From: Treponema sp.
GTDB taxonomy: Bacteria > Spirochaetota > Spirochaetia > Treponematales > Treponemataceae
DNA: 64,000 nt
Reading direction: 5' to 3'
Assembly (NCBI GenBank): GCA_024693045.1
Contig: JAILLQ010000004.1
Coordinates: forward strand, 1 to 64,000
Shown: positions 1-64,000 of the stretch, in pieces
Layout: every line of letters starts with the position of its first letter
How positions within the stretch are numbered: position 1 is the first letter of the stretch
Notes under the pieces: generated by a model
Database searches by the model: none
Told to the model about the DNA's origin: nothing
The model's input: the letters and a program-made list of their open reading frames with translations, nothing else
Made by a program: the position numbers and the translations under genes

Positions 1-709
1 TGTTTCTGAAAAAATGCGTTCACAGATCCGCGGATTAAACCAGGCCAGCAAAAACATCGAAAATGGTGTTTCATTTATTCAGACAACAGAAGGATATCTT
101 CAGGAAACAACAGATATTCTTCAGCGCGTACGCGAATTAGCTGTACAGTCTTCTAACGGTATCTACAGCGATGAAGATCGTATGCAGATTCAGGTTGAAG
201 TATCACAGCTTGTTGCTGAAGTAGACAGAATTGCTAGCCAGGCTCAGTTCAACGGAATGAATATGCTTACAGGCCGTTTTGGCGAAAGCGCAGACAGCGT
301 TATGCAGTTCCAGATTGGTGCAAACATGGATCAGAATGCAAGAGTTTTCATTGGTACAATGACTGCTCAGGCTCTTGGTCTTAAGGGTGCTCAGGGAACT
401 GAAGAAGTTGTATCTATTTCGGACCCAGAAGCTGCAAATGCAACTCTTGGCGCAGTAGACAACGCTTTGCTTACTGTTTCTAAACAGAGAGCAGATCTTG
501 GTGCTTACCAGAACCGCTTCGAAATGGCTGCAAAGGGCATCAACATTGCTGCTGAAAACACACAGGCTGCTGAAAGTCGTATCCGTGATACAGACATGGC
601 TGCTCAGATGGTTGAATTCACAAAGAACCAGATTCTCACACAGTCTGGAACTGCAATGCTTGCTCAGGCAAATTCACAGTCTTCAAACGTACTTGGTTTG
701 TTAAGCTAA
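1..709 (+). CDS. flaB: Flagellin (FlaB-type core flagellin), 5' truncated by window edge
   Basis: Open frame continues upstream of the listed ATG; typical flagellin termini ([39 protein letters not shown]-term [42 protein letters not shown]). Confidence 0.95.
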
Positions 710-762
710 AAAGTAAGTTAATAAGAGATTACTGGATGTCATCTTTTATTAATTAATTTCCT

Positions 763-796
763 AATGGGAGGGGTGCGCCCCTCTCCCATTTTTTTT
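763..796 (+). terminator. Rho-independent terminator after flagellin gene
   Basis: GC-rich inverted repeat AATGGGAGGGG-TGCG-CCCCTCTCCCATT followed by T-run. Confidence 0.85.
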
Positions 797-811
797 CAAG
801 GAGGATGCCTT

Positions 812-1201
812 ATGAATACAATTAGTTCATTAGCGCAGACATTGGCAACGGATGGCCATAATTTTCAGAACATTCAAGTTTCCCAGACGAAAAGTTCAAA
901 TTCGTCGAAATTGAATATAGAAAATACCTTGACAGCACCAACCGCTAAAGATGTCGCAACAGACCTTGCTCAAAATGTAGCCGAGGTCAAAGCCGAAGTA
1001 CAAGAATTGCAAAGAATGTCTGATTTGATATCTGGCAGAAAATTGCAATTCAATGTTAACGACGAGCTTGGAGCGGTAGTTATAAAAGTAGTTGATCCTA
1101 ATACAGAACAGGTTTTAAAGGAGATACCGTCAAAAGATATTCAGACTTTAAAAATCAAGCTTAGAAAAGCAATAGGAATTCTGTTTGATGATTTAGCCTA
1201 G
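812..1201 (+). CDS. flaG: FlaG-like flagellar protein
   Basis: ATG at 812 preceded by AAGGAGGA; C-term LQFNVNDELGAVVIKVVDPNTEQVLKEIPSKDIQTLKIKLRKAIGILFDDLA matches FlaG family; lies between flagellin and fliD. The ORF-track start at 764 lies inside the terminator hairpin. Confidence 0.85.
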   Translation: MNTISSLAQTLATDGHNFQNIQVSQTKSSNSSKLNIENTLTAPTAKDVATDLAQNVAEVKAEVQELQRMSDLISGRKLQFNVNDELGAVVIKVVDPNTEQVLKEIPSKDIQTLKIKLRKAIGILFDDLA

Positions 1202-1219
1202 TATCTTGGCAGACAAAAT

Positions 1220-3271
1220 ATGGCAGGAATTAGCATACCAGGCGTTACAGACAAATACAACACTAACGAAACTATCGAAAAATTGATGGAAATAGAGCGT
1301 ATTCCGCTTACTCGTGAGCAGAAAACGCTCGAAACCTTCAAAAGTCAGCAGGATGCATGGCGCGCCGTCAACCGAAAAATTACAGAATTACGAGACAGTG
1401 TAAAAAGTCTCTACTCCTTCGAAAATCCATTCAACAATAAATTAACAACTTCTTCAGAAGAATACGCAATTACAGCTGATGCAACAAGAAAGGCTAATTA
1501 TGAAACTTTTAAAGTAGATGTTGTACAGGCTGCAACTTCAGATCGTTTTTTAACATCAGAACTAGATGCTGACACAAAAGTACCTGCAGGAACTTATACC
1601 TACAAAATTGGCGACAAATCCGTAACAATGAGATGGAAAGGTGGAAGTTTGCAAGATTTTTCAACTTCCCTGAATAGACGAGGCGGAGACACATTAAAAA
1701 CTAGAGTCATTGGAGCTTCAAAAGGAAAGAAAACCCTTTCAATAGAATCTCAAAAAACTGGAGCAGAAAATAAACTTATCTTCGAAGATGATGCAAAAAC
1801 CTTTGCGGAATCTTCCGGAATGATAATTAAAATAAAGCCAAAAACAATTGAATTTGCTTCAAGCAGGGGAGAATTCCGCCCTGCCCCAGTAATTCCGCTT
1901 GAACAGGAAAGAATGCCTGCAATTTCAAGTGCAAAACTTTCAGTTATTGATGGAAAAACAGTAGTTCCACCTAGGAATGGTTTTGCTATAGAAATTCCTC
2001 AGGCAGCAAAAGAAAATCCTAATTCTCACATACAATTTACTATTTCGAAAACAAAAGTCGCTGACATCACAGAAGAATTGAACAAAATAGAAGCTAGACC
2101 CGTTTTTCCAGAAACAGGTTCCGTTTCTTTTAAAGATGTAACAATTTTAAGCGAAAATGTAGACGCTGCCCTTCCTCCAGAGCCAGCTGTAAAACCTCTT
2201 CCCCTTGACCCGATTGAAACAAAAGACGTTTTATTTGCTCTGTTTAACGACGGAAGTGAAAGAGTAATAGAATTTTCTGAGGATGAAAATGGTGAAGCTA
2301 AAATCGATTTAAATCTAAAGGATTATAAAAATATCAATTCTTTAGTCTTACGAAACCGAAATACGGCAGCTTCATATTCTATTTCCTCTATGACTTCGCT
2401 AAATCCAAACGAAAACCTTGGTTTTATCCCCCAGCACCCAGTTTCTCAGGCTGATGACGCAATTATAAAATATGAAGGGATTACTTTAAAACGTTCTTCT
2501 AATACGATTGACGATGTAATTCCCGAAGTAACTTTAAACATATATGATAAAACAGAAAAGACTGCAAAAATTTCTATTAAGCCAGATACGGAATCTGCAA
2601 AAGAAGCCCTTATAACCTTTGTTGGAAATTACAACCAGGCTCTGTCAGAAATAAATATTCTTACGCAAAACAAACCTGAACTTGTAGAAGAATTAGATTA
2701 CCTTTCAGAAGATGAAAAAAAAGAATACCACGAAAAGTTAGGAATGTTTTCTGCTGACTCTGCCCTTTCAAATCTAAAAAACTCTATGGTTTCAACAACT
2801 GCTGCACACTACGGTTTTTCAGACACTGCAGAAATTACTATGCTTTCACAAATTGGAATTGCAACAAATGCTACAAATTATTCCGGTTATACTCCAAGTA
2901 AACTCAGGGGATACCTGGAAATAGACGAAAAGAAACTTGACACAGAACTTGAAAAACACCTGGAAGATATAAAAAACATATTTGGCTATGATTCTGATGA
3001 TGACCTTATTATAGACAAAGGAATCGGCGTGCAAATGGATAAGCAGCTTACGGCCTACGTTCAGTCCGGTGGAATTTTTGCAATGAAAACATCGTCCCTG
3101 GATTCAAAAATTAAGGCTTCAGAACAAAAAATTTCACGTCTTGAACTTCAGATGGACGACAAAGAAGCCGATTTAAAAGGTAAGTACGGTAGAATGCAGG
3201 GAGCTTTAAACAGCCTTGAAAACCAGCAGAATTCAATTAAGAATTTTTCTAACCGTGGTAACAATAACTAA
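1220..3271 (+). CDS. fliD: Flagellar filament capping protein FliD (hook-associated protein 2)
   Basis: N-term MAGISIPGVTDKYNTNETIEKLMEIERIPLTREQ and coiled C-term (LDSKIKASEQKISRLELQMDDKEADLKGKYGRMQGALNSLENQ) typical of FliD. Confidence 0.9.
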   Translation: MAGISIPGVTDKYNTNETIEKLMEIERIPLTREQKTLETFKSQQDAWRAVNRKITELRDSVKSLYSFENPFNNKLTTSSEEYAITADATRKANYETFKVDVVQAATSDRFLTSELDADTKVPAGTYTYKIGDKSVTMRWKGGSLQDFSTSLNRRGGDTLKTRVIGASKGKKTLSIESQKTGAENKLIFEDDAKTFAESSGMIIKIKPKTIEFASSRGEFRPAPVIPLEQERMPAISSAKLSVIDGKTVVPPRNGFAIEIPQAAKENPNSHIQFTISKTKVADITEELNKIEARPVFPETGSVSFKDVTILSENVDAALPPEPAVKPLPLDPIETKDVLFALFNDGSERVIEFSEDENGEAKIDLNLKDYKNINSLVLRNRNTAASYSISSMTSLNPNENLGFIPQHPVSQADDAIIKYEGITLKRSSNTIDDVIPEVTLNIYDKTEKTAKISIKPDTESAKEALITFVGNYNQALSEINILTQNKPELVEELDYLSEDEKKEYHEKLGMFSADSALSNLKNSMVSTTAAHYGFSDTAEITMLSQIGIATNATNYSGYTPSKLRGYLEIDEKKLDTELEKHLEDIKNIFGYDSDDDLIIDKGIGVQMDKQLTAYVQSGGIFAMKTSSLDSKIKASEQKISRLELQMDDKEADLKGKYGRMQGALNSLENQQNSIKNFSNRGNNN

Positions 3272-3283
3272 TAGGAATTAATT

Positions 3284-3874
3284 ATGGAATTCTACATTAA
3301 TGATGAAAAAATAGATATTACTCTGGAAAATGAAAAGACTATAGGCGATGTTCTCAAAGGTCTGGAAATGAACTTTGAAGAAAACGATGCGGCCGTAGTA
3401 AGTTTAATCATAAATGACACCCTGATTACAGGAAAGAATTTTGATGAATACGCTTCAAAAGACCTGGATGACAATCTTAAATTAGAAATCCAACTGATAA
3501 CAAAAGGTGAAATTTTATTATCCTTCAAAAACCTTCAACTTGCCTTTAAGAATACTACAAAGGATGTAGCCGAAATTTCTGTTGAATTACAAAGTGGTAA
3601 AGAAAAAAATGCTCTTTTAACTATAAAAAAACTTGCAGACTTAATTGAAGAATTCTGCCGAGTTGCAACTTTAGGCAGTCTTTTTTCTGAATATGCAGCT
3701 ATCAAAATTGATGATAAGGATTTCTCCGAGTTTTTTGGGGAATTTTCACCAGTATTAAGTGACTTAGAACAGGCTCTTCAATCAAACGATACCGTTACGG
3801 TTGGAGATTTAGCAGAATACGAAATTTGCCCTCGTCTGGAAGCCATTTATAACACATTGGAAGGAATTGAATGA
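3284..3874 (+). CDS. Conserved hypothetical protein in flagellar cluster
   Basis: 196-aa intact ORF, downstream of fliD, overlaps next start by 4 nt. Confidence 0.75.
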   Translation: MEFYINDEKIDITLENEKTIGDVLKGLEMNFEENDAAVVSLIINDTLITGKNFDEYASKDLDDNLKLEIQLITKGEILLSFKNLQLAFKNTTKDVAEISVELQSGKEKNALLTIKKLADLIEEFCRVATLGSLFSEYAAIKIDDKDFSEFFGEFSPVLSDLEQALQSNDTVTVGDLAEYEICPRLEAIYNTLEGIE

Positions 3875-4959
3875 ATTTTGATTTTCAAGCCGGTGGTTCA
3901 CCTTTAGCTTCAAGACAGAACCCCGTAATCTATGTAACTATTGTAATAGGACTCGTAATTATTGCTGTCTTTTTTGCATTTTGGTTTATCCAGAAAAAAG
4001 TAAAACAGTGGCGTTCAACACCTGAATGGATAAAAAAAGAATCAGAAAGAGCAACAACTAAAAAAGATGTAATGGAATTTGCGGACAAAAACTCTCTTAG
4101 TCCGGAACTTGCAGATCTTCTATGGCGAATCTGTAAAAAGTATGTGATTAGAAATATCAATTATTCTATAAAAGAATTTGCAGATATCGATGGATTTTTT
4201 AAACGATATTACGATGAAATTAAAAATCTTCCCAACATGGAAAAAGAAATCAACGGAACCTTCTTTCTGAAATTCCAGATGGGAAAAATCTTTGCTGCCA
4301 GCGAAAAAGTTTCTTCAACCAGATATTTAACCAAAGATTCAAGAATTTCAGAAATTTTTCCAGACGGTTCAAAAATAGCTTTTAAAGTTTATGAAAACCG
4401 AAAAGAAGATATTCTAATTGAAATAACTGATAGTTTTTTTAATTCTGAAGATAAACCAAAGGATATGGATAAGGTTGCTTTCACATTCAGTTCTTCTTCA
4501 GGTATGCCTTATGCCTTTGTAAGTCGTCTTATCCGCTATGAAACATTGCCTAACGGAAAGCACGTTATGCATGTATCCCATTCCAACGATTTAATTGTAA
4601 AACAGCAACGAAACTTCAAGCGAATCAACCTTACCGAAAAATGTAAAATTTCTTCAGTAAAAAGTGAAGTCAGTAAAAGAGGTAAAGTTACTCTTCTTGC
4701 ATCAGAGAACCGATATGACTGTACTCTATTAAACGTTTCAGGTGGTGGTTGCTGTATTTCAACTAACCTTCCTGTAAAAGAAGGCCAACTAATCAATACT
4801 ATGATTTCAACACCTTTGGGAGCTGTTGAAATATATGGAAAAATCATTAAAACTCGAAAAGCAAAAACTCAAGGTTTATTCAATCTTCATGTACAATTTA
4901 CAGACATTTCAATCGAAGAACAAAATAAGATTTTCTGCAAGGTTTATAATTTTATGTAA
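3871..4959 (+). CDS. Membrane-anchored PilZ-domain protein
   Basis: N-terminal TM (PVIYVTIVIGLVIIAVFFAFWFI); C-term with QQRNFKRINL and NVSGGGCCI motifs resembling PilZ RxxxR and D/NxSxxG. Confidence 0.75.
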   Translation: MNFDFQAGGSPLASRQNPVIYVTIVIGLVIIAVFFAFWFIQKKVKQWRSTPEWIKKESERATTKKDVMEFADKNSLSPELADLLWRICKKYVIRNINYSIKEFADIDGFFKRYYDEIKNLPNMEKEINGTFFLKFQMGKIFAASEKVSSTRYLTKDSRISEIFPDGSKIAFKVYENRKEDILIEITDSFFNSEDKPKDMDKVAFTFSSSSGMPYAFVSRLIRYETLPNGKHVMHVSHSNDLIVKQQRNFKRINLTEKCKISSVKSEVSKRGKVTLLASENRYDCTLLNVSGGGCCISTNLPVKEGQLINTMISTPLGAVEIYGKIIKTRKAKTQGLFNLHVQFTDISIEEQNKIFCKVYNFM

Positions 4960-5023
4960 AACAGGCTTTTACATTTTGTTCTTTTAACTTGCAAATACTT
5001 TAATCTTGGAGTAAATTTAAAAC

Positions 5024-5284
5024 ATGAGAATTTTGGAACTGCGAGACCTCAACAGAGAAGAGGGTTACATTTACTATCGACGCAACTTTACTGGAACTGC
5101 AGTTATAGAAATTCCAGGTTCAACACTTGAAACACCAGTCTCTTTTTGCATAGAAATGAATCCTTTTGGTGCAAAAACTATTGAAATAGATATCCAAAAT
5201 ACATTAAATTACCCTGTACTCCCAGTAAAAAAAGCTCTAAAGGAATACATTTTATTACAGGACGCAGAAGGTATATTACCTTGA
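5024..5284 (+). CDS. Small conserved hypothetical protein
   Basis: 86-aa ORF, 4-nt overlap with tsaE. Confidence 0.65.
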   Translation: MRILELRDLNREEGYIYYRRNFTGTAVIEIPGSTLETPVSFCIEMNPFGAKTIEIDIQNTLNYPVLPVKKALKEYILLQDAEGILP

Positions 5285-5715
5285 AAACTTTTACAACTCA
5301 CACAGCAGAAGAAACAATAGAACTTGGTAAAAAAATTGGAAATCTCCTTAAAAAAGGAGATGTTATTGCAATGCAGGGAACCTTGGCGGCAGGAAAAACA
5401 ACTATCACAAAGGGAATTGCAGAAGCTCTTGAAGTAAAAGACACCATTACCAGCCCAACTTTCTGTTTAATAAGCGAATATGAAGGAAAAATGCCCCTTT
5501 ATCACATGGATGTATACCGTCTTGAAGGTGGTGAAGATTTTGTAAATTTAGGAACAGACGACATGATTTATGGAGAAGGTGTTTCCATTATAGAATGGAG
5601 TGAAAAAATCATGGACGAGCTTCCAAAAAAGACTATAATTCTCAAATTGGAACCTCAGGAAGACGGTTCAAGAATCATTACCATTGAAAATTGGCCTCAT
5701 GGAGAAATTGCATAA
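5281..5715 (+). CDS. tsaE: tRNA t6A biosynthesis ATPase TsaE (TTG start)
   Basis: P-loop GTLAAGKTTITKGIAEAL; TSPTFCLISEY; HMDVYRLEG motifs of YjeE/TsaE. Confidence 0.9.
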   Translation: MKTFTTHTAEETIELGKKIGNLLKKGDVIAMQGTLAAGKTTITKGIAEALEVKDTITSPTFCLISEYEGKMPLYHMDVYRLEGGEDFVNLGTDDMIYGEGVSIIEWSEKIMDELPKKTIILKLEPQEDGSRIITIENWPHGEIA

Positions 5716-6393
5716 ATGAAAGCCCTTGCAGTTGATTTAGCTGTTTCAAAATTAACAGTAGCAGCAAAAAATGAAGATCACACAGTTACAGCTTCTTACG
5801 ATATTGGAATGAAACAGTCAGAAACTTTAGTTCCTGCTATCGATTATGTATTGGAAAAAGCTGCAATAGAAAAAAATAAGCTTGATTTTCTGGCAATTAC
5901 AAAGGGTCCAGGTTCCTTCACAGGATTACGACTTTCCTTTGCAGCTTTAAAATCATTAGAGCTGGCTTTAAATATCCCCCTTTACGGAATTTCTACATTA
6001 GACTGCTATGCAGAGCCATATAAAAATCTTCCATTCGCTATTGTTTCAGTAATTGATGCAAGAAAAGATAAATTTTATGCAAAAGTCACATGTGAAAAAA
6101 ATATTATTCTTGAAGAAGGCGATTATCTGCCAGAGGAAATTTTGAATTCGTTAAAGCAGATTACTGGGGACAAGGAAATTCTTATCTGTGGCTCAGATGC
6201 TGAACTTTTTTACAATCAGATAAAGGATTCCACAGATAAAAAACTCTATTTTCTGCCATTTAATATTACCACTACTGATTCACTTTTTGATATTGCTGAA
6301 AAGATGTATGCAGAAAAAAATACAGGCCTCAACGATTACGATGGACCTGTATATTTAAGAGCTAGTGAAGCTGAAGAAAAAATATCTAAATAA
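5716..6393 (+). CDS. tsaB: tRNA t6A biosynthesis protein TsaB
   Basis: LAITKGPGSFTGLRLSFAALKSLELALNIPLYGISTLD motif; adjacent to tsaE. Confidence 0.9.
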   Translation: MKALAVDLAVSKLTVAAKNEDHTVTASYDIGMKQSETLVPAIDYVLEKAAIEKNKLDFLAITKGPGSFTGLRLSFAALKSLELALNIPLYGISTLDCYAEPYKNLPFAIVSVIDARKDKFYAKVTCEKNIILEEGDYLPEEILNSLKQITGDKEILICGSDAELFYNQIKDSTDKKLYFLPFNITTTDSLFDIAEKMYAEKNTGLNDYDGPVYLRASEAEEKISK

Positions 6394-6621
6394 TTATTTT
6401 CCTAAAATTTTTGAAAGATCACTAATTTTTTCAGTGTTTAATGTAGCAGCTGCTGTATTTTCCGTTTTAATTGCATTAAAAACTTCCTGTCGGAAAACTT
6501 TTACTGAACGAGGAGCTTCTACACCAATTTTTACCTGATCACCGTGAAGTTCAATAATTGTAATAGTTATATCATCGCCTATTTTAATAGACTGGTCTGT
6601 TTTTCGAGAAAGTATAAGCAT
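6394..6621 (-). CDS. csrA: Carbon storage regulator CsrA
   Basis: [48 protein letters not shown]. Confidence 0.97.
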
Positions 6622-6622
6622 A

Positions 6623-7063
6623 CTACTCTCCCTTCTTCTTTAGAGAAGATACTATATCAAACTTTGTAGTCCATCTGCTGTCATTAAGAACAACCTGAAT
6701 ACATTTGTTATTTTTTCTATTAATAACAATTGGACCTAAAAAGTTAGCTGTAATTGCAGAACCATCGGAAGGAATTGTTACTATAGTCATAACAACCAGG
6801 TCTTCTGGTGACTGAATACCAATATGTTTTAAAGATGCATCATCTATGTCTGCCTCATATTCAGAACAAATCAAAAAAGGATCAACTAAAAGGAAAGCAA
6901 GATTCGCATCATCTAATGATTGCAACCAGATAAATGGTTCATATTCAGAATTGATTAACGCGTATTTTTTATACTGCTCAAAGCCCATTATTCCATCTGG
7001 AAAAGTTACCAGCTGTTTTTCATCAACTTCTACAGTTCCTTTTGCTTTTGTTAAAACTTCCAT
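6623..7063 (-). CDS. fliW: Flagellar assembly factor FliW
   Basis: [38 protein letters not shown]; upstream of csrA. Confidence 0.95.
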
Positions 7064-7072
7064 GTTTTACCT

Positions 7073-8317
7073 CTATCTCATGTAATTTAAAAGTGTATTG
7101 CTATACAATTTTCCAGCATTACTAAGTGTAGCCTGATATGCATAGTCAAGCATTTTCATATCTGTTACAGCTTTAGTAAAATCAAGGTCACCTTCCCTGC
7201 TGACCTGTTGAGTTACCGCAAGTGCTGTCGCTGAATTCCTCTGGACATTCAACTGAGCTCTTTCGTATTCTGATCCTGATTTTGCAATTCTTGTAACAAG
7301 ATTACTTATTCCTGAATCCAAAGCTCCTAGCACTCTGCCACCAATTGTTTCATGATCACCTTTTAAAAGAGCGTTTCTAAAAGCAATTACAGTATCAAAC
7401 ATAGAACCACCGCTTACTCGGACACTGTTGCCAATATTATATGGAGGTTTCTGACTTGAATCCTTAATAATTCCCAATTCGTTTAGAGCAGCCCCATCTA
7501 CATCCTGGAGCCAGAGTTGTCTTGCGTCTGTTGTCTCTAAGTTCAACCCCTTTGTTACAGGGTCTATAGAAGCCCTTACAGCTGCACCACTTTCATTGAT
7601 TTTTGCGGCAAGGGCGTAAACGTTATCACCGGCATTTACATTGATTTCCACGCCGTCAACACTGATTTTACTATCACTAGCTGCCTGCCATGCAGAAGCA
7701 TCTCTTCCGCCGTAGATTGTCTGCTGTTCAGCCCAAAAAGTTCTGTTACCGGCATTATCCACTTCCATGTATTTATTCTCATCGACTTCAACTCTATTTG
7801 TATCAACATTTCCGTTATAGCGGACATTTTCAATCAAAGGAACTCCAGAACCTTCTACGGTTCCCATTTCAACTTCAAAAGCAGTACTCTTTATGTTTGT
7901 ACCACCAAAAATTGAATTTCCATCAGATGAAATTGCATTTGCATTCTGAACAAGTTCTTTTAAAAGTTCATCAACTTCAGAAGCCATATTATGCATATCA
8001 TCTTCTGTATAAACTCCATTTGCTCCAGAAATAGCAAGTTCTCTCACTCTCTGCATAATTTCAAGAGAGTTATTCATATAACCTTCTCTTAACGCAAACT
8101 GATCAGTTAGAGTCGCTGCATTTTTTTCAAAGGTATTTACACGGTCAAGATATGATTGGTAACGAACCAGGTGACCTGCAGCAATAGGGTCATCACGAAG
8201 CTGCTGAATTTTACGCTGACTGCCAATCTGGTTATTAGCATTGTTCAAACGACTTTCTTGCAGACGCAATGCTGATTGAGTATCCATGTTATTCATTCTA
8301 GAACTGATTCTATGCAT
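7073..8317 (-). CDS. flgL: Flagellar hook-associated protein FlgL
   Basis: MHRISSRMNNMDTQSALRLQESRLNNANNQIGSQRKIQQLRDDPIAAGHLVRYQS; flagellin-like C-term. Confidence 0.92.
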   Translation of the reverse strand: MHRISSRMNNMDTQSALRLQESRLNNANNQIGSQRKIQQLRDDPIAAGHLVRYQSYLDRVNTFEKNAATLTDQFALREGYMNNSLEIMQRVRELAISGANGVYTEDDMHNMASEVDELLKELVQNANAISSDGNSIFGGTNIKSTAFEVEMGTVEGSGVPLIENVRYNGNVDTNRVEVDENKYMEVDNAGNRTFWAEQQTIYGGRDASAWQAASDSKISVDGVEINVNAGDNVYALAAKINESGAAVRASIDPVTKGLNLETTDARQLWLQDVDGAALNELGIIKDSSQKPPYNIGNSVRVSGGSMFDTVIAFRNALLKGDHETIGGRVLGALDSGISNLVTRIAKSGSEYERAQLNVQRNSATALAVTQQVSREGDLDFTKAVTDMKMLDYAYQATLSNAGKLYSNTLLNYMR

Positions 8318-8347
8318 TTTTAGCTCCTGTCTTTCCTATTGTATTTA

Positions 8348-10219
8348 TTACACACCTAAGCGATTTATAACTGTATCCAAAAGGCTATCCCAAACAGTTA
8401 CAAATTTTGCTGCAGCATTGTATCCATGCTGAAATTTAAGAATATCAGCAAGTTCTTCATCGATATTTACACCGCTTATTGAATCTCTCAAAGAGCGGAG
8501 GTCATTCATCATTGCCATATGACTGTTAAGATTTGTTTCTGCCTGTTCACCCTTTAGACCAACATTAGTAACTGAATCTGCAAAATAATCATCAAAAGTT
8601 CTTTCATGACCAATCATTACTTTTGAATTCCGTATAGAAGCAATTTCAACAGCAGCTCTTGCATCACCGTTGTTTACATTTCCGGAATTATCTTTAAATG
8701 CAGCAGCAACACTCATAACGTCATTTTTTATAGCCTGATTTACTTCAATGTAACCTGCTGGATTCAAAACTGGGCTCACAGCAAACTGAGCTCCGTTTAA
8801 AGATGTAACAGCATCTGCCTGTGAATAGTCGTAGGCACCCGCCTCTCCACTCTGGTTCAAAATTCCGGCATACCCTGTAAGGAAAAATCCTGAATCTTCT
8901 ACATGTCGAATAACAAAATCAGGATTTTCAATATTTTTAGCAGTAGTAGCCTTTAAAACTAAACTGCTATTGCGGTCTAAATAAGCTTTTACTTCAGCAT
9001 TAGAATCGTTTATTCTGTTAATCACAGTTTCAACAGTGTCAGTAGGATGATAAGCAACCCTTACATTTCCGCTTGGACCACTCAAAATCATTTCACCTTC
9101 TAGACCAATCTGCTCCTGAGGATTTAATTTTGTTGTACCTGTAAAGCGGAAAATATATGAATGATCAAGATTTCCATCTCCGTCCCTGTCAAAATTTCCA
9201 TTTACATTTTCAACAAAAGAACGCTGAGTAAAGAAATCAAGTCCAGTAACATTATTTGCACCATAAGCATCACGGTGAACATCATTAACAAGATCTGCAA
9301 AGTTCATTGTCATTGTATTCAAAGACTGAACTTCATTTCTAACATCTACATCCCTGAGTTCTATTAATGCTCCGAGTTTACCACCAGCTACAAAGGCGTC
9401 TTCACCTGTGTCTTTCCAGATAAGTTTATCATAGCCGTTGTTGTCAACAGGAGTTTCCAAGTCGAAATTTCTAGCTATTGAACCCTGAACTAAAACCCGG
9501 CCTTCAAGATGAACCATAAATTCGTCAGAATCTCTTCTATCTGTTGTAATATTTGCAAGTTTTGAAAGTTTATCAACTAATAAATCTCTTCTATCGAGCA
9601 AATCATTTGGATTATCTCCCATTGCCTTAGAACGAACAATTTCACCGTTAATCTGTGCAATTTGGTTTGCAAAATCGTTTACCTGTTCTACGGTAGCCTG
9701 AATATCACTGTTCAAAAGATTTCCAATTCCCATGAGATTGTCCCATTTAGAACGGATTGAGTCTGTAAGTGATTCTCCACGACTTACAACAGCCTGACGA
9801 GCAGCCTGACTTTCCGGATGAACAGAAAGTTCCTGCCAACTCTGCCAGAATTTATCCATATTTGAGCGAACAGAAATTTCATCCGGTTCATTGTAAATCT
9901 GCTCAATCATGGAATAATAATCACTACGAGTCTGCCAGTAGGATTCAGTGTTCTGGCTTTCTGTTATTCTCTGGTCAAGCATTTCGTCTCTTACTCTGTT
10001 AATACTCTGAACATCAATACCCTGACCTATCATTCCAGGTCTTTCAGGTCTTTCCAAACCTGGATTATAAAGAGGATCAAATTCTTTAAGCTGAACTCTC
10101 TGGCGGGAATAACCTTCTGTATTTGCATTTGATATATTGTGACCTGCAGTTGTAATGGCATCTGTGTGAGCCATAATGCTACGTTTACCTAATTCAATTC
10201 CTGAAAATGTTGAACCCAT
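8348..10219 (-). CDS. flgK: Flagellar hook-associated protein FlgK
   Basis: MGSTFSGIELGKRSIMAHTDAITTAGHNISNANTEGYSRQRV; C-term DEELADILKFQHGYNAAAKFVTVWDSLLDTVINRLGV. Confidence 0.95.
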   Translation of the reverse strand: MGSTFSGIELGKRSIMAHTDAITTAGHNISNANTEGYSRQRVQLKEFDPLYNPGLERPERPGMIGQGIDVQSINRVRDEMLDQRITESQNTESYWQTRSDYYSMIEQIYNEPDEISVRSNMDKFWQSWQELSVHPESQAARQAVVSRGESLTDSIRSKWDNLMGIGNLLNSDIQATVEQVNDFANQIAQINGEIVRSKAMGDNPNDLLDRRDLLVDKLSKLANITTDRRDSDEFMVHLEGRVLVQGSIARNFDLETPVDNNGYDKLIWKDTGEDAFVAGGKLGALIELRDVDVRNEVQSLNTMTMNFADLVNDVHRDAYGANNVTGLDFFTQRSFVENVNGNFDRDGDGNLDHSYIFRFTGTTKLNPQEQIGLEGEMILSGPSGNVRVAYHPTDTVETVINRINDSNAEVKAYLDRNSSLVLKATTAKNIENPDFVIRHVEDSGFFLTGYAGILNQSGEAGAYDYSQADAVTSLNGAQFAVSPVLNPAGYIEVNQAIKNDVMSVAAAFKDNSGNVNNGDARAAVEIASIRNSKVMIGHERTFDDYFADSVTNVGLKGEQAETNLNSHMAMMNDLRSLRDSISGVNIDEELADILKFQHGYNAAAKFVTVWDSLLDTVINRLGV

Positions 10220-10241
10220 ATCTATATCCTCTTTTCCGCGC

Positions 10242-10673
10242 TTAGAATAATTGATTCAAAACAACACTGTGTGGCTGATTCTGAACAATAGTACCTTTTC
10301 TTGAATAAACTTTTGCTCTACTCTGTGGTAAAGCAGAATCTATTATGCCCTGTACAAAATTTCTTGTTATATTGATGTAATCTCCAAGAGCTTTGTTTTC
10401 TGTTCTGGTTCTAACAAGTTTTCCCCTTACCTCTGAAAGCAAGTTATTAATAGTAGAATCTTCACTATCACTTTGAAGAGCAAGTTCTTCTCTCCTTTCA
10501 TCCAACTGATTAAACTTGTCCATCTTCAAATTTACAGAAGAAATGACGCTCATCAAAACTGTCCAATCCTTTTCGTTCACAGCCTTTCGCAAATCCTGCT
10601 GCAAATAAATTACTTCATTTAATAAAGAATTTTCTTCTTTTAGGATTTTTATATATTCAGATTTAATTTCAGT
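10242..10673 (-). CDS. flgN: FlgN-like flagellar chaperone
   Basis: Helical protein immediately upstream of flgK; ATG at 10673 preceded by GGGAG. Confidence 0.7.
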   Translation of the reverse strand, partial: TEIKSEYIKILKEENSLLNEVIYLQQDLRKAVNEKDWTVLMSVISSVNLKMDKFNQLDERREELALQSDSEDSTINNLLSEVRGKLVRTRTENKALGDYINITRNFVQGIIDSALPQSRAKVYSRKGTIVQNQPHSVVLNQLF

Positions 10674-10796
10674 CATTATTTTCTCCCGAAAGATTAAAAA
10701 CAAAATCTCTCTTCATTTCTTTATCGGAAGACTAAAAAAAGAGTTAAGGATTTTTTAAGATTTTATAATAGAAGAAAGTAAGATTTTAAATAAAAA

Positions 10797-10825
10797 AAAG
10801 ACATCTGAATTATTCAGATGTCTTT
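10797..10825 (-). terminator. Terminator downstream of tRNA-Lys cluster (minus strand)
   Basis: Perfect inverted repeat AAAGACATCTGAA-TTA-TTCAGATGTCTTT with T-run in minus orientation. Confidence 0.8.
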
Positions 10826-10830
10826 CGGGT

Positions 10831-10903
10831 TGAGCCATGCAGGGATCGAACCTGCGACCCACAGATTAAGAGTCTGTTGCTCTACCAGCTGAGCTAATGG
10901 CCC
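10831..10903 (-). tRNA. tRNA-Lys(CTT)
   Basis: Cloverleaf foldable; GGGCCATTAGCTCAGCTGGTAGAGCAACAGACTCTTAATCTGTGGGTCGCAGGTTCGATCCCTGCATGGCTCA; anticodon loop CTCTTAA. Confidence 0.95.
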
Positions 10904-10913
10904 ATTTTTTTAT

Positions 10914-10987
10914 TGCGTCCGACAGGATTCGAACCTGCTACAACCGGATTCGAAGTCCGGGACTCTATCCAGATGAGCTACGGGCGC
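10914..10987 (-). tRNA. tRNA-Arg(TCG)
   Basis: Minus strand GCGCCCGTAGCTCATCTGGATAGAGTCCCGGACTTCGAATCCGGTTGTAGCAGGTTCGAATCCTGTCGGACGCA; anticodon loop CTTCGAA. Confidence 0.93.
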
Positions 10988-11018
10988 AATTTCCGCATCT
11001 CTTAGAGTAAGCGGATTG

Positions 11019-11091
11019 GGTGCCTGATGGGGGTCGAACCCACGACAACCAGATCCACAATCTGGCGCTCTACCACTGAACTACAGGCACC
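11019..11091 (-). tRNA. tRNA-His(GTG)
   Basis: Minus strand GGTGCCTGTAGTTCAGTGGTAGAGCGCCAGATTGTGGATCTGGTTGTCGTGGGTTCGACCCCCATCAGGCACC; anticodon loop TTGTGGA. Confidence 0.95.
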
Positions 11092-11194
11092 AAGTTTTCT
11101 GTCGTGATGTAAATATAGTTTTTCTCAAAAAAATAGTCAATACATCTTATTATTTTTTTTTAAACTTTTTTTTCAAAAACAAAGGGCTCAACCC

Positions 11195-11223
11195 TTGACA
11201 CTTTTTTGTTGTTTATATATATT
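11195..11223 (+). promoter_or_regulatory. sigma70-type promoter of tRNA-Leu/Gly/Gly group
   Basis: TTGACA (11195-11200) - 17 bp - TATATT (11218-11223), upstream of tRNA-Leu. Confidence 0.75.
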
Positions 11224-11273
11224 CTTATACATCGCCGAACGATGTTGTCTATTGTACAACAGGTTCGAATCTA

Positions 11274-11353
11274 GCGAAAGTGGTGAAATTGGCAGACACG
11301 CTAGACTTAGGATCTAGTGCTTCGGCGTGAGGGTTCAAGTCCCTCCTTTCGCA
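11274..11353 (+). tRNA. tRNA-Leu(TAG)
   Basis: Cloverleaf with class II variable arm; anticodon stem-loop CTAGA-CTTAGGA-TCTAG. Confidence 0.93.
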
Positions 11354-11367
11354 AGAAAACTTAATAT

Positions 11368-11439
11368 GCGGAAATAGCTCAGTGGTAGAGCGCCACCTTG
11401 CCAAGGTGGATGTCGCGGGTCCGACTCCCGTTTTCCGCT
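11368..11439 (+). tRNA. tRNA-Gly(GCC), copy 1
   Basis: GCGGAAATAGCTCAGTGGTAGAGCGCCACCTTGCCAAGGTGGATGTCGCGGGTCCGACTCCCGTTTTCCGCT; anticodon loop TTGCCAA. Confidence 0.95.
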
Positions 11440-11470
11440 CTACTAAAATGGCCGGTATACGCCAATATTT

Positions 11471-11542
11471 GCGGAAATAGCTCAGTGGTAGAGCGCCACC
11501 TTGCCAAGGTGGATGTCGCGGGTCCGACTCCCGTTTTCCGCT
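11471..11542 (+). tRNA. tRNA-Gly(GCC), copy 2 (identical to copy 1)
   Basis: Exact 72-nt repeat of 11368-11439. Confidence 0.95.
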
Positions 11543-11550
11543 CTAACTGA

Positions 11551-11583
11551 AAAGCGATTAAGGCAACTTAATCGCTTTTTTAT
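11551..11583 (+). terminator. Terminator after tRNA-Gly pair
   Basis: AAAGCGATTAAG-GCAA-CTTAATCGCTTT followed by T-run. Confidence 0.85.
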
Positions 11584-11604
11584 TTTTGTTTTAAGGAGCT
11601 CAAA

Positions 11605-12900
11605 GTGAAACTCACAACAGAATTCACTAATCTTGAAAAATCAGCTGTAAAATTAACAGTAACCGTTTCAAAGAAAGATGTTCAGGAAAGTTACAATGAC
11701 ATCGTTTCAAAGTATGTAAAAAATGCGCAGATTCCAGGTTTCCGAAAAGGACATGTACCTGCTAATGTTTTGGAAAGAAAGTACGGAGAAGCCATCAAAG
11801 CTGATGCAATGAGCGAACTTATCGACAAATCCTTGAACGAAGTATTTGAAAAAGAAACAGAAAATCGCCCTCTTCCTTACCAGCAGCCAATTATGGACAA
11901 AGTTCCAGAGTTCGATACAACAAAAGACTTGGTTTACACAGTTACATTTGACGTATTCCCAAAAGTTAGCGTAAAAGATTTCAAGGGAATCGAAATTAAG
12001 GAACCTCAGGTTACTCTTGGAGACAAAGAACTTGAAGACGAACTTAAGGCAATTCAGGAAAGAAATGCTATTGTAATGGACAAAAAGTCTGATGAAAAAG
12101 CCGAAAAAGACAACATCGTAACAGTTGACTACAGCGAAGAAAACGGAGAAAACCGCAACGGATTCGTATTTACAGTAGGCGCTGCTGATGATGTTTACAA
12201 AATCAGCGACGATGTAATCGGAATGAAAAAAGATGAATCTAAAGAAGTAACTAAAGATTCAAAGAAAATTAAAATTACTGTAAAAGCAATCAAAACTCGC
12301 CAGCTTCCAGCCTTAGATGATGATCTTGCACAGGATGTAAGCGAAAAATTCAAGACATTGGACGATCTTAAAGCAGATATCCGAAGAAACCTTGAAGTCG
12401 CTAAAAACAGAAAAATTTCAGAAATCAAAAGCCAGTCGCTTCTTGAACAGCTTGTAGAAAAGAATCCATTTGATATTCCAGCTTCAATGCTCGCTGCAGA
12501 ACTTGATGGTCGCTGGAGAATGATGGCTCAGCAGTTCCAGACAAGCCCAGAACAGCTTGAAAAAATGATTACAGCTTCAGGCCAGACAAAAGAAGCTATG
12601 CTCGAACAGTGGACTGGGGACAGCGAAAAAATGCTTAAGAGCAGAATTATCGTTGACAGCCTTCTCAAAGAAAAAAATATCTCTGTTACTCCAGAAGAAA
12701 TTGAAGAACAGTACAAGAAAATCGCTGAAGAAGGCGGAATGGACGTAGAAGAAGTAAAGAAACACTACTCTGACCCACGTTCAAAAGAATGGCTCATCGA
12801 TGACACTAAAGAACAGAAACTTTACGAAGAACTTTACAAAGAAGTAAAAGTTTCAAAGGGTGACAAAGTATCTTTCGCTGACTTGTTTGCTGCAAAATAA
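11605..12900 (+). CDS. tig: Trigger factor (peptidyl-prolyl isomerase), GTG start
   Basis: PGFRKGHVPANVLERKYG motif; overall trigger factor architecture; upstream of clpP/clpX. Confidence 0.95.
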   Translation: MKLTTEFTNLEKSAVKLTVTVSKKDVQESYNDIVSKYVKNAQIPGFRKGHVPANVLERKYGEAIKADAMSELIDKSLNEVFEKETENRPLPYQQPIMDKVPEFDTTKDLVYTVTFDVFPKVSVKDFKGIEIKEPQVTLGDKELEDELKAIQERNAIVMDKKSDEKAEKDNIVTVDYSEENGENRNGFVFTVGAADDVYKISDDVIGMKKDESKEVTKDSKKIKITVKAIKTRQLPALDDDLAQDVSEKFKTLDDLKADIRRNLEVAKNRKISEIKSQSLLEQLVEKNPFDIPASMLAAELDGRWRMMAQQFQTSPEQLEKMITASGQTKEAMLEQWTGDSEKMLKSRIIVDSLLKEKNISVTPEEIEEQYKKIAEEGGMDVEEVKKHYSDPRSKEWLIDDTKEQKLYEELYKEVKVSKGDKVSFADLFAAK

Positions 12901-12922
12901 TTTACCCTTCAATTAAAAGAAC

Positions 12923-12970
12923 AAATGGGCTGGCACAAAAAAACATTTCTTTTTGGCAGCCCATTTTTTT
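12923..12970 (+). terminator. Terminator after tig
   Basis: AAATGGGCTG ... CAGCCCATTT then T-run. Confidence 0.8.
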
Positions 12971-12999
12971 TTGACATTTGGATAGTTAAACCATTATAT
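12971..12999 (+). promoter_or_regulatory. sigma70-type promoter for clpP
   Basis: TTGACA (12971-12976) - 17 bp - TTATAT (12994-12999), AAGGAT then ATG 13015/13018. Confidence 0.7.
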
Positions 13000-13014
13000 T
13001 TATTATAAGGATTT

Positions 13015-13620
13015 ATGATGAACGAACAGATGAATACATTAGTACCCTACGTAATTGAAAAAAGCGGAAACGGGGAAAGATCTTTTGATATTTTTTCACG
13101 TCTTTTAAAAGACCGTATCATTTTCGTAGATGGCGAAATTAACGATGCAACAGCAGATTTAGTTGTTGCACAGATTCTTTACCTCGAATCAGAAAACCCG
13201 GAAAAAGATATCAGCATTTATATCAACTCTCCAGGTGGTTCTGTAACCGCAGGATTAGCAATTTACGACACAATGCAGTATGTAAAATGCCCTATTCAGA
13301 CAATTTGCCTGGGTCAGGCAGCCAGCATGGGAGCTTTCCTTCTTGCCGGCGGTTCTAAAGGTAAAAGATACGCTCTTCCATCTTCAAGAGTGATGATTCA
13401 CCAACCTTGGGGCGGCGTTGAAGGTCAGGAAACAGACATTGCAATTCACGCAAAAGAAATTAAACGCTTGAAGGAACTTTCAATTAAACATTTTGCAGAA
13501 CATACTGGAAAAGATTACGACCAGGTTGCAAAAGACATGGAAAGAGACTTCTTTATGAGTGCAGACGAAGCTTTAGAATACGGAATCGTTGATAAAGTTA
13601 TGAAAGGGAGAAAGAAGTAA
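13015..13620 (+). CDS. clpP: ATP-dependent Clp protease proteolytic subunit
   Basis: [35 protein letters not shown] catalytic Ser/His region. Confidence 0.98.
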
Positions 13621-14891
13621 TGAGAAGATTTGGTAGTGATACACCTTACTGCTCTTTTTGTGGAAAACCGGCTGACCAGAATCATCGTCTTGTAGCTGCT
13701 CCTTCTGGAAATATTCATATCTGTAATAACTGTATTTCAGTTTGTCTTGATATTTTGCGCCAGGAAGAAGAAAACATTGCACCTATTCAGCTTTCCGAAG
13801 TTCCAACACCAAAAGAATTCAAAGAATTTTTGGATCAGTATATCATCGGGCAGGACGAAGCAAAAAAAGTTCTTTCTGTAGCTGTATACAATCACTACAA
13901 AAGAATGTCTGTTTCAAAACTTGAACAGAAAACAGGTGATGTTAAAATTGAAAAATCAAATATTCTTCTCATAGGTCCAACAGGAAGCGGTAAAACCCTT
14001 CTTGCAAAAACTCTTGCAGAAAAATTAAAGGTTCCTTTCGCAATTGCAGATGCAACTACTCTCACAGAAGCCGGTTATGTAGGAGAAGACGTAGAAAACG
14101 TACTTCTAAAACTTATCAATGCCGCTGACGGAGATATTGCGGCTGCAGAAAGAGGAATTATTTTTATCGATGAAATAGATAAAATTGCCCGTAAAAGCGA
14201 AAACACTTCTATAACACGAGATGTTAGTGGAGAAGGTGTTCAGCAGGCTCTTTTAAAAATTATCGAAGGTACACAGGCAAGCGTTCCTCCTCAGGGCGGA
14301 AGAAAGCATCCAAACCAGGAAATGCTCCAGATAGATACAACAAACATCCTCTTTATCTTAGGAGGAGCTTTTGTGGGTCTGGATAAAATTATCGAACAGA
14401 GAACTGCGGAACACTCAATGGGATTTGGTTCAAATGTTGGCCAGCTTTCTCCAGAACAGCAGAGAGAACTCCTTTCTCTATGTACTCCAGATGACTTAGT
14501 AAAATTTGGTATCATTCCAGAATTAATCGGTCGTATGCCAATGCATGTAGCCTTAAAAGAGCTTACAAAAGACGATCTTGTAAACATTCTTACTGAACCA
14601 AAAAATGCTATTACAAAGCAGTTCCAAGCTTCTTTTGCTATGGATGATCTGGACTTACAGTTTACAGACGATGCAATTGAAGAAATTGCAAACGAAGCAA
14701 TCAGACAAAAAACAGGAGCACGAGGACTTCGTTCTATTGTTGAAAAGCTCTTGAATGATACAATGTACGAAATTCCAAGTATAAAAGGTCACAAGCAGCT
14801 TATAATCAGCAAAGAAATGGTAAGGGCAAAGGGCAAAATAGACTTAAAGAAACATCTTAAAATCGACGAAACTCCTGCCCTTTCATCATAA
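13620..14891 (+). CDS. clpX: Clp protease ATP-binding subunit ClpX
   Basis: N-term zinc finger [32 protein letters not shown]; overlaps clpP stop. Confidence 0.98.
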
Positions 14892-14919
14892 AACGCTTGG
14901 ATAAAGTGTATAAAGCAAG

Positions 14920-14950
14920 AACCCCGGCTTCAAAACCGGGGTTTATTTAT
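14920..14950. terminator. Terminator between convergent clpX and glycosyltransferase genes
   Basis: AACCCCGG-CTTCAAAA-CCGGGGTT followed by TTATTTATTTT. Confidence 0.8.
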
Positions 14951-16062
14951 TTTAATAAAGTTTTTGCAATTTCAATTGTTTTTGAAACCGTACTTTCCCA
15001 GTTGAAAAGTTTTGCCCTTTCCAAACCTTTTTGAATCATGCCTGCACAAAGCAAAGGTTCTGAAGCAAGTTTTTCAAACACTTTGACAAAATCTGTAAGG
15101 TTATCAGGATCAAAGAACAAAGCCGCATCCCCTGCAATCTCTGGAAGAACCCCAGAAGAAGCACAGGCAACAGGAACACCTGTAGCCATAGCTTCGAGAA
15201 CAGGTAAACCTACCCCCTCATTTACAGCCGGAAAAATCAAGCCCTGAGAACCTGAGTACAAGAGAGGAAAACTTTCATGAGGAAAGTAACCTGTAAGAAA
15301 AATATCTGAAGCATAAGGAGAATCAAAAGTTGCTTTATGAACTTCCGCTGAATGAGGCCCGTCACTTCCACAAATAACAAGTCTGTGTGGCAATCCTGTT
15401 TTTTTCTTAAATTCACTAAAGGCTCTTATTAATTCAATATGTTTTTTTTCAGGACCTGAAAGGCGCGATCCATAAATAAAATAAGGCTTTCGGATTGCAA
15501 AAGGCTTTATATCAATACTTTCTTCATCCAGTTGAATTTGAGGGTAAAAGAGTTTGTGGTCTATTCCATTATAAACAACTTCTATTTTATTCCCGTCAAT
15601 TCCATGTGAAATCAAATCATTTTTTATGAAATTACTGGCTGCAATAATCTTTTGAACTTTAAAAAGCCCCCTTTTAATCTGTATTTTCTGAATCCAGTCT
15701 TTTTTACCTTCCACCATAGATGAAAGAACAGTATTTACCACCGCAATTCCAGGAACCTTAAAACTTATAGGAAGAACTTTTTCCGGAGCGGAATACAAAA
15801 CAAGGTCATACTTTCTAGACTGGGCAAATTTATTTACAGAAGTAAAATGCCAGGTACGTTCTGCACTCAAATTATCCTGAACAGAAACTGGTACAAAAGA
15901 TATATCCTTTCCAGAAGTATATGTAAATCTATCTATTTCTGAACCAAAAAGTTCAAAATGCACATCTTCGTTTTCGCTTAAAACAGATGAAAATGAAAGC
16001 ATATAGGTTCCAATCCCGCTTCTTGCGTGATCACAACCAAAAGTGTCAACACCAATTATCAT
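14947..16062 (-). CDS. Glycosyltransferase family 1/4-type (GT-B)
   Basis: GSRLSGPEKKHIELIRAFSEF; FPAVNEGVGLPVLEAMATGVPVACASSGVLPEIAGDAALFFDP. Start taken as ATG 16062 because the GTG at 16068 is 2 nt from a -10-like hexamer. Confidence 0.88.
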   Translation of the reverse strand: MIIGVDTFGCDHARSGIGTYMLSFSSVLSENEDVHFELFGSEIDRFTYTSGKDISFVPVSVQDNLSAERTWHFTSVNKFAQSRKYDLVLYSAPEKVLPISFKVPGIAVVNTVLSSMVEGKKDWIQKIQIKRGLFKVQKIIAASNFIKNDLISHGIDGNKIEVVYNGIDHKLFYPQIQLDEESIDIKPFAIRKPYFIYGSRLSGPEKKHIELIRAFSEFKKKTGLPHRLVICGSDGPHSAEVHKATFDSPYASDIFLTGYFPHESFPLLYSGSQGLIFPAVNEGVGLPVLEAMATGVPVACASSGVLPEIAGDAALFFDPDNLTDFVKVFEKLASEPLLCAGMIQKGLERAKLFNWESTVSKTIEIAKTLLK

Positions 16063-16109
16063 AATCACCTATTATAGCACAAGTTTATTTGCTATGCTAT
16101 AATTTACTC

Positions 16110-17246
16110 ATGATAGAAAATCCGGTATTTAAAGAATTCCCTTCAGAAATTTTAGAAAATCTTGAAAAATTAAACATAACAAAGCCTACAAAAGTTCAGG
16201 AAAGAATTATTCCAATCATTCTCGAAAATAAAAATGTAGTTTTTCAATCTGAAACAGGAACAGGAAAGACTTTTGCATACTTGCTGCCAATTCTAAAAGA
16301 TATTACAGATTCTTTAATCGCTAATCCTCAGGATACTTCGGTAAAAGCGATAGTGTGCGCCCCAACTTTCGAACTTGCATCACAAATTAACCAGGCGGCA
16401 AAAAGCATTTCCAGCATAAAAACAGCCCTTTTTATCGGAAGTTCACCTATAAAAAGACAGATAGAAAGCCTTAAAGACAGACCTCTTATAGTTATTGGAA
16501 CACCGTCAAGACTTGTTGAACTAATCCGATTAAAGAAACTAAAAGTTCAAAAAACTAAATTTATAGTATTTGACGAAGCAGACAGACTTATAAAGAAAGA
16601 ATTGATAGAAGAATGCTCGGAGCTAAAAAAATCTCTTTCAGAAAGCATAATCACAATCGCCTGCTCCGCTACGCTTTCAAACAAGGTAAAAGATTTTTTT
16701 TCCAATTCAAGCATTGAAATATTGCCAGAAGAAGATGTTTTAAAAAGAAATATAAGTCACTGGGCTTTATACGCTGAAAACAGAGACAAAATTGACCTTT
16801 TGCGAAAATTCTTATTAGCGGAAAAACCTGAAAAAGCCTTAATCTTTACAAGCAGAGCTGACCAGGTTGAAAATATTTACTCAAAACTTTCCTATAAAAA
16901 AATCGATTGTATGGCTCTTCATGCAAAATCCGACAAAGTAAGCCGAAAAGCAGCCATAGATAAATTCCGAAGTGGAAAAGCTAATATTCTAATAACAAGT
17001 GATCTTTCTGCCCGTGGGTTAGACATACAGAATATAAGCCATGTGATACAAATGGACTTACCTAGAGACAGAGATTTTTTTATTCACCGTGCAGGTCGAA
17101 CAGCAAGAGCCGGTAAAAAAGGAATAAATGTTCTTATAGGAGATGAATACGAATTAAAAGAGTTTGCCCTTTTGGAAAAAAAATTAGGCTTTGTTGTATA
17201 CCCAAAAGAAGTCCGGGAAGGTCAAGTTCTAGCCCCTATCTTATAA
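16110..17246 (+). CDS. DEAD-box RNA helicase
   Basis: SETGTGKTFAYLLP, VFDEADRLI, SATL, HRAGRTARAG helicase motifs. Confidence 0.95.
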   Translation: MIENPVFKEFPSEILENLEKLNITKPTKVQERIIPIILENKNVVFQSETGTGKTFAYLLPILKDITDSLIANPQDTSVKAIVCAPTFELASQINQAAKSISSIKTALFIGSSPIKRQIESLKDRPLIVIGTPSRLVELIRLKKLKVQKTKFIVFDEADRLIKKELIEECSELKKSLSESIITIACSATLSNKVKDFFSNSSIEILPEEDVLKRNISHWALYAENRDKIDLLRKFLLAEKPEKALIFTSRADQVENIYSKLSYKKIDCMALHAKSDKVSRKAAIDKFRSGKANILITSDLSARGLDIQNISHVIQMDLPRDRDFFIHRAGRTARAGKKGINVLIGDEYELKEFALLEKKLGFVVYPKEVREGQVLAPIL

Positions 17247-17307
17247 TTGAAATACAATAGCTAAATCGGTATAATTATATTTCACTGTTAATAAACTTGA
17301 GGTTACT

Positions 17308-20300
17308 GTGTTTTTAAAAAGTCTTGATATTTTTGGATTTAAATCATTTGCCGACCGTACTCACATTGATTTTGCAGACGGAATCACAGCCCTTCTTGGT
17401 CCAAACGGATGTGGAAAGAGTAATGTAGTAGACGCTATAAAATGGGTACTTGCAGAAAATAAGGCAAAAAATCTTCGTGCAGCAGAAAAGACAGATGTTA
17501 TTTTTAATGGAACAGAAAGAAGACCTGCTTTAAATGTTGCAGAAGTAACACTTACAATGAGCAATGAAAACGGACTTCTACCTATGGAAGAATCTGAAAT
17601 TGCCATTAAACGCAGACTCTACCGTTCTGGAGAACAGCAGTATTTTATAAACAACAGAGAAGTAAGCGGAAGAGAAATTATAAAATTATTTATGGATACT
17701 GGTGTTGGTAAATCTTCGTATTCCATTATGGAACAGGGACAGGTTAGCCAGATTCTTTCATCTAAACCAGAAGACCGCCGTTACATCTTTGAAGAAGCTG
17801 CCGGTATCAGCCGTTCAAAAGCCGAAGTTGCAATTGCTGAAAGGGAATTACAGCAGACTCGACTTAACATGCAGCAAATAGAAGTTTCTATGGCTGAAAT
17901 TAAGCGTAGTTACGATTCCTTAAAAGTTCAGGCAGAAAAAACAATCAAATACCGAAAAGTCAAAGAAGATATTTTTAATTATGAGCTCGACATCGCCCTT
18001 CTCCGCCTGAAAAACTTTGTAACAGACAAAGTTCATCACGAACAAGAATTAGTTGAAGTAACAAAAAAACGAGACGAAGTTAGAGCTGAAATAGAAGAAA
18101 TTCAGAATACAATTTCTGAAAACATGGATAAAGTAAAAGAAATGCAGGAAAAAGTATATTCCATGCAGGCAGAACTTATCCGAATTCAGCAGGAAAAGAG
18201 CGGTAAAGTTGACCTTTCAAACCAGTTGAACAGTCAGGCACGCACAATAAAGGAAAAAATTGCTACTCTTGAAATTAGAAAAAATGCAATTGAAGAAAAT
18301 ATAGAAAATCTTCAGGATGAAATTGATGAACAGGAAGCAGAACTTCATTCTAAAGAAAAGCAACTTGCAGAAGTAGAAAAGAACATTACTGACTTCCAGG
18401 AAAACATATCAACTGCATCGACTCAGATTACAAATAACCAGATAAAAGTTACTGAAAACCGTGATAAAATTGCCGAACTTGATGAAGAACGCAAAGAACT
18501 ACAGAAGGAACTTGCAGGCATCACAGAAGACATCGTAACAATGCTTGATTCAAAGCTCAAAGATGCAGGTTTTTCAGGAAAAGTTATGCAGGAAGCAAAA
18601 GAAGGTCTTTTGAATTCCTTAAATAAATTAAAAATCTTCACTCAGGGCCGAAAAAATATCTTTACTGACTTTGCTGCCCAAAATCACGGACAGGAAGAAT
18701 GTATCAAAAATATAAAAGATGCAGCCGCTGCCTTTGAAGAATCAGAAAGTTTAATAGCAGAACTAGAAGAAAACCTCGAAAAATACGAGAAAGCTAGCCC
18801 AGCCTTTATAACAGAATTCCTTTCTCCTGAAGGAATCATGACAAAAAAACGTGAAATCGATGACAAAATTACAGCAAACCACAGTGAAATCGACAACATA
18901 AATACAGAAAACGAGAATCTTAGAAATGAAAACTCTGAACTTGCTGTTAAAATCGACGAGTACAAGGAAACTTGTAATAAACTTCGCGTAAACAAGGCTC
19001 AGATGGAAACTCAAATTCAGGCAGCTTTACAGCAAACCAGCCTTCTTCGACGAAACCTTGTTTCTGAACAAAATACACTTCGTTCTACAGAAGAAGAACT
19101 GGACCTGGAAAATAAAAATGCAGACGATTTAAAAGAAAGAATAGAAGAAATCGATTCCGAACTGGCTGAAATCGAACACCGAGGTTTGAAACTTGCCGAT
19201 GAACTTAAAGAGTTAGATGCTAAAATTGCCGAAAACAACTCCAATGTTAGTGGTAAAAAAGACAGGCTTATAAAAAAACAGGAAGAACAGAACCGCTGTC
19301 AGGCACAATTTGAACGCCTCACTCTTTCTCTAAATTCCAGCGATACAGAAATCAGGAATCTTAAGCAGAATTTCCAGGAACAGCATAGCCGTGACCTTAT
19401 GGAATTCGAAGAGCACATGTATAAAATTACAAAACCAACAGCAGAACTTAGAGAAATGCTGACTGCTGCAAAAGAACAACTTCGTTCTTGTGGTCAGGTA
19501 AACCTTATGGCTCCGGAAGAATTCAATGAGGTTAAAGACCGTTACGAAAGACAGAAGGCTAATTACGAAGATACACAAAAATCATTGGATAATCTTATCC
19601 GTGTAAGTGAAGAAATTAAATCAAAATCTTCGGAAATGTTCCTTGAAACTTACAATAAGATTAAAAAGAATTTCCATAATATGTTCCGCCGACTTTTTAA
19701 CGGAGGTCGTGCTGAGCTTAGACTTGAAGATCCTCAAAATGTTCTCACAAGCGGCATTGATATTCTTGCTCAGCCGCCTGGAAAGAAACTAGAAAGCATA
19801 GGTTTGCTCTCAGGTGGTGAAAAAACAATGACAGCAGTTGCCCTTCTCTTTGCAACTTACCAGGTTCGACCAAGTCCTTTCTGTCTTCTTGACGAAATTG
19901 ATGCTGCCCTTGACGACAAAAACGTTTCTAGTTTCGTTACAACGCTCGAAACTTTTGCAAACGTATCGCAGTACATAGTAATTACACACAACAAAAAGAC
20001 TGTAATGGGTGCTTCAACTATGTTGGGTATCACAATGGAAGAAAGTGGTGTAAGTAAGATTATTGCCCTTCGTCTCGATGAAGATATTAAAATCGGTGCA
20101 CAGGTAGATAAAGACCATAGCGACTTTATTGAAGAAGATGTTCCGCCTGAAGAAAACACTTTTATTCCTCCTCGTCCGCCTAAGCGAATCTATAATGCAG
20201 ATGGTACTATTACAGACCCTGAACTGGAACGCATAAAGAAAGAAGAGGCTGAAAGAAAAGCTGAAGAAAAACGACTTGCAAAAGAAGCCAAAAAAGCTGA

Positions 20301-20373
20301 AGAAGAAGCAGAAAAGGAAAACTTAAGCGAAAGTGAAGTAAGTGATTCATCTTCTGAAAAGCAGGAAGGATAA
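17308..20373 (+). CDS. smc: SMC-family chromosome segregation ATPase (GTG start)
   Basis: Walker A LLGPNGCGKSNVVDAIKWVL, signature LLSGGEKTMTAVALLFATY, Walker B FCLLDEIDAALDDKN; long coiled coils. Confidence 0.93.
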   Translation: MFLKSLDIFGFKSFADRTHIDFADGITALLGPNGCGKSNVVDAIKWVLAENKAKNLRAAEKTDVIFNGTERRPALNVAEVTLTMSNENGLLPMEESEIAIKRRLYRSGEQQYFINNREVSGREIIKLFMDTGVGKSSYSIMEQGQVSQILSSKPEDRRYIFEEAAGISRSKAEVAIAERELQQTRLNMQQIEVSMAEIKRSYDSLKVQAEKTIKYRKVKEDIFNYELDIALLRLKNFVTDKVHHEQELVEVTKKRDEVRAEIEEIQNTISENMDKVKEMQEKVYSMQAELIRIQQEKSGKVDLSNQLNSQARTIKEKIATLEIRKNAIEENIENLQDEIDEQEAELHSKEKQLAEVEKNITDFQENISTASTQITNNQIKVTENRDKIAELDEERKELQKELAGITEDIVTMLDSKLKDAGFSGKVMQEAKEGLLNSLNKLKIFTQGRKNIFTDFAAQNHGQEECIKNIKDAAAAFEESESLIAELEENLEKYEKASPAFITEFLSPEGIMTKKREIDDKITANHSEIDNINTENENLRNENSELAVKIDEYKETCNKLRVNKAQMETQIQAALQQTSLLRRNLVSEQNTLRSTEEELDLENKNADDLKERIEEIDSELAEIEHRGLKLADELKELDAKIAENNSNVSGKKDRLIKKQEEQNRCQAQFERLTLSLNSSDTEIRNLKQNFQEQHSRDLMEFEEHMYKITKPTAELREMLTAAKEQLRSCGQVNLMAPEEFNEVKDRYERQKANYEDTQKSLDNLIRVSEEIKSKSSEMFLETYNKIKKNFHNMFRRLFNGGRAELRLEDPQNVLTSGIDILAQPPGKKLESIGLLSGGEKTMTAVALLFATYQVRPSPFCLLDEIDAALDDKNVSSFVTTLETFANVSQYIVITHNKKTVMGASTMLGITMEESGVSKIIALRLDEDIKIGAQVDKDHSDFIEEDVPPEENTFIPPRPPKRIYNADGTITDPELERIKKEEAERKAEEKRLAKEAKKAEEEAEKENLSESEVSDSSSEKQEG

Positions 20374-20381
20374 ATTCTTAG

Positions 20382-20756
20382 ATGATTGATATTCAGGACT
20401 ACATAGATAATTTTAGGGATCTCATAGATGAACACAGAAAAATAGCGATTATTTCCTGTGCCGCTCTCCTATTACTTTTAATTATTGTAGCCTGCATCGC
20501 AATAGGTCTTGAATCCAAGGCTAATTACATAAAAAAACACAAAATCGAAGAGAAAAAACTTGTTCTAGACCAGTCTCTTATGATTCCTGAAGGTCCAATT
20601 GTTCCTTCAGGCTACATTACGAATCGAAAAACAGAAGAAAAATGGCCAGAAGAAGAAGTTGAAAAGTGGTTTACTCTTCCAGATTCAGAGGAAGTTGAAA
20701 AATTAGGAAAAGCCAACGACCGTATAATAAATGAAATTATCGGAGCTGCCCCATGA
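20382..20756 (+). CDS. Single-TM hypothetical protein
   Basis: TM segment IAIISCAALLLLLIIVACIAIGL; 4-nt overlap with next ORF. Confidence 0.7.
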   Translation: MIDIQDYIDNFRDLIDEHRKIAIISCAALLLLLIIVACIAIGLESKANYIKKHKIEEKKLVLDQSLMIPEGPIVPSGYITNRKTEEKWPEEEVEKWFTLPDSEEVEKLGKANDRIINEIIGAAP

Positions 20757-22327
20757 AACGTAAATATTTAAGATTTATATTACTCTTGCCCCTATTTGTA
20801 TTTTTCTCATGTGCATCTGTACCAAAAACAGAAAGTCCTTCCCTTCCACAGGAAAGTTCAGTTGCAAGTGACAATGATTCTGAAATTAACGAAAACCCTA
20901 CTTCAGAGGAAAATACCGAACCACAGGGTGAAAATGTCGATATTCAGAACGAAAGCACTTCTCCAGAAAACGAAGAAACTTCGCTAAATTCACCAGAAGA
21001 CACAGACGAAGAAGCTATAAGCAATCTTATAGAAGAAATTGTGATTCCAGACCAGCTCGAAGAGCTACCAGAAATAGAAAGCCCAAAAGACGAACCTGAA
21101 ATTACAGAAAATATCGAAATTGAACCAGAAGTACAGGAAGCTGAAAATTTCGAAAATGAAAAAATTATATTAACTACAGAAAGTACTGAAGAAGAAACAG
21201 AAGCAGAAGAAAAAGCTGATATCTCAGAAGTTGAACAGAAAGAAGAAATAACAGAAACAATGGAAAAAACAGACGAGATTGAAAAAGAAACTTCAATCGA
21301 TGAAACTGTTTCTGAAGAAAATATGCAAAACCAGGAAGAATTGGAAGAAGCAGAAGAAATCATTCCAGAAAAAAATGAAATTACACCTTCCCGTTCGATT
21401 ACTATAGGTAAAAATCAGACAATTGACATATACTACCCGGGAAAAGGCTGGATATATCAGGGTTGTATAGACGAAGAAGGTAATATCGATTCTAGAAATA
21501 AGTATTTTGTTTTTGGCGGAAGAAAATTAGGCGGACAGGACCAGTGCTTTATGCTTCGCTCAAGAGTTCCCGGAAAATATCTTTTGCATTTCTACAAAAA
21601 TGACATTCTTACAGGTTCTTACATAGATGATTACCTTGAAGTTATAGTTGAAAACAGAATTTCAGATTCGGCTGAACACATTACTGTTCCCAAATACGAG
21701 GAAATTGTTCCACCAAAAGTTACTATTACACATGAAAAAGTAAAGGAAGAAAGAAAAAAACAAAAAGAAGCACTTAAAACAGAACAAATCGAAAGTAATA
21801 ATACTCAGCCAACAGAAGAAAATGAAAAAAAATCTTCTAAAAGTGCAAGTGTTACAAATCTGAAAAGTGAAAGTCAGGAAAAAGTTTCTACAACTATACA
21901 AACCAGCGAGTCTTCCCCTGAAGAAAGTGCAACTGTTGAAAGCAAGGAAAATCAGCCTTCTTCTGCAAAAAAAGAAAGCAAAACTGAAATTGCTAAAAAA
22001 AGCTCAGAAGAAACTTATACAGAAGAAAAACTTGAAAGTCTAAACGAAGAAAAATTACTGGAATTAGCTCAAAAGTTTTATGACCAAAAGGACTTTCAAA
22101 ATGCTCTGAAAACTATAAATAAGTTTTTTGACAAGGCATCAAATAATTTGGATAAGGGGCTTTACCTTCAGGGGCAGATACTTGAAGAAAAGTCACCTGT
22201 TCAGAATATAAAAGATGCCGTAGAATCCTACGAATTACTTGTAAAAAAATATCCAGCAAGTAAATTATGGGACAAGGCAAACAAACGCAGCATTTATTTG
22301 CGACGTTTTTACATAAATATCCGATAA
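20753..22327 (+). CDS. Glu/Ser-rich putative lipoprotein with C-terminal TPR-like region
   Basis: Signal/lipobox LLPLFVFFSCAS; long acidic low-complexity region; C-term LAQKFYDQKDFQNALKTINKFFD..GLYLQGQILEE. Confidence 0.75.
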   Translation: MKRKYLRFILLLPLFVFFSCASVPKTESPSLPQESSVASDNDSEINENPTSEENTEPQGENVDIQNESTSPENEETSLNSPEDTDEEAISNLIEEIVIPDQLEELPEIESPKDEPEITENIEIEPEVQEAENFENEKIILTTESTEEETEAEEKADISEVEQKEEITETMEKTDEIEKETSIDETVSEENMQNQEELEEAEEIIPEKNEITPSRSITIGKNQTIDIYYPGKGWIYQGCIDEEGNIDSRNKYFVFGGRKLGGQDQCFMLRSRVPGKYLLHFYKNDILTGSYIDDYLEVIVENRISDSAEHITVPKYEEIVPPKVTITHEKVKEERKKQKEALKTEQIESNNTQPTEENEKKSSKSASVTNLKSESQEKVSTTIQTSESSPEESATVESKENQPSSAKKESKTEIAKKSSEETYTEEKLESLNEEKLLELAQKFYDQKDFQNALKTINKFFDKASNNLDKGLYLQGQILEEKSPVQNIKDAVESYELLVKKYPASKLWDKANKRSIYLRRFYINIR

Positions 22328-22343
22328 TTAAAATGGAGGCCTT

Positions 22344-22970
22344 ATGAAAAAGGTAATAAAAAGTTCATGTGTACTCTTATTAAGTGCACTTCTATTAAAT
22401 TCCTGCTACATCCAGAAGGAAACTGAACAGGAAAAAACAATCAGCGTAACAGGAACTGCTACACAGGAAACTTTGTGCGACACAGCAACTATTGAATTCA
22501 ATGTAGTTACTACTGGATGGAGCGCAAAACAAATTGCAAAAGACAACGACACACTTTCAACACGACTTATAGAAAGCGTAAAAAAAATCGGCATTAATGA
22601 AAATGATATTTCACTTTCAGATTGCACTATCTCAATGCCATCTTCTCAGTATGAAGCTCGTAAGACAGTAAAAGTTATTTCAAGAAATGTAAAACTTCTT
22701 CCTGATATCGTAGACTGCAAAATCCCCGGAAGCCAGGTTCGTCTTGGTAAAATAAGTTTTTCAGTAAGCGACACAGCAAAAGTTTTTAGAGAAGCAAGAA
22801 CATTGGCAATCAAGAATGCTCATGAAACAGCATCCCTCCTTTCAGGAGCCAGCGGTTGTAAAATCGGCAGCCCGGTATTTATTTCAGATGGAGAAGTAAC
22901 AAGCGAAAGCACTTCAGATGGAAAAATCAATACCACTGTAAAAGTATTCATTACTTATAATTTGCAATAA
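22344..22970 (+). CDS. SIMPL-domain (DUF541) putative lipoprotein
   Basis: Lipobox LLLNSCYIQ; ISVTGTATQETLCDTATIEFNVVTTGWSAKQI resembles SIMPL family. Confidence 0.8.
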   Translation: MKKVIKSSCVLLLSALLLNSCYIQKETEQEKTISVTGTATQETLCDTATIEFNVVTTGWSAKQIAKDNDTLSTRLIESVKKIGINENDISLSDCTISMPSSQYEARKTVKVISRNVKLLPDIVDCKIPGSQVRLGKISFSVSDTAKVFREARTLAIKNAHETASLLSGASGCKIGSPVFISDGEVTSESTSDGKINTTVKVFITYNLQ

Positions 22971-22998
22971 AATCAATCTTAAGCTAAGAGGAAGAAAA

Positions 22999-24288
22999 AT
23001 GCTTGATTATAAATTTATAAAAGACAATCTTGAAACAGTTAAAAAGACCATTATTGACCGTAACATGGATCCAACAAAAGCTGATGCCGACAAAGTTGTA
23101 GAACTCTATGACAAACGCACTGCTCTTGTAACAAAACAGCAGGATCTTCAGCAGAAAAGAAACGAAAATGCAAAGGCTATGAAACAGAAGCTCGACAATG
23201 AAAAAAGAGCTGAACTTATTGAAGCCGGTAAAAAAATCAAAGAAGAACTTGCAAACCTTGATAAGGAAGTAGCAGAAACAGAAGTAGCTCTTGATGAAGC
23301 TGCCCGGGCTATTCCAAATATGCTTCATCCAGAGGCACCTATTGGTAAACTTGATACAGAAAACCTTGAAGTAAAAAAAGTTGGTACTCCAAGAAAGTTT
23401 GATTTTGAAGCTAAGGATCATGTACAGATTGCAGAAGCTCTTGACCTTTTAGATTTTGATCGTGGTACTAAAGTTTCTGGACCAAAGTTCTATTACCTTA
23501 AAAATGAAGCAGTTTTCCTTGAACAGGCTCTCATCCAGTATGCCTTGAACACACTTCGAAAACACGGATTTGAGCTCTTCATCACTCCTGATGTTGCCAG
23601 AGAAGAAGTACTTAAAGGAATTGGTTTTAACCCACGCGGAAACGAATCAAATGTCTATTCGATTGAAGAAGAAGGAACATGTCTTGTAGCAACTGCAGAA
23701 ATCACACTTGGTGGTTACCATTCAGGAGAAATCCTCGACAAAGCAAAACTTCCTTTGATGTACGGAGGACTTTCTCATTGTTTCCGTCGAGAAGCAGGTG
23801 CAGCTGGACAATTCTCTAAGGGTCTTTATAGAGTTCACCAGTTCGACAAAGTAGAAATGTTTGTATATTGTACTCCAGAACAGTCTGATCAATTGCACCA
23901 CAAACTTCGTGAAATTGAAGAAGAAATTTTCAGTGGATTAGGACTGCCTTTCCATGTTGTAGACACATGTTCAGGAGATCTTGGTGCCCCAGCTTACCGC
24001 AAATGGGACCTTGAAGCATGGATGCCAGGAAGAAACGGCGGGGAATATGGTGAAGTTACATCAACTTCTAACTGTACAGATTACCAGGCACGCCGCTTGA
24101 ACATCAAATACAAAGATGACGACGGAAAAAACAAGTATGTTCATACTCTAAACGGAACAGCAATTGCCGTAGGAAGAGCCATGCTTGCAATTCTCGAAAA
24201 CTACCAGAATGAAGATGGGTCTGTAACAATTCCAGAAGTTCTTGTTCCATTCTGTGGTTTTGACAAAATTCTTCCAAAAAATAAATAA
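22999..24288 (+). CDS. serS: Seryl-tRNA synthetase
   Basis: MLDYKFIKDNLETVKKTIIDRN; class II motifs FRREAGAAG, RVHQFDKVEMF. Confidence 0.97.
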   Translation: MLDYKFIKDNLETVKKTIIDRNMDPTKADADKVVELYDKRTALVTKQQDLQQKRNENAKAMKQKLDNEKRAELIEAGKKIKEELANLDKEVAETEVALDEAARAIPNMLHPEAPIGKLDTENLEVKKVGTPRKFDFEAKDHVQIAEALDLLDFDRGTKVSGPKFYYLKNEAVFLEQALIQYALNTLRKHGFELFITPDVAREEVLKGIGFNPRGNESNVYSIEEEGTCLVATAEITLGGYHSGEILDKAKLPLMYGGLSHCFRREAGAAGQFSKGLYRVHQFDKVEMFVYCTPEQSDQLHHKLREIEEEIFSGLGLPFHVVDTCSGDLGAPAYRKWDLEAWMPGRNGGEYGEVTSTSNCTDYQARRLNIKYKDDDGKNKYVHTLNGTAIAVGRAMLAILENYQNEDGSVTIPEVLVPFCGFDKILPKNK

Positions 24289-24335
24289 GCTGCAAATCAT
24301 TTAAAAGACAAAGAAAATATTTGTATGCTATAATG

Positions 24336-24373
24336 ACTCCAGAAAGTAAAATAATATTTTCTGGAGTTTTTTT
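24336..24373 (+). promoter_or_regulatory. Hairpin abutting AI-2E-type gene start (terminator-like and sequestering the SD)
   Basis: ACTCCAGAAA-GTAAAATAATA-TTTCTGGAGT followed by T7 then ATG; preceded by TGCTATAAT. Confidence 0.65.
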
Positions 24374-25438
24374 ATGGATTCGAAAGATTATTCAAAACAA
24401 ATCTTCTATCTGCTTACTTTTTTTTCAATTATTGTAATTGGAGTTTTGCTTAATATAACTGCAAGTTTTGCAATACCAGTAACTGTTTCAATTTTGATTT
24501 CTTGTGTTTTCTACCCTATAGTAAAAAAAATCACAGAAAAAACAAAGCTCCCCTGGATAATTGGCTCTCTAGTTTTTGCCTTAGTTTTTCTGATTGCAAT
24601 GTTACTCATAATCACTATTGTTGGAACTAGTTTCACAACAATTCTTGGTCAATATTCAAAATATGAAAACAGATTCCTTTCCATTTATAAAATATTTGCA
24701 GAAACCTTTAATATTTCCTTTGACACAGAAAAAACTCTTTTAGCAAACCTTTGGGATCAGTTTAAGGTAAGAGAATTTGTACAAAGAACAGCCATTTCCT
24801 TTTCTGGAGATATTATTTCCTCTTCAAAAAATATCGGCATTGTACTTTTGTTTTCTACTTTTCTTCTTATAGAGATGAAAAGCGGTCATGAAAGAATCGC
24901 TTCTCTTTTCGAAGGTAAATTTTCAGAAAGAATTCAGAAAATTCTTCATAAAGTGATTCTAGAAATTGTAAACTATATTTCAATCAAGTTTTTCATTTCA
25001 CTTGCCACAGGTATACTAGTTATGATACTTCTTCTGCCTCTCAAATTAGATTTTGCTATAATGTGGGCCTTTCTAGCTTTTATAATGAATTTTATACCAA
25101 CTTTTGGTTCTATTATTTCAGTCGGTCTTACAAGTCTTTTTGCACTACTACAGTTTTACCCAACGCCTTTCCCTATTGTTCTTACTTTTCTTGGTATGAC
25201 TTTGATAAATCTGGTGCTAGGTAATATTGTAGAGCCAAAAATAGAAGGAGAAAATCTGGGTCTTTCGCCTTTTGTTATTCTGGTAAGCCTTACTTTTTGG
25301 GGCTGGATGTGGGGTTTTATAGGCTTAATTCTAGCCGTACCAATGATGGTAATCGTAAAGATTATCTGCGAAAATGTTTCTTACCTTAATGGAATTGCTA
25401 TTCTTATTGGAAACAGTCCAAAAGAATCTAAAGAATAA
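24374..25438 (+). CDS. AI-2E (YdiK/PerM) family transporter
   Basis: Multiple TM segments; FIMNFIPTFGSIISVGLTSLFALLQF and NLVLGNIVEPKIEGENLGLSPFVILVSLTFWGWMWGFIGLILAVPMM typical of the family. Confidence 0.93.
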   Translation: MDSKDYSKQIFYLLTFFSIIVIGVLLNITASFAIPVTVSILISCVFYPIVKKITEKTKLPWIIGSLVFALVFLIAMLLIITIVGTSFTTILGQYSKYENRFLSIYKIFAETFNISFDTEKTLLANLWDQFKVREFVQRTAISFSGDIISSSKNIGIVLLFSTFLLIEMKSGHERIASLFEGKFSERIQKILHKVILEIVNYISIKFFISLATGILVMILLLPLKLDFAIMWAFLAFIMNFIPTFGSIISVGLTSLFALLQFYPTPFPIVLTFLGMTLINLVLGNIVEPKIEGENLGLSPFVILVSLTFWGWMWGFIGLILAVPMMVIVKIICENVSYLNGIAILIGNSPKESKE

Positions 25439-25447
25439 GATAAAAGC

Positions 25448-26386
25448 CTAGATAAATAACTTACTGCTAGTTTTTTCATAAAGAAAACGCAAATCTTCTT
25501 CTTTTAGGCTGGTAAAATTACAATCAGCAGCCAAAAGATTTCCATTTTCGGATTGGTAGATATTATTTACCAAACAGGTAACGAAAACACTTCTCACAAT
25601 GGAAGGGGTCTCTTTTATGGCAAAAGACATTGAAAGAGGATATTCTTCGCCTTCTTGAATTCGAATAGCGTCATTCTTTTCAAAGCCTAATAAAATTCTC
25701 TCGTGATTTACAAAAAGGATATCAAACGGTCTTACCCTTCCCTGAATAGAAAGGATTTTTTCATCTTTGTTTTCGACAAAGTATTTTGCTGCATTAATTA
25801 ACTGAATCCCGTCACCAGATTTTCCATTTTTCCTAGCGTGAGAAACCATTTCTTCAAGATATTTTTTTGCTTCTGCCTGTTTTTCAAGCTCGATTGACGA
25901 CCATGCAGGTCTTGAAAATAGTTCAACATTTTCATAAGGGCGGCAGAAAAATGAAATTTCTTTTTCGATAATGGAATAATAAAGCAAGGCTGAAAAATCG
26001 TACTTATTATCGATTTCAAGATCTGGTATACGGCAAATGAACTTTGGTATAACAATAGCAGGACCCGACGACACAAATTTTAAGTCTGTGATAAAATAAA
26101 GGCCAACTCTATTAAAATAAAATTCAACTTTAACAGCTTTTTCTTTGTATTCTTCAACTTCTTCCGGGGGATTTTTTAATAAAATGATACCTTCCTTTAA
26201 AACAGACAAATCTTCAGCTTTTATAAAAAATACTTTTGAAGAAAGATTCTTTATTTCATCTGCATCAGATTTTTCTTCTTCCACGGGAGTTATAGTTACA
26301 GGAACATTACCATCAACCAGATATTTTAAAACCAGTTCTCTTTCAATTTCCGATAAAACATTTGTATCCATTATTTTCTCTCCCAT
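25448..26386 (-). CDS. Hypothetical protein, possibly PilZ-like C-terminus
   Basis: C-term ..VTCLVNNIYQSENGNLLAADCNFTSLKEEDLRFLYEKTSSKL resembles PilZ-family ends; no clear RxxxR motif. Confidence 0.55.
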   Translation of the reverse strand: MGEKIMDTNVLSEIERELVLKYLVDGNVPVTITPVEEEKSDADEIKNLSSKVFFIKAEDLSVLKEGIILLKNPPEEVEEYKEKAVKVEFYFNRVGLYFITDLKFVSSGPAIVIPKFICRIPDLEIDNKYDFSALLYYSIIEKEISFFCRPYENVELFSRPAWSSIELEKQAEAKKYLEEMVSHARKNGKSGDGIQLINAAKYFVENKDEKILSIQGRVRPFDILFVNHERILLGFEKNDAIRIQEGEEYPLSMSFAIKETPSIVRSVFVTCLVNNIYQSENGNLLAADCNFTSLKEEDLRFLYEKTSSKLFI

Positions 26387-27024
26387 CTGCTAATTTGAAT
26401 AGCATCAATTTTATAAGGTGTAATCGAAGTAAAATACAAAATAATATCAATGTGACCCTTTAAGGCATATAATCTAACAGGTAGCTGAACCTGGTCTTCC
26501 AGAAAGTAAGGTTCACCGTACAATTTTGATTGAAATAAAGTTATATCATCTTGAACAATTGGGAAAGTTTCAGAAAAATTTTCTTCCCAAAGATGTTCTA
26601 TGTCATATTTAAAAAGGGTCAGACTAAAAATTGAATTGTCCTGAACCTTTAATGACGATAACTGCCATTTGGCAAGAGATTCAAAAGTAGAATCTAAAAA
26701 AGTTTTCATTTCCTTTGAAATTGAAGAAGTATCCAAACTTCCAAAACCTTCAAGATATGGATAAAGAGATTTTTTTCCGGTAAGAGCTGAAGTCATAACA
26801 AGAGGCTCAAGTTTTATGCTGTCTGCAACAACTTGATTTTTTTTTGTATCAAGCAGAAGTCTTACACTTTCCAACTCGCGGGTCCATAAAAGTTCGTTTT
26901 CCCTGTGCTCAGCTAAAGCCCTGATTGTAATCTCTTCTGAAATAACTTTATCACTCCCCTGTCCACCGGAGCAACTAATGAGTAAAAGTGACAAAATAAT
27001 TAAAAAGGGAAATAATAACCTCAT
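26371..27024 (-). CDS. Putative lipoprotein, function unknown
   Basis: Signal/lipobox LIILSLLLISCSGG; overlaps downstream ORF by 16 nt. Confidence 0.7.
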   Translation of the reverse strand: MRLLFPFLIILSLLLISCSGGQGSDKVISEEITIRALAEHRENELLWTRELESVRLLLDTKKNQVVADSIKLEPLVMTSALTGKKSLYPYLEGFGSLDTSSISKEMKTFLDSTFESLAKWQLSSLKVQDNSIFSLTLFKYDIEHLWEENFSETFPIVQDDITLFQSKLYGEPYFLEDQVQLPVRLYALKGHIDIILYFTSITPYKIDAIQISRWERK

Positions 27025-27139
27025 CACTATAATTTTATCATTTTTCTTAAAAAAAGCCTATAGAAATCAAAAGCTATAAAAATCTCAATTTTCCAGAAAA
27101 ATTTTTCATAATTCTCTAAAATTGTATTATAATCATAGT

Positions 27140-28255
27140 ATGTCGAATTTATTAGATTATTTAGACTGGCGCGGTGATATTTCATTTAAAAAATCGTCTG
27201 CAAATAAAATAGATTATTTAATGCTGGCTCAAATTTCATATGTTAATTTTGACGGACTGCTTAAAACTTTAGATTTTTCAAAAAAAGTAAGTCTCAAAGA
27301 ATTAAAAGAAATGTTCCTAAAAAGCACGGATATCGATAAAAGACGAGACACAGGGGCCTTGATTAATCCTCTTACAATAGACTTATTTGAAAAGGCCGCT
27401 GAATCAGAAAGATTTTCCCAGGTAGAAATTACCGGATATCAGTCAATAGTAAACCAAAACACAGAAGAACAGTTTGCCGCAATGACCTTTATTCTTCCAG
27501 ATGGAGATAATTTTATTGCTTTCAGAGGTACCGACGACAACATAGTAGCTTGGAAGGAAGATTTCAACCTAGCCTTTATGGATGAAATTCCAGCACAAAA
27601 AGATTCTGTTGACTATATTCTAAAAGCTTATGAGCAGCTTACAGGAAACTTTACTATCGGGGGACACTCTAAGGGAGGCAACCTTAGCATTTATTCAGTT
27701 TTAAAAACCTACAAAAAAATAAAAAAACGATTTAAAGATGTATATAACTTTGATGGGCCAGGATTTTCTGATGAAAGACTTTCAAGTAAAGAATTTAAAG
27801 AAATAATTCCTCACATAAAGTCCTATTATCCACAGTTTTCAATCGTTGGAATGCTATTTTCTAATGCAGGAGAATACGAAGTTATAAAAAGTTCGGAAAC
27901 CCTTGTAATGCAGCATGATCCTTTCAGCTGGCATATTTTAGGAAAGAATTTTATAACGCTAGAAAACTTCGATTTGGGAAGTAAATTCTTTCACACAACG
28001 TTCAACACATGGCTTTCTGAAATGGACAACGAAAGAAGGGCTCTTTTTATTGAAACCCTCTTCGACATAATCAATGTTACAGATGCAAAAACTAATTCAG
28101 AAATAGAAAAGAACATCGCACAAAATTCTGTAAAAATTCTTACTGCTCTTTCAAAATTGGATCCTGACTTAAGAAAGAAAATGACAGAAATTGTTGCAAA
28201 TCTTTTTAAATCTGCACAAAAAACGATACCAAATTTCTTTGGTTTAAAACAATAA
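27140..28255 (+). CDS. Mbeg1-like (DUF2974) alpha/beta-hydrolase
   Basis: FIAFRGTDDNIVAWKEDFNLAF and FTIGGHSKGGNLSIYS (GxSxG-like nucleophile elbow). Confidence 0.85.
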   Translation: MSNLLDYLDWRGDISFKKSSANKIDYLMLAQISYVNFDGLLKTLDFSKKVSLKELKEMFLKSTDIDKRRDTGALINPLTIDLFEKAAESERFSQVEITGYQSIVNQNTEEQFAAMTFILPDGDNFIAFRGTDDNIVAWKEDFNLAFMDEIPAQKDSVDYILKAYEQLTGNFTIGGHSKGGNLSIYSVLKTYKKIKKRFKDVYNFDGPGFSDERLSSKEFKEIIPHIKSYYPQFSIVGMLFSNAGEYEVIKSSETLVMQHDPFSWHILGKNFITLENFDLGSKFFHTTFNTWLSEMDNERRALFIETLFDIINVTDAKTNSEIEKNIAQNSVKILTALSKLDPDLRKKMTEIVANLFKSAQKTIPNFFGLKQ

Positions 28256-28292
28256 TTAGACTTTAAAAAATAGCAGGAGTATAATAGAAATC

Positions 28293-28637
28293 ATGGAAAA
28301 TACAACAATTGTTACAGACAGTCCTGTAGGGCGTCATCTTGATAAAATTGCTGGAGCAAAACCAGCCTCTTACTTAATGTTCAATAAAAAAAGAATTGAT
28401 TTGGTTGCAAAAATTACAATCGGCCGTGAATACGATAACGATGTTGTTGTAGATAACAAGCTTGCGAGCCGACATCACGCTGTAATCCAAAAAATCAAAG
28501 ATGCTTTTTTTATTCGGGATGAAAACAGCACTAATGGTACATTTGTAAATGACCGCCGCATTCCAGAAGGAAAATACATAAAACTCAACAAGGGTGACAA
28601 AATTACAATCGGCACAATGCAGCTGGTAATGTCATAG
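28293..28637 (+). CDS. FHA-domain protein
   Basis: TIGREYDNDVVVDNKLASRHHAVIQKIKDAFFIRDENSTNGTFVNDRRI. Confidence 0.95.
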   Translation: MENTTIVTDSPVGRHLDKIAGAKPASYLMFNKKRIDLVAKITIGREYDNDVVVDNKLASRHHAVIQKIKDAFFIRDENSTNGTFVNDRRIPEGKYIKLNKGDKITIGTMQLVMS

Positions 28638-28645
28638 GCGATTAT

Positions 28646-29668
28646 TTGATAGAATTAATACAAAAAACACTAACCGCACTTTTTCATGCGGAAGTTTTAC
28701 CGTCTCACGATTATCTCTTTGAACTTGCAGATAAAGTTTCAACTCTTCTTGAAAACGAAAGAGCTTCTTACCGTCCACTAGACCAAAATGGACAGCCGGG
28801 AGCCTTTTTAGATTTTACCAAGACAGAAGAGTCTTTACCCCTGATAATTGTTCCTGACCTTCACGCAAGAGCTTACTTTCTAGAAAATATACTAAATTAT
28901 CGCTTACCGGAAAAGTTTTTTTCAAATACTCCTACAATTTTAGAAGCACTCTCAAAAAAAGAAATCAGAATTATTTGTGTAGGAGACCTTCTTCATTCAG
29001 AAATGAGAGGTCGGGACAGGTGGCTTTTAGCTTTGGAAGACTTTTTAGAAGAAAATTACACAGGGCAAGCTATGACTGAAGAGATGCAGGAAGGACTTAC
29101 TCTTCTTTCTGCCATAATGGAATTAAAATGTACTTTTCCAGAAGGTTTTCACGTGCTAAAGGGGAATCACGAAAATATAATGAATGAAAGAGGCGAAGGT
29201 AATTTTCCTTTTAGAAAATTTGCAGATGAAGGAGAAATGGTTTTTAGATTCATGCAGGAATATTACGGAGATGATGTTTTAATGGTTCTTTCTGCATTTG
29301 AAAAAGCCCTGCCCCTGCTTGCTGCCTTTCCAGACTGCCTCATCAGCCATGCAGAACCGGCGACAAATTATTCAAAAGAAAGAATCATAAACGGAATGCA
29401 TGATTCAGAATTGATAAAAGGATTAACCTGGACTCCTAACGATGAAGCAGAGCAAAACAGCTGTTCTTTAATGATAGAGGAGTTTACAGGAAATAAAGAT
29501 GCTCTTTATTTTGGCGGACACCGGCCTATCAGGGGAACCTGTACTTATCGACAGGGGGGAAAATACATACAGATTCATAATCCTGAAAGGGAATTTATAA
29601 CACTTCTTCTTCCTGGTAGAATTTTTGACCCAGATACAGATATAATAGACGTAGAAAATAAAAGCTGA
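28646..29668 (+). CDS. PPP-like metallophosphoesterase (TTG start)
   Basis: PDLHAR, GDLLHSEMRGRDRW, GNHEN, SHAEP, GGHRP resemble metallophosphatase motifs. Confidence 0.8.
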   Translation: MIELIQKTLTALFHAEVLPSHDYLFELADKVSTLLENERASYRPLDQNGQPGAFLDFTKTEESLPLIIVPDLHARAYFLENILNYRLPEKFFSNTPTILEALSKKEIRIICVGDLLHSEMRGRDRWLLALEDFLEENYTGQAMTEEMQEGLTLLSAIMELKCTFPEGFHVLKGNHENIMNERGEGNFPFRKFADEGEMVFRFMQEYYGDDVLMVLSAFEKALPLLAAFPDCLISHAEPATNYSKERIINGMHDSELIKGLTWTPNDEAEQNSCSLMIEEFTGNKDALYFGGHRPIRGTCTYRQGGKYIQIHNPEREFITLLLPGRIFDPDTDIIDVENKS

Positions 29669-29685
29669 TTTTAGAGGGATAAAAC

Positions 29686-31287
29686 ATGGCAAACTCTTTT
29701 CCAGAAATGATTGGAAAATACAAGATTGAAGGAATCGTAGCAAAAGGTGGAATGGGTGTTGTATACAAATCAACTCATCCTACACTAAAAAGACCTGTTA
29801 TCATAAAAAAACTTACAGCCAGAAAGAATTCCGCAAATTTGGAAAGATTTAAAAGAGAAGCTCAAATATTAAATGACTTACAAACTCCTTATATTGTTCA
29901 CCTAAACGACCTTTTTAAGGAAGGAGTTTCATATTATCTTGTAGAAGAGTATGTGGAAGGTCTTGCTTTGGATAAACTCCTTCAAAAGCAGACAATACTT
30001 TCCCCTCAACTCTCTGTATTAATCCTTCAGGATGCCTGTTTTGCACTTAAATACGCTCATTCAAAAAATATAGTTCATAGAGATATCAAACCAGGAAACA
30101 TATTGATTTCTAAAAAGGCCGAAGTAAAGCTCACTGACTTTGGTATTGCAAGCGATAACGCAGGCGATGATTCTTTAACTCAAAGCGGAGTTGCTCTTGG
30201 AACTCCAGCCTACATGCCACCAGAACAATTTGAAGACAGCGCAAAAGTTGACTGCAGGGCTGACATTTATGCACTAGGCATTATGCTTTATGAAATGATT
30301 ACAGGAACAAAACCTTATCCAGGAACTCTTTCAATAGAAACCTTAAACATTATTAAAAAAGGAAAATACATTTCTCCTCGAAAAATTGATAAGACAATTC
30401 CGCGTTCAATCTGTTCTCTTATAAGGAAAATGCTTAAACCTAATGCTGACAAGAGATTTCAGTCTATAAGTCCAATCTTAAAATTTACAAAAAAATACCT
30501 CAAACACTACGATTCTCACGCTATAAGAGTTGAACTGGCAAGAAGGGTTCTTTCAAAAACTCCTATAGCAGAACCCGTATATGTGATAAAAAATGCAAAA
30601 CTAAAAAAAGTAGTAAAAATAGTTACAGCAAGTCTTTTAGGTCTTACCCTGCTTGTAACTCTGTGGTTTAAGGGGCTGATACACCAGACTATTTTAAGAA
30701 AATGGTTCACACCTGTAAAAATCGAAATGAAGGTACCTTCATCGGCTCTAGAGGGCTCGGATATCCCAATCAATGCCTTTTTCTATGAAAACGATGGAGA
30801 CAAAATTCCAGAGATTATAAATACCAGACGAACTCTTTTTGAACTTATCGACAAGAAAAAACCTTCTAGAAACTTGTCTAACAAGACTTATATTTCGAAA
30901 AAAGTATTTTTGGCACATGGTTCATACAGATTAAAAGTAATTGCCGGCTCTTATGTCTGGTGGAAATCATTTACAGTAGATTCAAAGGAATTAACTCTTT
31001 CTGCAGATTTCTTAAAAAATGTAAAAAGGAAACTTAACGTAAATGCAAAGATATTTGATTCTAAAAGCGGCAAGGACATTACGAGCAAGGCAAAAACATT
31101 CGTTTTCTTCAATAATACATGGACAGAATTAGAAAGTGTTCCTCCAGAAAAACTTCTGTCTGGAAATGTTTGGAAATTCAAGTTCAGAGCAGATGGTTAT
31201 TCAGAAGAAATCTATTCCCTAAGACTGGATTGGCTTCAGGATGAATTATACATTTTCGCTAATCTAACAGAAAGTAAGGCTCAATAA
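29686..31287 (+). CDS. Membrane-anchored Ser/Thr protein kinase (Hanks type)
   Basis: GMGVVYKSTHP, VIIKKL, VHRDIKPGNILI, DFGIAS, GTPAYMPPEQ; TM segment and ~200-aa C-terminal domain. Confidence 0.95.
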   Translation: MANSFPEMIGKYKIEGIVAKGGMGVVYKSTHPTLKRPVIIKKLTARKNSANLERFKREAQILNDLQTPYIVHLNDLFKEGVSYYLVEEYVEGLALDKLLQKQTILSPQLSVLILQDACFALKYAHSKNIVHRDIKPGNILISKKAEVKLTDFGIASDNAGDDSLTQSGVALGTPAYMPPEQFEDSAKVDCRADIYALGIMLYEMITGTKPYPGTLSIETLNIIKKGKYISPRKIDKTIPRSICSLIRKMLKPNADKRFQSISPILKFTKKYLKHYDSHAIRVELARRVLSKTPIAEPVYVIKNAKLKKVVKIVTASLLGLTLLVTLWFKGLIHQTILRKWFTPVKIEMKVPSSALEGSDIPINAFFYENDGDKIPEIINTRRTLFELIDKKKPSRNLSNKTYISKKVFLAHGSYRLKVIAGSYVWWKSFTVDSKELTLSADFLKNVKRKLNVNAKIFDSKSGKDITSKAKTFVFFNNTWTELESVPPEKLLSGNVWKFKFRADGYSEEIYSLRLDWLQDELYIFANLTESKAQ

Positions 31288-31331
31288 ATAATTTTCTTGC
31301 CCTTTGCCTTTTTTCTGCTTATATTTTAAAT

Positions 31332-33899
31332 ATGACAGAAAATTCGAACGATAATGCAGAAAAAAATGAAGAGATTATTGATTCTCTATTAAATCATTTA
31401 AAAGACGAAGCTGAAGAAGTTATAAATAAAAGTCAGGAAGAAAAACCTGCAAAAAAAATTAAAAAAATCAAAAAAGGTGGAATTATACCGGCTGACCAGG
31501 TTTTACCAAGCAGACTCCCTATTATACCTATTCAGGGAAGACCTATTTTTCCTGGAATTTTCACCCCCCTCATGATTTCAAATCAGGAAGATATCAAAGC
31601 TATTGAAGAAGCCTACAAAGGAGACAGCCATATTGGTATTGTCATGTTAAAAAAAGACAATCCACAAACTTCCTACAAAGATTTGTACTCTATTGGAACA
31701 GCAGCTAAAATAATAAAAAAGATTAATTTACCAGATGGCGGGATTAATGTATTTATTTCGACAATTAAAAGGTTCAAATTAAAAAAAGCCCTTCATGCAA
31801 AAGCTCCAATAGTAGCTGCCATAGATTATTTGGACGATGAAGAAGATGACACTTTTGAAGTAAAAGCTCTTACCAGAGCCCTTATAAGTGAAATGAAAGA
31901 GGTTTCTGAAAACAACCCTCTTTTTACCGAAGAAATGCGCCTGAACATGGTAAATATCGATCATCCTGGAAAAATTGCAGATTTTATCGCTTCAATTTTA
32001 AATGTCGAAAAAGAAGACCAGCAAAAAGTTCTTGAAATGGTAAATGTACGCCAAAGAATGGAACAGGTTTTAGTGTATATAAAAAAAGAACAGGAACTTC
32101 TAAAAGTACAAAAGAAAATCCAGAACGATATAAACGAAAGAGTTGAAAAAAATCAACGCGATTACTTCTTACGCGAAGAACTTCGTTCAATTCAAGAAGA
32201 ACTTGGAACAGATGCAGATGGCAACGACAGTGACTACCAGAAATTCAAGAAAAAAATCGAAGAGTTTAAATTTGAAGGTGAAATAAAAGAAAGCCTTGAA
32301 AGCGAACTTGATAAGTTCCGTATTTTGGATACAGCTAGTCCAGAATACACTGTTTCAAGGAACTTTCTTGAATTAGTTACCCAGCTTCCTTGGAAAGACC
32401 AGGCTTTTGAATCATTTAACCTTGATACAGCCAAAAAGATTCTCAATGCCGATCACTATGGACTTGATGACGTAAAAAAACGAATTCTAGAATTCCTTGC
32501 AGTTAGAAAGTTGAAGAAAGACAACAAAGGAACAATCATCATTCTAGTAGGTCCTCCTGGAGTTGGAAAAACTTCAATTGGAAAATCAATTGCAAAGGCA
32601 ATGAATAAACCTTTCTATCGCTTTAGTGTAGGCGGTATGAACGACGAAGCAGAAATTAAAGGCCACAGACGCACTTACATTGGTGCCATGTGCGGAAAAG
32701 TAATTCAAGGCTTAAAAATTACCCATACAAAGTCTCCTGTATTTCTGATTGACGAAGTTGATAAAATGACTCAGAGCGCCAGAGGAGACCCAGCCAGTGC
32801 TTTGCTTGAAGTTTTAGACCCAGAACAGAATGTTGCTTTCCGAGATAACTATCTGGATCTGCCTTTCGATGTTTCGAATGTTTTCTTTATTTTAACTGCA
32901 AATACACTTGATACAATTCCAGAACCCTTGTTGGATCGTGCAGAAATTATTCAACTTTCAGGATACATCGATCAGGAAAAAATCGAAATTGCAAAAAAAT
33001 ACCTTTTGCCAAAAAATCTTGAAAAAAACGGAATTGCAAAAGGAAAAGTAAAATACACAAAAGACGCCCTGCTCAGAATTGCCCAGGAATTTGCCAGAGA
33101 AGCTGGTATGAGACATTATGAAAAGTGCCTGGACAAAATCCATCGCAAAATAGTCACAGAAATGATGGAAGATGCAGACAAAAAAGTAATTGAGGCTGTA
33201 AAAATCGCAAAAGAAGAAAAAAAATCGGCGGAAGAAATAAAGGCTATCAACAGCGACAAGTTCTTTGACAGCGAAAAAACTTATACAATCGATGCCGGCG
33301 ATTTGGAAAAGTACCTTGGAAAACCAGTATTTGATGAAAGCGAAATAAAGCGAGCTTCTGTTCCGGGAACAGCAATAGGACTTGCATGGACTAGCATGGG
33401 CGGCGATACACTCATGATAGAAAGTGTATCTTTCCCAGGAAAGGGAGAACTAGTTCTTACCGGTCAGCTGGGCGATGTTATGAAAGAATCTGCCGCAATT
33501 GCTATGAACTGGGCAAAAAAATATATTCTAGAAAATAAACTGAAAGATGTAGAATGGTTTGAAAAAAATACGATTCACCTGCATATTCCAGAGGGTGCAA
33601 CTCCAAAAGATGGTCCTAGTGCCGGAATTACTATGGCGACAACATTCATTTCTCTGCTTACAGGAAAGACTATTAAGCAAAACCTTGCTATGACAGGAGA
33701 ACTTTCTCTTACAGGAAATGTTCTTCCTATAGGTGGATTAAGAGAAAAAACAGTTGCGGCTAAACGTAATAAAATCAAAACAATTTTGATTCCAAAAGCC
33801 AACGAAAGAGACTTGGAAGAAATCCCAAGCCACGTAAAATCAGGGATAAAATTTATCCCTGTTACAAGAGTGGAAGATGTAATTAAAAACGCATTTTAA
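31332..33899 (+). CDS. lon: ATP-dependent protease Lon
   Basis: LPIIPIQGRPIFPGIFTPL, GPPGVGKTSIGKSIAKAMNKPFYRFSVGG, catalytic PKDGPSAGITMATTF. Confidence 0.97.
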   Translation: MTENSNDNAEKNEEIIDSLLNHLKDEAEEVINKSQEEKPAKKIKKIKKGGIIPADQVLPSRLPIIPIQGRPIFPGIFTPLMISNQEDIKAIEEAYKGDSHIGIVMLKKDNPQTSYKDLYSIGTAAKIIKKINLPDGGINVFISTIKRFKLKKALHAKAPIVAAIDYLDDEEDDTFEVKALTRALISEMKEVSENNPLFTEEMRLNMVNIDHPGKIADFIASILNVEKEDQQKVLEMVNVRQRMEQVLVYIKKEQELLKVQKKIQNDINERVEKNQRDYFLREELRSIQEELGTDADGNDSDYQKFKKKIEEFKFEGEIKESLESELDKFRILDTASPEYTVSRNFLELVTQLPWKDQAFESFNLDTAKKILNADHYGLDDVKKRILEFLAVRKLKKDNKGTIIILVGPPGVGKTSIGKSIAKAMNKPFYRFSVGGMNDEAEIKGHRRTYIGAMCGKVIQGLKITHTKSPVFLIDEVDKMTQSARGDPASALLEVLDPEQNVAFRDNYLDLPFDVSNVFFILTANTLDTIPEPLLDRAEIIQLSGYIDQEKIEIAKKYLLPKNLEKNGIAKGKVKYTKDALLRIAQEFAREAGMRHYEKCLDKIHRKIVTEMMEDADKKVIEAVKIAKEEKKSAEEIKAINSDKFFDSEKTYTIDAGDLEKYLGKPVFDESEIKRASVPGTAIGLAWTSMGGDTLMIESVSFPGKGELVLTGQLGDVMKESAAIAMNWAKKYILENKLKDVEWFEKNTIHLHIPEGATPKDGPSAGITMATTFISLLTGKTIKQNLAMTGELSLTGNVLPIGGLREKTVAAKRNKIKTILIPKANERDLEEIPSHVKSGIKFIPVTRVEDVIKNAF

Positions 33900-33907
33900 G
33901 AAACGGT

Positions 33908-34609
33908 TCAGGAGTTGAATAAAATCAAATCCTGAACCTTGTATGTAAGTGTCGTGCCAAACTGTTTCTTCTTTGATACATCGCTTGCTATATCAATATC
34001 AAAGCCGATTGTTGTTGAAGCAAAACCGTTAGCAGACACTGTAATTGTAAAATGAAAGCGTTTGCAGATATTTCCCTTTCCAGCTGTAATAGATTTTGGC
34101 CAGAAAGAAAAAATTCCATTTGTTGAATTAAAGGTAGTAGCTGGATTTGCCCATGAAGAATCCTGCATAGCAAGAAGACCAGAATCATCTTTTAACTCTA
34201 CGCAAGCATTTGCCAAAGGCTCAAAAGTTGAACCATTTAGAACAGTTCCCGTGATTACAGGGAAATTAAAGGCAGGTCCTTCCTCTTCTTTATCGCCAAG
34301 AATAGTTTGAACTGCGATAACCTTGTGATCAGGTCTTAATGTTGAAGCGACCTTTCTGATTCCGTCTAGAACAAGAGCATCTACATCTGCACTCAACTGC
34401 TTATCAACAAGAGTCTGTGCAGTGTAAACAGCTCCGCGTCCTGAAACTATATAATGAGGATGAACCTTATTGAGTACATAACTTGTAACGTCTAACCGGC
34501 AGCTTTCACAGTCGCAGGTCAACCATTCTGGTCTTTTTTTGTTAAGCTGAGCATAAGTTTCTTCAACCCTTTCAGCTACATATTCTTCCATTAAGTTATG
34601 TACGTTCAT
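33908..34609 (-). CDS. ComFB-domain protein with C-terminal carboxypeptidase-regulatory-like beta domain
   Basis: N-term CDCESCRLDVTSYVLNKVHPHYIVSGRGAVYT (ComFB-like); C-term ITGTVLNGSTFEPLANACVELKDDSG..NGIFSFWPKSITAG. Confidence 0.75.
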   Translation of the reverse strand: MNVHNLMEEYVAERVEETYAQLNKKRPEWLTCDCESCRLDVTSYVLNKVHPHYIVSGRGAVYTAQTLVDKQLSADVDALVLDGIRKVASTLRPDHKVIAVQTILGDKEEEGPAFNFPVITGTVLNGSTFEPLANACVELKDDSGLLAMQDSSWANPATTFNSTNGIFSFWPKSITAGKGNICKRFHFTITVSANGFASTTIGFDIDIASDVSKKKQFGTTLTYKVQDLILFNS

Positions 34610-34614
34610 AGGCT

Positions 34615-36639
34615 TTAATTGCCGCCATTTCTTGTGTAAGCGGCAAGTCCTCCTTGCTTTAAGATTGTTCGGCTTCTTTCTGCCAAATCATTTGTTGCCT
34701 TGATAACTTTGCCGTTACACTTAATTTCGAATTCACATCCTGTATTCAAAGCTTCTTCAATGTTTGTTAATTCCAAAACATCGCCTTGTTTTATTATATC
34801 ATAGTCTTGAGGATTTACAAAATTCATTGGAATAATTCCGTAGTTAATAAGGTTTGCCTTATGAATACGGGCAAATGATTTTGTAAGAATTGCTCTTACA
34901 CCAAGATACATAGGTCCAAGGGCTGCGTGTTCACGGCTTGACCCCTGTCCATAGTTTTCTCCACCTACAACGATACAGTTAGCAAAGTTAGCTTCTTCTG
35001 AACGGGTGTAGAAAGTTTCGTCAAGACGAGTAAGAGTAAACTTAGAAATTTCAGGAATATTTGAACGCAATGGAAGAACCTTAGCTCCAGCAGGCATGAT
35101 ATCGTCAGTTGAAACATTGTCACCAGCCTTAAGACGAACAGGAAGAGTAAGTTTTGCTTCATAATCGCGGCATTTTGGACAAGGCTTAATGTTTGGTCCG
35201 CGGAGGATTTCAACCTTCTTTGCTTCTTCCAATGGAAGTGGAGCAATCATCATACCGCGGTTCTGAGCGGCAGAAAGAACATCTTCTGATGAAAGGCGAG
35301 GATCTTTTCCGTCGAGCATAGAAACGCGAACACCGTCGATATATGCAGGATCTTCGTAATCAAGGCTTTCAGCTTCTGTAAATACACCTGTTATTGCGGC
35401 AGCTGCAGCAGTTTCAGGGCTTACAAGGTAAACATTTGCATCAGCTGTTCCAGAGCGGCCCTTAAAGTTTCTGTTAAATGTTCTGAGTGTTACACCTTCT
35501 GAGTTTGGTGCAAAGCCCTGTCCAATACAAGGCCCACAAGCCGATTCAAGAATACGGAAACCTGCTTCATATAAAGTTTCAAGAATTCCAGCCTTAGAAG
35601 CCATAAGAATTGTTGTGCGGCTTCCTGGAGCGATTCCGGCTTCTACACCAGGAGCAATGTGCTTTCCTTTTACGATTGCAGCAACAGATTCAAGGTCGTC
35701 AAGAGAAGAGTTTGTACATGACCCGATAACAACCTGAGTAACCTTTTTACCGGCAAGAGACTTGATTGTATTGATAACATCAGGATTGTGTGGGCAGGCA
35801 GCAAGAGCACCAAGTTCATCAAGGTTTATTTCGATGAGCTTGTCATAAGCTGCTCCTTCGTCAGCCTTCTGTTCTGTCCAGTCTGAACCGCGTCCCATTG
35901 CTTCAAGGAATTTTTTTGTTTTATTGTCAGAAGGGAAGATAGAACAGGTTGCTCCAAGTTCAGCACCCATGTTTGTAATTGTAGCTCTCTGTGGAACTGT
36001 AAGAGTTTCTACCCCTTCTCCAAAGTATTCGTATACTGCAAGAGTTCCACCCTTTACAGTTTCACGGCGAAGAACTTCAAGAATAATATCTTTTGCTCCA
36101 ACACCTTTTCGAAGTTTTCCTGTAAGTTTTACACCAAAAATTTTAGGCATAGCAAGGTGGAAAGCTCCTCCACCCATCGCAACAGCAACGTCCAAACCAC
36201 CGGCACCAATTGCAATCATACCGATACCGCCGCCAGTTGGAGTGTGTGAGTCAGAACCCAAAAGAGTTTTTCCTGGTTTACCAAAACATTCAAGATGTAC
36301 CTGGTGACAGATTCCGTTTCCAGGGCGTGAAAAATATAAACCGTACTTAGCAGCAATAGACTGAAGATAACGGTGGTCATCCATATTCTTAAAGTCTGTC
36401 TGAAGTGTGTTATGGTCTACATAAGAAACAGAAAGTTCTGTTTTTACGCGTGGAATACCGATTGTTTCAAACTGAAGGTAAGTCATTGTACCAGTTGCAT
36501 CCTGTGTTAAAGTCTGGTCAATTTTAATTGCTATGTCCTTACCTCTTTCGATAGGTTCCCCTTTAACGAACTTTGTTTCCGAACATGCTTCAGGAATGAT
36601 GTGAGCCTGAAGAATTTTTTCTGCCAATGTCAATGCCAT
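34615..36639 (-). CDS. Aconitate hydratase (compact, mitochondrial/AcnA-like family)
   Basis: LLGSDSHTPTGGGIGMIAIGAGGLDVAVAMGG; VIGSCTNSSLDDLE; GPCIGQG; ENYGQGSSREHAALGP. Confidence 0.93.
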   Translation of the reverse strand: MALTLAEKILQAHIIPEACSETKFVKGEPIERGKDIAIKIDQTLTQDATGTMTYLQFETIGIPRVKTELSVSYVDHNTLQTDFKNMDDHRYLQSIAAKYGLYFSRPGNGICHQVHLECFGKPGKTLLGSDSHTPTGGGIGMIAIGAGGLDVAVAMGGGAFHLAMPKIFGVKLTGKLRKGVGAKDIILEVLRRETVKGGTLAVYEYFGEGVETLTVPQRATITNMGAELGATCSIFPSDNKTKKFLEAMGRGSDWTEQKADEGAAYDKLIEINLDELGALAACPHNPDVINTIKSLAGKKVTQVVIGSCTNSSLDDLESVAAIVKGKHIAPGVEAGIAPGSRTTILMASKAGILETLYEAGFRILESACGPCIGQGFAPNSEGVTLRTFNRNFKGRSGTADANVYLVSPETAAAAAITGVFTEAESLDYEDPAYIDGVRVSMLDGKDPRLSSEDVLSAAQNRGMMIAPLPLEEAKKVEILRGPNIKPCPKCRDYEAKLTLPVRLKAGDNVSTDDIMPAGAKVLPLRSNIPEISKFTLTRLDETFYTRSEEANFANCIVVGGENYGQGSSREHAALGPMYLGVRAILTKSFARIHKANLINYGIIPMNFVNPQDYDIIKQGDVLELTNIEEALNTGCEFEIKCNGKVIKATNDLAERSRTILKQGGLAAYTRNGGN

Positions 36640-36801
36640 AATGTTCCTCATCATAAACTAGAATATATAGAATGGATAAAAGTTTAGTATTATTTGCCTA
36701 TTTATTCAATATTTGAAAAATTATTTCTATTAGAAGGAATTATCTTCTCTTTTTTTATCGATTTTATTATATTTAAAATATACAGCCAGGAGGTGTATTG
36801 C

Positions 36802-37500
36802 ATGGAAAATTATGTAGATAAGAATGATAGCGAAATCAGAGTCCAGAATAAATTTATGGCAAAAGTTTATGCTTGGATGGCCTTTGCTCTTTTTCTAAGT
36901 GCTGCGGCTGCATTTGGAACAGCATTTATGGCCTATGCGAACCATGAATTTGCACGAACACTTTTCAGTTTTGGTTATATCGTGCTTGCCCTTGTAGAAT
37001 TGATTCTTGTCTGGTGGCTGACAGCTTCAATTAGGAAAATTTCAGTATTTTCAGCTACGATAGGTTTTCTAATTTATTCAATTTTGAACGGAATTACCCT
37101 ATCGTCAATATTTTTTGTTTACCGGCTTGATTCAATTGCAAACATTTTTGTTATAACAGCACTCATGTTCACAGCGATGTCGATTTACGGCGCAAAAACT
37201 AAACAGAATCTTATGTCCTTTGGCAGATATTTTACTATGGGTATTATAGGAATAGTCATTGCTTCTGTTTTTAACATTTTCATGCGTTCATCAAGCCTTT
37301 CTTGGGGAATTTCCCTTATTTCTGTTGTCCTTTTTACAGGTCTAACAGCCTACGATTCTCAAAAAATGATGAAAGTAAGTCAGGTTGCCAGAAACGATGA
37401 AGTGTTTGCAAAAGCTTCGATTGTAGGAGCTCTTGAACTTTATCTTGACTTTATCAATATTTTCCTTTCGTTACTAAGACTTTTTGGAAGAAGAAACTAG
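36802..37500 (+). CDS. Bax inhibitor-1 / YccA-type membrane protein
   Basis: AGGAGG before ATG 36802; seven hydrophobic segments; C-term LTAYDSQKMMKVSQ..GALELYLDFINIFLSLLRLFG. Confidence 0.92.
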   Translation: MENYVDKNDSEIRVQNKFMAKVYAWMAFALFLSAAAAFGTAFMAYANHEFARTLFSFGYIVLALVELILVWWLTASIRKISVFSATIGFLIYSILNGITLSSIFFVYRLDSIANIFVITALMFTAMSIYGAKTKQNLMSFGRYFTMGIIGIVIASVFNIFMRSSSLSWGISLISVVLFTGLTAYDSQKMMKVSQVARNDEVFAKASIVGALELYLDFINIFLSLLRLFGRRN

Positions 37501-37501
37501 A

Positions 37502-38404
37502 ATGACAGACAAAAACTACATAAAAGGCATACTTTTAATAACTTCTTCGGCATTCTTCTTTGCCCTTATGGCAGTTTTTGTCAGACTTTCAGGAGACCTG
37601 CCTTTTTTTCAAAAAGCTTTTTTCAGAAATTTGATTTCCTTTCTGATTGCTTTTGCTGCGGTTTTACAGCAAGTCAAAGAAGAAGGGGTAAAAAGCATAT
37701 CTCTTCCAAAAGGCTCCCTGAAATTCCTTATTATGCGTTCTTTAGGCGGGACATTAGGAATTTTGGGGAATTTTTATGCCATTGACCATTTGATTTTAGC
37801 CGATGCTAGTATCTTAAATAAAATGGCTCCTTTTTGGACTCTTTTCTTCTGTATTCTGCTTCTCCGTGAAAAAATAAAACTTATCCCCTTAATTGCGATA
37901 ATAACGGCCTTTTCTGGTGCAATTCTTGTAGCAAAACCCTCTTTTGACTTTTCCAAAACACTGCCATCTCTTTCCGGCTTTTTAAGTGGAATTGGAGCAG
38001 GTTTTGCATATGCCTGTGTAAGAAAACTGGGAATTTTAAAATGCCCTGGAAAAGTAATTGTTCTATTTTTTAGTGCATTTTCTATACTTGTTACACTACC
38101 CTTTGTCATTATTAACTTTGAACCCATGTCTCAGAAGCAGCTTTTGTTTCTGATTTTAGCTGGGGTATCTGCTGCAGGAGGGCAATTTACAATTACATCA
38201 GCTTACTTTCATGCTCCTGCTTCAAAAATTTCAATTTTTGACTTTTGTCAGATTATATTCAGTGCAAGTCTGGGATTCTTCATTTTTGGCCAAAAACCAG
38301 ATCTATTGAGTTTCTGCGGATACATAATCATTGTAAGTATGGCTTTGCTCAATTTTCTTTATCAAAGAAGGCAATACGTCGAGTCAAGGCACGCTAACGC
38401 TTAA
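37502..38404 (+). CDS. EamA/DMT-family transporter
   Basis: Ten hydrophobic segments; LLREKIKLIPLIAIITAFSGAILVAKP. Confidence 0.88.
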   Translation: MTDKNYIKGILLITSSAFFFALMAVFVRLSGDLPFFQKAFFRNLISFLIAFAAVLQQVKEEGVKSISLPKGSLKFLIMRSLGGTLGILGNFYAIDHLILADASILNKMAPFWTLFFCILLLREKIKLIPLIAIITAFSGAILVAKPSFDFSKTLPSLSGFLSGIGAGFAYACVRKLGILKCPGKVIVLFFSAFSILVTLPFVIINFEPMSQKQLLFLILAGVSAAGGQFTITSAYFHAPASKISIFDFCQIIFSASLGFFIFGQKPDLLSFCGYIIIVSMALLNFLYQRRQYVESRHANA

Positions 38405-38447
38405 AGCCTTGACTTCGCCGTTTTGAGGGTTTTTACTACCCCCTCAA
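38380..38447. repeat. Tandem hairpin element (two consecutive inverted repeats)
   Basis: GTCAAGGC(38383-38390)/GCCTTGAC(38406-38413) and TTGAGGG(38423-38429)/CCCTCAA(38441-38447). Confidence 0.6.
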
Positions 38448-38450
38448 TAA

Positions 38451-38478
38451 AAAAGCCCCTGCACATATGCAGGAGCTT
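38451..38478 (-). terminator. Terminator after argG (minus strand)
   Basis: Minus strand AAGCTCCTGCA-TATG-TGCAGGGGCTTTTTT. Confidence 0.75.
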
Positions 38479-38500
38479 GATATCATTTCAAGATGAACAA

Positions 38501-39766
38501 TTACTCTGTTGGTCTTTTCTTAAGACTCTTGCTTTCTGCAATAGCCTGACCTTCACCAACTTTCTGTTCCATCATAGCACGAACTTTCAATGGTAAACCG
38601 AACAAAGTAATAAATCCTTCAGCATCTTTATGGTTGTAAAGTTCACCAGTTGTGAAAGAAGCTATACTTTCATTGTAGAGGCTATATTTAGAACCGCTAC
38701 CAGCTCCACGAATAGCACCCTTGATAAGTTTAACTTTTGCCCAACCAGTAACATTTTCTTCTGTCTTATCCATGAAAGCAAGACAAGCATCCATCAATGT
38801 TGTAAACCATTTACCATCGTAAATGAGTTCACCCATACGGATAGAAACCTGCTGCTTGTAGTGGTATGTTTCTCTATCAAGACAAATGTGATCCATCATT
38901 CTGTGTGCAAAGTAAAGAATTGCTCCTCCTGGAGTTTCATAAACACCACGGCTCTTCATACCTACACAACGGTTTTCACAGATATCAACAAGACCTACAC
39001 CATTTCTTCCACCGATAATGTTAAGTTCAGTAAGAAGATCAAGAGCTCCCATTTTCTTTCCATTGAGTCCAACAGGAATACCCTTTTCGAAGTCGATTGT
39101 TACATATTCGCCTTCTTCTGGAGCTTCTTCTGGAACAGTTGTGTTCTTGAGCATGTGCTTGTAGTTAGGTTCATTTTCAGTTTTTTCAAGTTCAAGACCT
39201 TCATGGCTGAGGTGCCAGATGTTTTCATCGCGTGAATATGACTGATCCTTTTTCATAGGAACTTCAAGGCCACGGTCTTCAAGGAATTTGATTTCAGCTT
39301 CGCGGCTATCCATATTCCACTTGTCGTCTCGCCATGCAGCAATTACTTTAAGATCAGGAGCAAAAGCTTTGATTGCAAGTTCGAAGCGTACCTGGTCATT
39401 ACCTTTACCAGTAGCACCGTGACAGATTGCTACAGCTTTTTCCTGACGAGCATATTCAACAAGGATTTTTCCGATAAGAGGACGGGCAGTAGATGTACCC
39501 AAAAGATATTCATCTTCATAGACGGCATTTGCCTTAACAGCAGGCCAGATGTATTCAGTGATGTATTCTTCTCTTGCATCAACAACATAGCAAGCAGCAG
39601 CACCTGTTTTTAGAGCACGAGCTTTTATTACTTCCCAGTCGTCTCCCTGTCCTACATCGATGCAGACAGCAATTACATCATAATCATAATTTTCTTTAAG
39701 CCAAGGAATGATAACAGTTGTATCAAGTCCACCAGAATAAGCCAAAATAACTTTGTCTTTTGCCAT
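38501..39766 (-). CDS. argG: Argininosuccinate synthase
   Basis: MAKDKVILAYSGGLDTTVIIPWLKENY; CHGATGKGNDQVRFE. Confidence 0.97.
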   Translation of the reverse strand: MAKDKVILAYSGGLDTTVIIPWLKENYDYDVIAVCIDVGQGDDWEVIKARALKTGAAACYVVDAREEYITEYIWPAVKANAVYEDEYLLGTSTARPLIGKILVEYARQEKAVAICHGATGKGNDQVRFELAIKAFAPDLKVIAAWRDDKWNMDSREAEIKFLEDRGLEVPMKKDQSYSRDENIWHLSHEGLELEKTENEPNYKHMLKNTTVPEEAPEEGEYVTIDFEKGIPVGLNGKKMGALDLLTELNIIGGRNGVGLVDICENRCVGMKSRGVYETPGGAILYFAHRMMDHICLDRETYHYKQQVSIRMGELIYDGKWFTTLMDACLAFMDKTEENVTGWAKVKLIKGAIRGAGSGSKYSLYNESIASFTTGELYNHKDAEGFITLFGLPLKVRAMMEQKVGEGQAIAESKSLKKRPTE

Positions 39767-39858
39767 TTTTATTAGCCTCGCATTAAATTTCTCTTTAATT
39801 AATTTACCATTTATAAAAAAAATTAACAATCGGACAAACAAGAAGTTACAAAAGCAGT

Positions 39859-39887
39859 TTGACATTTTTTATAATTTTGTCTAAATT
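39859..39887 (+). promoter_or_regulatory. sigma70-type promoter for outer-membrane protein gene
   Basis: TTGACA (39859-39864) - 17 bp - TAAATT (39882-39887). Confidence 0.55.
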
Positions 39888-39947
39888 AATCTCAATAAGG
39901 AGAGCTGACAATTTTACAATTTTTGTCATATTGATTTGGAGATAAGA

Positions 39948-41339
39948 ATGAAGAAGACATTTGGTAAAATCACCCTATTTATGCTTGCTTCTTTTGCTTT
40001 TGCTGGCGGTGTTGAAAACAAAACAAACATGAGCACAGGCTATCTTAGAAATCCTAGCCGAAACACAGAATGTGAAAGACCAGAGGCTGCTTTTTACAAC
40101 ATTGCAGGAACTGCTTTTATGAACGATGGTCTTTATTTTGAAGCCGGCAACCAGTTCGTTTTTAAGGAATACGGAAATGAATTGAAAACAGCAAACATCA
40201 TTTACAAAAAATCAAATGGGGCTGTAAGAGATTACTATTCAAACGACGAAACAACTGTATGGCTTTATCCTGATGCTGACATCGTTTACAAACGAAAGAA
40301 ATGGTCTGTTTACATGAACTTTGGTGTTTATGCCGGAGGAGGAGCCCTTTCTTATTCAGAAGGAACTTCTGCAACAAGCCTTATGTTTTTAAACGGCGCA
40401 AACACATTTAAAACAGAAGCTGAAAAATATCGTTACGCTTCTCTCGCAGCTCAGTCAGCAGGAAATACTGCCCTACAAAACTCTTACAATGAACAGTATG
40501 ACCTTTACGGAAAAGCAGCAGTAGCTTCTCTTGCAATGGCAAAAGATCATTCTTTAGATGTAACTTCTATAACATACGGAGGTCAAATCGGTGCTTCCTA
40601 CAACATTTTTGACTGGTTCTCTGTAGCAGCAGCTTTCCGTTATGTAAAAGGAACCCAGGACATGTCATTAACCTGCAATGACATAACTTTCATGGTCCTG
40701 AACGGTGGTAATACAATCAGTTATTCAGCAGAAGGTTTTGGAGAATCTTGTGTTATCGGTGCCCACATAAAACCACCTTTCGCCGAAGGTCTTGATTTTT
40801 CCATCCAGTATCAGACTTTAAGTCGAATTTCCTACAAGGTTGATGAAGTAGAAGGAAATCTTGCTTCTTTCTATGGAATTACAGAAGATTCAACTTTCAG
40901 AACAGACCTTCCTGCAGTATTAAACCTTGGTGTAGGTTACAAACCTTTTGACAGACTCTACTTAAGTGGAAGTTTTAACTATTACTTTAATTCTTTTGCA
41001 AAACAGGATTCCATTCTTACTGAAACAGACTACGACGATTCCTGGGAACTCGCTTTCGGTACTGATTTCAAAATCTGTAAGTACTTGGGTATAAGTGCAG
41101 GTATCGAATACGGAAAACAAGGTATAAACTCAACTTCTAACAGTACATTCAACCCTGTTTTGGACAGTTTTGTTGTCGGTGGCGGTATTGAAGTTTATCC
41201 TTCTGAAAAATTCACTATTACAGCTAGCGGTATGTGGTGTAAATACTTTGACGCAAATTATTCTCTGAGCGGAATTAAAACTGAGCTCAGCAAAAAAATT
41301 ACTATGTGCAGCATTGGTATTACATATAAAGCTTTCTAA
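39948..41339 (+). CDS. FadL/OmpP1-like outer-membrane beta-barrel protein
   Basis: Signal peptide; NPSRNTECERPEAAFYNIAGTAFMNDGLYFEAGNQF; alternating strands; C-term aromatic TYKAF. Confidence 0.65.
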   Translation: MKKTFGKITLFMLASFAFAGGVENKTNMSTGYLRNPSRNTECERPEAAFYNIAGTAFMNDGLYFEAGNQFVFKEYGNELKTANIIYKKSNGAVRDYYSNDETTVWLYPDADIVYKRKKWSVYMNFGVYAGGGALSYSEGTSATSLMFLNGANTFKTEAEKYRYASLAAQSAGNTALQNSYNEQYDLYGKAAVASLAMAKDHSLDVTSITYGGQIGASYNIFDWFSVAAAFRYVKGTQDMSLTCNDITFMVLNGGNTISYSAEGFGESCVIGAHIKPPFAEGLDFSIQYQTLSRISYKVDEVEGNLASFYGITEDSTFRTDLPAVLNLGVGYKPFDRLYLSGSFNYYFNSFAKQDSILTETDYDDSWELAFGTDFKICKYLGISAGIEYGKQGINSTSNSTFNPVLDSFVVGGGIEVYPSEKFTITASGMWCKYFDANYSLSGIKTELSKKITMCSIGITYKAF

Positions 41340-41353
41340 TCCATAAAAAGCAA

Positions 41354-41392
41354 AAAAGGGCTTACCTTAAATTCAAGGTAAGCCCTTTTTTA
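41354..41392. terminator. Bidirectional terminator between convergent genes
   Basis: AAAAGGGCTTACCTT-AAATTC-AAGGTAAGCCCTTTT. Confidence 0.85.
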
Positions 41393-41405
41393 TTTTTACT
41401 TAGGT

Positions 41406-42338
41406 TTATTCACTGAACAAAGGTGTAGAAAGATATCTATCCCCAGTATCAGGAAGCAAAACAACAATATTTTTTCCTTTATTTTCAGGACGTTTTGCAA
41501 GCTGAATTCCTGCCCACAAAGCAGCACCTGAAGAAATACCAACCAGGAAGCCTTCTTTTTTGCCCACAAGCCGACCGCTTTCAAAGGCATCTTCACTTGT
41601 AACTGTAATAACTTCATCATAAATTTTTGTGTCTAGGATTTCAGGTACAAAACCTGCTCCAATACCTTGAATTTTATGAGGACCAGCTTTTCCCTGAGAC
41701 AAAACAGGAGAATCAGAAGGCTCAACAGCTATTATTTTTACATTTGGATTTTTTTCCTTAAGGTAACGGCCTACTCCAGTTAAAGTTCCTCCAGTACCAA
41801 CACCGGCAACAAAGAAATCTACCTTTCCATCTGTGTCATTCCAGATTTCAGGACCAGTTGTTTTATAATGAGCTTCAGGATTTACTGGATTTACAAACTG
41901 TCCGGGAATAAAGCTATTTGGAATTTCTTTGGCTAATTCTTCAGCTTTAGCAATAGCTCCTGACATTCCTTTTGCCCCTTCAGAAAGAACCAGTTCTGCC
42001 CCATAAGCTTTCATAATCTGACGCCGTTCAACGGACATTGTTTCTGGCATTACAATTATGATTCTATAACCACGAGCTGCAGCTACGCTGGCAAGACCAA
42101 TTCCTGTATTTCCGGAAGTAGGTTCAATAATTACACTTCCCGCCTTCAATTTTCCACTCTTTTCAGCTTCATCAATCATTGCTTTTGCAACACGATCTTT
42201 TACAGAGCCAGCAGGATTAAGGTACTCGACTTTAGCAAGTAAATTAGCCTGCAGAGATTTAATTTTTTCGATGTTTGAAAGTTCCAGCAAAGGAGTATTT
42301 CCAATTAATTCCTCAGCTGATTTAAAAATTCTAGCCAT
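41406..42338 (-). CDS. cysK: Cysteine synthase A
   Basis: [58 protein letters not shown]. Confidence 0.96.
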
Positions 42339-42431
42339 AAAAGCCTCCATTGAAAACGAATAATCATTCTTATCGCCTTCAACAAAAAAATAAAACCTAT
42401 TTCCTACTTTGTCAATAGGTTTTATATAAAA

Positions 42432-43178
42432 TTAAAATTGATAAAAATTATGGAAATTATTTTCAATATGCATGGAAAAAACTTCAAAATCGGTAACTTC
42501 CTTTACTTCCATGGCTCTTTTGTATATGTGCGGAAGAAAAGTAAAATCGTCTTCATCACTTTCTAAAAGTATTTTTTCAATGGGGAGTTTTTTTAATGAC
42601 ATAATACTTTTTTTTGCATTGTTTAAAATGAGGCGGCCAAAACTAAAATATGCAGCTGGGATTTTTCGAACTATTTCTTCCATAATTTCAGGACTGGAAG
42701 AAAAACCATGAAATAAAACACCTGGAAGCTGATTCAAAGCAGGAAAATCCTTTAAAATAAGGGGAAAAGCTTTTCTGCAATGAATTACAATCGGTAAATT
42801 AAATTTTTTTGCAAGTTCAAGCTCTATTTTCCAAGCTTCTTCCTGAATTTTTTGACTTTCTTTTAATTCTTCCGTGAAGAAATCAAAACCGGCTTCACCA
42901 AGAGCTATAATTCTCCCCTTCTTTGCTAATTCTTCTAGAAAAAAGGAATCTTCAAGATTCAAATACCAGGGATGAAAGGCAAAAGTCAGTTTAATTTTTT
43001 CTTCAAGTTTATGCTCCATAAGGTATTTTTCCTGGGCCAAAAAATCCGCTTTATTCACAGCTGTTGAAACACCAGCTTTTATAAAATTCAATTTTTCTGA
43101 TAAAAAATCGAAATTTATGGCATTTTTTTGCGAAAAAAGGTGAAAATGGGCATTAAAAAGTGAAGAAAATTCTAACAT
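42432..43178 (-). CDS. TatD-family hydrolase
   Basis: FNAHFHL, FAFHPWYL, IALGEAGFDFF, LPIVIHCRKAFP, LLESDEDDF. Confidence 0.85.
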   Translation of the reverse strand: MLEFSSLFNAHFHLFSQKNAINFDFLSEKLNFIKAGVSTAVNKADFLAQEKYLMEHKLEEKIKLTFAFHPWYLNLEDSFFLEELAKKGRIIALGEAGFDFFTEELKESQKIQEEAWKIELELAKKFNLPIVIHCRKAFPLILKDFPALNQLPGVLFHGFSSSPEIMEEIVRKIPAAYFSFGRLILNNAKKSIMSLKKLPIEKILLESDEDDFTFLPHIYKRAMEVKEVTDFEVFSMHIENNFHNFYQF

Positions 43179-43254
43179 TAAGAAAAATAATACCGAATAT
43201 ATAAATGTAGTTCAAATAACTTATACCTAACTATTTCCATTGGGAGGATTTAAT

Positions 43255-43473
43255 ATGAAAAGTTATTCACTTAAGAGTTTGGGAAACAAAAAAGACTACA
43301 TGACTATTGTTGCAGAAAAAGAAGACGGATATGTAATCAGAATCGTTCGTGATCAGGACGGATACGAAGATGTAAAAACAGACTGGCTCAGCAAAGAACT
43401 TTTTGAATGCTGTCTCAGAACAGGTTACATCACAGAAATGGATACTGTTGAAGCAGTAGCAGTTAGTGCCTAA
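43255..43473 (+). CDS. Small hypothetical protein (72 aa)
   Basis: GGGAGGATTTAAT before ATG 43255; intact ORF. Confidence 0.7.
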   Translation: MKSYSLKSLGNKKDYMTIVAEKEDGYVIRIVRDQDGYEDVKTDWLSKELFECCLRTGYITEMDTVEAVAVSA

Positions 43474-44417
43474 GAAAAATACTTAGAGGCAATTTCTATT
43501 GCAGTCTGGAGCCTGACTTGTGGATCCTGCACAGCAGGCAACCAGTTAATATCAACTCCATTTTTTTCCATAAAGCGAAACCAAGTTTCCTGTCTTTTGG
43601 CAAATTGACCTATCGCTATATAAAGCTTTTCAATCATTTCATCTTTAGATTCGACTTTACCTTGCAGATATAATGAACACCAGCGATATTCAAGCCCAAG
43701 TTTTTCAAGTCTTTCCCATGAATATCCAGAATCATGGAGAGACTGAACTTCATCCAGCATACCTTCATCTAAACGTTCCAGAAGTCTCTTTTTAATATTT
43801 TCACGAAGTTTACTGCGCTCAATGCTTGTACCAAAAATAAGGGGCTTAATTTCAGGTCTTGGATACATGCCCTTTAAAAGTTCACTTCTTTTTGGCTCCT
43901 GATGTCCAAGAACAAGTTCTATTCCCCTGATAACCCTTTCTCTTTCAAGTAAATCTGCTTTTGTGTGTAAATCAGGTTTTAACTTAAGGTATATCTGTCC
44001 CAGTTCTTCAAGGGATTTCGTTGAAAGCTCTTTTCTGAGTTCAGGATCTTCAGGAACATCAACTAACTGATAATTTCTTACAATCGCATCAAGATACATA
44101 CCAGTACCGCCAACTACAACGGGCAGAACCTGTCTTTTAGTCAAAGAATCAAAAACTTTATAAAAATCCTGCTGATAGTGAAAAACATTATATTCCTGAC
44201 TTAAATCAGTAATATCAATCATGTGGTATGGAAGAGCTTTTCCCTGGTAAAAATAATCTTTTAAATCTTTACCGGAACCTAAATCAAGCCCTTTGTAAGT
44301 CTGACGAGAATCTGCAGAAATGACTTCTCCACCAAAATGGCCGGCAAGTTGAACGCCTATATAAGTTTTACCTACAGCAGTCGGGCCAAGAAGGACAATA
44401 GAATTATATTCCTTCAT
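43470..44417 (-). CDS. miaA: tRNA dimethylallyltransferase
   Basis: LLGPTAVGKTYIGVQLA; ISADSRQTYKGLDLGSGK; VVGGTGMYLDAI. Confidence 0.96.
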   Translation of the reverse strand: MKEYNSIVLLGPTAVGKTYIGVQLAGHFGGEVISADSRQTYKGLDLGSGKDLKDYFYQGKALPYHMIDITDLSQEYNVFHYQQDFYKVFDSLTKRQVLPVVVGGTGMYLDAIVRNYQLVDVPEDPELRKELSTKSLEELGQIYLKLKPDLHTKADLLERERVIRGIELVLGHQEPKRSELLKGMYPRPEIKPLIFGTSIERSKLRENIKKRLLERLDEGMLDEVQSLHDSGYSWERLEKLGLEYRWCSLYLQGKVESKDEMIEKLYIAIGQFAKRQETWFRFMEKNGVDINWLPAVQDPQVRLQTAIEIASKYFS

Positions 44418-44420
44418 AAA

Positions 44421-45677
44421 CTACATAACCCGACAGATTGCACACTTAAGATATTCTGATTTTGGATATCCAAGCAATACTGGATGGTCAGGTCCAGCTC
44501 CTCTCTTTTCCAGTATCTGAACCCTTTTATGACTGTCCATAGCGGCGTGCATGAGCATGTCATAAAAATAATGAGAATCAAAGAAATGAGAACATGAACA
44601 GGTAACTAGAATTCCACCTTCATTAAGAAGCCTCATAGCCCTTAAATTGATTTCCTTGTAACCGCCGTAAGCTTTCTGTATTGCCTTGGCACTTTTTGTA
44701 AAAGCAGGAGGATCCAGGATAATTACATCGAATTTTTCGCCTTTAGATTCGTATTCTTTGAGCAGGTCAAAAACATCAGCACAAACAGCCTTGCAAACTT
44801 TACCGGCACCATTTAAGAAGATATTCTTATTTACCATTTCTACAGCTTCTGGGCTTATATCAACGCTTGTTACATCCTTTGCGCCTGCCTTAAAAGCATT
44901 TAAGCCAAAAGCACCTGTATGGGTAAAAGTATCAAGAACCTTTTTACCGTGACAGAAAGAAGCTAGTAATCTTCTGTTGTCCTTCTGGTCCAAAAAGTAG
45001 CCTGTTTTTTGTCCGTTTGCGATATCTACACTCAATTTAACATCATTTTCAAGAATTGTAATAAAGGTTTTACCACTCTTTCCAATCCAACCGCTGGTTT
45101 CTGCCAAACCTTCTTTTTGTCTTACATCCGCATCATCTCTTTCATATATAAAATCAGGATTTACAGCTTTTTCAAGAGAAGCTAAAATTTCTTTGCGGAA
45201 AATATCAGAGGCCATAGCGAGGAACTGAACAACTAAATAAACTTTTCCATCTATATCACAATAGCGTTCACAGATAAAGCCTGGAATAAAATCAGCTTCT
45301 GCAAAAACCAAACGATAAGAATCCTGCTTTGAATATTTTAAATTTCTTATATTTACGGCATCAAAAATTCTTTTTTCCCAAAATGATTTTATATCAGCAA
45401 AAACCTTATCTGCGTGTTCCGAAGAAATGAGTCTAACTGTAATTTTAGAGTTCTTATTATAAATACCAGTTCCTAAAAATCCACCTGCCTTAGAAAAAAC
45501 CTCAACACCAGAGCCATTTTCCAAAGTAGAATCTGAAAGTGAAGCCTGATTCCATTCGTCCTTTTCAGATTTTCTATATTTTACATAAGAAATTTCGTTA
45601 TCGAATACCCATGGAAAGCCAGTTTGAATTTCTTTCTCTTCCTTTGCATTCAAAAAAACTCTAGCAATACAGTTCAT
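44421..45677 (-). CDS. Class I SAM-dependent rRNA methyltransferase (RlmI-like, PUA domain)
   Basis: NGQKTGYFLDQKDNRRLLASF; VLDTFTHTGAFGLNAFKAGAKDVTSVDIS; DVIILDPPAFTKS; LVTCSCSHF. Confidence 0.93.
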   Translation of the reverse strand: MNCIARVFLNAKEEKEIQTGFPWVFDNEISYVKYRKSEKDEWNQASLSDSTLENGSGVEVFSKAGGFLGTGIYNKNSKITVRLISSEHADKVFADIKSFWEKRIFDAVNIRNLKYSKQDSYRLVFAEADFIPGFICERYCDIDGKVYLVVQFLAMASDIFRKEILASLEKAVNPDFIYERDDADVRQKEGLAETSGWIGKSGKTFITILENDVKLSVDIANGQKTGYFLDQKDNRRLLASFCHGKKVLDTFTHTGAFGLNAFKAGAKDVTSVDISPEAVEMVNKNIFLNGAGKVCKAVCADVFDLLKEYESKGEKFDVIILDPPAFTKSAKAIQKAYGGYKEINLRAMRLLNEGGILVTCSCSHFFDSHYFYDMLMHAAMDSHKRVQILEKRGAGPDHPVLLGYPKSEYLKCAICRVM

Positions 45678-45783
45678 AAAAACCTCACAAAAGCCATAAA
45701 AAAGTTAGCAAAATTATAGAGAAAAGCAGGCGTTTGAGCAATGAATTATTGATTTTTGAAGTTTAACAGATTAAAATATATTT

Positions 45784-46680
45784 ATGATTAAAAAGACTCT
45801 GATTTCTTTTGCTTTTATTTTTACTGCAACTGTTTTTTTTGCAAAAGACAGACCTGTGGTTACAGAAATCAATGCATACCCAGGAAAGGGAACTGTTATT
45901 AATATCTCATGGAAGATTCCTGTAAATCCAGACAAGGAAATAGATTCTTTTTCTGTATACCGGTCTTCAAGTCCAATTGGAACATATTACGACCTTTCTA
46001 AAGCAAAATTGATTGGTACTGTAGATTCTGTTACTTCAGGGTTCACTGACAATGTAAAAAATTATAACGACTACTATTATGCTGTAGTAGCAGTTATAGA
46101 AAACCAGCCATACGATATTATACTTCCATCAATAAATTCTACTGTAAATGGGGTTCATTTAAAACTGCCTGAAAAAGGTGAAAATATCACAAAATCACCT
46201 TCTGCAAAAGAAAGGCTTATCGGTGTAGATGAACTTAGAGAAATTCCCCTACCGTATCTTAATATGGCTGACTACACAAGGAAAAAGCCACTTCCATTAA
46301 GTATGCAAGTAAAAAATGCTGCAAAATCTCTAACGGGCGGGCAAAAAAAGAAAGAATCAAAGCAACTTGATATTTATGTTTTCGAAGAAGATTTGATTTC
46401 GCCAGATGGTGGTGATGATTACCTGCTTTTTGATATTCTAAAAAATACTTTTATTCAAAAAAAATATTCAGATGCCGCTGTACAGCTTGAATCCCTTTTA
46501 GGAACAAATTGTTCTCTTTCTGTTCAAAGACGGGCAATTTTTTATCTAGGAGAATCACAGTATTACTACCAGGATTATGCACAGGCAGTCAGAACTTTTT
46601 TGAGAATATACGAAATCTATCCATCTTTGACAAAGAAATGGATAGACTCCAGTTTAGATTTTCTATATCAGGAAAATTAA
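45784..46680 (+). CDS. Exported protein with FN3-like region and TPR-like C-terminus
   Basis: N-term signal peptide; GKGTVINISWKIPVNPDKEIDSFSVYRSSSPIGTYYDL; C-term repeat-like helices. Confidence 0.65.
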   Translation: MIKKTLISFAFIFTATVFFAKDRPVVTEINAYPGKGTVINISWKIPVNPDKEIDSFSVYRSSSPIGTYYDLSKAKLIGTVDSVTSGFTDNVKNYNDYYYAVVAVIENQPYDIILPSINSTVNGVHLKLPEKGENITKSPSAKERLIGVDELREIPLPYLNMADYTRKKPLPLSMQVKNAAKSLTGGQKKKESKQLDIYVFEEDLISPDGGDDYLLFDILKNTFIQKKYSDAAVQLESLLGTNCSLSVQRRAIFYLGESQYYYQDYAQAVRTFLRIYEIYPSLTKKWIDSSLDFLYQEN

Positions 46681-48779
46681 TAAATAGAACGAATTAAATC
46701 AACAAACGAAGGAACTTTTCTTACTCCTAAATCTTCTGCTGTTAAACCTGCTTTTTGATTAAGTGCAGTTCCAGAAGCATCTGCATTAGGAACAGTCTGA
46801 ATAGCTTCGTTTTCTTCCTGCCCAGAAGCGTTTTCTTCTTCTGTCTTAGGCTGGAAAATCAAAACGATTTCATCGGCAGTATTAATTCTATCGTAAAAAC
46901 CTTTGTATTCAAGCAGCCCTTCACTTACCTCTTCTCCAGAAAGAGTAACAGTAAAAGAACCTAGAATGTCGCTTTCGTCATAGACCAGTCCGCTTCCGTT
47001 AGCAGCGGTTTGTATTGCGTTTTTTCGTACAATATCAAAGATGCAGCCTTCGCGGATATTTTCTGATTTTCCCATATCTACAAGCAGAGTTTTGCCGTCT
47101 CTGTTCAAAATCTTTCCTCTTACTGGAAGAAGGTTCAAAACATCAGAACGGAAGCGTCTGAAAATTGATGAAAACTTTAAATTACCGGTGCTATACAGAG
47201 AATCTTCTTTGATTTTTGAACCTGTTCTTGCAGAATACATAGTGTATTCAAGAGTTACATCTCTCATTCCTTCATCAATTGAAAGAATAATAAAGTAATC
47301 CTTTCCACTACTTCTTGCCTTCTGATAAGCATCACCAAAGCCCTGAACTTGAAGGCTGTCTGTCAATACAGATGCATTGGCTATTCCCTGGAAAGTTTCC
47401 GAAGCGAATTCTGCTGCAATCTGATTGCTTTCAAGGTGCAACTGGTTTACACCGGATTTGATGTAGTACAAACCTATTTTCCAGCGACTTTTATCCAGAT
47501 AGAAAGGCTGTACATTCCATTTCTTTGCAAGGGAATCCTGCAACAGGCTTTCATAGGCCTCGATTGTATCATTCATTTTCTTTTTTGCTCGATCTGATAC
47601 AGAAGATTCGGCACGAGTTTGATTAATAAATATCAACTGATCAAGGTAACTTTCATGTAAACCGTTTAATTCCAGCATAGAAGCAAAATTCATTCGTGCT
47701 TCACTATTTGCAGGATTGATTTTTAATGCCCTCTGATATTCATAAGTAGTTCCGTTCGAATCATAACGGCGGGCATATTCACGGGCATTTTGAATATGAT
47801 TTTCAGCCCATTGGCTTCTTCTTTCATCTTCAATGGAAACATTTTTATTTACAAGGATTTCTAAAGCAGCCCTCATTACTTCGTCAAGAGGATTTATAAG
47901 AAGAGCCGAAGACCAGATTTCTATAGCTTCTTCATCCTTATGCTGAGCAAGAAGAGCCCTGCCCTTTATGTACCAGGCAATACTGTTATTTCTGTCACGA
48001 CCGATGATAAAATCACAATAGTCTATTACATCATCGTAAAAACCCTGACCGTAACGAATTTTTGCAAGCAATTCGTAGGCCCTCACATTGTTTCCGTCAA
48101 CTTCGACAGCAATACGACAATGTTTTTCAGCATTAGCTAAATCATTCTGGTAAGAAGAAATAATTGCAGCTAGATAATGAACTTCCGATTCATCAGAGTA
48201 TAACTTAAGGGCCTGTGAAATATATTTATTTGCCTTATCATTTTTTCCAAGTCGAGCAGAGACCAAAGCAAGAGAAAGCAAAGCCTTTCTGTTTTCTGTC
48301 TGCCGCCTCAAGGCTTCTGAATAATATTTTTCTGCACCAGAAATTTTCCCGTCAAACAAATCCAGTTCTGCAAGGCCAAATCTGGCATCTATGTTATTGG
48401 GGTATGTTTTCAGGATTTTTTGAAAAATTGTTCGGGCATCATTAAATTTTCCCATGGAAATATAAGTCATACCCCTAAGATTCAAAATAGTGGAATCATC
48501 TTTTGAATACTTTTCTGCATTTTCAAGATAATTTAAAACTAAATCAAATTCACCCAACTGATATGTACAATAAGCAAGATTAAACCAGGCATCTCCGTAT
48601 ACAGAATTTTTTTGTATACATTCCATATAGTACTGACTGGCTTCGTACCATTTTTCCTGATTTTTTGCTTCTTCCGCCAGCTGATAAAGTTCGACAGAAG
48701 TTTTTTCTTCTGCCTGAAGAGAGAAAGCAGATAAAATCAAAAGCTGAAGAATAATCAGAATACATTTATTCTTTTTCAT
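46677..48779 (-). CDS. Exported TPR-repeat protein
   Basis: Signal peptide; repeated TPR units (AWFNLAYCTYQLGEFDLVLNYLENAEKY; NLRGMTYISMGKFNDARTIFQKILKTYP). Confidence 0.85.
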   Translation of the reverse strand: MKKNKCILIILQLLILSAFSLQAEEKTSVELYQLAEEAKNQEKWYEASQYYMECIQKNSVYGDAWFNLAYCTYQLGEFDLVLNYLENAEKYSKDDSTILNLRGMTYISMGKFNDARTIFQKILKTYPNNIDARFGLAELDLFDGKISGAEKYYSEALRRQTENRKALLSLALVSARLGKNDKANKYISQALKLYSDESEVHYLAAIISSYQNDLANAEKHCRIAVEVDGNNVRAYELLAKIRYGQGFYDDVIDYCDFIIGRDRNNSIAWYIKGRALLAQHKDEEAIEIWSSALLINPLDEVMRAALEILVNKNVSIEDERRSQWAENHIQNAREYARRYDSNGTTYEYQRALKINPANSEARMNFASMLELNGLHESYLDQLIFINQTRAESSVSDRAKKKMNDTIEAYESLLQDSLAKKWNVQPFYLDKSRWKIGLYYIKSGVNQLHLESNQIAAEFASETFQGIANASVLTDSLQVQGFGDAYQKARSSGKDYFIILSIDEGMRDVTLEYTMYSARTGSKIKEDSLYSTGNLKFSSIFRRFRSDVLNLLPVRGKILNRDGKTLLVDMGKSENIREGCIFDIVRKNAIQTAANGSGLVYDESDILGSFTVTLSGEEVSEGLLEYKGFYDRINTADEIVLIFQPKTEEENASGQEENEAIQTVPNADASGTALNQKAGLTAEDLGVRKVPSFVDLIRSIY

Positions 48780-49581
48780 TCACTTCTCCGGATTTTTCAT
48801 CGGATTTCTTAATAATTTTTATCATATTGATTCTGTGACCTTCCATATCTTGTACAACAAAATCAAAATCATTCCATGTAGCTTTTTCAAATTTAACTGG
48901 GATTTTACCAAAAAGATCAAAAACAAATCCGCCAAGAGAATCAAAGTCTTCTGCCGGGAAATTTGCATCGATACCTTCATTTAAATCATCCAAATCTACG
49001 CGGGCATCACATAGCCACATATTATTTCCGATACTTAAAATATCTTCCCTTTCGTTATCGAATTCATCCTGGATATCTCCAACAATTTCTTCGATAATGT
49101 CTTCCATAGTAATAATTCCGGCAATTCCGCCGTATTCATCAATTGCAATGGCAATATGTACATGGCGTCTTTTAAACTCTCGCAAAAGAGTATCAATTCT
49201 TTTACTTTCAGGGACAAAAAATGCTTTACGAATAATATTTTCAAGCTCTATAGGTTTTCCTTTTTTTACTTCATAAAGCAAGTCTTTTACATACAAAACA
49301 CCGACTACATTATCTATTGATTCGCTGTATACAGGAAATCTGGAATGCCCGCTTTCTTTGATTCTTGAAAAAAGTTCGTCTTCCGGAATATCAACTGATA
49401 TAAAATCTACATCAATTCTAGGAACCATAACTTCTTTTACAGCTGTCTGGCTCAAATCTTCAATTCCGCTGATCATCTCCTTTTTTTCTTCATTCAAAAT
49501 CTTCTGCTGTTCGGGGGACATTTCCTCCCCTATAAGCTCATTTTTACGGTTTTCCTTTTTCTTAAATGTAAAAAATCCCAT
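48766..49581 (-). CDS. CorC/hemolysin-family CBS-domain protein
   Basis: VKEVMVPRIDVDFIS; GHSRFPVYSESIDNVVGVLYVKDLL; IDEYGGIAGIITMEDIIEEIVGDIQDE. Confidence 0.93.
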   Translation of the reverse strand: MGFFTFKKKENRKNELIGEEMSPEQQKILNEEKKEMISGIEDLSQTAVKEVMVPRIDVDFISVDIPEDELFSRIKESGHSRFPVYSESIDNVVGVLYVKDLLYEVKKGKPIELENIIRKAFFVPESKRIDTLLREFKRRHVHIAIAIDEYGGIAGIITMEDIIEEIVGDIQDEFDNEREDILSIGNNMWLCDARVDLDDLNEGIDANFPAEDFDSLGGFVFDLFGKIPVKFEKATWNDFDFVVQDMEGHRINMIKIIKKSDEKSGEVNEKE

Positions 49582-49600
49582 TTTTATTTCCCGATTATTT

Positions 49601-50080
49601 CTATTTTATTATTACTTCGTCTTTGAGCTCATCCAGAAGTTTTTCCTGTAAAACAAGCATTTCACATTCTGGAGCCTTTCCACTTTCAATGTGTTCTTCA
49701 CCATGATCCATTCCATTTAAATGGAGAAGTCCGTGAACTAAGAGACGTTTCAGTTCAGAATTTAAGTCTACTTCAAAATATTCGGCATTTTTTGGTAGAG
49801 TATCAAGACTTATAATTATATCACCGACACAAAGCCACTTTCCTTCTTCATCTTCATAACTTTCGTCAGATTCAAAAGAAAGCACATCTGTAGCAGAATC
49901 AATTCCACGATAATTTTTGTTCAATTCCTGTATAAAAGGGTCATCGCAAAAAGAAACAGATACTTCTTCACCATCAAATGAGGCATTTTTCATGACCTTT
50001 TGCAGGAAGGGTTCTATTCTGTCTAAAAAAGAAGGTTCATCTGTTCCTTCCATGCAGGAAACGAATATTCTGTTAGCCAT
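49601..50080 (-). CDS. ybeY: Endoribonuclease YbeY
   Basis: NYRGIDSATDVLSFE; LLVHGLLHLNGMDHG zinc-binding motif. Confidence 0.96.
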   Translation of the reverse strand: MANRIFVSCMEGTDEPSFLDRIEPFLQKVMKNASFDGEEVSVSFCDDPFIQELNKNYRGIDSATDVLSFESDESYEDEEGKWLCVGDIIISLDTLPKNAEYFEVDLNSELKRLLVHGLLHLNGMDHGEEHIESGKAPECEMLVLQEKLLDELKDEVIIK

Positions 50081-51920
50081 GTAATTTTGCCTCCTCTAAG
50101 GTCTTATCACCTAAAACACTTTTTTCACCTTCAGTTTTAGAAGTCTTTTCAGGCTTTTCTGATTTTTCAGGCTTTTCTGATTTTTCAAGCTTTTCAGTTT
50201 TTTCTGATTTCTCTACTTTTTCAGACTTTTCTACTTTTTCTACTGATTCTTCGGTCTTAGACTCTGAATCAGGATCTTTCTGATTAGGATATTTAACTCT
50301 GTTATGATAGAAACCAACCAGGAATTTTACAAAGGAAGCCTTAATTCTATTTAAATCGCTGAATGTTAAGGCACAATTATCCAGCTGTCCGTGTTCCATT
50401 TTATCTGTAATCAATTTATCAATAAATTTTTCAAGTCTTTCTTCAGTTGGGTTTTCAAGAGAACGGCAGGCAGCTTCTACAGTATCCGCCAGCATGACTA
50501 CTCCGGCTTCTTTTGAAGATGGAGGATTTCCAGGATACATAAAATCCACAGGATTTACATTAGGGTCAGTTTCTTTTGCCTTTGCGTAAAACCAAGCCAT
50601 GATACTGTTTCCATGATGCTCATTTATTATATCAATTACAAGCTGAGGAAGATGCATCTGGTGAGCCATTTCAACACTCTTTCTTACATGACTTCTCAAA
50701 ATTGAAGCAGAAAGTGTTGGAGCAATCTTATCATGAGGATTTACACCGTCTATCTGGTTTTCTGTAAAATATTCACTCTGATCAATCTTACCTACGTCAT
50801 GGTACCAGGCACCAACTTTTGCAAGCAGACCATTAGCCCCAATTTCACGGCAGGCATTTTCTGCAAGGATTCCAACATTCATTGAATGGTTATATGTTCC
50901 ATTTGCAGTCTGGTAAAGTTTCTTTAGTATAGGTGTATTAGTGTCACTCAAATCTACAAGTCTGAAAACAGAAGCTGTATTTAAAATCAACTCAACAGGA
51001 GTAAGAAGAGCCAGTGTAAGAATTCCTGAAAGAAATCCGTTTAAAGCAACTCCAATAAGAATGAGTGGCAATTTTACAAAATTTTCATTAAAAATTACGG
51101 CAAGAATTAAAGTGATTACAACATTGAAAAGAGCCAGCATAAGGGCAACAAGAATCAAATCCATGCGCTTTTCAATTTTGCGGACAATAATAGAACTTGC
51201 AAGACAAGATGCCAGAGTAAAAAGGAAAGGAACTATGCTGTAATCAGAAGCAGAGTAAACTCCAAATGACAAAATTATTGAAAAGAAAATTGCAGCAAGC
51301 TGTCCATACAAAATTGCATCAGTGAGCACCATAAGAGAAGCTGAAATAATTACCAGCATAGGAAAAGCTTCTTCAAAGTATGTAGTTTTTGAGCCGTAAA
51401 TCGTCCCTGCATAAACCAAAAGGAAAGAGATAACCATAAAAATCATTTCGCGCAAATGAATTTTTCGGCCAAAAGGAGCGAAAGCAAAGAAGATAAACCA
51501 CATTGTAGCGAGCAGGAAGATATAAAGTTCTGTGTTCGCAAAAGAACGATAATCCAAATAAAAAGGAGATTCAGCCATTTTTTGAAGTTTTGCATAATTT
51601 TCTTCAGTTATAGGAAAGCCCTTTCTGATAATTTTTTCACCCTCTTCAATAAAAACAGGATTCATTTCATCAGCTGGAATTGTTCTTGGAGCTTCAATTG
51701 TTCTGTCAGAAATTTGTCCCACTTCAAAATCTGCAAGTCTGAAAGAATTGATTGTCTGAGAAGATGACATGTCAAAAACATTTATACCAGTAACAGCTAG
51801 ATATCCAAGCAGACAGAGAATAATTACCGGATAATGAGCTATAATTCCGGCAGCTAAATCAGAGAAAAAAGATGCAAACACATTTTTACTTTCACTAGAA
51901 TTCATTTTGTTCATTTTCAT
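50073..51920 (-). CDS. 7TM-HD (PgpH-like) HDIG phosphohydrolase
   Basis: 7TM region then GTYNHSMNVGILAENA..KVGAWYHDVGKIDQSEYFTENQ; C-terminal EK-rich tail. Confidence 0.93.
   Translation of the reverse strand: MKMNKMNSSESKNVFASFFSDLAAGIIAHYPVIILCLLGYLAVTGINVFDMSSSQTINSFRLADFEVGQISDRTIEAPRTIPADEMNPVFIEEGEKIIRKGFPITEENYAKLQKMAESPFYLDYRSFANTELYIFLLATMWFIFFAFAPFGRKIHLREMIFMVISFLLVYAGTIYGSKTTYFEEAFPMLVIISASLMVLTDAILYGQLAAIFFSIILSFGVYSASDYSIVPFLFTLASCLASSIIVRKIEKRMDLILVALMLALFNVVITLILAVIFNENFVKLPLILIGVALNGFLSGILTLALLTPVELILNTASVFRLVDLSDTNTPILKKLYQTANGTYNHSMNVGILAENACREIGANGLLAKVGAWYHDVGKIDQSEYFTENQIDGVNPHDKIAPTLSASILRSHVRKSVEMAHQMHLPQLVIDIINEHHGNSIMAWFYAKAKETDPNVNPVDFMYPGNPPSSKEAGVVMLADTVEAACRSLENPTEERLEKFIDKLITDKMEHGQLDNCALTFSDLNRIKASFVKFLVGFYHNRVKYPNQKDPDSESKTEESVEKVEKSEKVEKSEKTEKLEKSEKPEKSEKPEKTSKTEGEKSVLGDKTLEEAKLHG
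50143..50250. repeat. Coding low-complexity repeat (EKxEKSEKxEK tail of PgpH-like protein)
   Basis: Repeated TTTTCAGGCTTTTCTGA-type units encoding EKVEKSEKVEKSEKTEKLEKSEKPEKSEKPEK. Confidence 0.85.
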
Positions 51921-52839
51921 AAGCCTTCACAATTTTTTTGACTAATGGATTTCTTACAACATCTTCTGCTGTAAGCTCAATCATTCCAATTTCGTCTATA
52001 TCTTTTAAAAGTTCCCTTGCATGAATTAAACCAGAAGGAACTTTTTTAGGTAAATCAATTTGACTTGGGTCCCCTGTAATAAAAACTTTCGAATTTTCTC
52101 CCATACGAGTCAGAAACATTTTCATCTGTTCCTTTGTTGTATTCTGAGCTTCGTCGAGAATAACTACTGCATTATTCAGAGTCCTTCCCCTCATGTAAGC
52201 AAGAGGAGCTATTTCTACTACTTCAGATTCAACCAGTCGTTTTACAGTTTCTTTTGGCAAAATCATTTCCATTGAATCGTAAAGAGGTCGAAGATAGGGA
52301 TTAATTTTATCTTCAAGGTCTCCCGGCAAAAAACCAAGACTTTCTCCAGCTTCAACAACAGGACGAGTTAGAATCAAGCGGCTCACCTTGTGCATTAAAA
52401 CCAGGCGAAGGGCTTCTGCAACAGCTATAAAAGTTTTACCGCTTCCTGCGGCCCCATGAGCAAAAACCATGCTGCAATCCCTCATAGCCTGTATATATTC
52501 AGCCTGATTCTGAGTATGAGGATACACCTTTCTAATTGCACCGGGAACCAATATAGAAATATTTTCCATATCAGCCTTGGCCTTTATATTCAACACAGAA
52601 GTGATAATGTCGCGGGTATTTTTTGTACCGTCTTGAACTTCGTCAGTAATGCGGTCAATGATGTAGCGGAATTTTTCACGCAGGGCAAAATCATCCGTAT
52701 CCACAGAAAGTTCATTCCCCCTTGTAAAAACCGGTAAGCCTAAGTGTTCTTCGATGAGTTTTAAATTGGTGTCATTAGTTCCACAAATAGAGGAAAGCAT
52801 ATCCATATCAGGAACTACAATAGTATATTCAGATTCCAC
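51895..52839 (-). CDS. phoH: PhoH-like ATPase (GTG start)
   Basis: FAHGAAGSGKTFIAVAEALRLV; RPVVEAGESLGFLPGDLEDKINPYLRPLYD; TGDPSQIDLP. Confidence 0.96.
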   Translation of the reverse strand: MESEYTIVVPDMDMLSSICGTNDTNLKLIEEHLGLPVFTRGNELSVDTDDFALREKFRYIIDRITDEVQDGTKNTRDIITSVLNIKAKADMENISILVPGAIRKVYPHTQNQAEYIQAMRDCSMVFAHGAAGSGKTFIAVAEALRLVLMHKVSRLILTRPVVEAGESLGFLPGDLEDKINPYLRPLYDSMEMILPKETVKRLVESEVVEIAPLAYMRGRTLNNAVVILDEAQNTTKEQMKMFLTRMGENSKVFITGDPSQIDLPKKVPSGLIHARELLKDIDEIGMIELTAEDVVRNPLVKKIVKAYENEQNEF

Positions 52840-52881
52840 TTTATATAATTGTAATCAAATTTGCTGTATTTCGCAACAAGA

Positions 52882-55800
52882 TTACTTAAGCTGCCATTCT
52901 CCATACTTATCTACAATTTCTGTCTTCATGGCACTTACAGGCCTCCATACAATAGAAATAGTTATATAGGGGTTAAAGTCGTAACTTTTTACACCATCTT
53001 CTGTCACAAGACGTGGTTCAACTTTAAAGGAAGCATTGAAGTCCCAGTCGTGAAGTTCATGAGTCAAAGTCAAATTCAAACTTTTAAGTTTAAAACCGGA
53101 AGCTTCCCTAAGGCTGTCATCATCAAAACGGAAGGAATTAGCTAAATCTTTAAATATATTAGTTTCTCCGCTTAAGCCGATTTCGTTTCCGAAGTATCTA
53201 TAGATAACTGAATTTTTTACACTTGCCGAAAAGCTCATTGTAAAGAATTCGTGAATTTTAAGAGACAGACTTGGTGCAAAAGTAAAATAACTTTCTGTTG
53301 GCTTTAAGAGATTTGCAACAATACTTGTATTTACACCAGCACCTAAAGAAATACGGTTCTTCCAGCGATAAAAAGTTTTTGTTCCAGGAGCATAGGAAAG
53401 AGAAAAGTTGTAAGGTAAGAATTCTGATTCAGATCTCTGGTGCCAGCCGGAACTTGTCACAGTATTTCCGTCATCATCTTTTACGCCATTGGCAACTTCT
53501 GTATCACTATAAAAGTCATACCCCTTAGTATAAGACATTTGATATGAGGCTGTAAGACCGAACCAGCTGAAAGAAAATTTTAAAGAATCGTTGTATTCGT
53601 CTTCCAGATTGAAATTATAACTGGCAGAAGCAGACATTGTATTACCAAGAACTTTTCCAGAAACTGTAAGACTTTGTTTTAAAGGCTGTTTTTCCCATTC
53701 ATCTTCTTCACTAGTTGTTCCATCATCATTAGTTACTGTTGAAGTAACTTTTTTCACCCCTGATTCAATCTGATAAGTCGTTAGAGGAAATTTAAGTTTG
53801 AGAGTTCCATAATAACTTTCATCCAATGGTTTTAGAGTTGTAGTTAATGTAAAACTCTGACTAAAAGTTGAATCCATCTGGTTGGTTGCAAATGTAAAAT
53901 CCAGTGCATTAGTTGTAATAGACTCTTCGTCAGACCAGTCAACCCAGTGGTAATCCCATTCAGGATCATCTTTATCAGAATCGTATTCATCTGCAAGGAA
54001 TTCTGTACGAATCATTTTTACAGTAGAACGCCAGGTAATTCCAGTTTCTTTAATAACAGGAATAAAAGTAAAAGGCTTAAGAGAAACTGTATTTGTATTT
54101 GTCAAATCCTGTTTTTCTGCCGCATAGTCAGTTTTCTTTAATGACGCAGCAGCTGATTCTGTATACCAGGCCGTTTCTGCAGCCTTTAAAACATTTCCAT
54201 TTGAATCCATTACAGCTTCATCATTTATATGAATATAAGGGTGTTTTTGCCATACAGGACTATAAGTATAAGAATTTGAAACTGTAAAAAAATTGCCGCC
54301 ATAGGTAAAATTATTATCCACTGTAATAGGCAGCTTAAATGTGTACATCGTAGACTTAAGTTCATTCCAGTCAAAATCATCTGCTGTCTTTAAATTAGAT
54401 GAAGAATAGGCAACCTGAGTTGTAAGATAAGGCTTTACAGAATACTTCATAGAAAAAGAAGGCCCCGGAATTTCGGTTGTAGAAGAAGAAACTCCTGTCA
54501 AAAGAGGTAACAGAGAGGAACTGAATTTTTCTTCGTCTTTTGATTCTTCCTTTTTGTCTTCAACTTCAGATTTTTTTTCAGAATCATTTTCTGATTTTTC
54601 TTCGGCTTCTTTTTTTGCCCTGTCTTCTTCCCTTCTCTTTATTTCTGCTTTTGTCATAAATTCTTCGGGACTTACAAGTGGTGTAGCAAAAGAAATCTGC
54701 TTATTCTTATTTGCTGTTTTTTTAGAAGAAGACAAATCTATAAGAGTTCCACTTAAAGTTGCATTAATTGTTGCAGGTGTTATTTGCGAAGGATAATAGA
54801 ATTTTCGTTCAGGGGTATAGGTCTGCCAAGCCGTTAATTCGGTTTCATTGTAAATGGGTTCATAAGTAGTAGTATCGTAAAGAGGTAAACCCGTAGAAGT
54901 ATCGTATTGAGGTGTCAAGCTGTCGTTTGTAAGATTATCTGTATCAACTGTCAATGTAGAAAAAACAAGAGATGAGTTCAAAGAAAAAGAAAGAGTTGAA
55001 ACATAAGGCTTTATAAATGCCGGTAGAGGAACAGTATAGGAGCTGGAAAGAGTCCAGTTAAATGAAGAAACTTCATTAGTTGTAGTCGATTCTTCGTCTG
55101 TATCACTTTGGCTTTGATTTATAAGAAAACTAACCCAGTCCATAGTTTCTTCGCGGGTACCAAAATGGTCTGTAAAATAAGGATCTGAATACAGAGGCAA
55201 AGACAAAGAAAGCGAAAATGGACTTGTAAGAGTAGTTTTAAATTCACCGCTGTAACGGAAAGGTAAAGTCATTCCAAGGAGATTTGACTTATCATAAATC
55301 TTGTTTCCCAGAGGTGAATATGGAAGGTATTCTCCGGACTCACTTTCTTTAAAGACTGTGTTGGAAAAACCTAATTTTGCTGTAACATCAATTTCAGAAA
55401 AATATTTTGGCGGCTTAAAGACCCCCTGAACTCCTGCCATTACACCAAGATTTGTGTAATAGTCTCCCATTACTTTAAAATACTTGGAAGTATCTCCTTT
55501 GTAATCCTTATCAAGATTGTGAAGCATAATACCTTCAACCTTCTGCTCTTTTAAAACTGAAGGTTTTACAAAGTTAAAGAGAGCTTTTAACTTTTCAGAA
55601 GCGTCACTGTCTGAAGAAGATGAAGAGGATGAGGAACTTGTATTACTTAAGGGTTTTCGACCATACAGATAGGCAGTTGTTTGCATAAAATAGCCGCGTT
55701 TTTTTTCAAATCCAAACACAGGATTAAAAATCAACTCATCTTTCGGATAGTAGAAGTATGGAAGATATAAGACTGGACAAGGACCAACAAAGACTCTTGC

Positions 55801-56553
55801 ATTCAAAAAGGCAAATTCTCCACCTGGTAGAAGCCAGATGCGATTAGCCTTAATTCGCCAGTGAGGGTCTTCGTCATCACAAAAGGTGAGTTCACCATCT
55901 TTAAATGTAATCGTATTTGATTCGCTGCGGCCAAAGATATCGCTTGCAACAATCAAAGTTGAACCACCCGGAAGATTTAAGGCATCAGATTGAGTCTGAA
56001 CAACCCGGCTATCGTCGAAAATACCTTCCAGTGTAGAAGTATTGAACATAAGGGAAGAAGCTGAAACTGTCTGGGAACCCGCCGTTTCTGTTGTCTGTTC
56101 AAGAGAAACGTTACCTTCTGCGTAAATCATTTCGCTGGTTCTGTCATATCTAACAGAATCTGCATTAATTACATTTTTTGTAGAACCTTTAGTTACAGAA
56201 ATTTTTACATCCCCAGTTAGGACAATTACATCGTTACCAGTTTCCTTATCTTTTTCGTAACGGGTATTTCTTGCATTTTCAATATTTATTGTTGTCTTTG
56301 TATCTTCTGGCTTTTCTTCTTTTGATTCTTTCTCTTTGTCTTTGTCAGTTTTATTTTCATTTGAAGAATCATTTTCAGCCTTTCCTTTACTTGATTTATC
56401 TTCTTTATCTTCAGTTTTTTCGACCGACTCATTTAAAGTCTGCTTTTCTTCATTTTCAGCTGCAGAATTACTTATTTCTTCTGCAAATAAAGAAGCAGAA
56501 AGCAGCAATAAAGAGAAAATCAAACTTTTTACAATAAGGCTAAACTTTTTCAT
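52882..56553 (-). CDS. LptD/OstA-like outer-membrane LPS-assembly-type protein
   Basis: N-term OstA-like NTRYEKDKETGNDVIVLTGDVKISVTKGSTKNVINADSVRYDRTSEMIYAEGNVSLEQ; ARVFVGPCPVLYLPYFYYPKD; long beta-strand-rich C-term. Confidence 0.88.
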   Translation of the reverse strand: MKKFSLIVKSLIFSLLLLSASLFAEEISNSAAENEEKQTLNESVEKTEDKEDKSSKGKAENDSSNENKTDKDKEKESKEEKPEDTKTTINIENARNTRYEKDKETGNDVIVLTGDVKISVTKGSTKNVINADSVRYDRTSEMIYAEGNVSLEQTTETAGSQTVSASSLMFNTSTLEGIFDDSRVVQTQSDALNLPGGSTLIVASDIFGRSESNTITFKDGELTFCDDEDPHWRIKANRIWLLPGGEFAFLNARVFVGPCPVLYLPYFYYPKDELIFNPVFGFEKKRGYFMQTTAYLYGRKPLSNTSSSSSSSSSDSDASEKLKALFNFVKPSVLKEQKVEGIMLHNLDKDYKGDTSKYFKVMGDYYTNLGVMAGVQGVFKPPKYFSEIDVTAKLGFSNTVFKESESGEYLPYSPLGNKIYDKSNLLGMTLPFRYSGEFKTTLTSPFSLSLSLPLYSDPYFTDHFGTREETMDWVSFLINQSQSDTDEESTTTNEVSSFNWTLSSSYTVPLPAFIKPYVSTLSFSLNSSLVFSTLTVDTDNLTNDSLTPQYDTSTGLPLYDTTTYEPIYNETELTAWQTYTPERKFYYPSQITPATINATLSGTLIDLSSSKKTANKNKQISFATPLVSPEEFMTKAEIKRREEDRAKKEAEEKSENDSEKKSEVEDKKEESKDEEKFSSSLLPLLTGVSSSTTEIPGPSFSMKYSVKPYLTTQVAYSSSNLKTADDFDWNELKSTMYTFKLPITVDNNFTYGGNFFTVSNSYTYSPVWQKHPYIHINDEAVMDSNGNVLKAAETAWYTESAAASLKKTDYAAEKQDLTNTNTVSLKPFTFIPVIKETGITWRSTVKMIRTEFLADEYDSDKDDPEWDYHWVDWSDEESITTNALDFTFATNQMDSTFSQSFTLTTTLKPLDESYYGTLKLKFPLTTYQIESGVKKVTSTVTNDDGTTSEEDEWEKQPLKQSLTVSGKVLGNTMSASASYNFNLEDEYNDSLKFSFSWFGLTASYQMSYTKGYDFYSDTEVANGVKDDDGNTVTSSGWHQRSESEFLPYNFSLSYAPGTKTFYRWKNRISLGAGVNTSIVANLLKPTESYFTFAPSLSLKIHEFFTMSFSASVKNSVIYRYFGNEIGLSGETNIFKDLANSFRFDDDSLREASGFKLKSLNLTLTHELHDWDFNASFKVEPRLVTEDGVKSYDFNPYITISIVWRPVSAMKTEIVDKYGEWQLK

Positions 56554-56571
56554 CTAAAAACAAATATTTAT

Positions 56572-59424
56572 TTATCGGTTACCTTTGAGCATTTCTTTGA
56601 TAAATTGCCCCGTATACGAAGCTTCTTCATCCGCAACTTCTTCAGGACTTCCCCTTGCAATTATATTTCCGCCTCTAAAACCACCTTCAGGACCCAAATC
56701 CAAAATGTAATCTGCCTGACAAATTACATCAAGGTTGTGTTCAATCATGACAACAGTATTTCCCTGCTCAACCAAACGCTGTATTACTTCCATGAGCATT
56801 TTTACATCTGCAAAATGAAGACCTGTTGTAGGCTCATCCATTATGTAAAGAGTTTTTCCTGTCGAAACTCTGGCAAGTTCGGTTGCAAGTTTTACACGTT
56901 GAGCTTCACCACCAGAAAGAGTAAGCGCACTCTGACCTAATTGAATATAACCAAGCCCAACAGATTTTAATGTTTCCAGTTTACGCGATATATGTGGAAT
57001 CGAAACAAAAAAATCAGCAGCTTCTTCAATAGTCATATTCAAAACATCATTTATGCTCTTACCTTTATATAACACTTCAAGGGTTTCACGGTTAAATCTT
57101 TTTCCACCACAGACATCACATGTGATAAAAACATCAGGTAAAAAGTTCATTTCGATTGTAATAGTACCGCTTCCCTGACAATTTTCACATCGACCACCCT
57201 TTACATTAAAACTGAATCGTCCCTTGGTGTATCCGTTTGCCTTTGCTTCAGGAAGACTTGCAAAAAGATCTCTGATTGCATCAAAAACACCAACATAGGT
57301 AGCAGGATTACTTCTAGGAGTTCTTCCAATAGGGCTCTGGTCGATATTGATAACCTTATCAATTGCTTCAAATCCTTCTATTGACTCATATGCTCCAACA
57401 GGATAAGAAGTTCTCATGATTTTGTTAGAAAGCAAAGGATAAAGAACATCACTCATAAGAGTTGATTTTCCACTACCAGATACACCTGTAATACAGGTAA
57501 AAGTTCCCAAAGGAATATCTATAGAAACATTCTTTAAATTGTGTTCAGTAACACCCTTTAATGAAATAAAGTTTCCATTTCCCTTACGTCTTTTTTCAGG
57601 GATTTTCATGAAAAGAGTTCCTGCCAGATATTGACCAGTCTTACTTTCTTTGACTTTCATAACTTCTTCCGGACTACCGGCAGCAACAACCTTACCCCCA
57701 TGAATTCCAGCTCCAGGGCCAATATCAACAAGAAAATCTGCAGTTCGCAAGGTCTGCTCATCGTGTTCAACAACAATTACTGTGTTCTGCTGGTCTCTAA
57801 GATAAGTTAGAGTATCAATAAGTTTCTGGTTATCCCTCTGATGTAAACCGATTGAAGGCTCGTCAAGAATATACATAACTCCAGTTAATGCAGAACCTAT
57901 CTGTGTCGCAAGCCTGATTCTCTGAGCTTCACCACCGCTTAAAGTTTCTGCAGAGCGTTCCAGAGTAAGATAATCAAGCCCTACATCTTTAAGAAATTTT
58001 AAGCGATTTTTTATTTCTTTTAAAACCTGGGAAGCAATTGACTTCTCTGTTTCTGAAAGTTCAAGATTTTCAAAGAAATCAATAGATTCCTGAACGCTCA
58101 AATTTGTAAGTTCAAAAATATTTTTTCCACCTACTGTAACTCCAAGAGCTTCGGGTCTAAGACGTTTTCCATGACAGGAAGAACATTCAGAAATAGACAT
58201 GTATTTTTCTTCAATGCGAACTCTCTGAGCTTCTCCCCAGGCTTCTGCATGGCGTCTCTTCATGTCGCCTATAACTCCAGGCCAGGGGCGATTATATTCA
58301 GAGAAACCTTCACCGCTTTGTTTTTTGTAAATCCAGTGAATATTCTTTTCAGTGTCACCTTTCCACAAAAAATCAAACTGATTTTTACTCAAGTCCTTAA
58401 TTGGTGTATCCAATGAAAATCCACCAGCTTCAGCAACTGCCGCAAACATAGAGCGGTTCCATTCGCTTTCAGGATTATAAAAAGGCAGAGCCCCCTGATT
58501 AAAAGAAAGCGAATCATCTGGAAGAATTTTTGAATTATCCCACTCCATTTTCTGACCTAAACCGGTACATTCAGAACAGGCTCCAAAAGGGTTATTGAAG
58601 GAAAAAAGTCGTGGCTGCAATTCAGGAATAGAAATTCCACAGTCTGGACAGGCATTTTTCTGGCTAAAGAATACTTCTTCATCTTTATCGCCAATACGCT
58701 TTGTTACAACAATAATTCCATTAGCACTGTTCAAAGCAGTTTCAACACTGTCCGACAGGCGCTTTCTGACATCAGAGTTTAAAACTATTCGGTCTACAAC
58801 AATTTCGATAGAATGCTTTTTCTGTTTATCAAGTTTAATCGGGTCATCTAACAAAGCCATTACACCATCGATACGAGCCCTAACAAAACCAGATTTTTTT
58901 GCATCTTCAATAATTTTTGTATGCTCACCTTTTTTTCCGCGTATAACCGGAGCTAAAATTTGAATTTTTGTATCTGGCTCCCAAGACATAATAGAATCGA
59001 CTATCTGGTCAACACTCTGCTCGCGAATTTCTCTACCGCAATTTGGACAGTGAGCGTGACCCGTTCTAGCGTAAAGCAAACGATAATAGTCATATATTTC
59101 GGTAATTGTTCCGACTGTTGAACGAGGATTTTTATTAGTAGATTTCTGTTCAATTGAAATAGCAGGAGAAAGACCTTCTATCAAATCTACATCAGGTTTA
59201 TCCATCGTACCCAAAAACTGGCGGGCATATGAGGAAAGACTTTCCATATAACGGCGCTGGCCTTCAGCAAAAAGAGTATCAAAGGCTAGAGAACTTTTTC
59301 CGGATCCAGAAAGCCCCGAAATGACAATCAATTTATTTCTAGGCAATTCAAGATCAATATTCTTTAAGTTGTGTTCTCTGGCTCCGCGAATTACAATTTT
59401 GTCGTTGTTAAAAATATGTTCCAC
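56572..59424 (-). CDS. uvrA: Excinuclease ABC subunit A
   Basis: IVIRGAREHNLKNIDLELPRNKLIVISGLSGSGKSSLAFDTLFAEGQRRYMESLSSYARQFLG; zinc fingers CPNCG.., CENCQGSG. Confidence 0.98.
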   Translation of the reverse strand: MEHIFNNDKIVIRGAREHNLKNIDLELPRNKLIVISGLSGSGKSSLAFDTLFAEGQRRYMESLSSYARQFLGTMDKPDVDLIEGLSPAISIEQKSTNKNPRSTVGTITEIYDYYRLLYARTGHAHCPNCGREIREQSVDQIVDSIMSWEPDTKIQILAPVIRGKKGEHTKIIEDAKKSGFVRARIDGVMALLDDPIKLDKQKKHSIEIVVDRIVLNSDVRKRLSDSVETALNSANGIIVVTKRIGDKDEEVFFSQKNACPDCGISIPELQPRLFSFNNPFGACSECTGLGQKMEWDNSKILPDDSLSFNQGALPFYNPESEWNRSMFAAVAEAGGFSLDTPIKDLSKNQFDFLWKGDTEKNIHWIYKKQSGEGFSEYNRPWPGVIGDMKRRHAEAWGEAQRVRIEEKYMSISECSSCHGKRLRPEALGVTVGGKNIFELTNLSVQESIDFFENLELSETEKSIASQVLKEIKNRLKFLKDVGLDYLTLERSAETLSGGEAQRIRLATQIGSALTGVMYILDEPSIGLHQRDNQKLIDTLTYLRDQQNTVIVVEHDEQTLRTADFLVDIGPGAGIHGGKVVAAGSPEEVMKVKESKTGQYLAGTLFMKIPEKRRKGNGNFISLKGVTEHNLKNVSIDIPLGTFTCITGVSGSGKSTLMSDVLYPLLSNKIMRTSYPVGAYESIEGFEAIDKVINIDQSPIGRTPRSNPATYVGVFDAIRDLFASLPEAKANGYTKGRFSFNVKGGRCENCQGSGTITIEMNFLPDVFITCDVCGGKRFNRETLEVLYKGKSINDVLNMTIEEAADFFVSIPHISRKLETLKSVGLGYIQLGQSALTLSGGEAQRVKLATELARVSTGKTLYIMDEPTTGLHFADVKMLMEVIQRLVEQGNTVVMIEHNLDVICQADYILDLGPEGGFRGGNIIARGSPEEVADEEASYTGQFIKEMLKGNR

Positions 59425-59491
59425 AATATAGAATTATAATGAAAAACATATAGAGTTGAAAGATTCTTTTGAAAAGAGAGACTTTTATAAA

Positions 59492-61177
59492 CTAATTTTT
59501 TGGTTTTGGTATTGGATTTCTAATATCCAATCGTCTTTCCGCAAGGAATTCTTTTCCATCTTTTTCATAGGCTGTAAAGTTTTTACCACTTGCCTTTGCC
59601 TTGTACATATTTTTATCGGCTTGTTCAATAGGATTTTCAGGAACCATTCCTATTCCAAAACTAGCTGTTATGCGAACATCCTTTTCAAGTCTAGTACGAG
59701 AAATTGAAGATCTAAGATCTTCTGAAAGTCGGATAGCTTTTTCAAGGTCGTTATTTTCAATAATAATGACAAACTCTTCTCCACCATATCTATAAGCGGT
59801 AACTCCCCTTTCTTCCTTTTTCGATAAAGTTTTTGCAACAAACTGAAGAACGTAATCACCGTAAGCGTGACCATAAGTGTCATTGATGTGTTTAAAATTA
59901 TCAATATCGAGCATTATAGCCGCATATTTTTTATTTAGTAGAGAATATTTTTTTATTTTTGTATTTAAAGACCCCCGGTTATTCAAACGAGTAAGGGGAT
60001 CCAACTGAAGCTGGCTATAGAGAGAGATAATTATTATGAAAGCAACAAGCAGAACAATAAAGTTGCCGTAAATCTGTTTAACCTTTCTTACTCTCACTTC
60101 TTTTATATCAGTTTTAAGAGTAAGTGTTTCCATAATTTCAAGAAATTTTTCACGAGTCAACTGAGTAAACTGTCTTAGTAAATCAGCTTCAAACTTTTCA
60201 GCTACTTCAGAAAGTTCAAAGAAAATCTGATTTCTGGCATCTTTCATTGTTTCCGGTACAGACATCATTACTTTTTTGGTATAACGAAGTTTTAAATTTG
60301 TAAAAAAGTACTGGTCACAATAATCAGAATACATTTTTAAATAGCTCAAACCTTCCTCGTATTTTCCAAGGGCTATTGAACTTTCTGTCATAACCTGGAG
60401 AACAGGAAGATAAAAATCAAATGCATTAAACTGAGATACAATTTCTTCTGAAGAATAATATACTTTATAAAGCCTTTTTGAATCTTCATAGGCCTTAAGA
60501 TAATCGTTCTTGTACAGACTTATCATGGTTTTTATAACTTCTGCAGAACGACGATAACTTACTCCGAATTGAGGATTGAAGGTATTGATAAACTCTGATT
60601 CAGAATCAGCAATAATCTGATTGGCAGCTTGTTCTGCTTCTACAAACTTTCCTTCCTCTACACTTAGCCGGGATAAAACCTGAAGGGACTGCAAACGGGT
60701 AAATTCATTCTCACACTCATAAAAGGGTCTTATTTCATAGGCTTTTCTTATCATTAGACTCGCCTCGGAATCATCACCCAATTCCTGAAAGTATTTTGCC
60801 ATATTTGCATAAAGATAAACCAAATCGTCTTTATTACCGGCCTTTTCGGCATAAAACAAGGCATAACCGACATTGTCAAAAAAAGAAGTCATATCATAAT
60901 TTGTATAAAACAATGTTGATTTAAGCATATATAGTTCACTCAACTGCTTTACTGTCAAATTATGTAATTCCAAAAGATTGTTTATGATTTTAAGGTCATA
61001 AGAAATACTGTTCTGAGTAAATTTCATATTGTGAATTTCTCTATCCATCTTTTTTTCATTATTTTTTTGAACTTTTGATACATAAAGGCGATAACTACCT
61101 AATCCAAGTAAATTCACCAACAGAACTATAATGAGAACTAAAATGATTTTCTTATTAATATTGCGCCTGTATTTCAT
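59492..61177 (-). CDS. Membrane diguanylate cyclase (GGDEF domain) with TPR-like extracytoplasmic region
   Basis: Two TM segments flank a helical repeat region; DPLTRLNNRGSLNTKI, YRYGGEEFVIII active-site motif. Confidence 0.92.
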   Translation of the reverse strand: MKYRRNINKKIILVLIIVLLVNLLGLGSYRLYVSKVQKNNEKKMDREIHNMKFTQNSISYDLKIINNLLELHNLTVKQLSELYMLKSTLFYTNYDMTSFFDNVGYALFYAEKAGNKDDLVYLYANMAKYFQELGDDSEASLMIRKAYEIRPFYECENEFTRLQSLQVLSRLSVEEGKFVEAEQAANQIIADSESEFINTFNPQFGVSYRRSAEVIKTMISLYKNDYLKAYEDSKRLYKVYYSSEEIVSQFNAFDFYLPVLQVMTESSIALGKYEEGLSYLKMYSDYCDQYFFTNLKLRYTKKVMMSVPETMKDARNQIFFELSEVAEKFEADLLRQFTQLTREKFLEIMETLTLKTDIKEVRVRKVKQIYGNFIVLLVAFIIIISLYSQLQLDPLTRLNNRGSLNTKIKKYSLLNKKYAAIMLDIDNFKHINDTYGHAYGDYVLQFVAKTLSKKEERGVTAYRYGGEEFVIIIENNDLEKAIRLSEDLRSSISRTRLEKDVRITASFGIGMVPENPIEQADKNMYKAKASGKNFTAYEKDGKEFLAERRLDIRNPIPKPKN

Positions 61178-61215
61178 TTACCACATTATAATTGCATAAT
61201 CATATTTTTGCAAAA

Positions 61216-61248
61216 AAAAAGGCGTAGAATTCAATTTCTACGCCTTTC
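61216..61248 (-). terminator. Terminator after gltD (minus strand)
   Basis: AAAGGCGTAGAA-TTCAA-TTTCTACGCCTTT with T9 in minus orientation. Confidence 0.8.
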
Positions 61249-61282
61249 TTCTATATTATAAGCTTTTTACATTTGCGCTCGA

Positions 61283-62794
61283 TTATAGATTTGAATACCC
61301 CATAAGGTACTCATCTATTTGTCTGGCACATTCCCGACCTTCTGCAATTGCCCATACAACAAGAGATTGACCTCTGTGCATATCGCCGGCTGTAAACACT
61401 TTATCTACAGAAGTCTTATAGCCCATGGGACTAGCCAAATCAGGATTTACAGTACCAAATGATTCAACTGTATTTCTCTGCGACAGAGAAGTTCCAAAAG
61501 CTTTTGCAGTGTAATCTTCACAACCCAGAAAGCCAGCAGCAATTAAAATAAGGTCGGCTGGTAATTCTTTTTCGCTTCCTGGAATTTCAACAAGCTGCCT
61601 TTTTCCGTCTATGTTCTGAAATTCAACCTGAACAGTTTTTACACCACAAACCTTTCCATTCTTTTTATGGATTTCTTTTATTGTAGTCTGATAAACCCTA
61701 GGGTCATGGCCAAACTTTTCTATAGATTCTTCAGCCCCGTAATCAGTTTTAAGAACCTTAGGCCACTGTGGCCATGGATTATTAGCTAGTCTTTCTTTTG
61801 GAGGGCAAGGCATCATTTCAAGCTGTGTAACAGATTTACAACCCAGACGGATACTAGTTCCAGTACAATCGTTTCCAGTATCTCCACCGCCAACGACAAT
61901 TACATCCTTGTCTTTTGGATCAAAGAATTTTCCGTCTTTCAAGTCAGAATTCAAAAGAGATTTTGTTACTGACTTTAAGAAATCAACAGCGAAAAAGACG
62001 CCCTCTGCATCTGAACCAGCGGCTGAAAGCGGACGAGCTTTTTTTGCTCCACAGCAAAGGGCAATAGCATCATACGAAGAAAGAATATCATTCGCTTCAA
62101 CAGTTTTTCCAACATCGGCACCGTAAATAAATTTTACCCCTTCTTCTTCCATCAGCTTAATGCGACGCTCAATTATATTTTTTTCCAATTTCATGTTTGG
62201 AATGCCATACATCAAAAGTCCGCCAGCTCTATCTTCCCTTTCGTATACAGTTACATTATGTCCACGTCGATTCAATAAATCTGCAAGAGCAAGACCTGCA
62301 GGTCCTGAACCGATTACGGCTATTTTTTTGTCTGAACGAACTTTTGGAAGTCTAGGCTTCATGTAACCACTTGCAAAAGCGTGTTCTATAATAAAGAGTT
62401 CGTTATCATGAATTGTCACAGCTTCTTTAATATCTCCGCCATTACCACAATTACATGCTTTTTCACAAAGGGCCGGACAAACTCTTCCTGTAAATTCAGG
62501 AAAACTTGAAGTCTTTAAAAGTCTCCAGGCAGCCATATCATACTGCCCCTTGTACAAGGCATCATTCCATTCAGGAATCAGATTATGTAAAGGGCAACCC
62601 GTTACCATTCCGCCCAGTTTTAGAGCAGACTGACACATAGGAACTCCACAGTTCATACATCGTGCAGCCTGAGTTTTTCTTTCTTCCTCTGGAAGCAGAT
62701 TGTGAAATTCCTTAAAATTTGCAGTTCGTAAAAGAGGTGCAATACTGCTATTATCTTTTCTATTATACTCTAAAAATCCACTTGCTTTTCCCAT
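61283..62794 (-). CDS. gltD: Glutamate synthase small subunit
   Basis: ARCMNCGVPMCQ; GRVCPALCEKACNCG; VIGSGPAGLALADLLNRRGHNVTVYER. Confidence 0.96.
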   Translation of the reverse strand: MGKASGFLEYNRKDNSSIAPLLRTANFKEFHNLLPEEERKTQAARCMNCGVPMCQSALKLGGMVTGCPLHNLIPEWNDALYKGQYDMAAWRLLKTSSFPEFTGRVCPALCEKACNCGNGGDIKEAVTIHDNELFIIEHAFASGYMKPRLPKVRSDKKIAVIGSGPAGLALADLLNRRGHNVTVYEREDRAGGLLMYGIPNMKLEKNIIERRIKLMEEEGVKFIYGADVGKTVEANDILSSYDAIALCCGAKKARPLSAAGSDAEGVFFAVDFLKSVTKSLLNSDLKDGKFFDPKDKDVIVVGGGDTGNDCTGTSIRLGCKSVTQLEMMPCPPKERLANNPWPQWPKVLKTDYGAEESIEKFGHDPRVYQTTIKEIHKKNGKVCGVKTVQVEFQNIDGKRQLVEIPGSEKELPADLILIAAGFLGCEDYTAKAFGTSLSQRNTVESFGTVNPDLASPMGYKTSVDKVFTAGDMHRGQSLVVWAIAEGRECARQIDEYLMGYSNL

Positions 62795-62818
62795 AATAAC
62801 TCCATTTCCCCCTTTATC

Positions 62819-64000
62819 TTAAGCAGTTACTTTATGAAAGGCTTCCATAACGGCTTCATCGTGTTTCAAGCCTCTTTCTTCAGCCCTGCTGATTTCAACC
62901 AGCATTTTGTGGTAATCATTTGGAAGAATCTTCTTAAAATATGGAAGGTAATTGTCAAAATCCTTGAGAATTTTCTTGCCAAGAGCAGAAGAAGTTTCCT
63001 TTACATGTTTTTCAACAAGATTCTTTATCAGTTCGATATCATGTTCATCGCTTACTTCACTCATTGTTACAAGATCCTTATTAAGTCTTTTATAAAGATC
63101 ATGTTTCATATCGAGCACATAAGCTGTTCCACCTGACATTCCGGCTGCAAAGTTTCTTCCTGTTGGTCCTAGAATTAAAGCAGTACCACCTGTCATATAC
63201 TCAAGACCATGGTCGCCGCAACCTTCTGCAACTGCTGTTGCTCCAGAATTTCTTACACAGAAACGTTCTCCTGCTATACCATTAATATAGGCCTGCCCGC
63301 TAGTTGCACCAAATAGAGCTACATTTCCAATTATTATGTTTTCTTCAGCCTTAAAACCTGCATTTTCAGGAACTTTAACAACAAGTTTTCCGCCAGAAAG
63401 TCCCTTACCAAAATAATCGTTTGAATCACCTGTAAGTCGAATTGTTAGCCCTTTTGGAATAAAAGCACCAAATGACTGACCGCCTCCACCTATTGCATTA
63501 ACTGTGAAAGAATCTTCTTCAAGTGAATTACCAAAAGCCTTCTGTATTTCAGAACCTAAAATTGTACCAAGGCTTCGGTCTGTAGAAGTAATCTTTACAT
63601 TGAAAGTTCCTTTTCCGCTTTTCTGAACTTTTTCAAATTCTTTAAGAAGACTTTTGACATCTACAGTTTTTTCAAGTCCAAAGTCATAGACATCAACAGG
63701 ATCAAAATGAGTTTTTTCACCAAGAGGAGTTTTGTATCCTATGATTCTACTTAAATCTACCAGTGCAGCTCTCTTAAATCCCTGTTTTTCCTTGAGTTTT
63801 AGAAGATCTGTACGACCGCACATTTGATCCAGAGTATGAAGACCTGCTTTTGCCATAATTTCACGCAATTCTTCTGCTATAAATTTCATGAAATTTTCAA
63901 CATATTCAGGTTTACCAGGGAATCGTTTTCTTAGTTCACTATTCTGAGTTGCAACCCCAAAAGGACAAGTATCAAGATTACATACCCTCATCATAGCACA
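62819..64000 (-). CDS. gltB: Glutamate synthase large subunit, C-terminal part (truncated by window edge)
   Basis: MMRVCNLDTCPFGVATQNSELRKRF; C-terminal GXGXG-type domain GNVALFGATSGQAYINGIAGERFCVRNSGATAVAEGCGDHGLEYMTGG. Confidence 0.95.
   Translation of the reverse strand, partial: CAMMRVCNLDTCPFGVATQNSELRKRFPGKPEYVENFMKFIAEELREIMAKAGLHTLDQMCGRTDLLKLKEKQGFKRAALVDLSRIIGYKTPLGEKTHFDPVDVYDFGLEKTVDVKSLLKEFEKVQKSGKGTFNVKITSTDRSLGTILGSEIQKAFGNSLEEDSFTVNAIGGGGQSFGAFIPKGLTIRLTGDSNDYFGKGLSGGKLVVKVPENAGFKAEENIIIGNVALFGATSGQAYINGIAGERFCVRNSGATAVAEGCGDHGLEYMTGGTALILGPTGRNFAAGMSGGTAYVLDMKHDLYKRLNKDLVTMSEVSDEHDIELIKNLVEKHVKETSSALGKKILKDFDNYLPYFKKILPNDYHKMLVEISRAEERGLKHDEAVMEAFHKVTA

Follow-up and report, generated by a model that had tools for sequence, protein, structure and literature searches.

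The window analysed here is a 64,000-nt stretch of contig JAILLQ010000004.1 from a gut-type Treponema sp., and its genes include those for a Lon protease, PhoH, UvrA, a DEAD-box helicase and a GGDEF protein (Table 1). Many of them have a −10-like hexamer ending a few nucleotides before the start codon, and a preliminary description of the sequence had read these genes as leaderless. All 12 of the hexamers that it listed were found at the given spacings when read back from the sequence; the sites at 5024 and 28293 are weak examples, with an upstream GGAG and AGGAG, respectively. One further candidate, at 13015, was absent from that list. The window also carries two back-to-back tRNA clusters at 10828-11543, with Lys, Arg and His on the minus strand and Leu, Gly and Gly on the plus strand.

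Table 1. Genes and intergenic features of the window with −10-like elements next to start codons.
Feature	Coordinates	Strand	Upstream layout	Remarks
86-aa ORF	5024..5284	+	TTGCAA-N17-TAAATT-N6-ATG	weak: GGAG 12 nt upstream
Extra candidate	13015..13620	+	TTGGAT-N17-TATTAT-N8-ATG	weak: GGA near start
Glycosyltransferase (Glycos_transf_1)	14947..16062	-	TGCTATAAT-N8-ATG	back-to-back with 16110, 47 bp between starts
Divergent intergenic region, 47 bp	16063..16109		two extended −10 elements facing each other, 21 nt between them	serves two genes predicted to be leaderless
DEAD-box helicase	16110..17246	+	TGCTATAAT-N6-ATG	
ORF	26371..27024	-	TAAAAT-N7-ATG	start uncertain: GTG at 27027, TTG at 26994
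Mbeg1-like protein	27140..28255	+	TTCATA-N17-TATAAT-N6-ATG	
FHA-domain protein	28293..28637	+	TATAAT-N7-ATG	weak: 37 nt behind co-directional gene, AGGAG just before TATAAT
Lon protease	31332..33899	+	TTGCCC-N17-TATATT-N6-ATG	
TatD-family nuclease	42432..43178	-	TTGAAC-N17-TATTAT-N8-ATG	TIGR00010 from residue 7 supports start 43178
Protein without Pfam match	45784..46680	+	TTGATT-N17-TAAAAT-N6-ATG	
PhoH	51895..52839	-	TTGCGA-N17-TACAAT-N8-GTG	
UvrA	56572..59424	-	TATAAT-N8-GTG	layout kept in 11/16 Treponema uvrA loci
GGDEF protein	59492..61177	-	TTGCAA-N17-TATAAT-N7-ATG	start without protein-model anchor

The layout was followed through 1,030,766 bp of the same genome (36% GC), comprising the window and 0.97 Mb of other stretches. 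Genes were called by hexamer coding potential, with the choice of start blind to the upstream sequence, and this gave 780 genes, of which 457 head a transcript (at least 40 nt of intergenic sequence upstream) and 269 are operon-internal (following a co-directional gene by less than 25 nt). We scored a TAxxxT core with at most one mismatch as a −10 element and denote by d the number of nucleotides between the end of the hexamer and the start codon. Comparison with dinucleotide shuffles, a check that the preliminary description had proposed, revealed a clear enrichment at d = 6-9, where 88 of the 457 heading genes have a −10 core against 19.1 ± 4.1 (maximum 32) in 300 shuffles. The one-mismatch core occurs at 45, 21, 14 and 12 heading genes at d6, d7, d8 and d9, respectively, over a background of about 5-6 per position, and exact TATAAT at 14, 8, 7 and 6, with about 1 per position elsewhere. 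The signal is strongest in divergent genes (54 of 192, 28%), whereas operon-internal genes display no peak, with 11/269 at d6-9 vs 6.4 at distal positions. Two counts that bypass the heading-gene statistics point the same way: exact TATAAT before the ATG of any open reading frame of at least 100 codons, independent of the gene caller, occurs 24, 17, 7 and 9 times at d6-9 (background ∼4 per position), although no peak was seen for GTG in that count, and whole-genome phase-matched counts gave 211 for TATAAT-N6..8-ATG vs 126 for TATAAT-N15..17-ATG. Chance matches to TATAAT in AT-rich DNA, picked near starts by a reader, would account for about 19 of the 88 cases, but not for an observed count so far above the shuffle maximum, nor for the signal when the window is left out (79 of 431 heading genes), which amounts to a replication independent of the sites originally picked.

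The hexamers have the character of real promoters. In 26 of the 88 genes the −10 is preceded by a TTG at a spacing of exactly 17 bp, compared with 0-4 genes at each of the other spacings from 12 to 23, which bears out the 17-bp spacing noted in the preliminary description and is likewise difficult to reconcile with chance; it holds in 22 of 79 when the window is left out. An extended −10 (TGN) is found in 28 of the 88. A Shine-Dalgarno (SD) motif, in turn, is present in just 2 of the 88 genes vs 194 of all 457 heading genes (42%) and 191 of 269 internal genes, as expected from the scarcity that had been remarked on, although this exclusion is partly positional, a −10 at d6-9 occupying the place of the SD. 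SD-bearing genes are nearly devoid of a −10 at d2-9 and have it from about d14 outward, in agreement with the earlier suggestion of two initiation classes. The base at −1 is a pyrimidine in 89% of the class vs 55% of SD genes (p = 1.4e-8) and 41% of operon-internal genes. This fits a pyrimidine/purine initiator, but we consider it as supporting evidence only, since the pyrimidine is also raised in other promoter-near groups, for example in 20 of 24 genes with the −10 at d18-21. Start codons among the 88 include 3 GTG and 2 TTG, and a preference between ATG and GTG/TTG is not clear. We also considered that the A/T-rich element might act as a translational enhancer, through ribosomal protein S1 or an unstructured-region effect, rather than as a promoter. 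S1 is encoded in this genome, as a 785-residue frame with repeated S1 domains, and the idea of S1 sites has been raised for AT-rich biases in upstream sequence (PMC5397173); however, the signal is specific for TATAAT, is fixed in distance with TTG spaced at 17 bp, and is found in heading genes and not in operon-internal genes, although both need translation equally, so we reject this reading as very improbable.

A different concern is that the promoters are normal ones and the starts miscalled, the true translation start being an SD-preceded codon further along the gene. Indeed, the coding-potential caller put three of the starts in the preliminary description (27024, 43178 and 61177) further downstream, and of these 43178 is backed by the TatD model. 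Among 20 proteins of the class that we tested, NCBIfam models begin at residues 1-9 in most: at residue 1 in IspH and HisH, 2 in RdgB, 3 in Pth and PurL, and 7 in ValS, IleS, Pfk and UvrA, with Rpe also in this range. In IspH, HisH, RdgB, Pth and PurL there is thus no room for a further-downstream start, and most starts are not miscalled. The models leave more residues in front in a few cases, beginning at residue 14 in RpoN and MurC (13 residues before) and at about 62 in Lon (about 60 before), and they stop short of the N-terminus in Lon, PhoH and the GGDEF protein. Together with the uvrA orthologues described below, in which the layout persists despite changes in start codon and linker, the anchored N-termini lead us to reject miscalled starts as an account of the class; we hold it to be quite improbable.

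Comparison genomes were treated by the same method, with about 200 kb taken from each. The peak is present in another species of the genus (12/94 vs 2.3 expected) and in a 1.14-Mb genome of the same family with 51.6% GC (7/82 vs 0.6), whereas a further family member (g21) shows a weak excess only (6/80 vs 3.1); one genome related at the order level (f5) gave 7/93 vs 2.9. No peak was found in the AT-rich relatives of 26.6-28.6% GC, with 7/85 vs 5.4 (f7), 8/114 vs 11.1 (f17) and 4/67 vs 3.1 (f13). AT-richness, against which the preliminary description had cautioned, is therefore not the driver of the peak, and with these controls added to the shuffles the chance reading is refuted and retains hardly any probability. 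Pooled loci from named Treponema gave 12/83 vs 2.6 expected, and there was no excess in loci from other named spirochaetes (1/64 vs 1.1) or in Clostridia-type loci (4/343 vs 8.4). Within the phylum, as judged from these sequences, the predicted leaderless class is present in the Treponema family, and none was detected in the three AT-richer families sampled.

Conservation in related Treponema, also proposed as a check at the outset, was followed at uvrA in loci from named genomes. Of 16 Treponema loci, 11 have a −10 core at d6-9 from an ATG or GTG that is in frame, compared with 1 of 13 in other spirochaetes and 1 of 47 in Clostridia-type loci, 35 of the latter 47 having an SD. T. saccharophilum and T. 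zioleckii are among the species with this uvrA layout. Between Treponema species the start codon and linker vary and the promoter layout is kept. Of the 11 conserved loci, 5 begin with GTG, which suggests that a 5'-terminal GTG is tolerated in Treponema uvrA; GTG stands directly behind a leaderless-type promoter in the uvrA of L179, L180, L191, L196 and L199 and at 59424 in the window, and the others have ATG. One assembly titled Clostridia bacterium (L184, JAFTUP010000288.1) encodes a UvrA that shares 78% identity with the Treponema query and is probably mislabelled or mixed.

In sigma-70 geometry, a hexamer placed 6 nt before the codon puts the A of ATG at the canonical +1. Taken together, promoter placement, statistics, start anchoring and conservation support the original leaderless reading, and we give a probability of about 0.92 to the proposal that sigma-70-type promoters make leaderless mRNAs in a large minority of heading genes, beside a leadered class. 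RNA polymerase with the housekeeping sigma factor would bind a −35/−10 pair (TTG-N17-TATAAT-like) or an extended −10 TGN, and transcription would begin at, or 1-3 nt before, the A/G of the start codon, as the spacing implies. With the promoter adjoining the start codon, the mRNA would begin at or next to that codon and would thus be translated without a ribosome-binding leader; ribosomes would recognise the 5'-terminal start codon instead of an SD, by analogy with work in other bacteria. The remaining heading genes and most operon-internal genes would have a normal leader with an SD. Leaderless initiation is the sole explanation we found that fits the 6-nt peak, the −35 at 17 bp, the restriction to heading genes, the SD loss, the −1 pyrimidine, the anchored starts and uvrA. 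After correction for chance, about 15% of heading genes, (88 − 19)/457 or about one in six, are predicted to be leaderless, corresponding to about 9% of all called genes. For part of the class the same promoters may instead produce very short leaders of 2-9 nt, a graded variant of the preferred explanation in which some transcripts are not read as true leaderless mRNAs. About half of the genes in the class have their −10 core at d7-9, and many primary starts in Leptospira lie 0-10 nt from the codon (PMC5243855); against this, the maximum is at d6, placing +1 on the A, and the −1 pyrimidine is alike from d6 to d9, which is what transcription starting on the A would predict, and we regard short leaders as unlikely to be the better description.

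Leaderless mRNAs of Deinococcus and mycobacteria have the −10 about 6-9 nt before ATG or GTG and occur alongside SD-led genes. Those bacteria belong to other phyla, and the fraction in Treponema is lower, with most operon-internal genes SD-led; the Deinococcus-Thermus mean is 39% (PMC3160421). The preliminary description knew of no such feature in this lineage, but leaderless genes of spirochaetes are on record, both in silico (PMC3160421) and by dRNA-seq (PMC5243855). Zheng et al. (2011) reported TA-led leaderless genes in 6 of 18 spirochaete genomes, at a mean of 3.9% of genes (1.8-6.9) (PMC3160421). Their genes share with ours a −10-like TANNNT about 12 bp before the start, and the shuffle logic is the same; no Treponema is named in the main text of that study, and the present analysis adds the −35 spacing, the anchoring of starts by protein models and the conservation among orthologues. 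The fraction predicted here, about 9% of called genes and 15% of heading genes, is somewhat higher, caller and criterion being different. In Leptospira interrogans, of the same phylum, dRNA-seq placed the primary transcription start of about 440 genes within 10 nt of the start codon (PMC5243855); 5' ends were mapped there and are predicted here, and apart from RpoN no conserved promoter motif emerged in that study, whereas a clear sigma-70-type −10/−35 accounts for the placement in the present genome. RACE mapping in T. denticola showed flagellar genes to be leadered, behind promoters of the sigma-70 and sigma-28 types (PMC9481697), and our literature searches, with most subscription papers beyond reach, found no leaderless-mRNA study or map of Treponema. 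We regard the class described here as a new and well-supported instance of a mechanism already known, not as a new kind; its fraction somewhat exceeds the range published for spirochaetes. Pathogens of the genus cause syphilis, periodontal disease and disease in livestock, other members are abundant gut symbionts, and several Treponema are difficult to manipulate. A leaderless class that extends through the genome alters how gene starts are annotated and promoters predicted, and uvrA, lon, hisH, ispH, valS and ileS provide a clear test set for spirochaete ribosome starts on 5'-terminal codons.

The five shortest divergent gaps in the sampled genome measure 44, 46, 46, 46 and 47 bp, and each serves two predicted leaderless genes; they are the gap between the glycosyltransferase and helicase genes of the window and L025:9293-9336, L043:18753-18798, L050:8797-8842 and L058:3657-3702. 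None of 96 divergent gaps is shorter than 44 bp, and in four of the five a distance of 21 nt separates the facing −10 elements. Bidirectional promoters of E. coli most often have divergent starts 18 bp apart around a shared −10 (PMC12825309). The Treponema pairs resemble these in being compact, symmetric and divergent, but their −10s are two distinct elements facing each other, in most pairs at a distance of 21 nt, with start codons 44-47 bp apart, and a shared −10 of the E. coli type was rejected for 16062/16110 since two −10s with 21 nt between them are present. It is possible, though doubtful, that leaderless promoters are a packing device in Treponema, with facing −10s serving the shortest divergent gaps; part of the −10 of one gene would sit in the −35 position of the other, bringing the two genes into competition for polymerase. 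Local intergenic counts of facing −10 pairs gave no sharp spacing peak. Facing −10 elements were tallied with self-mirrored hits counted on both strands, and across 60 genomes of the family a gap of 21 occurs 23 times vs about 10 for each other gap, which is suggestive only. One of the 46-bp divergent pairs includes rpoN (sigma-54), at L050:7273-8796 on the minus strand, which is itself predicted to be leaderless.
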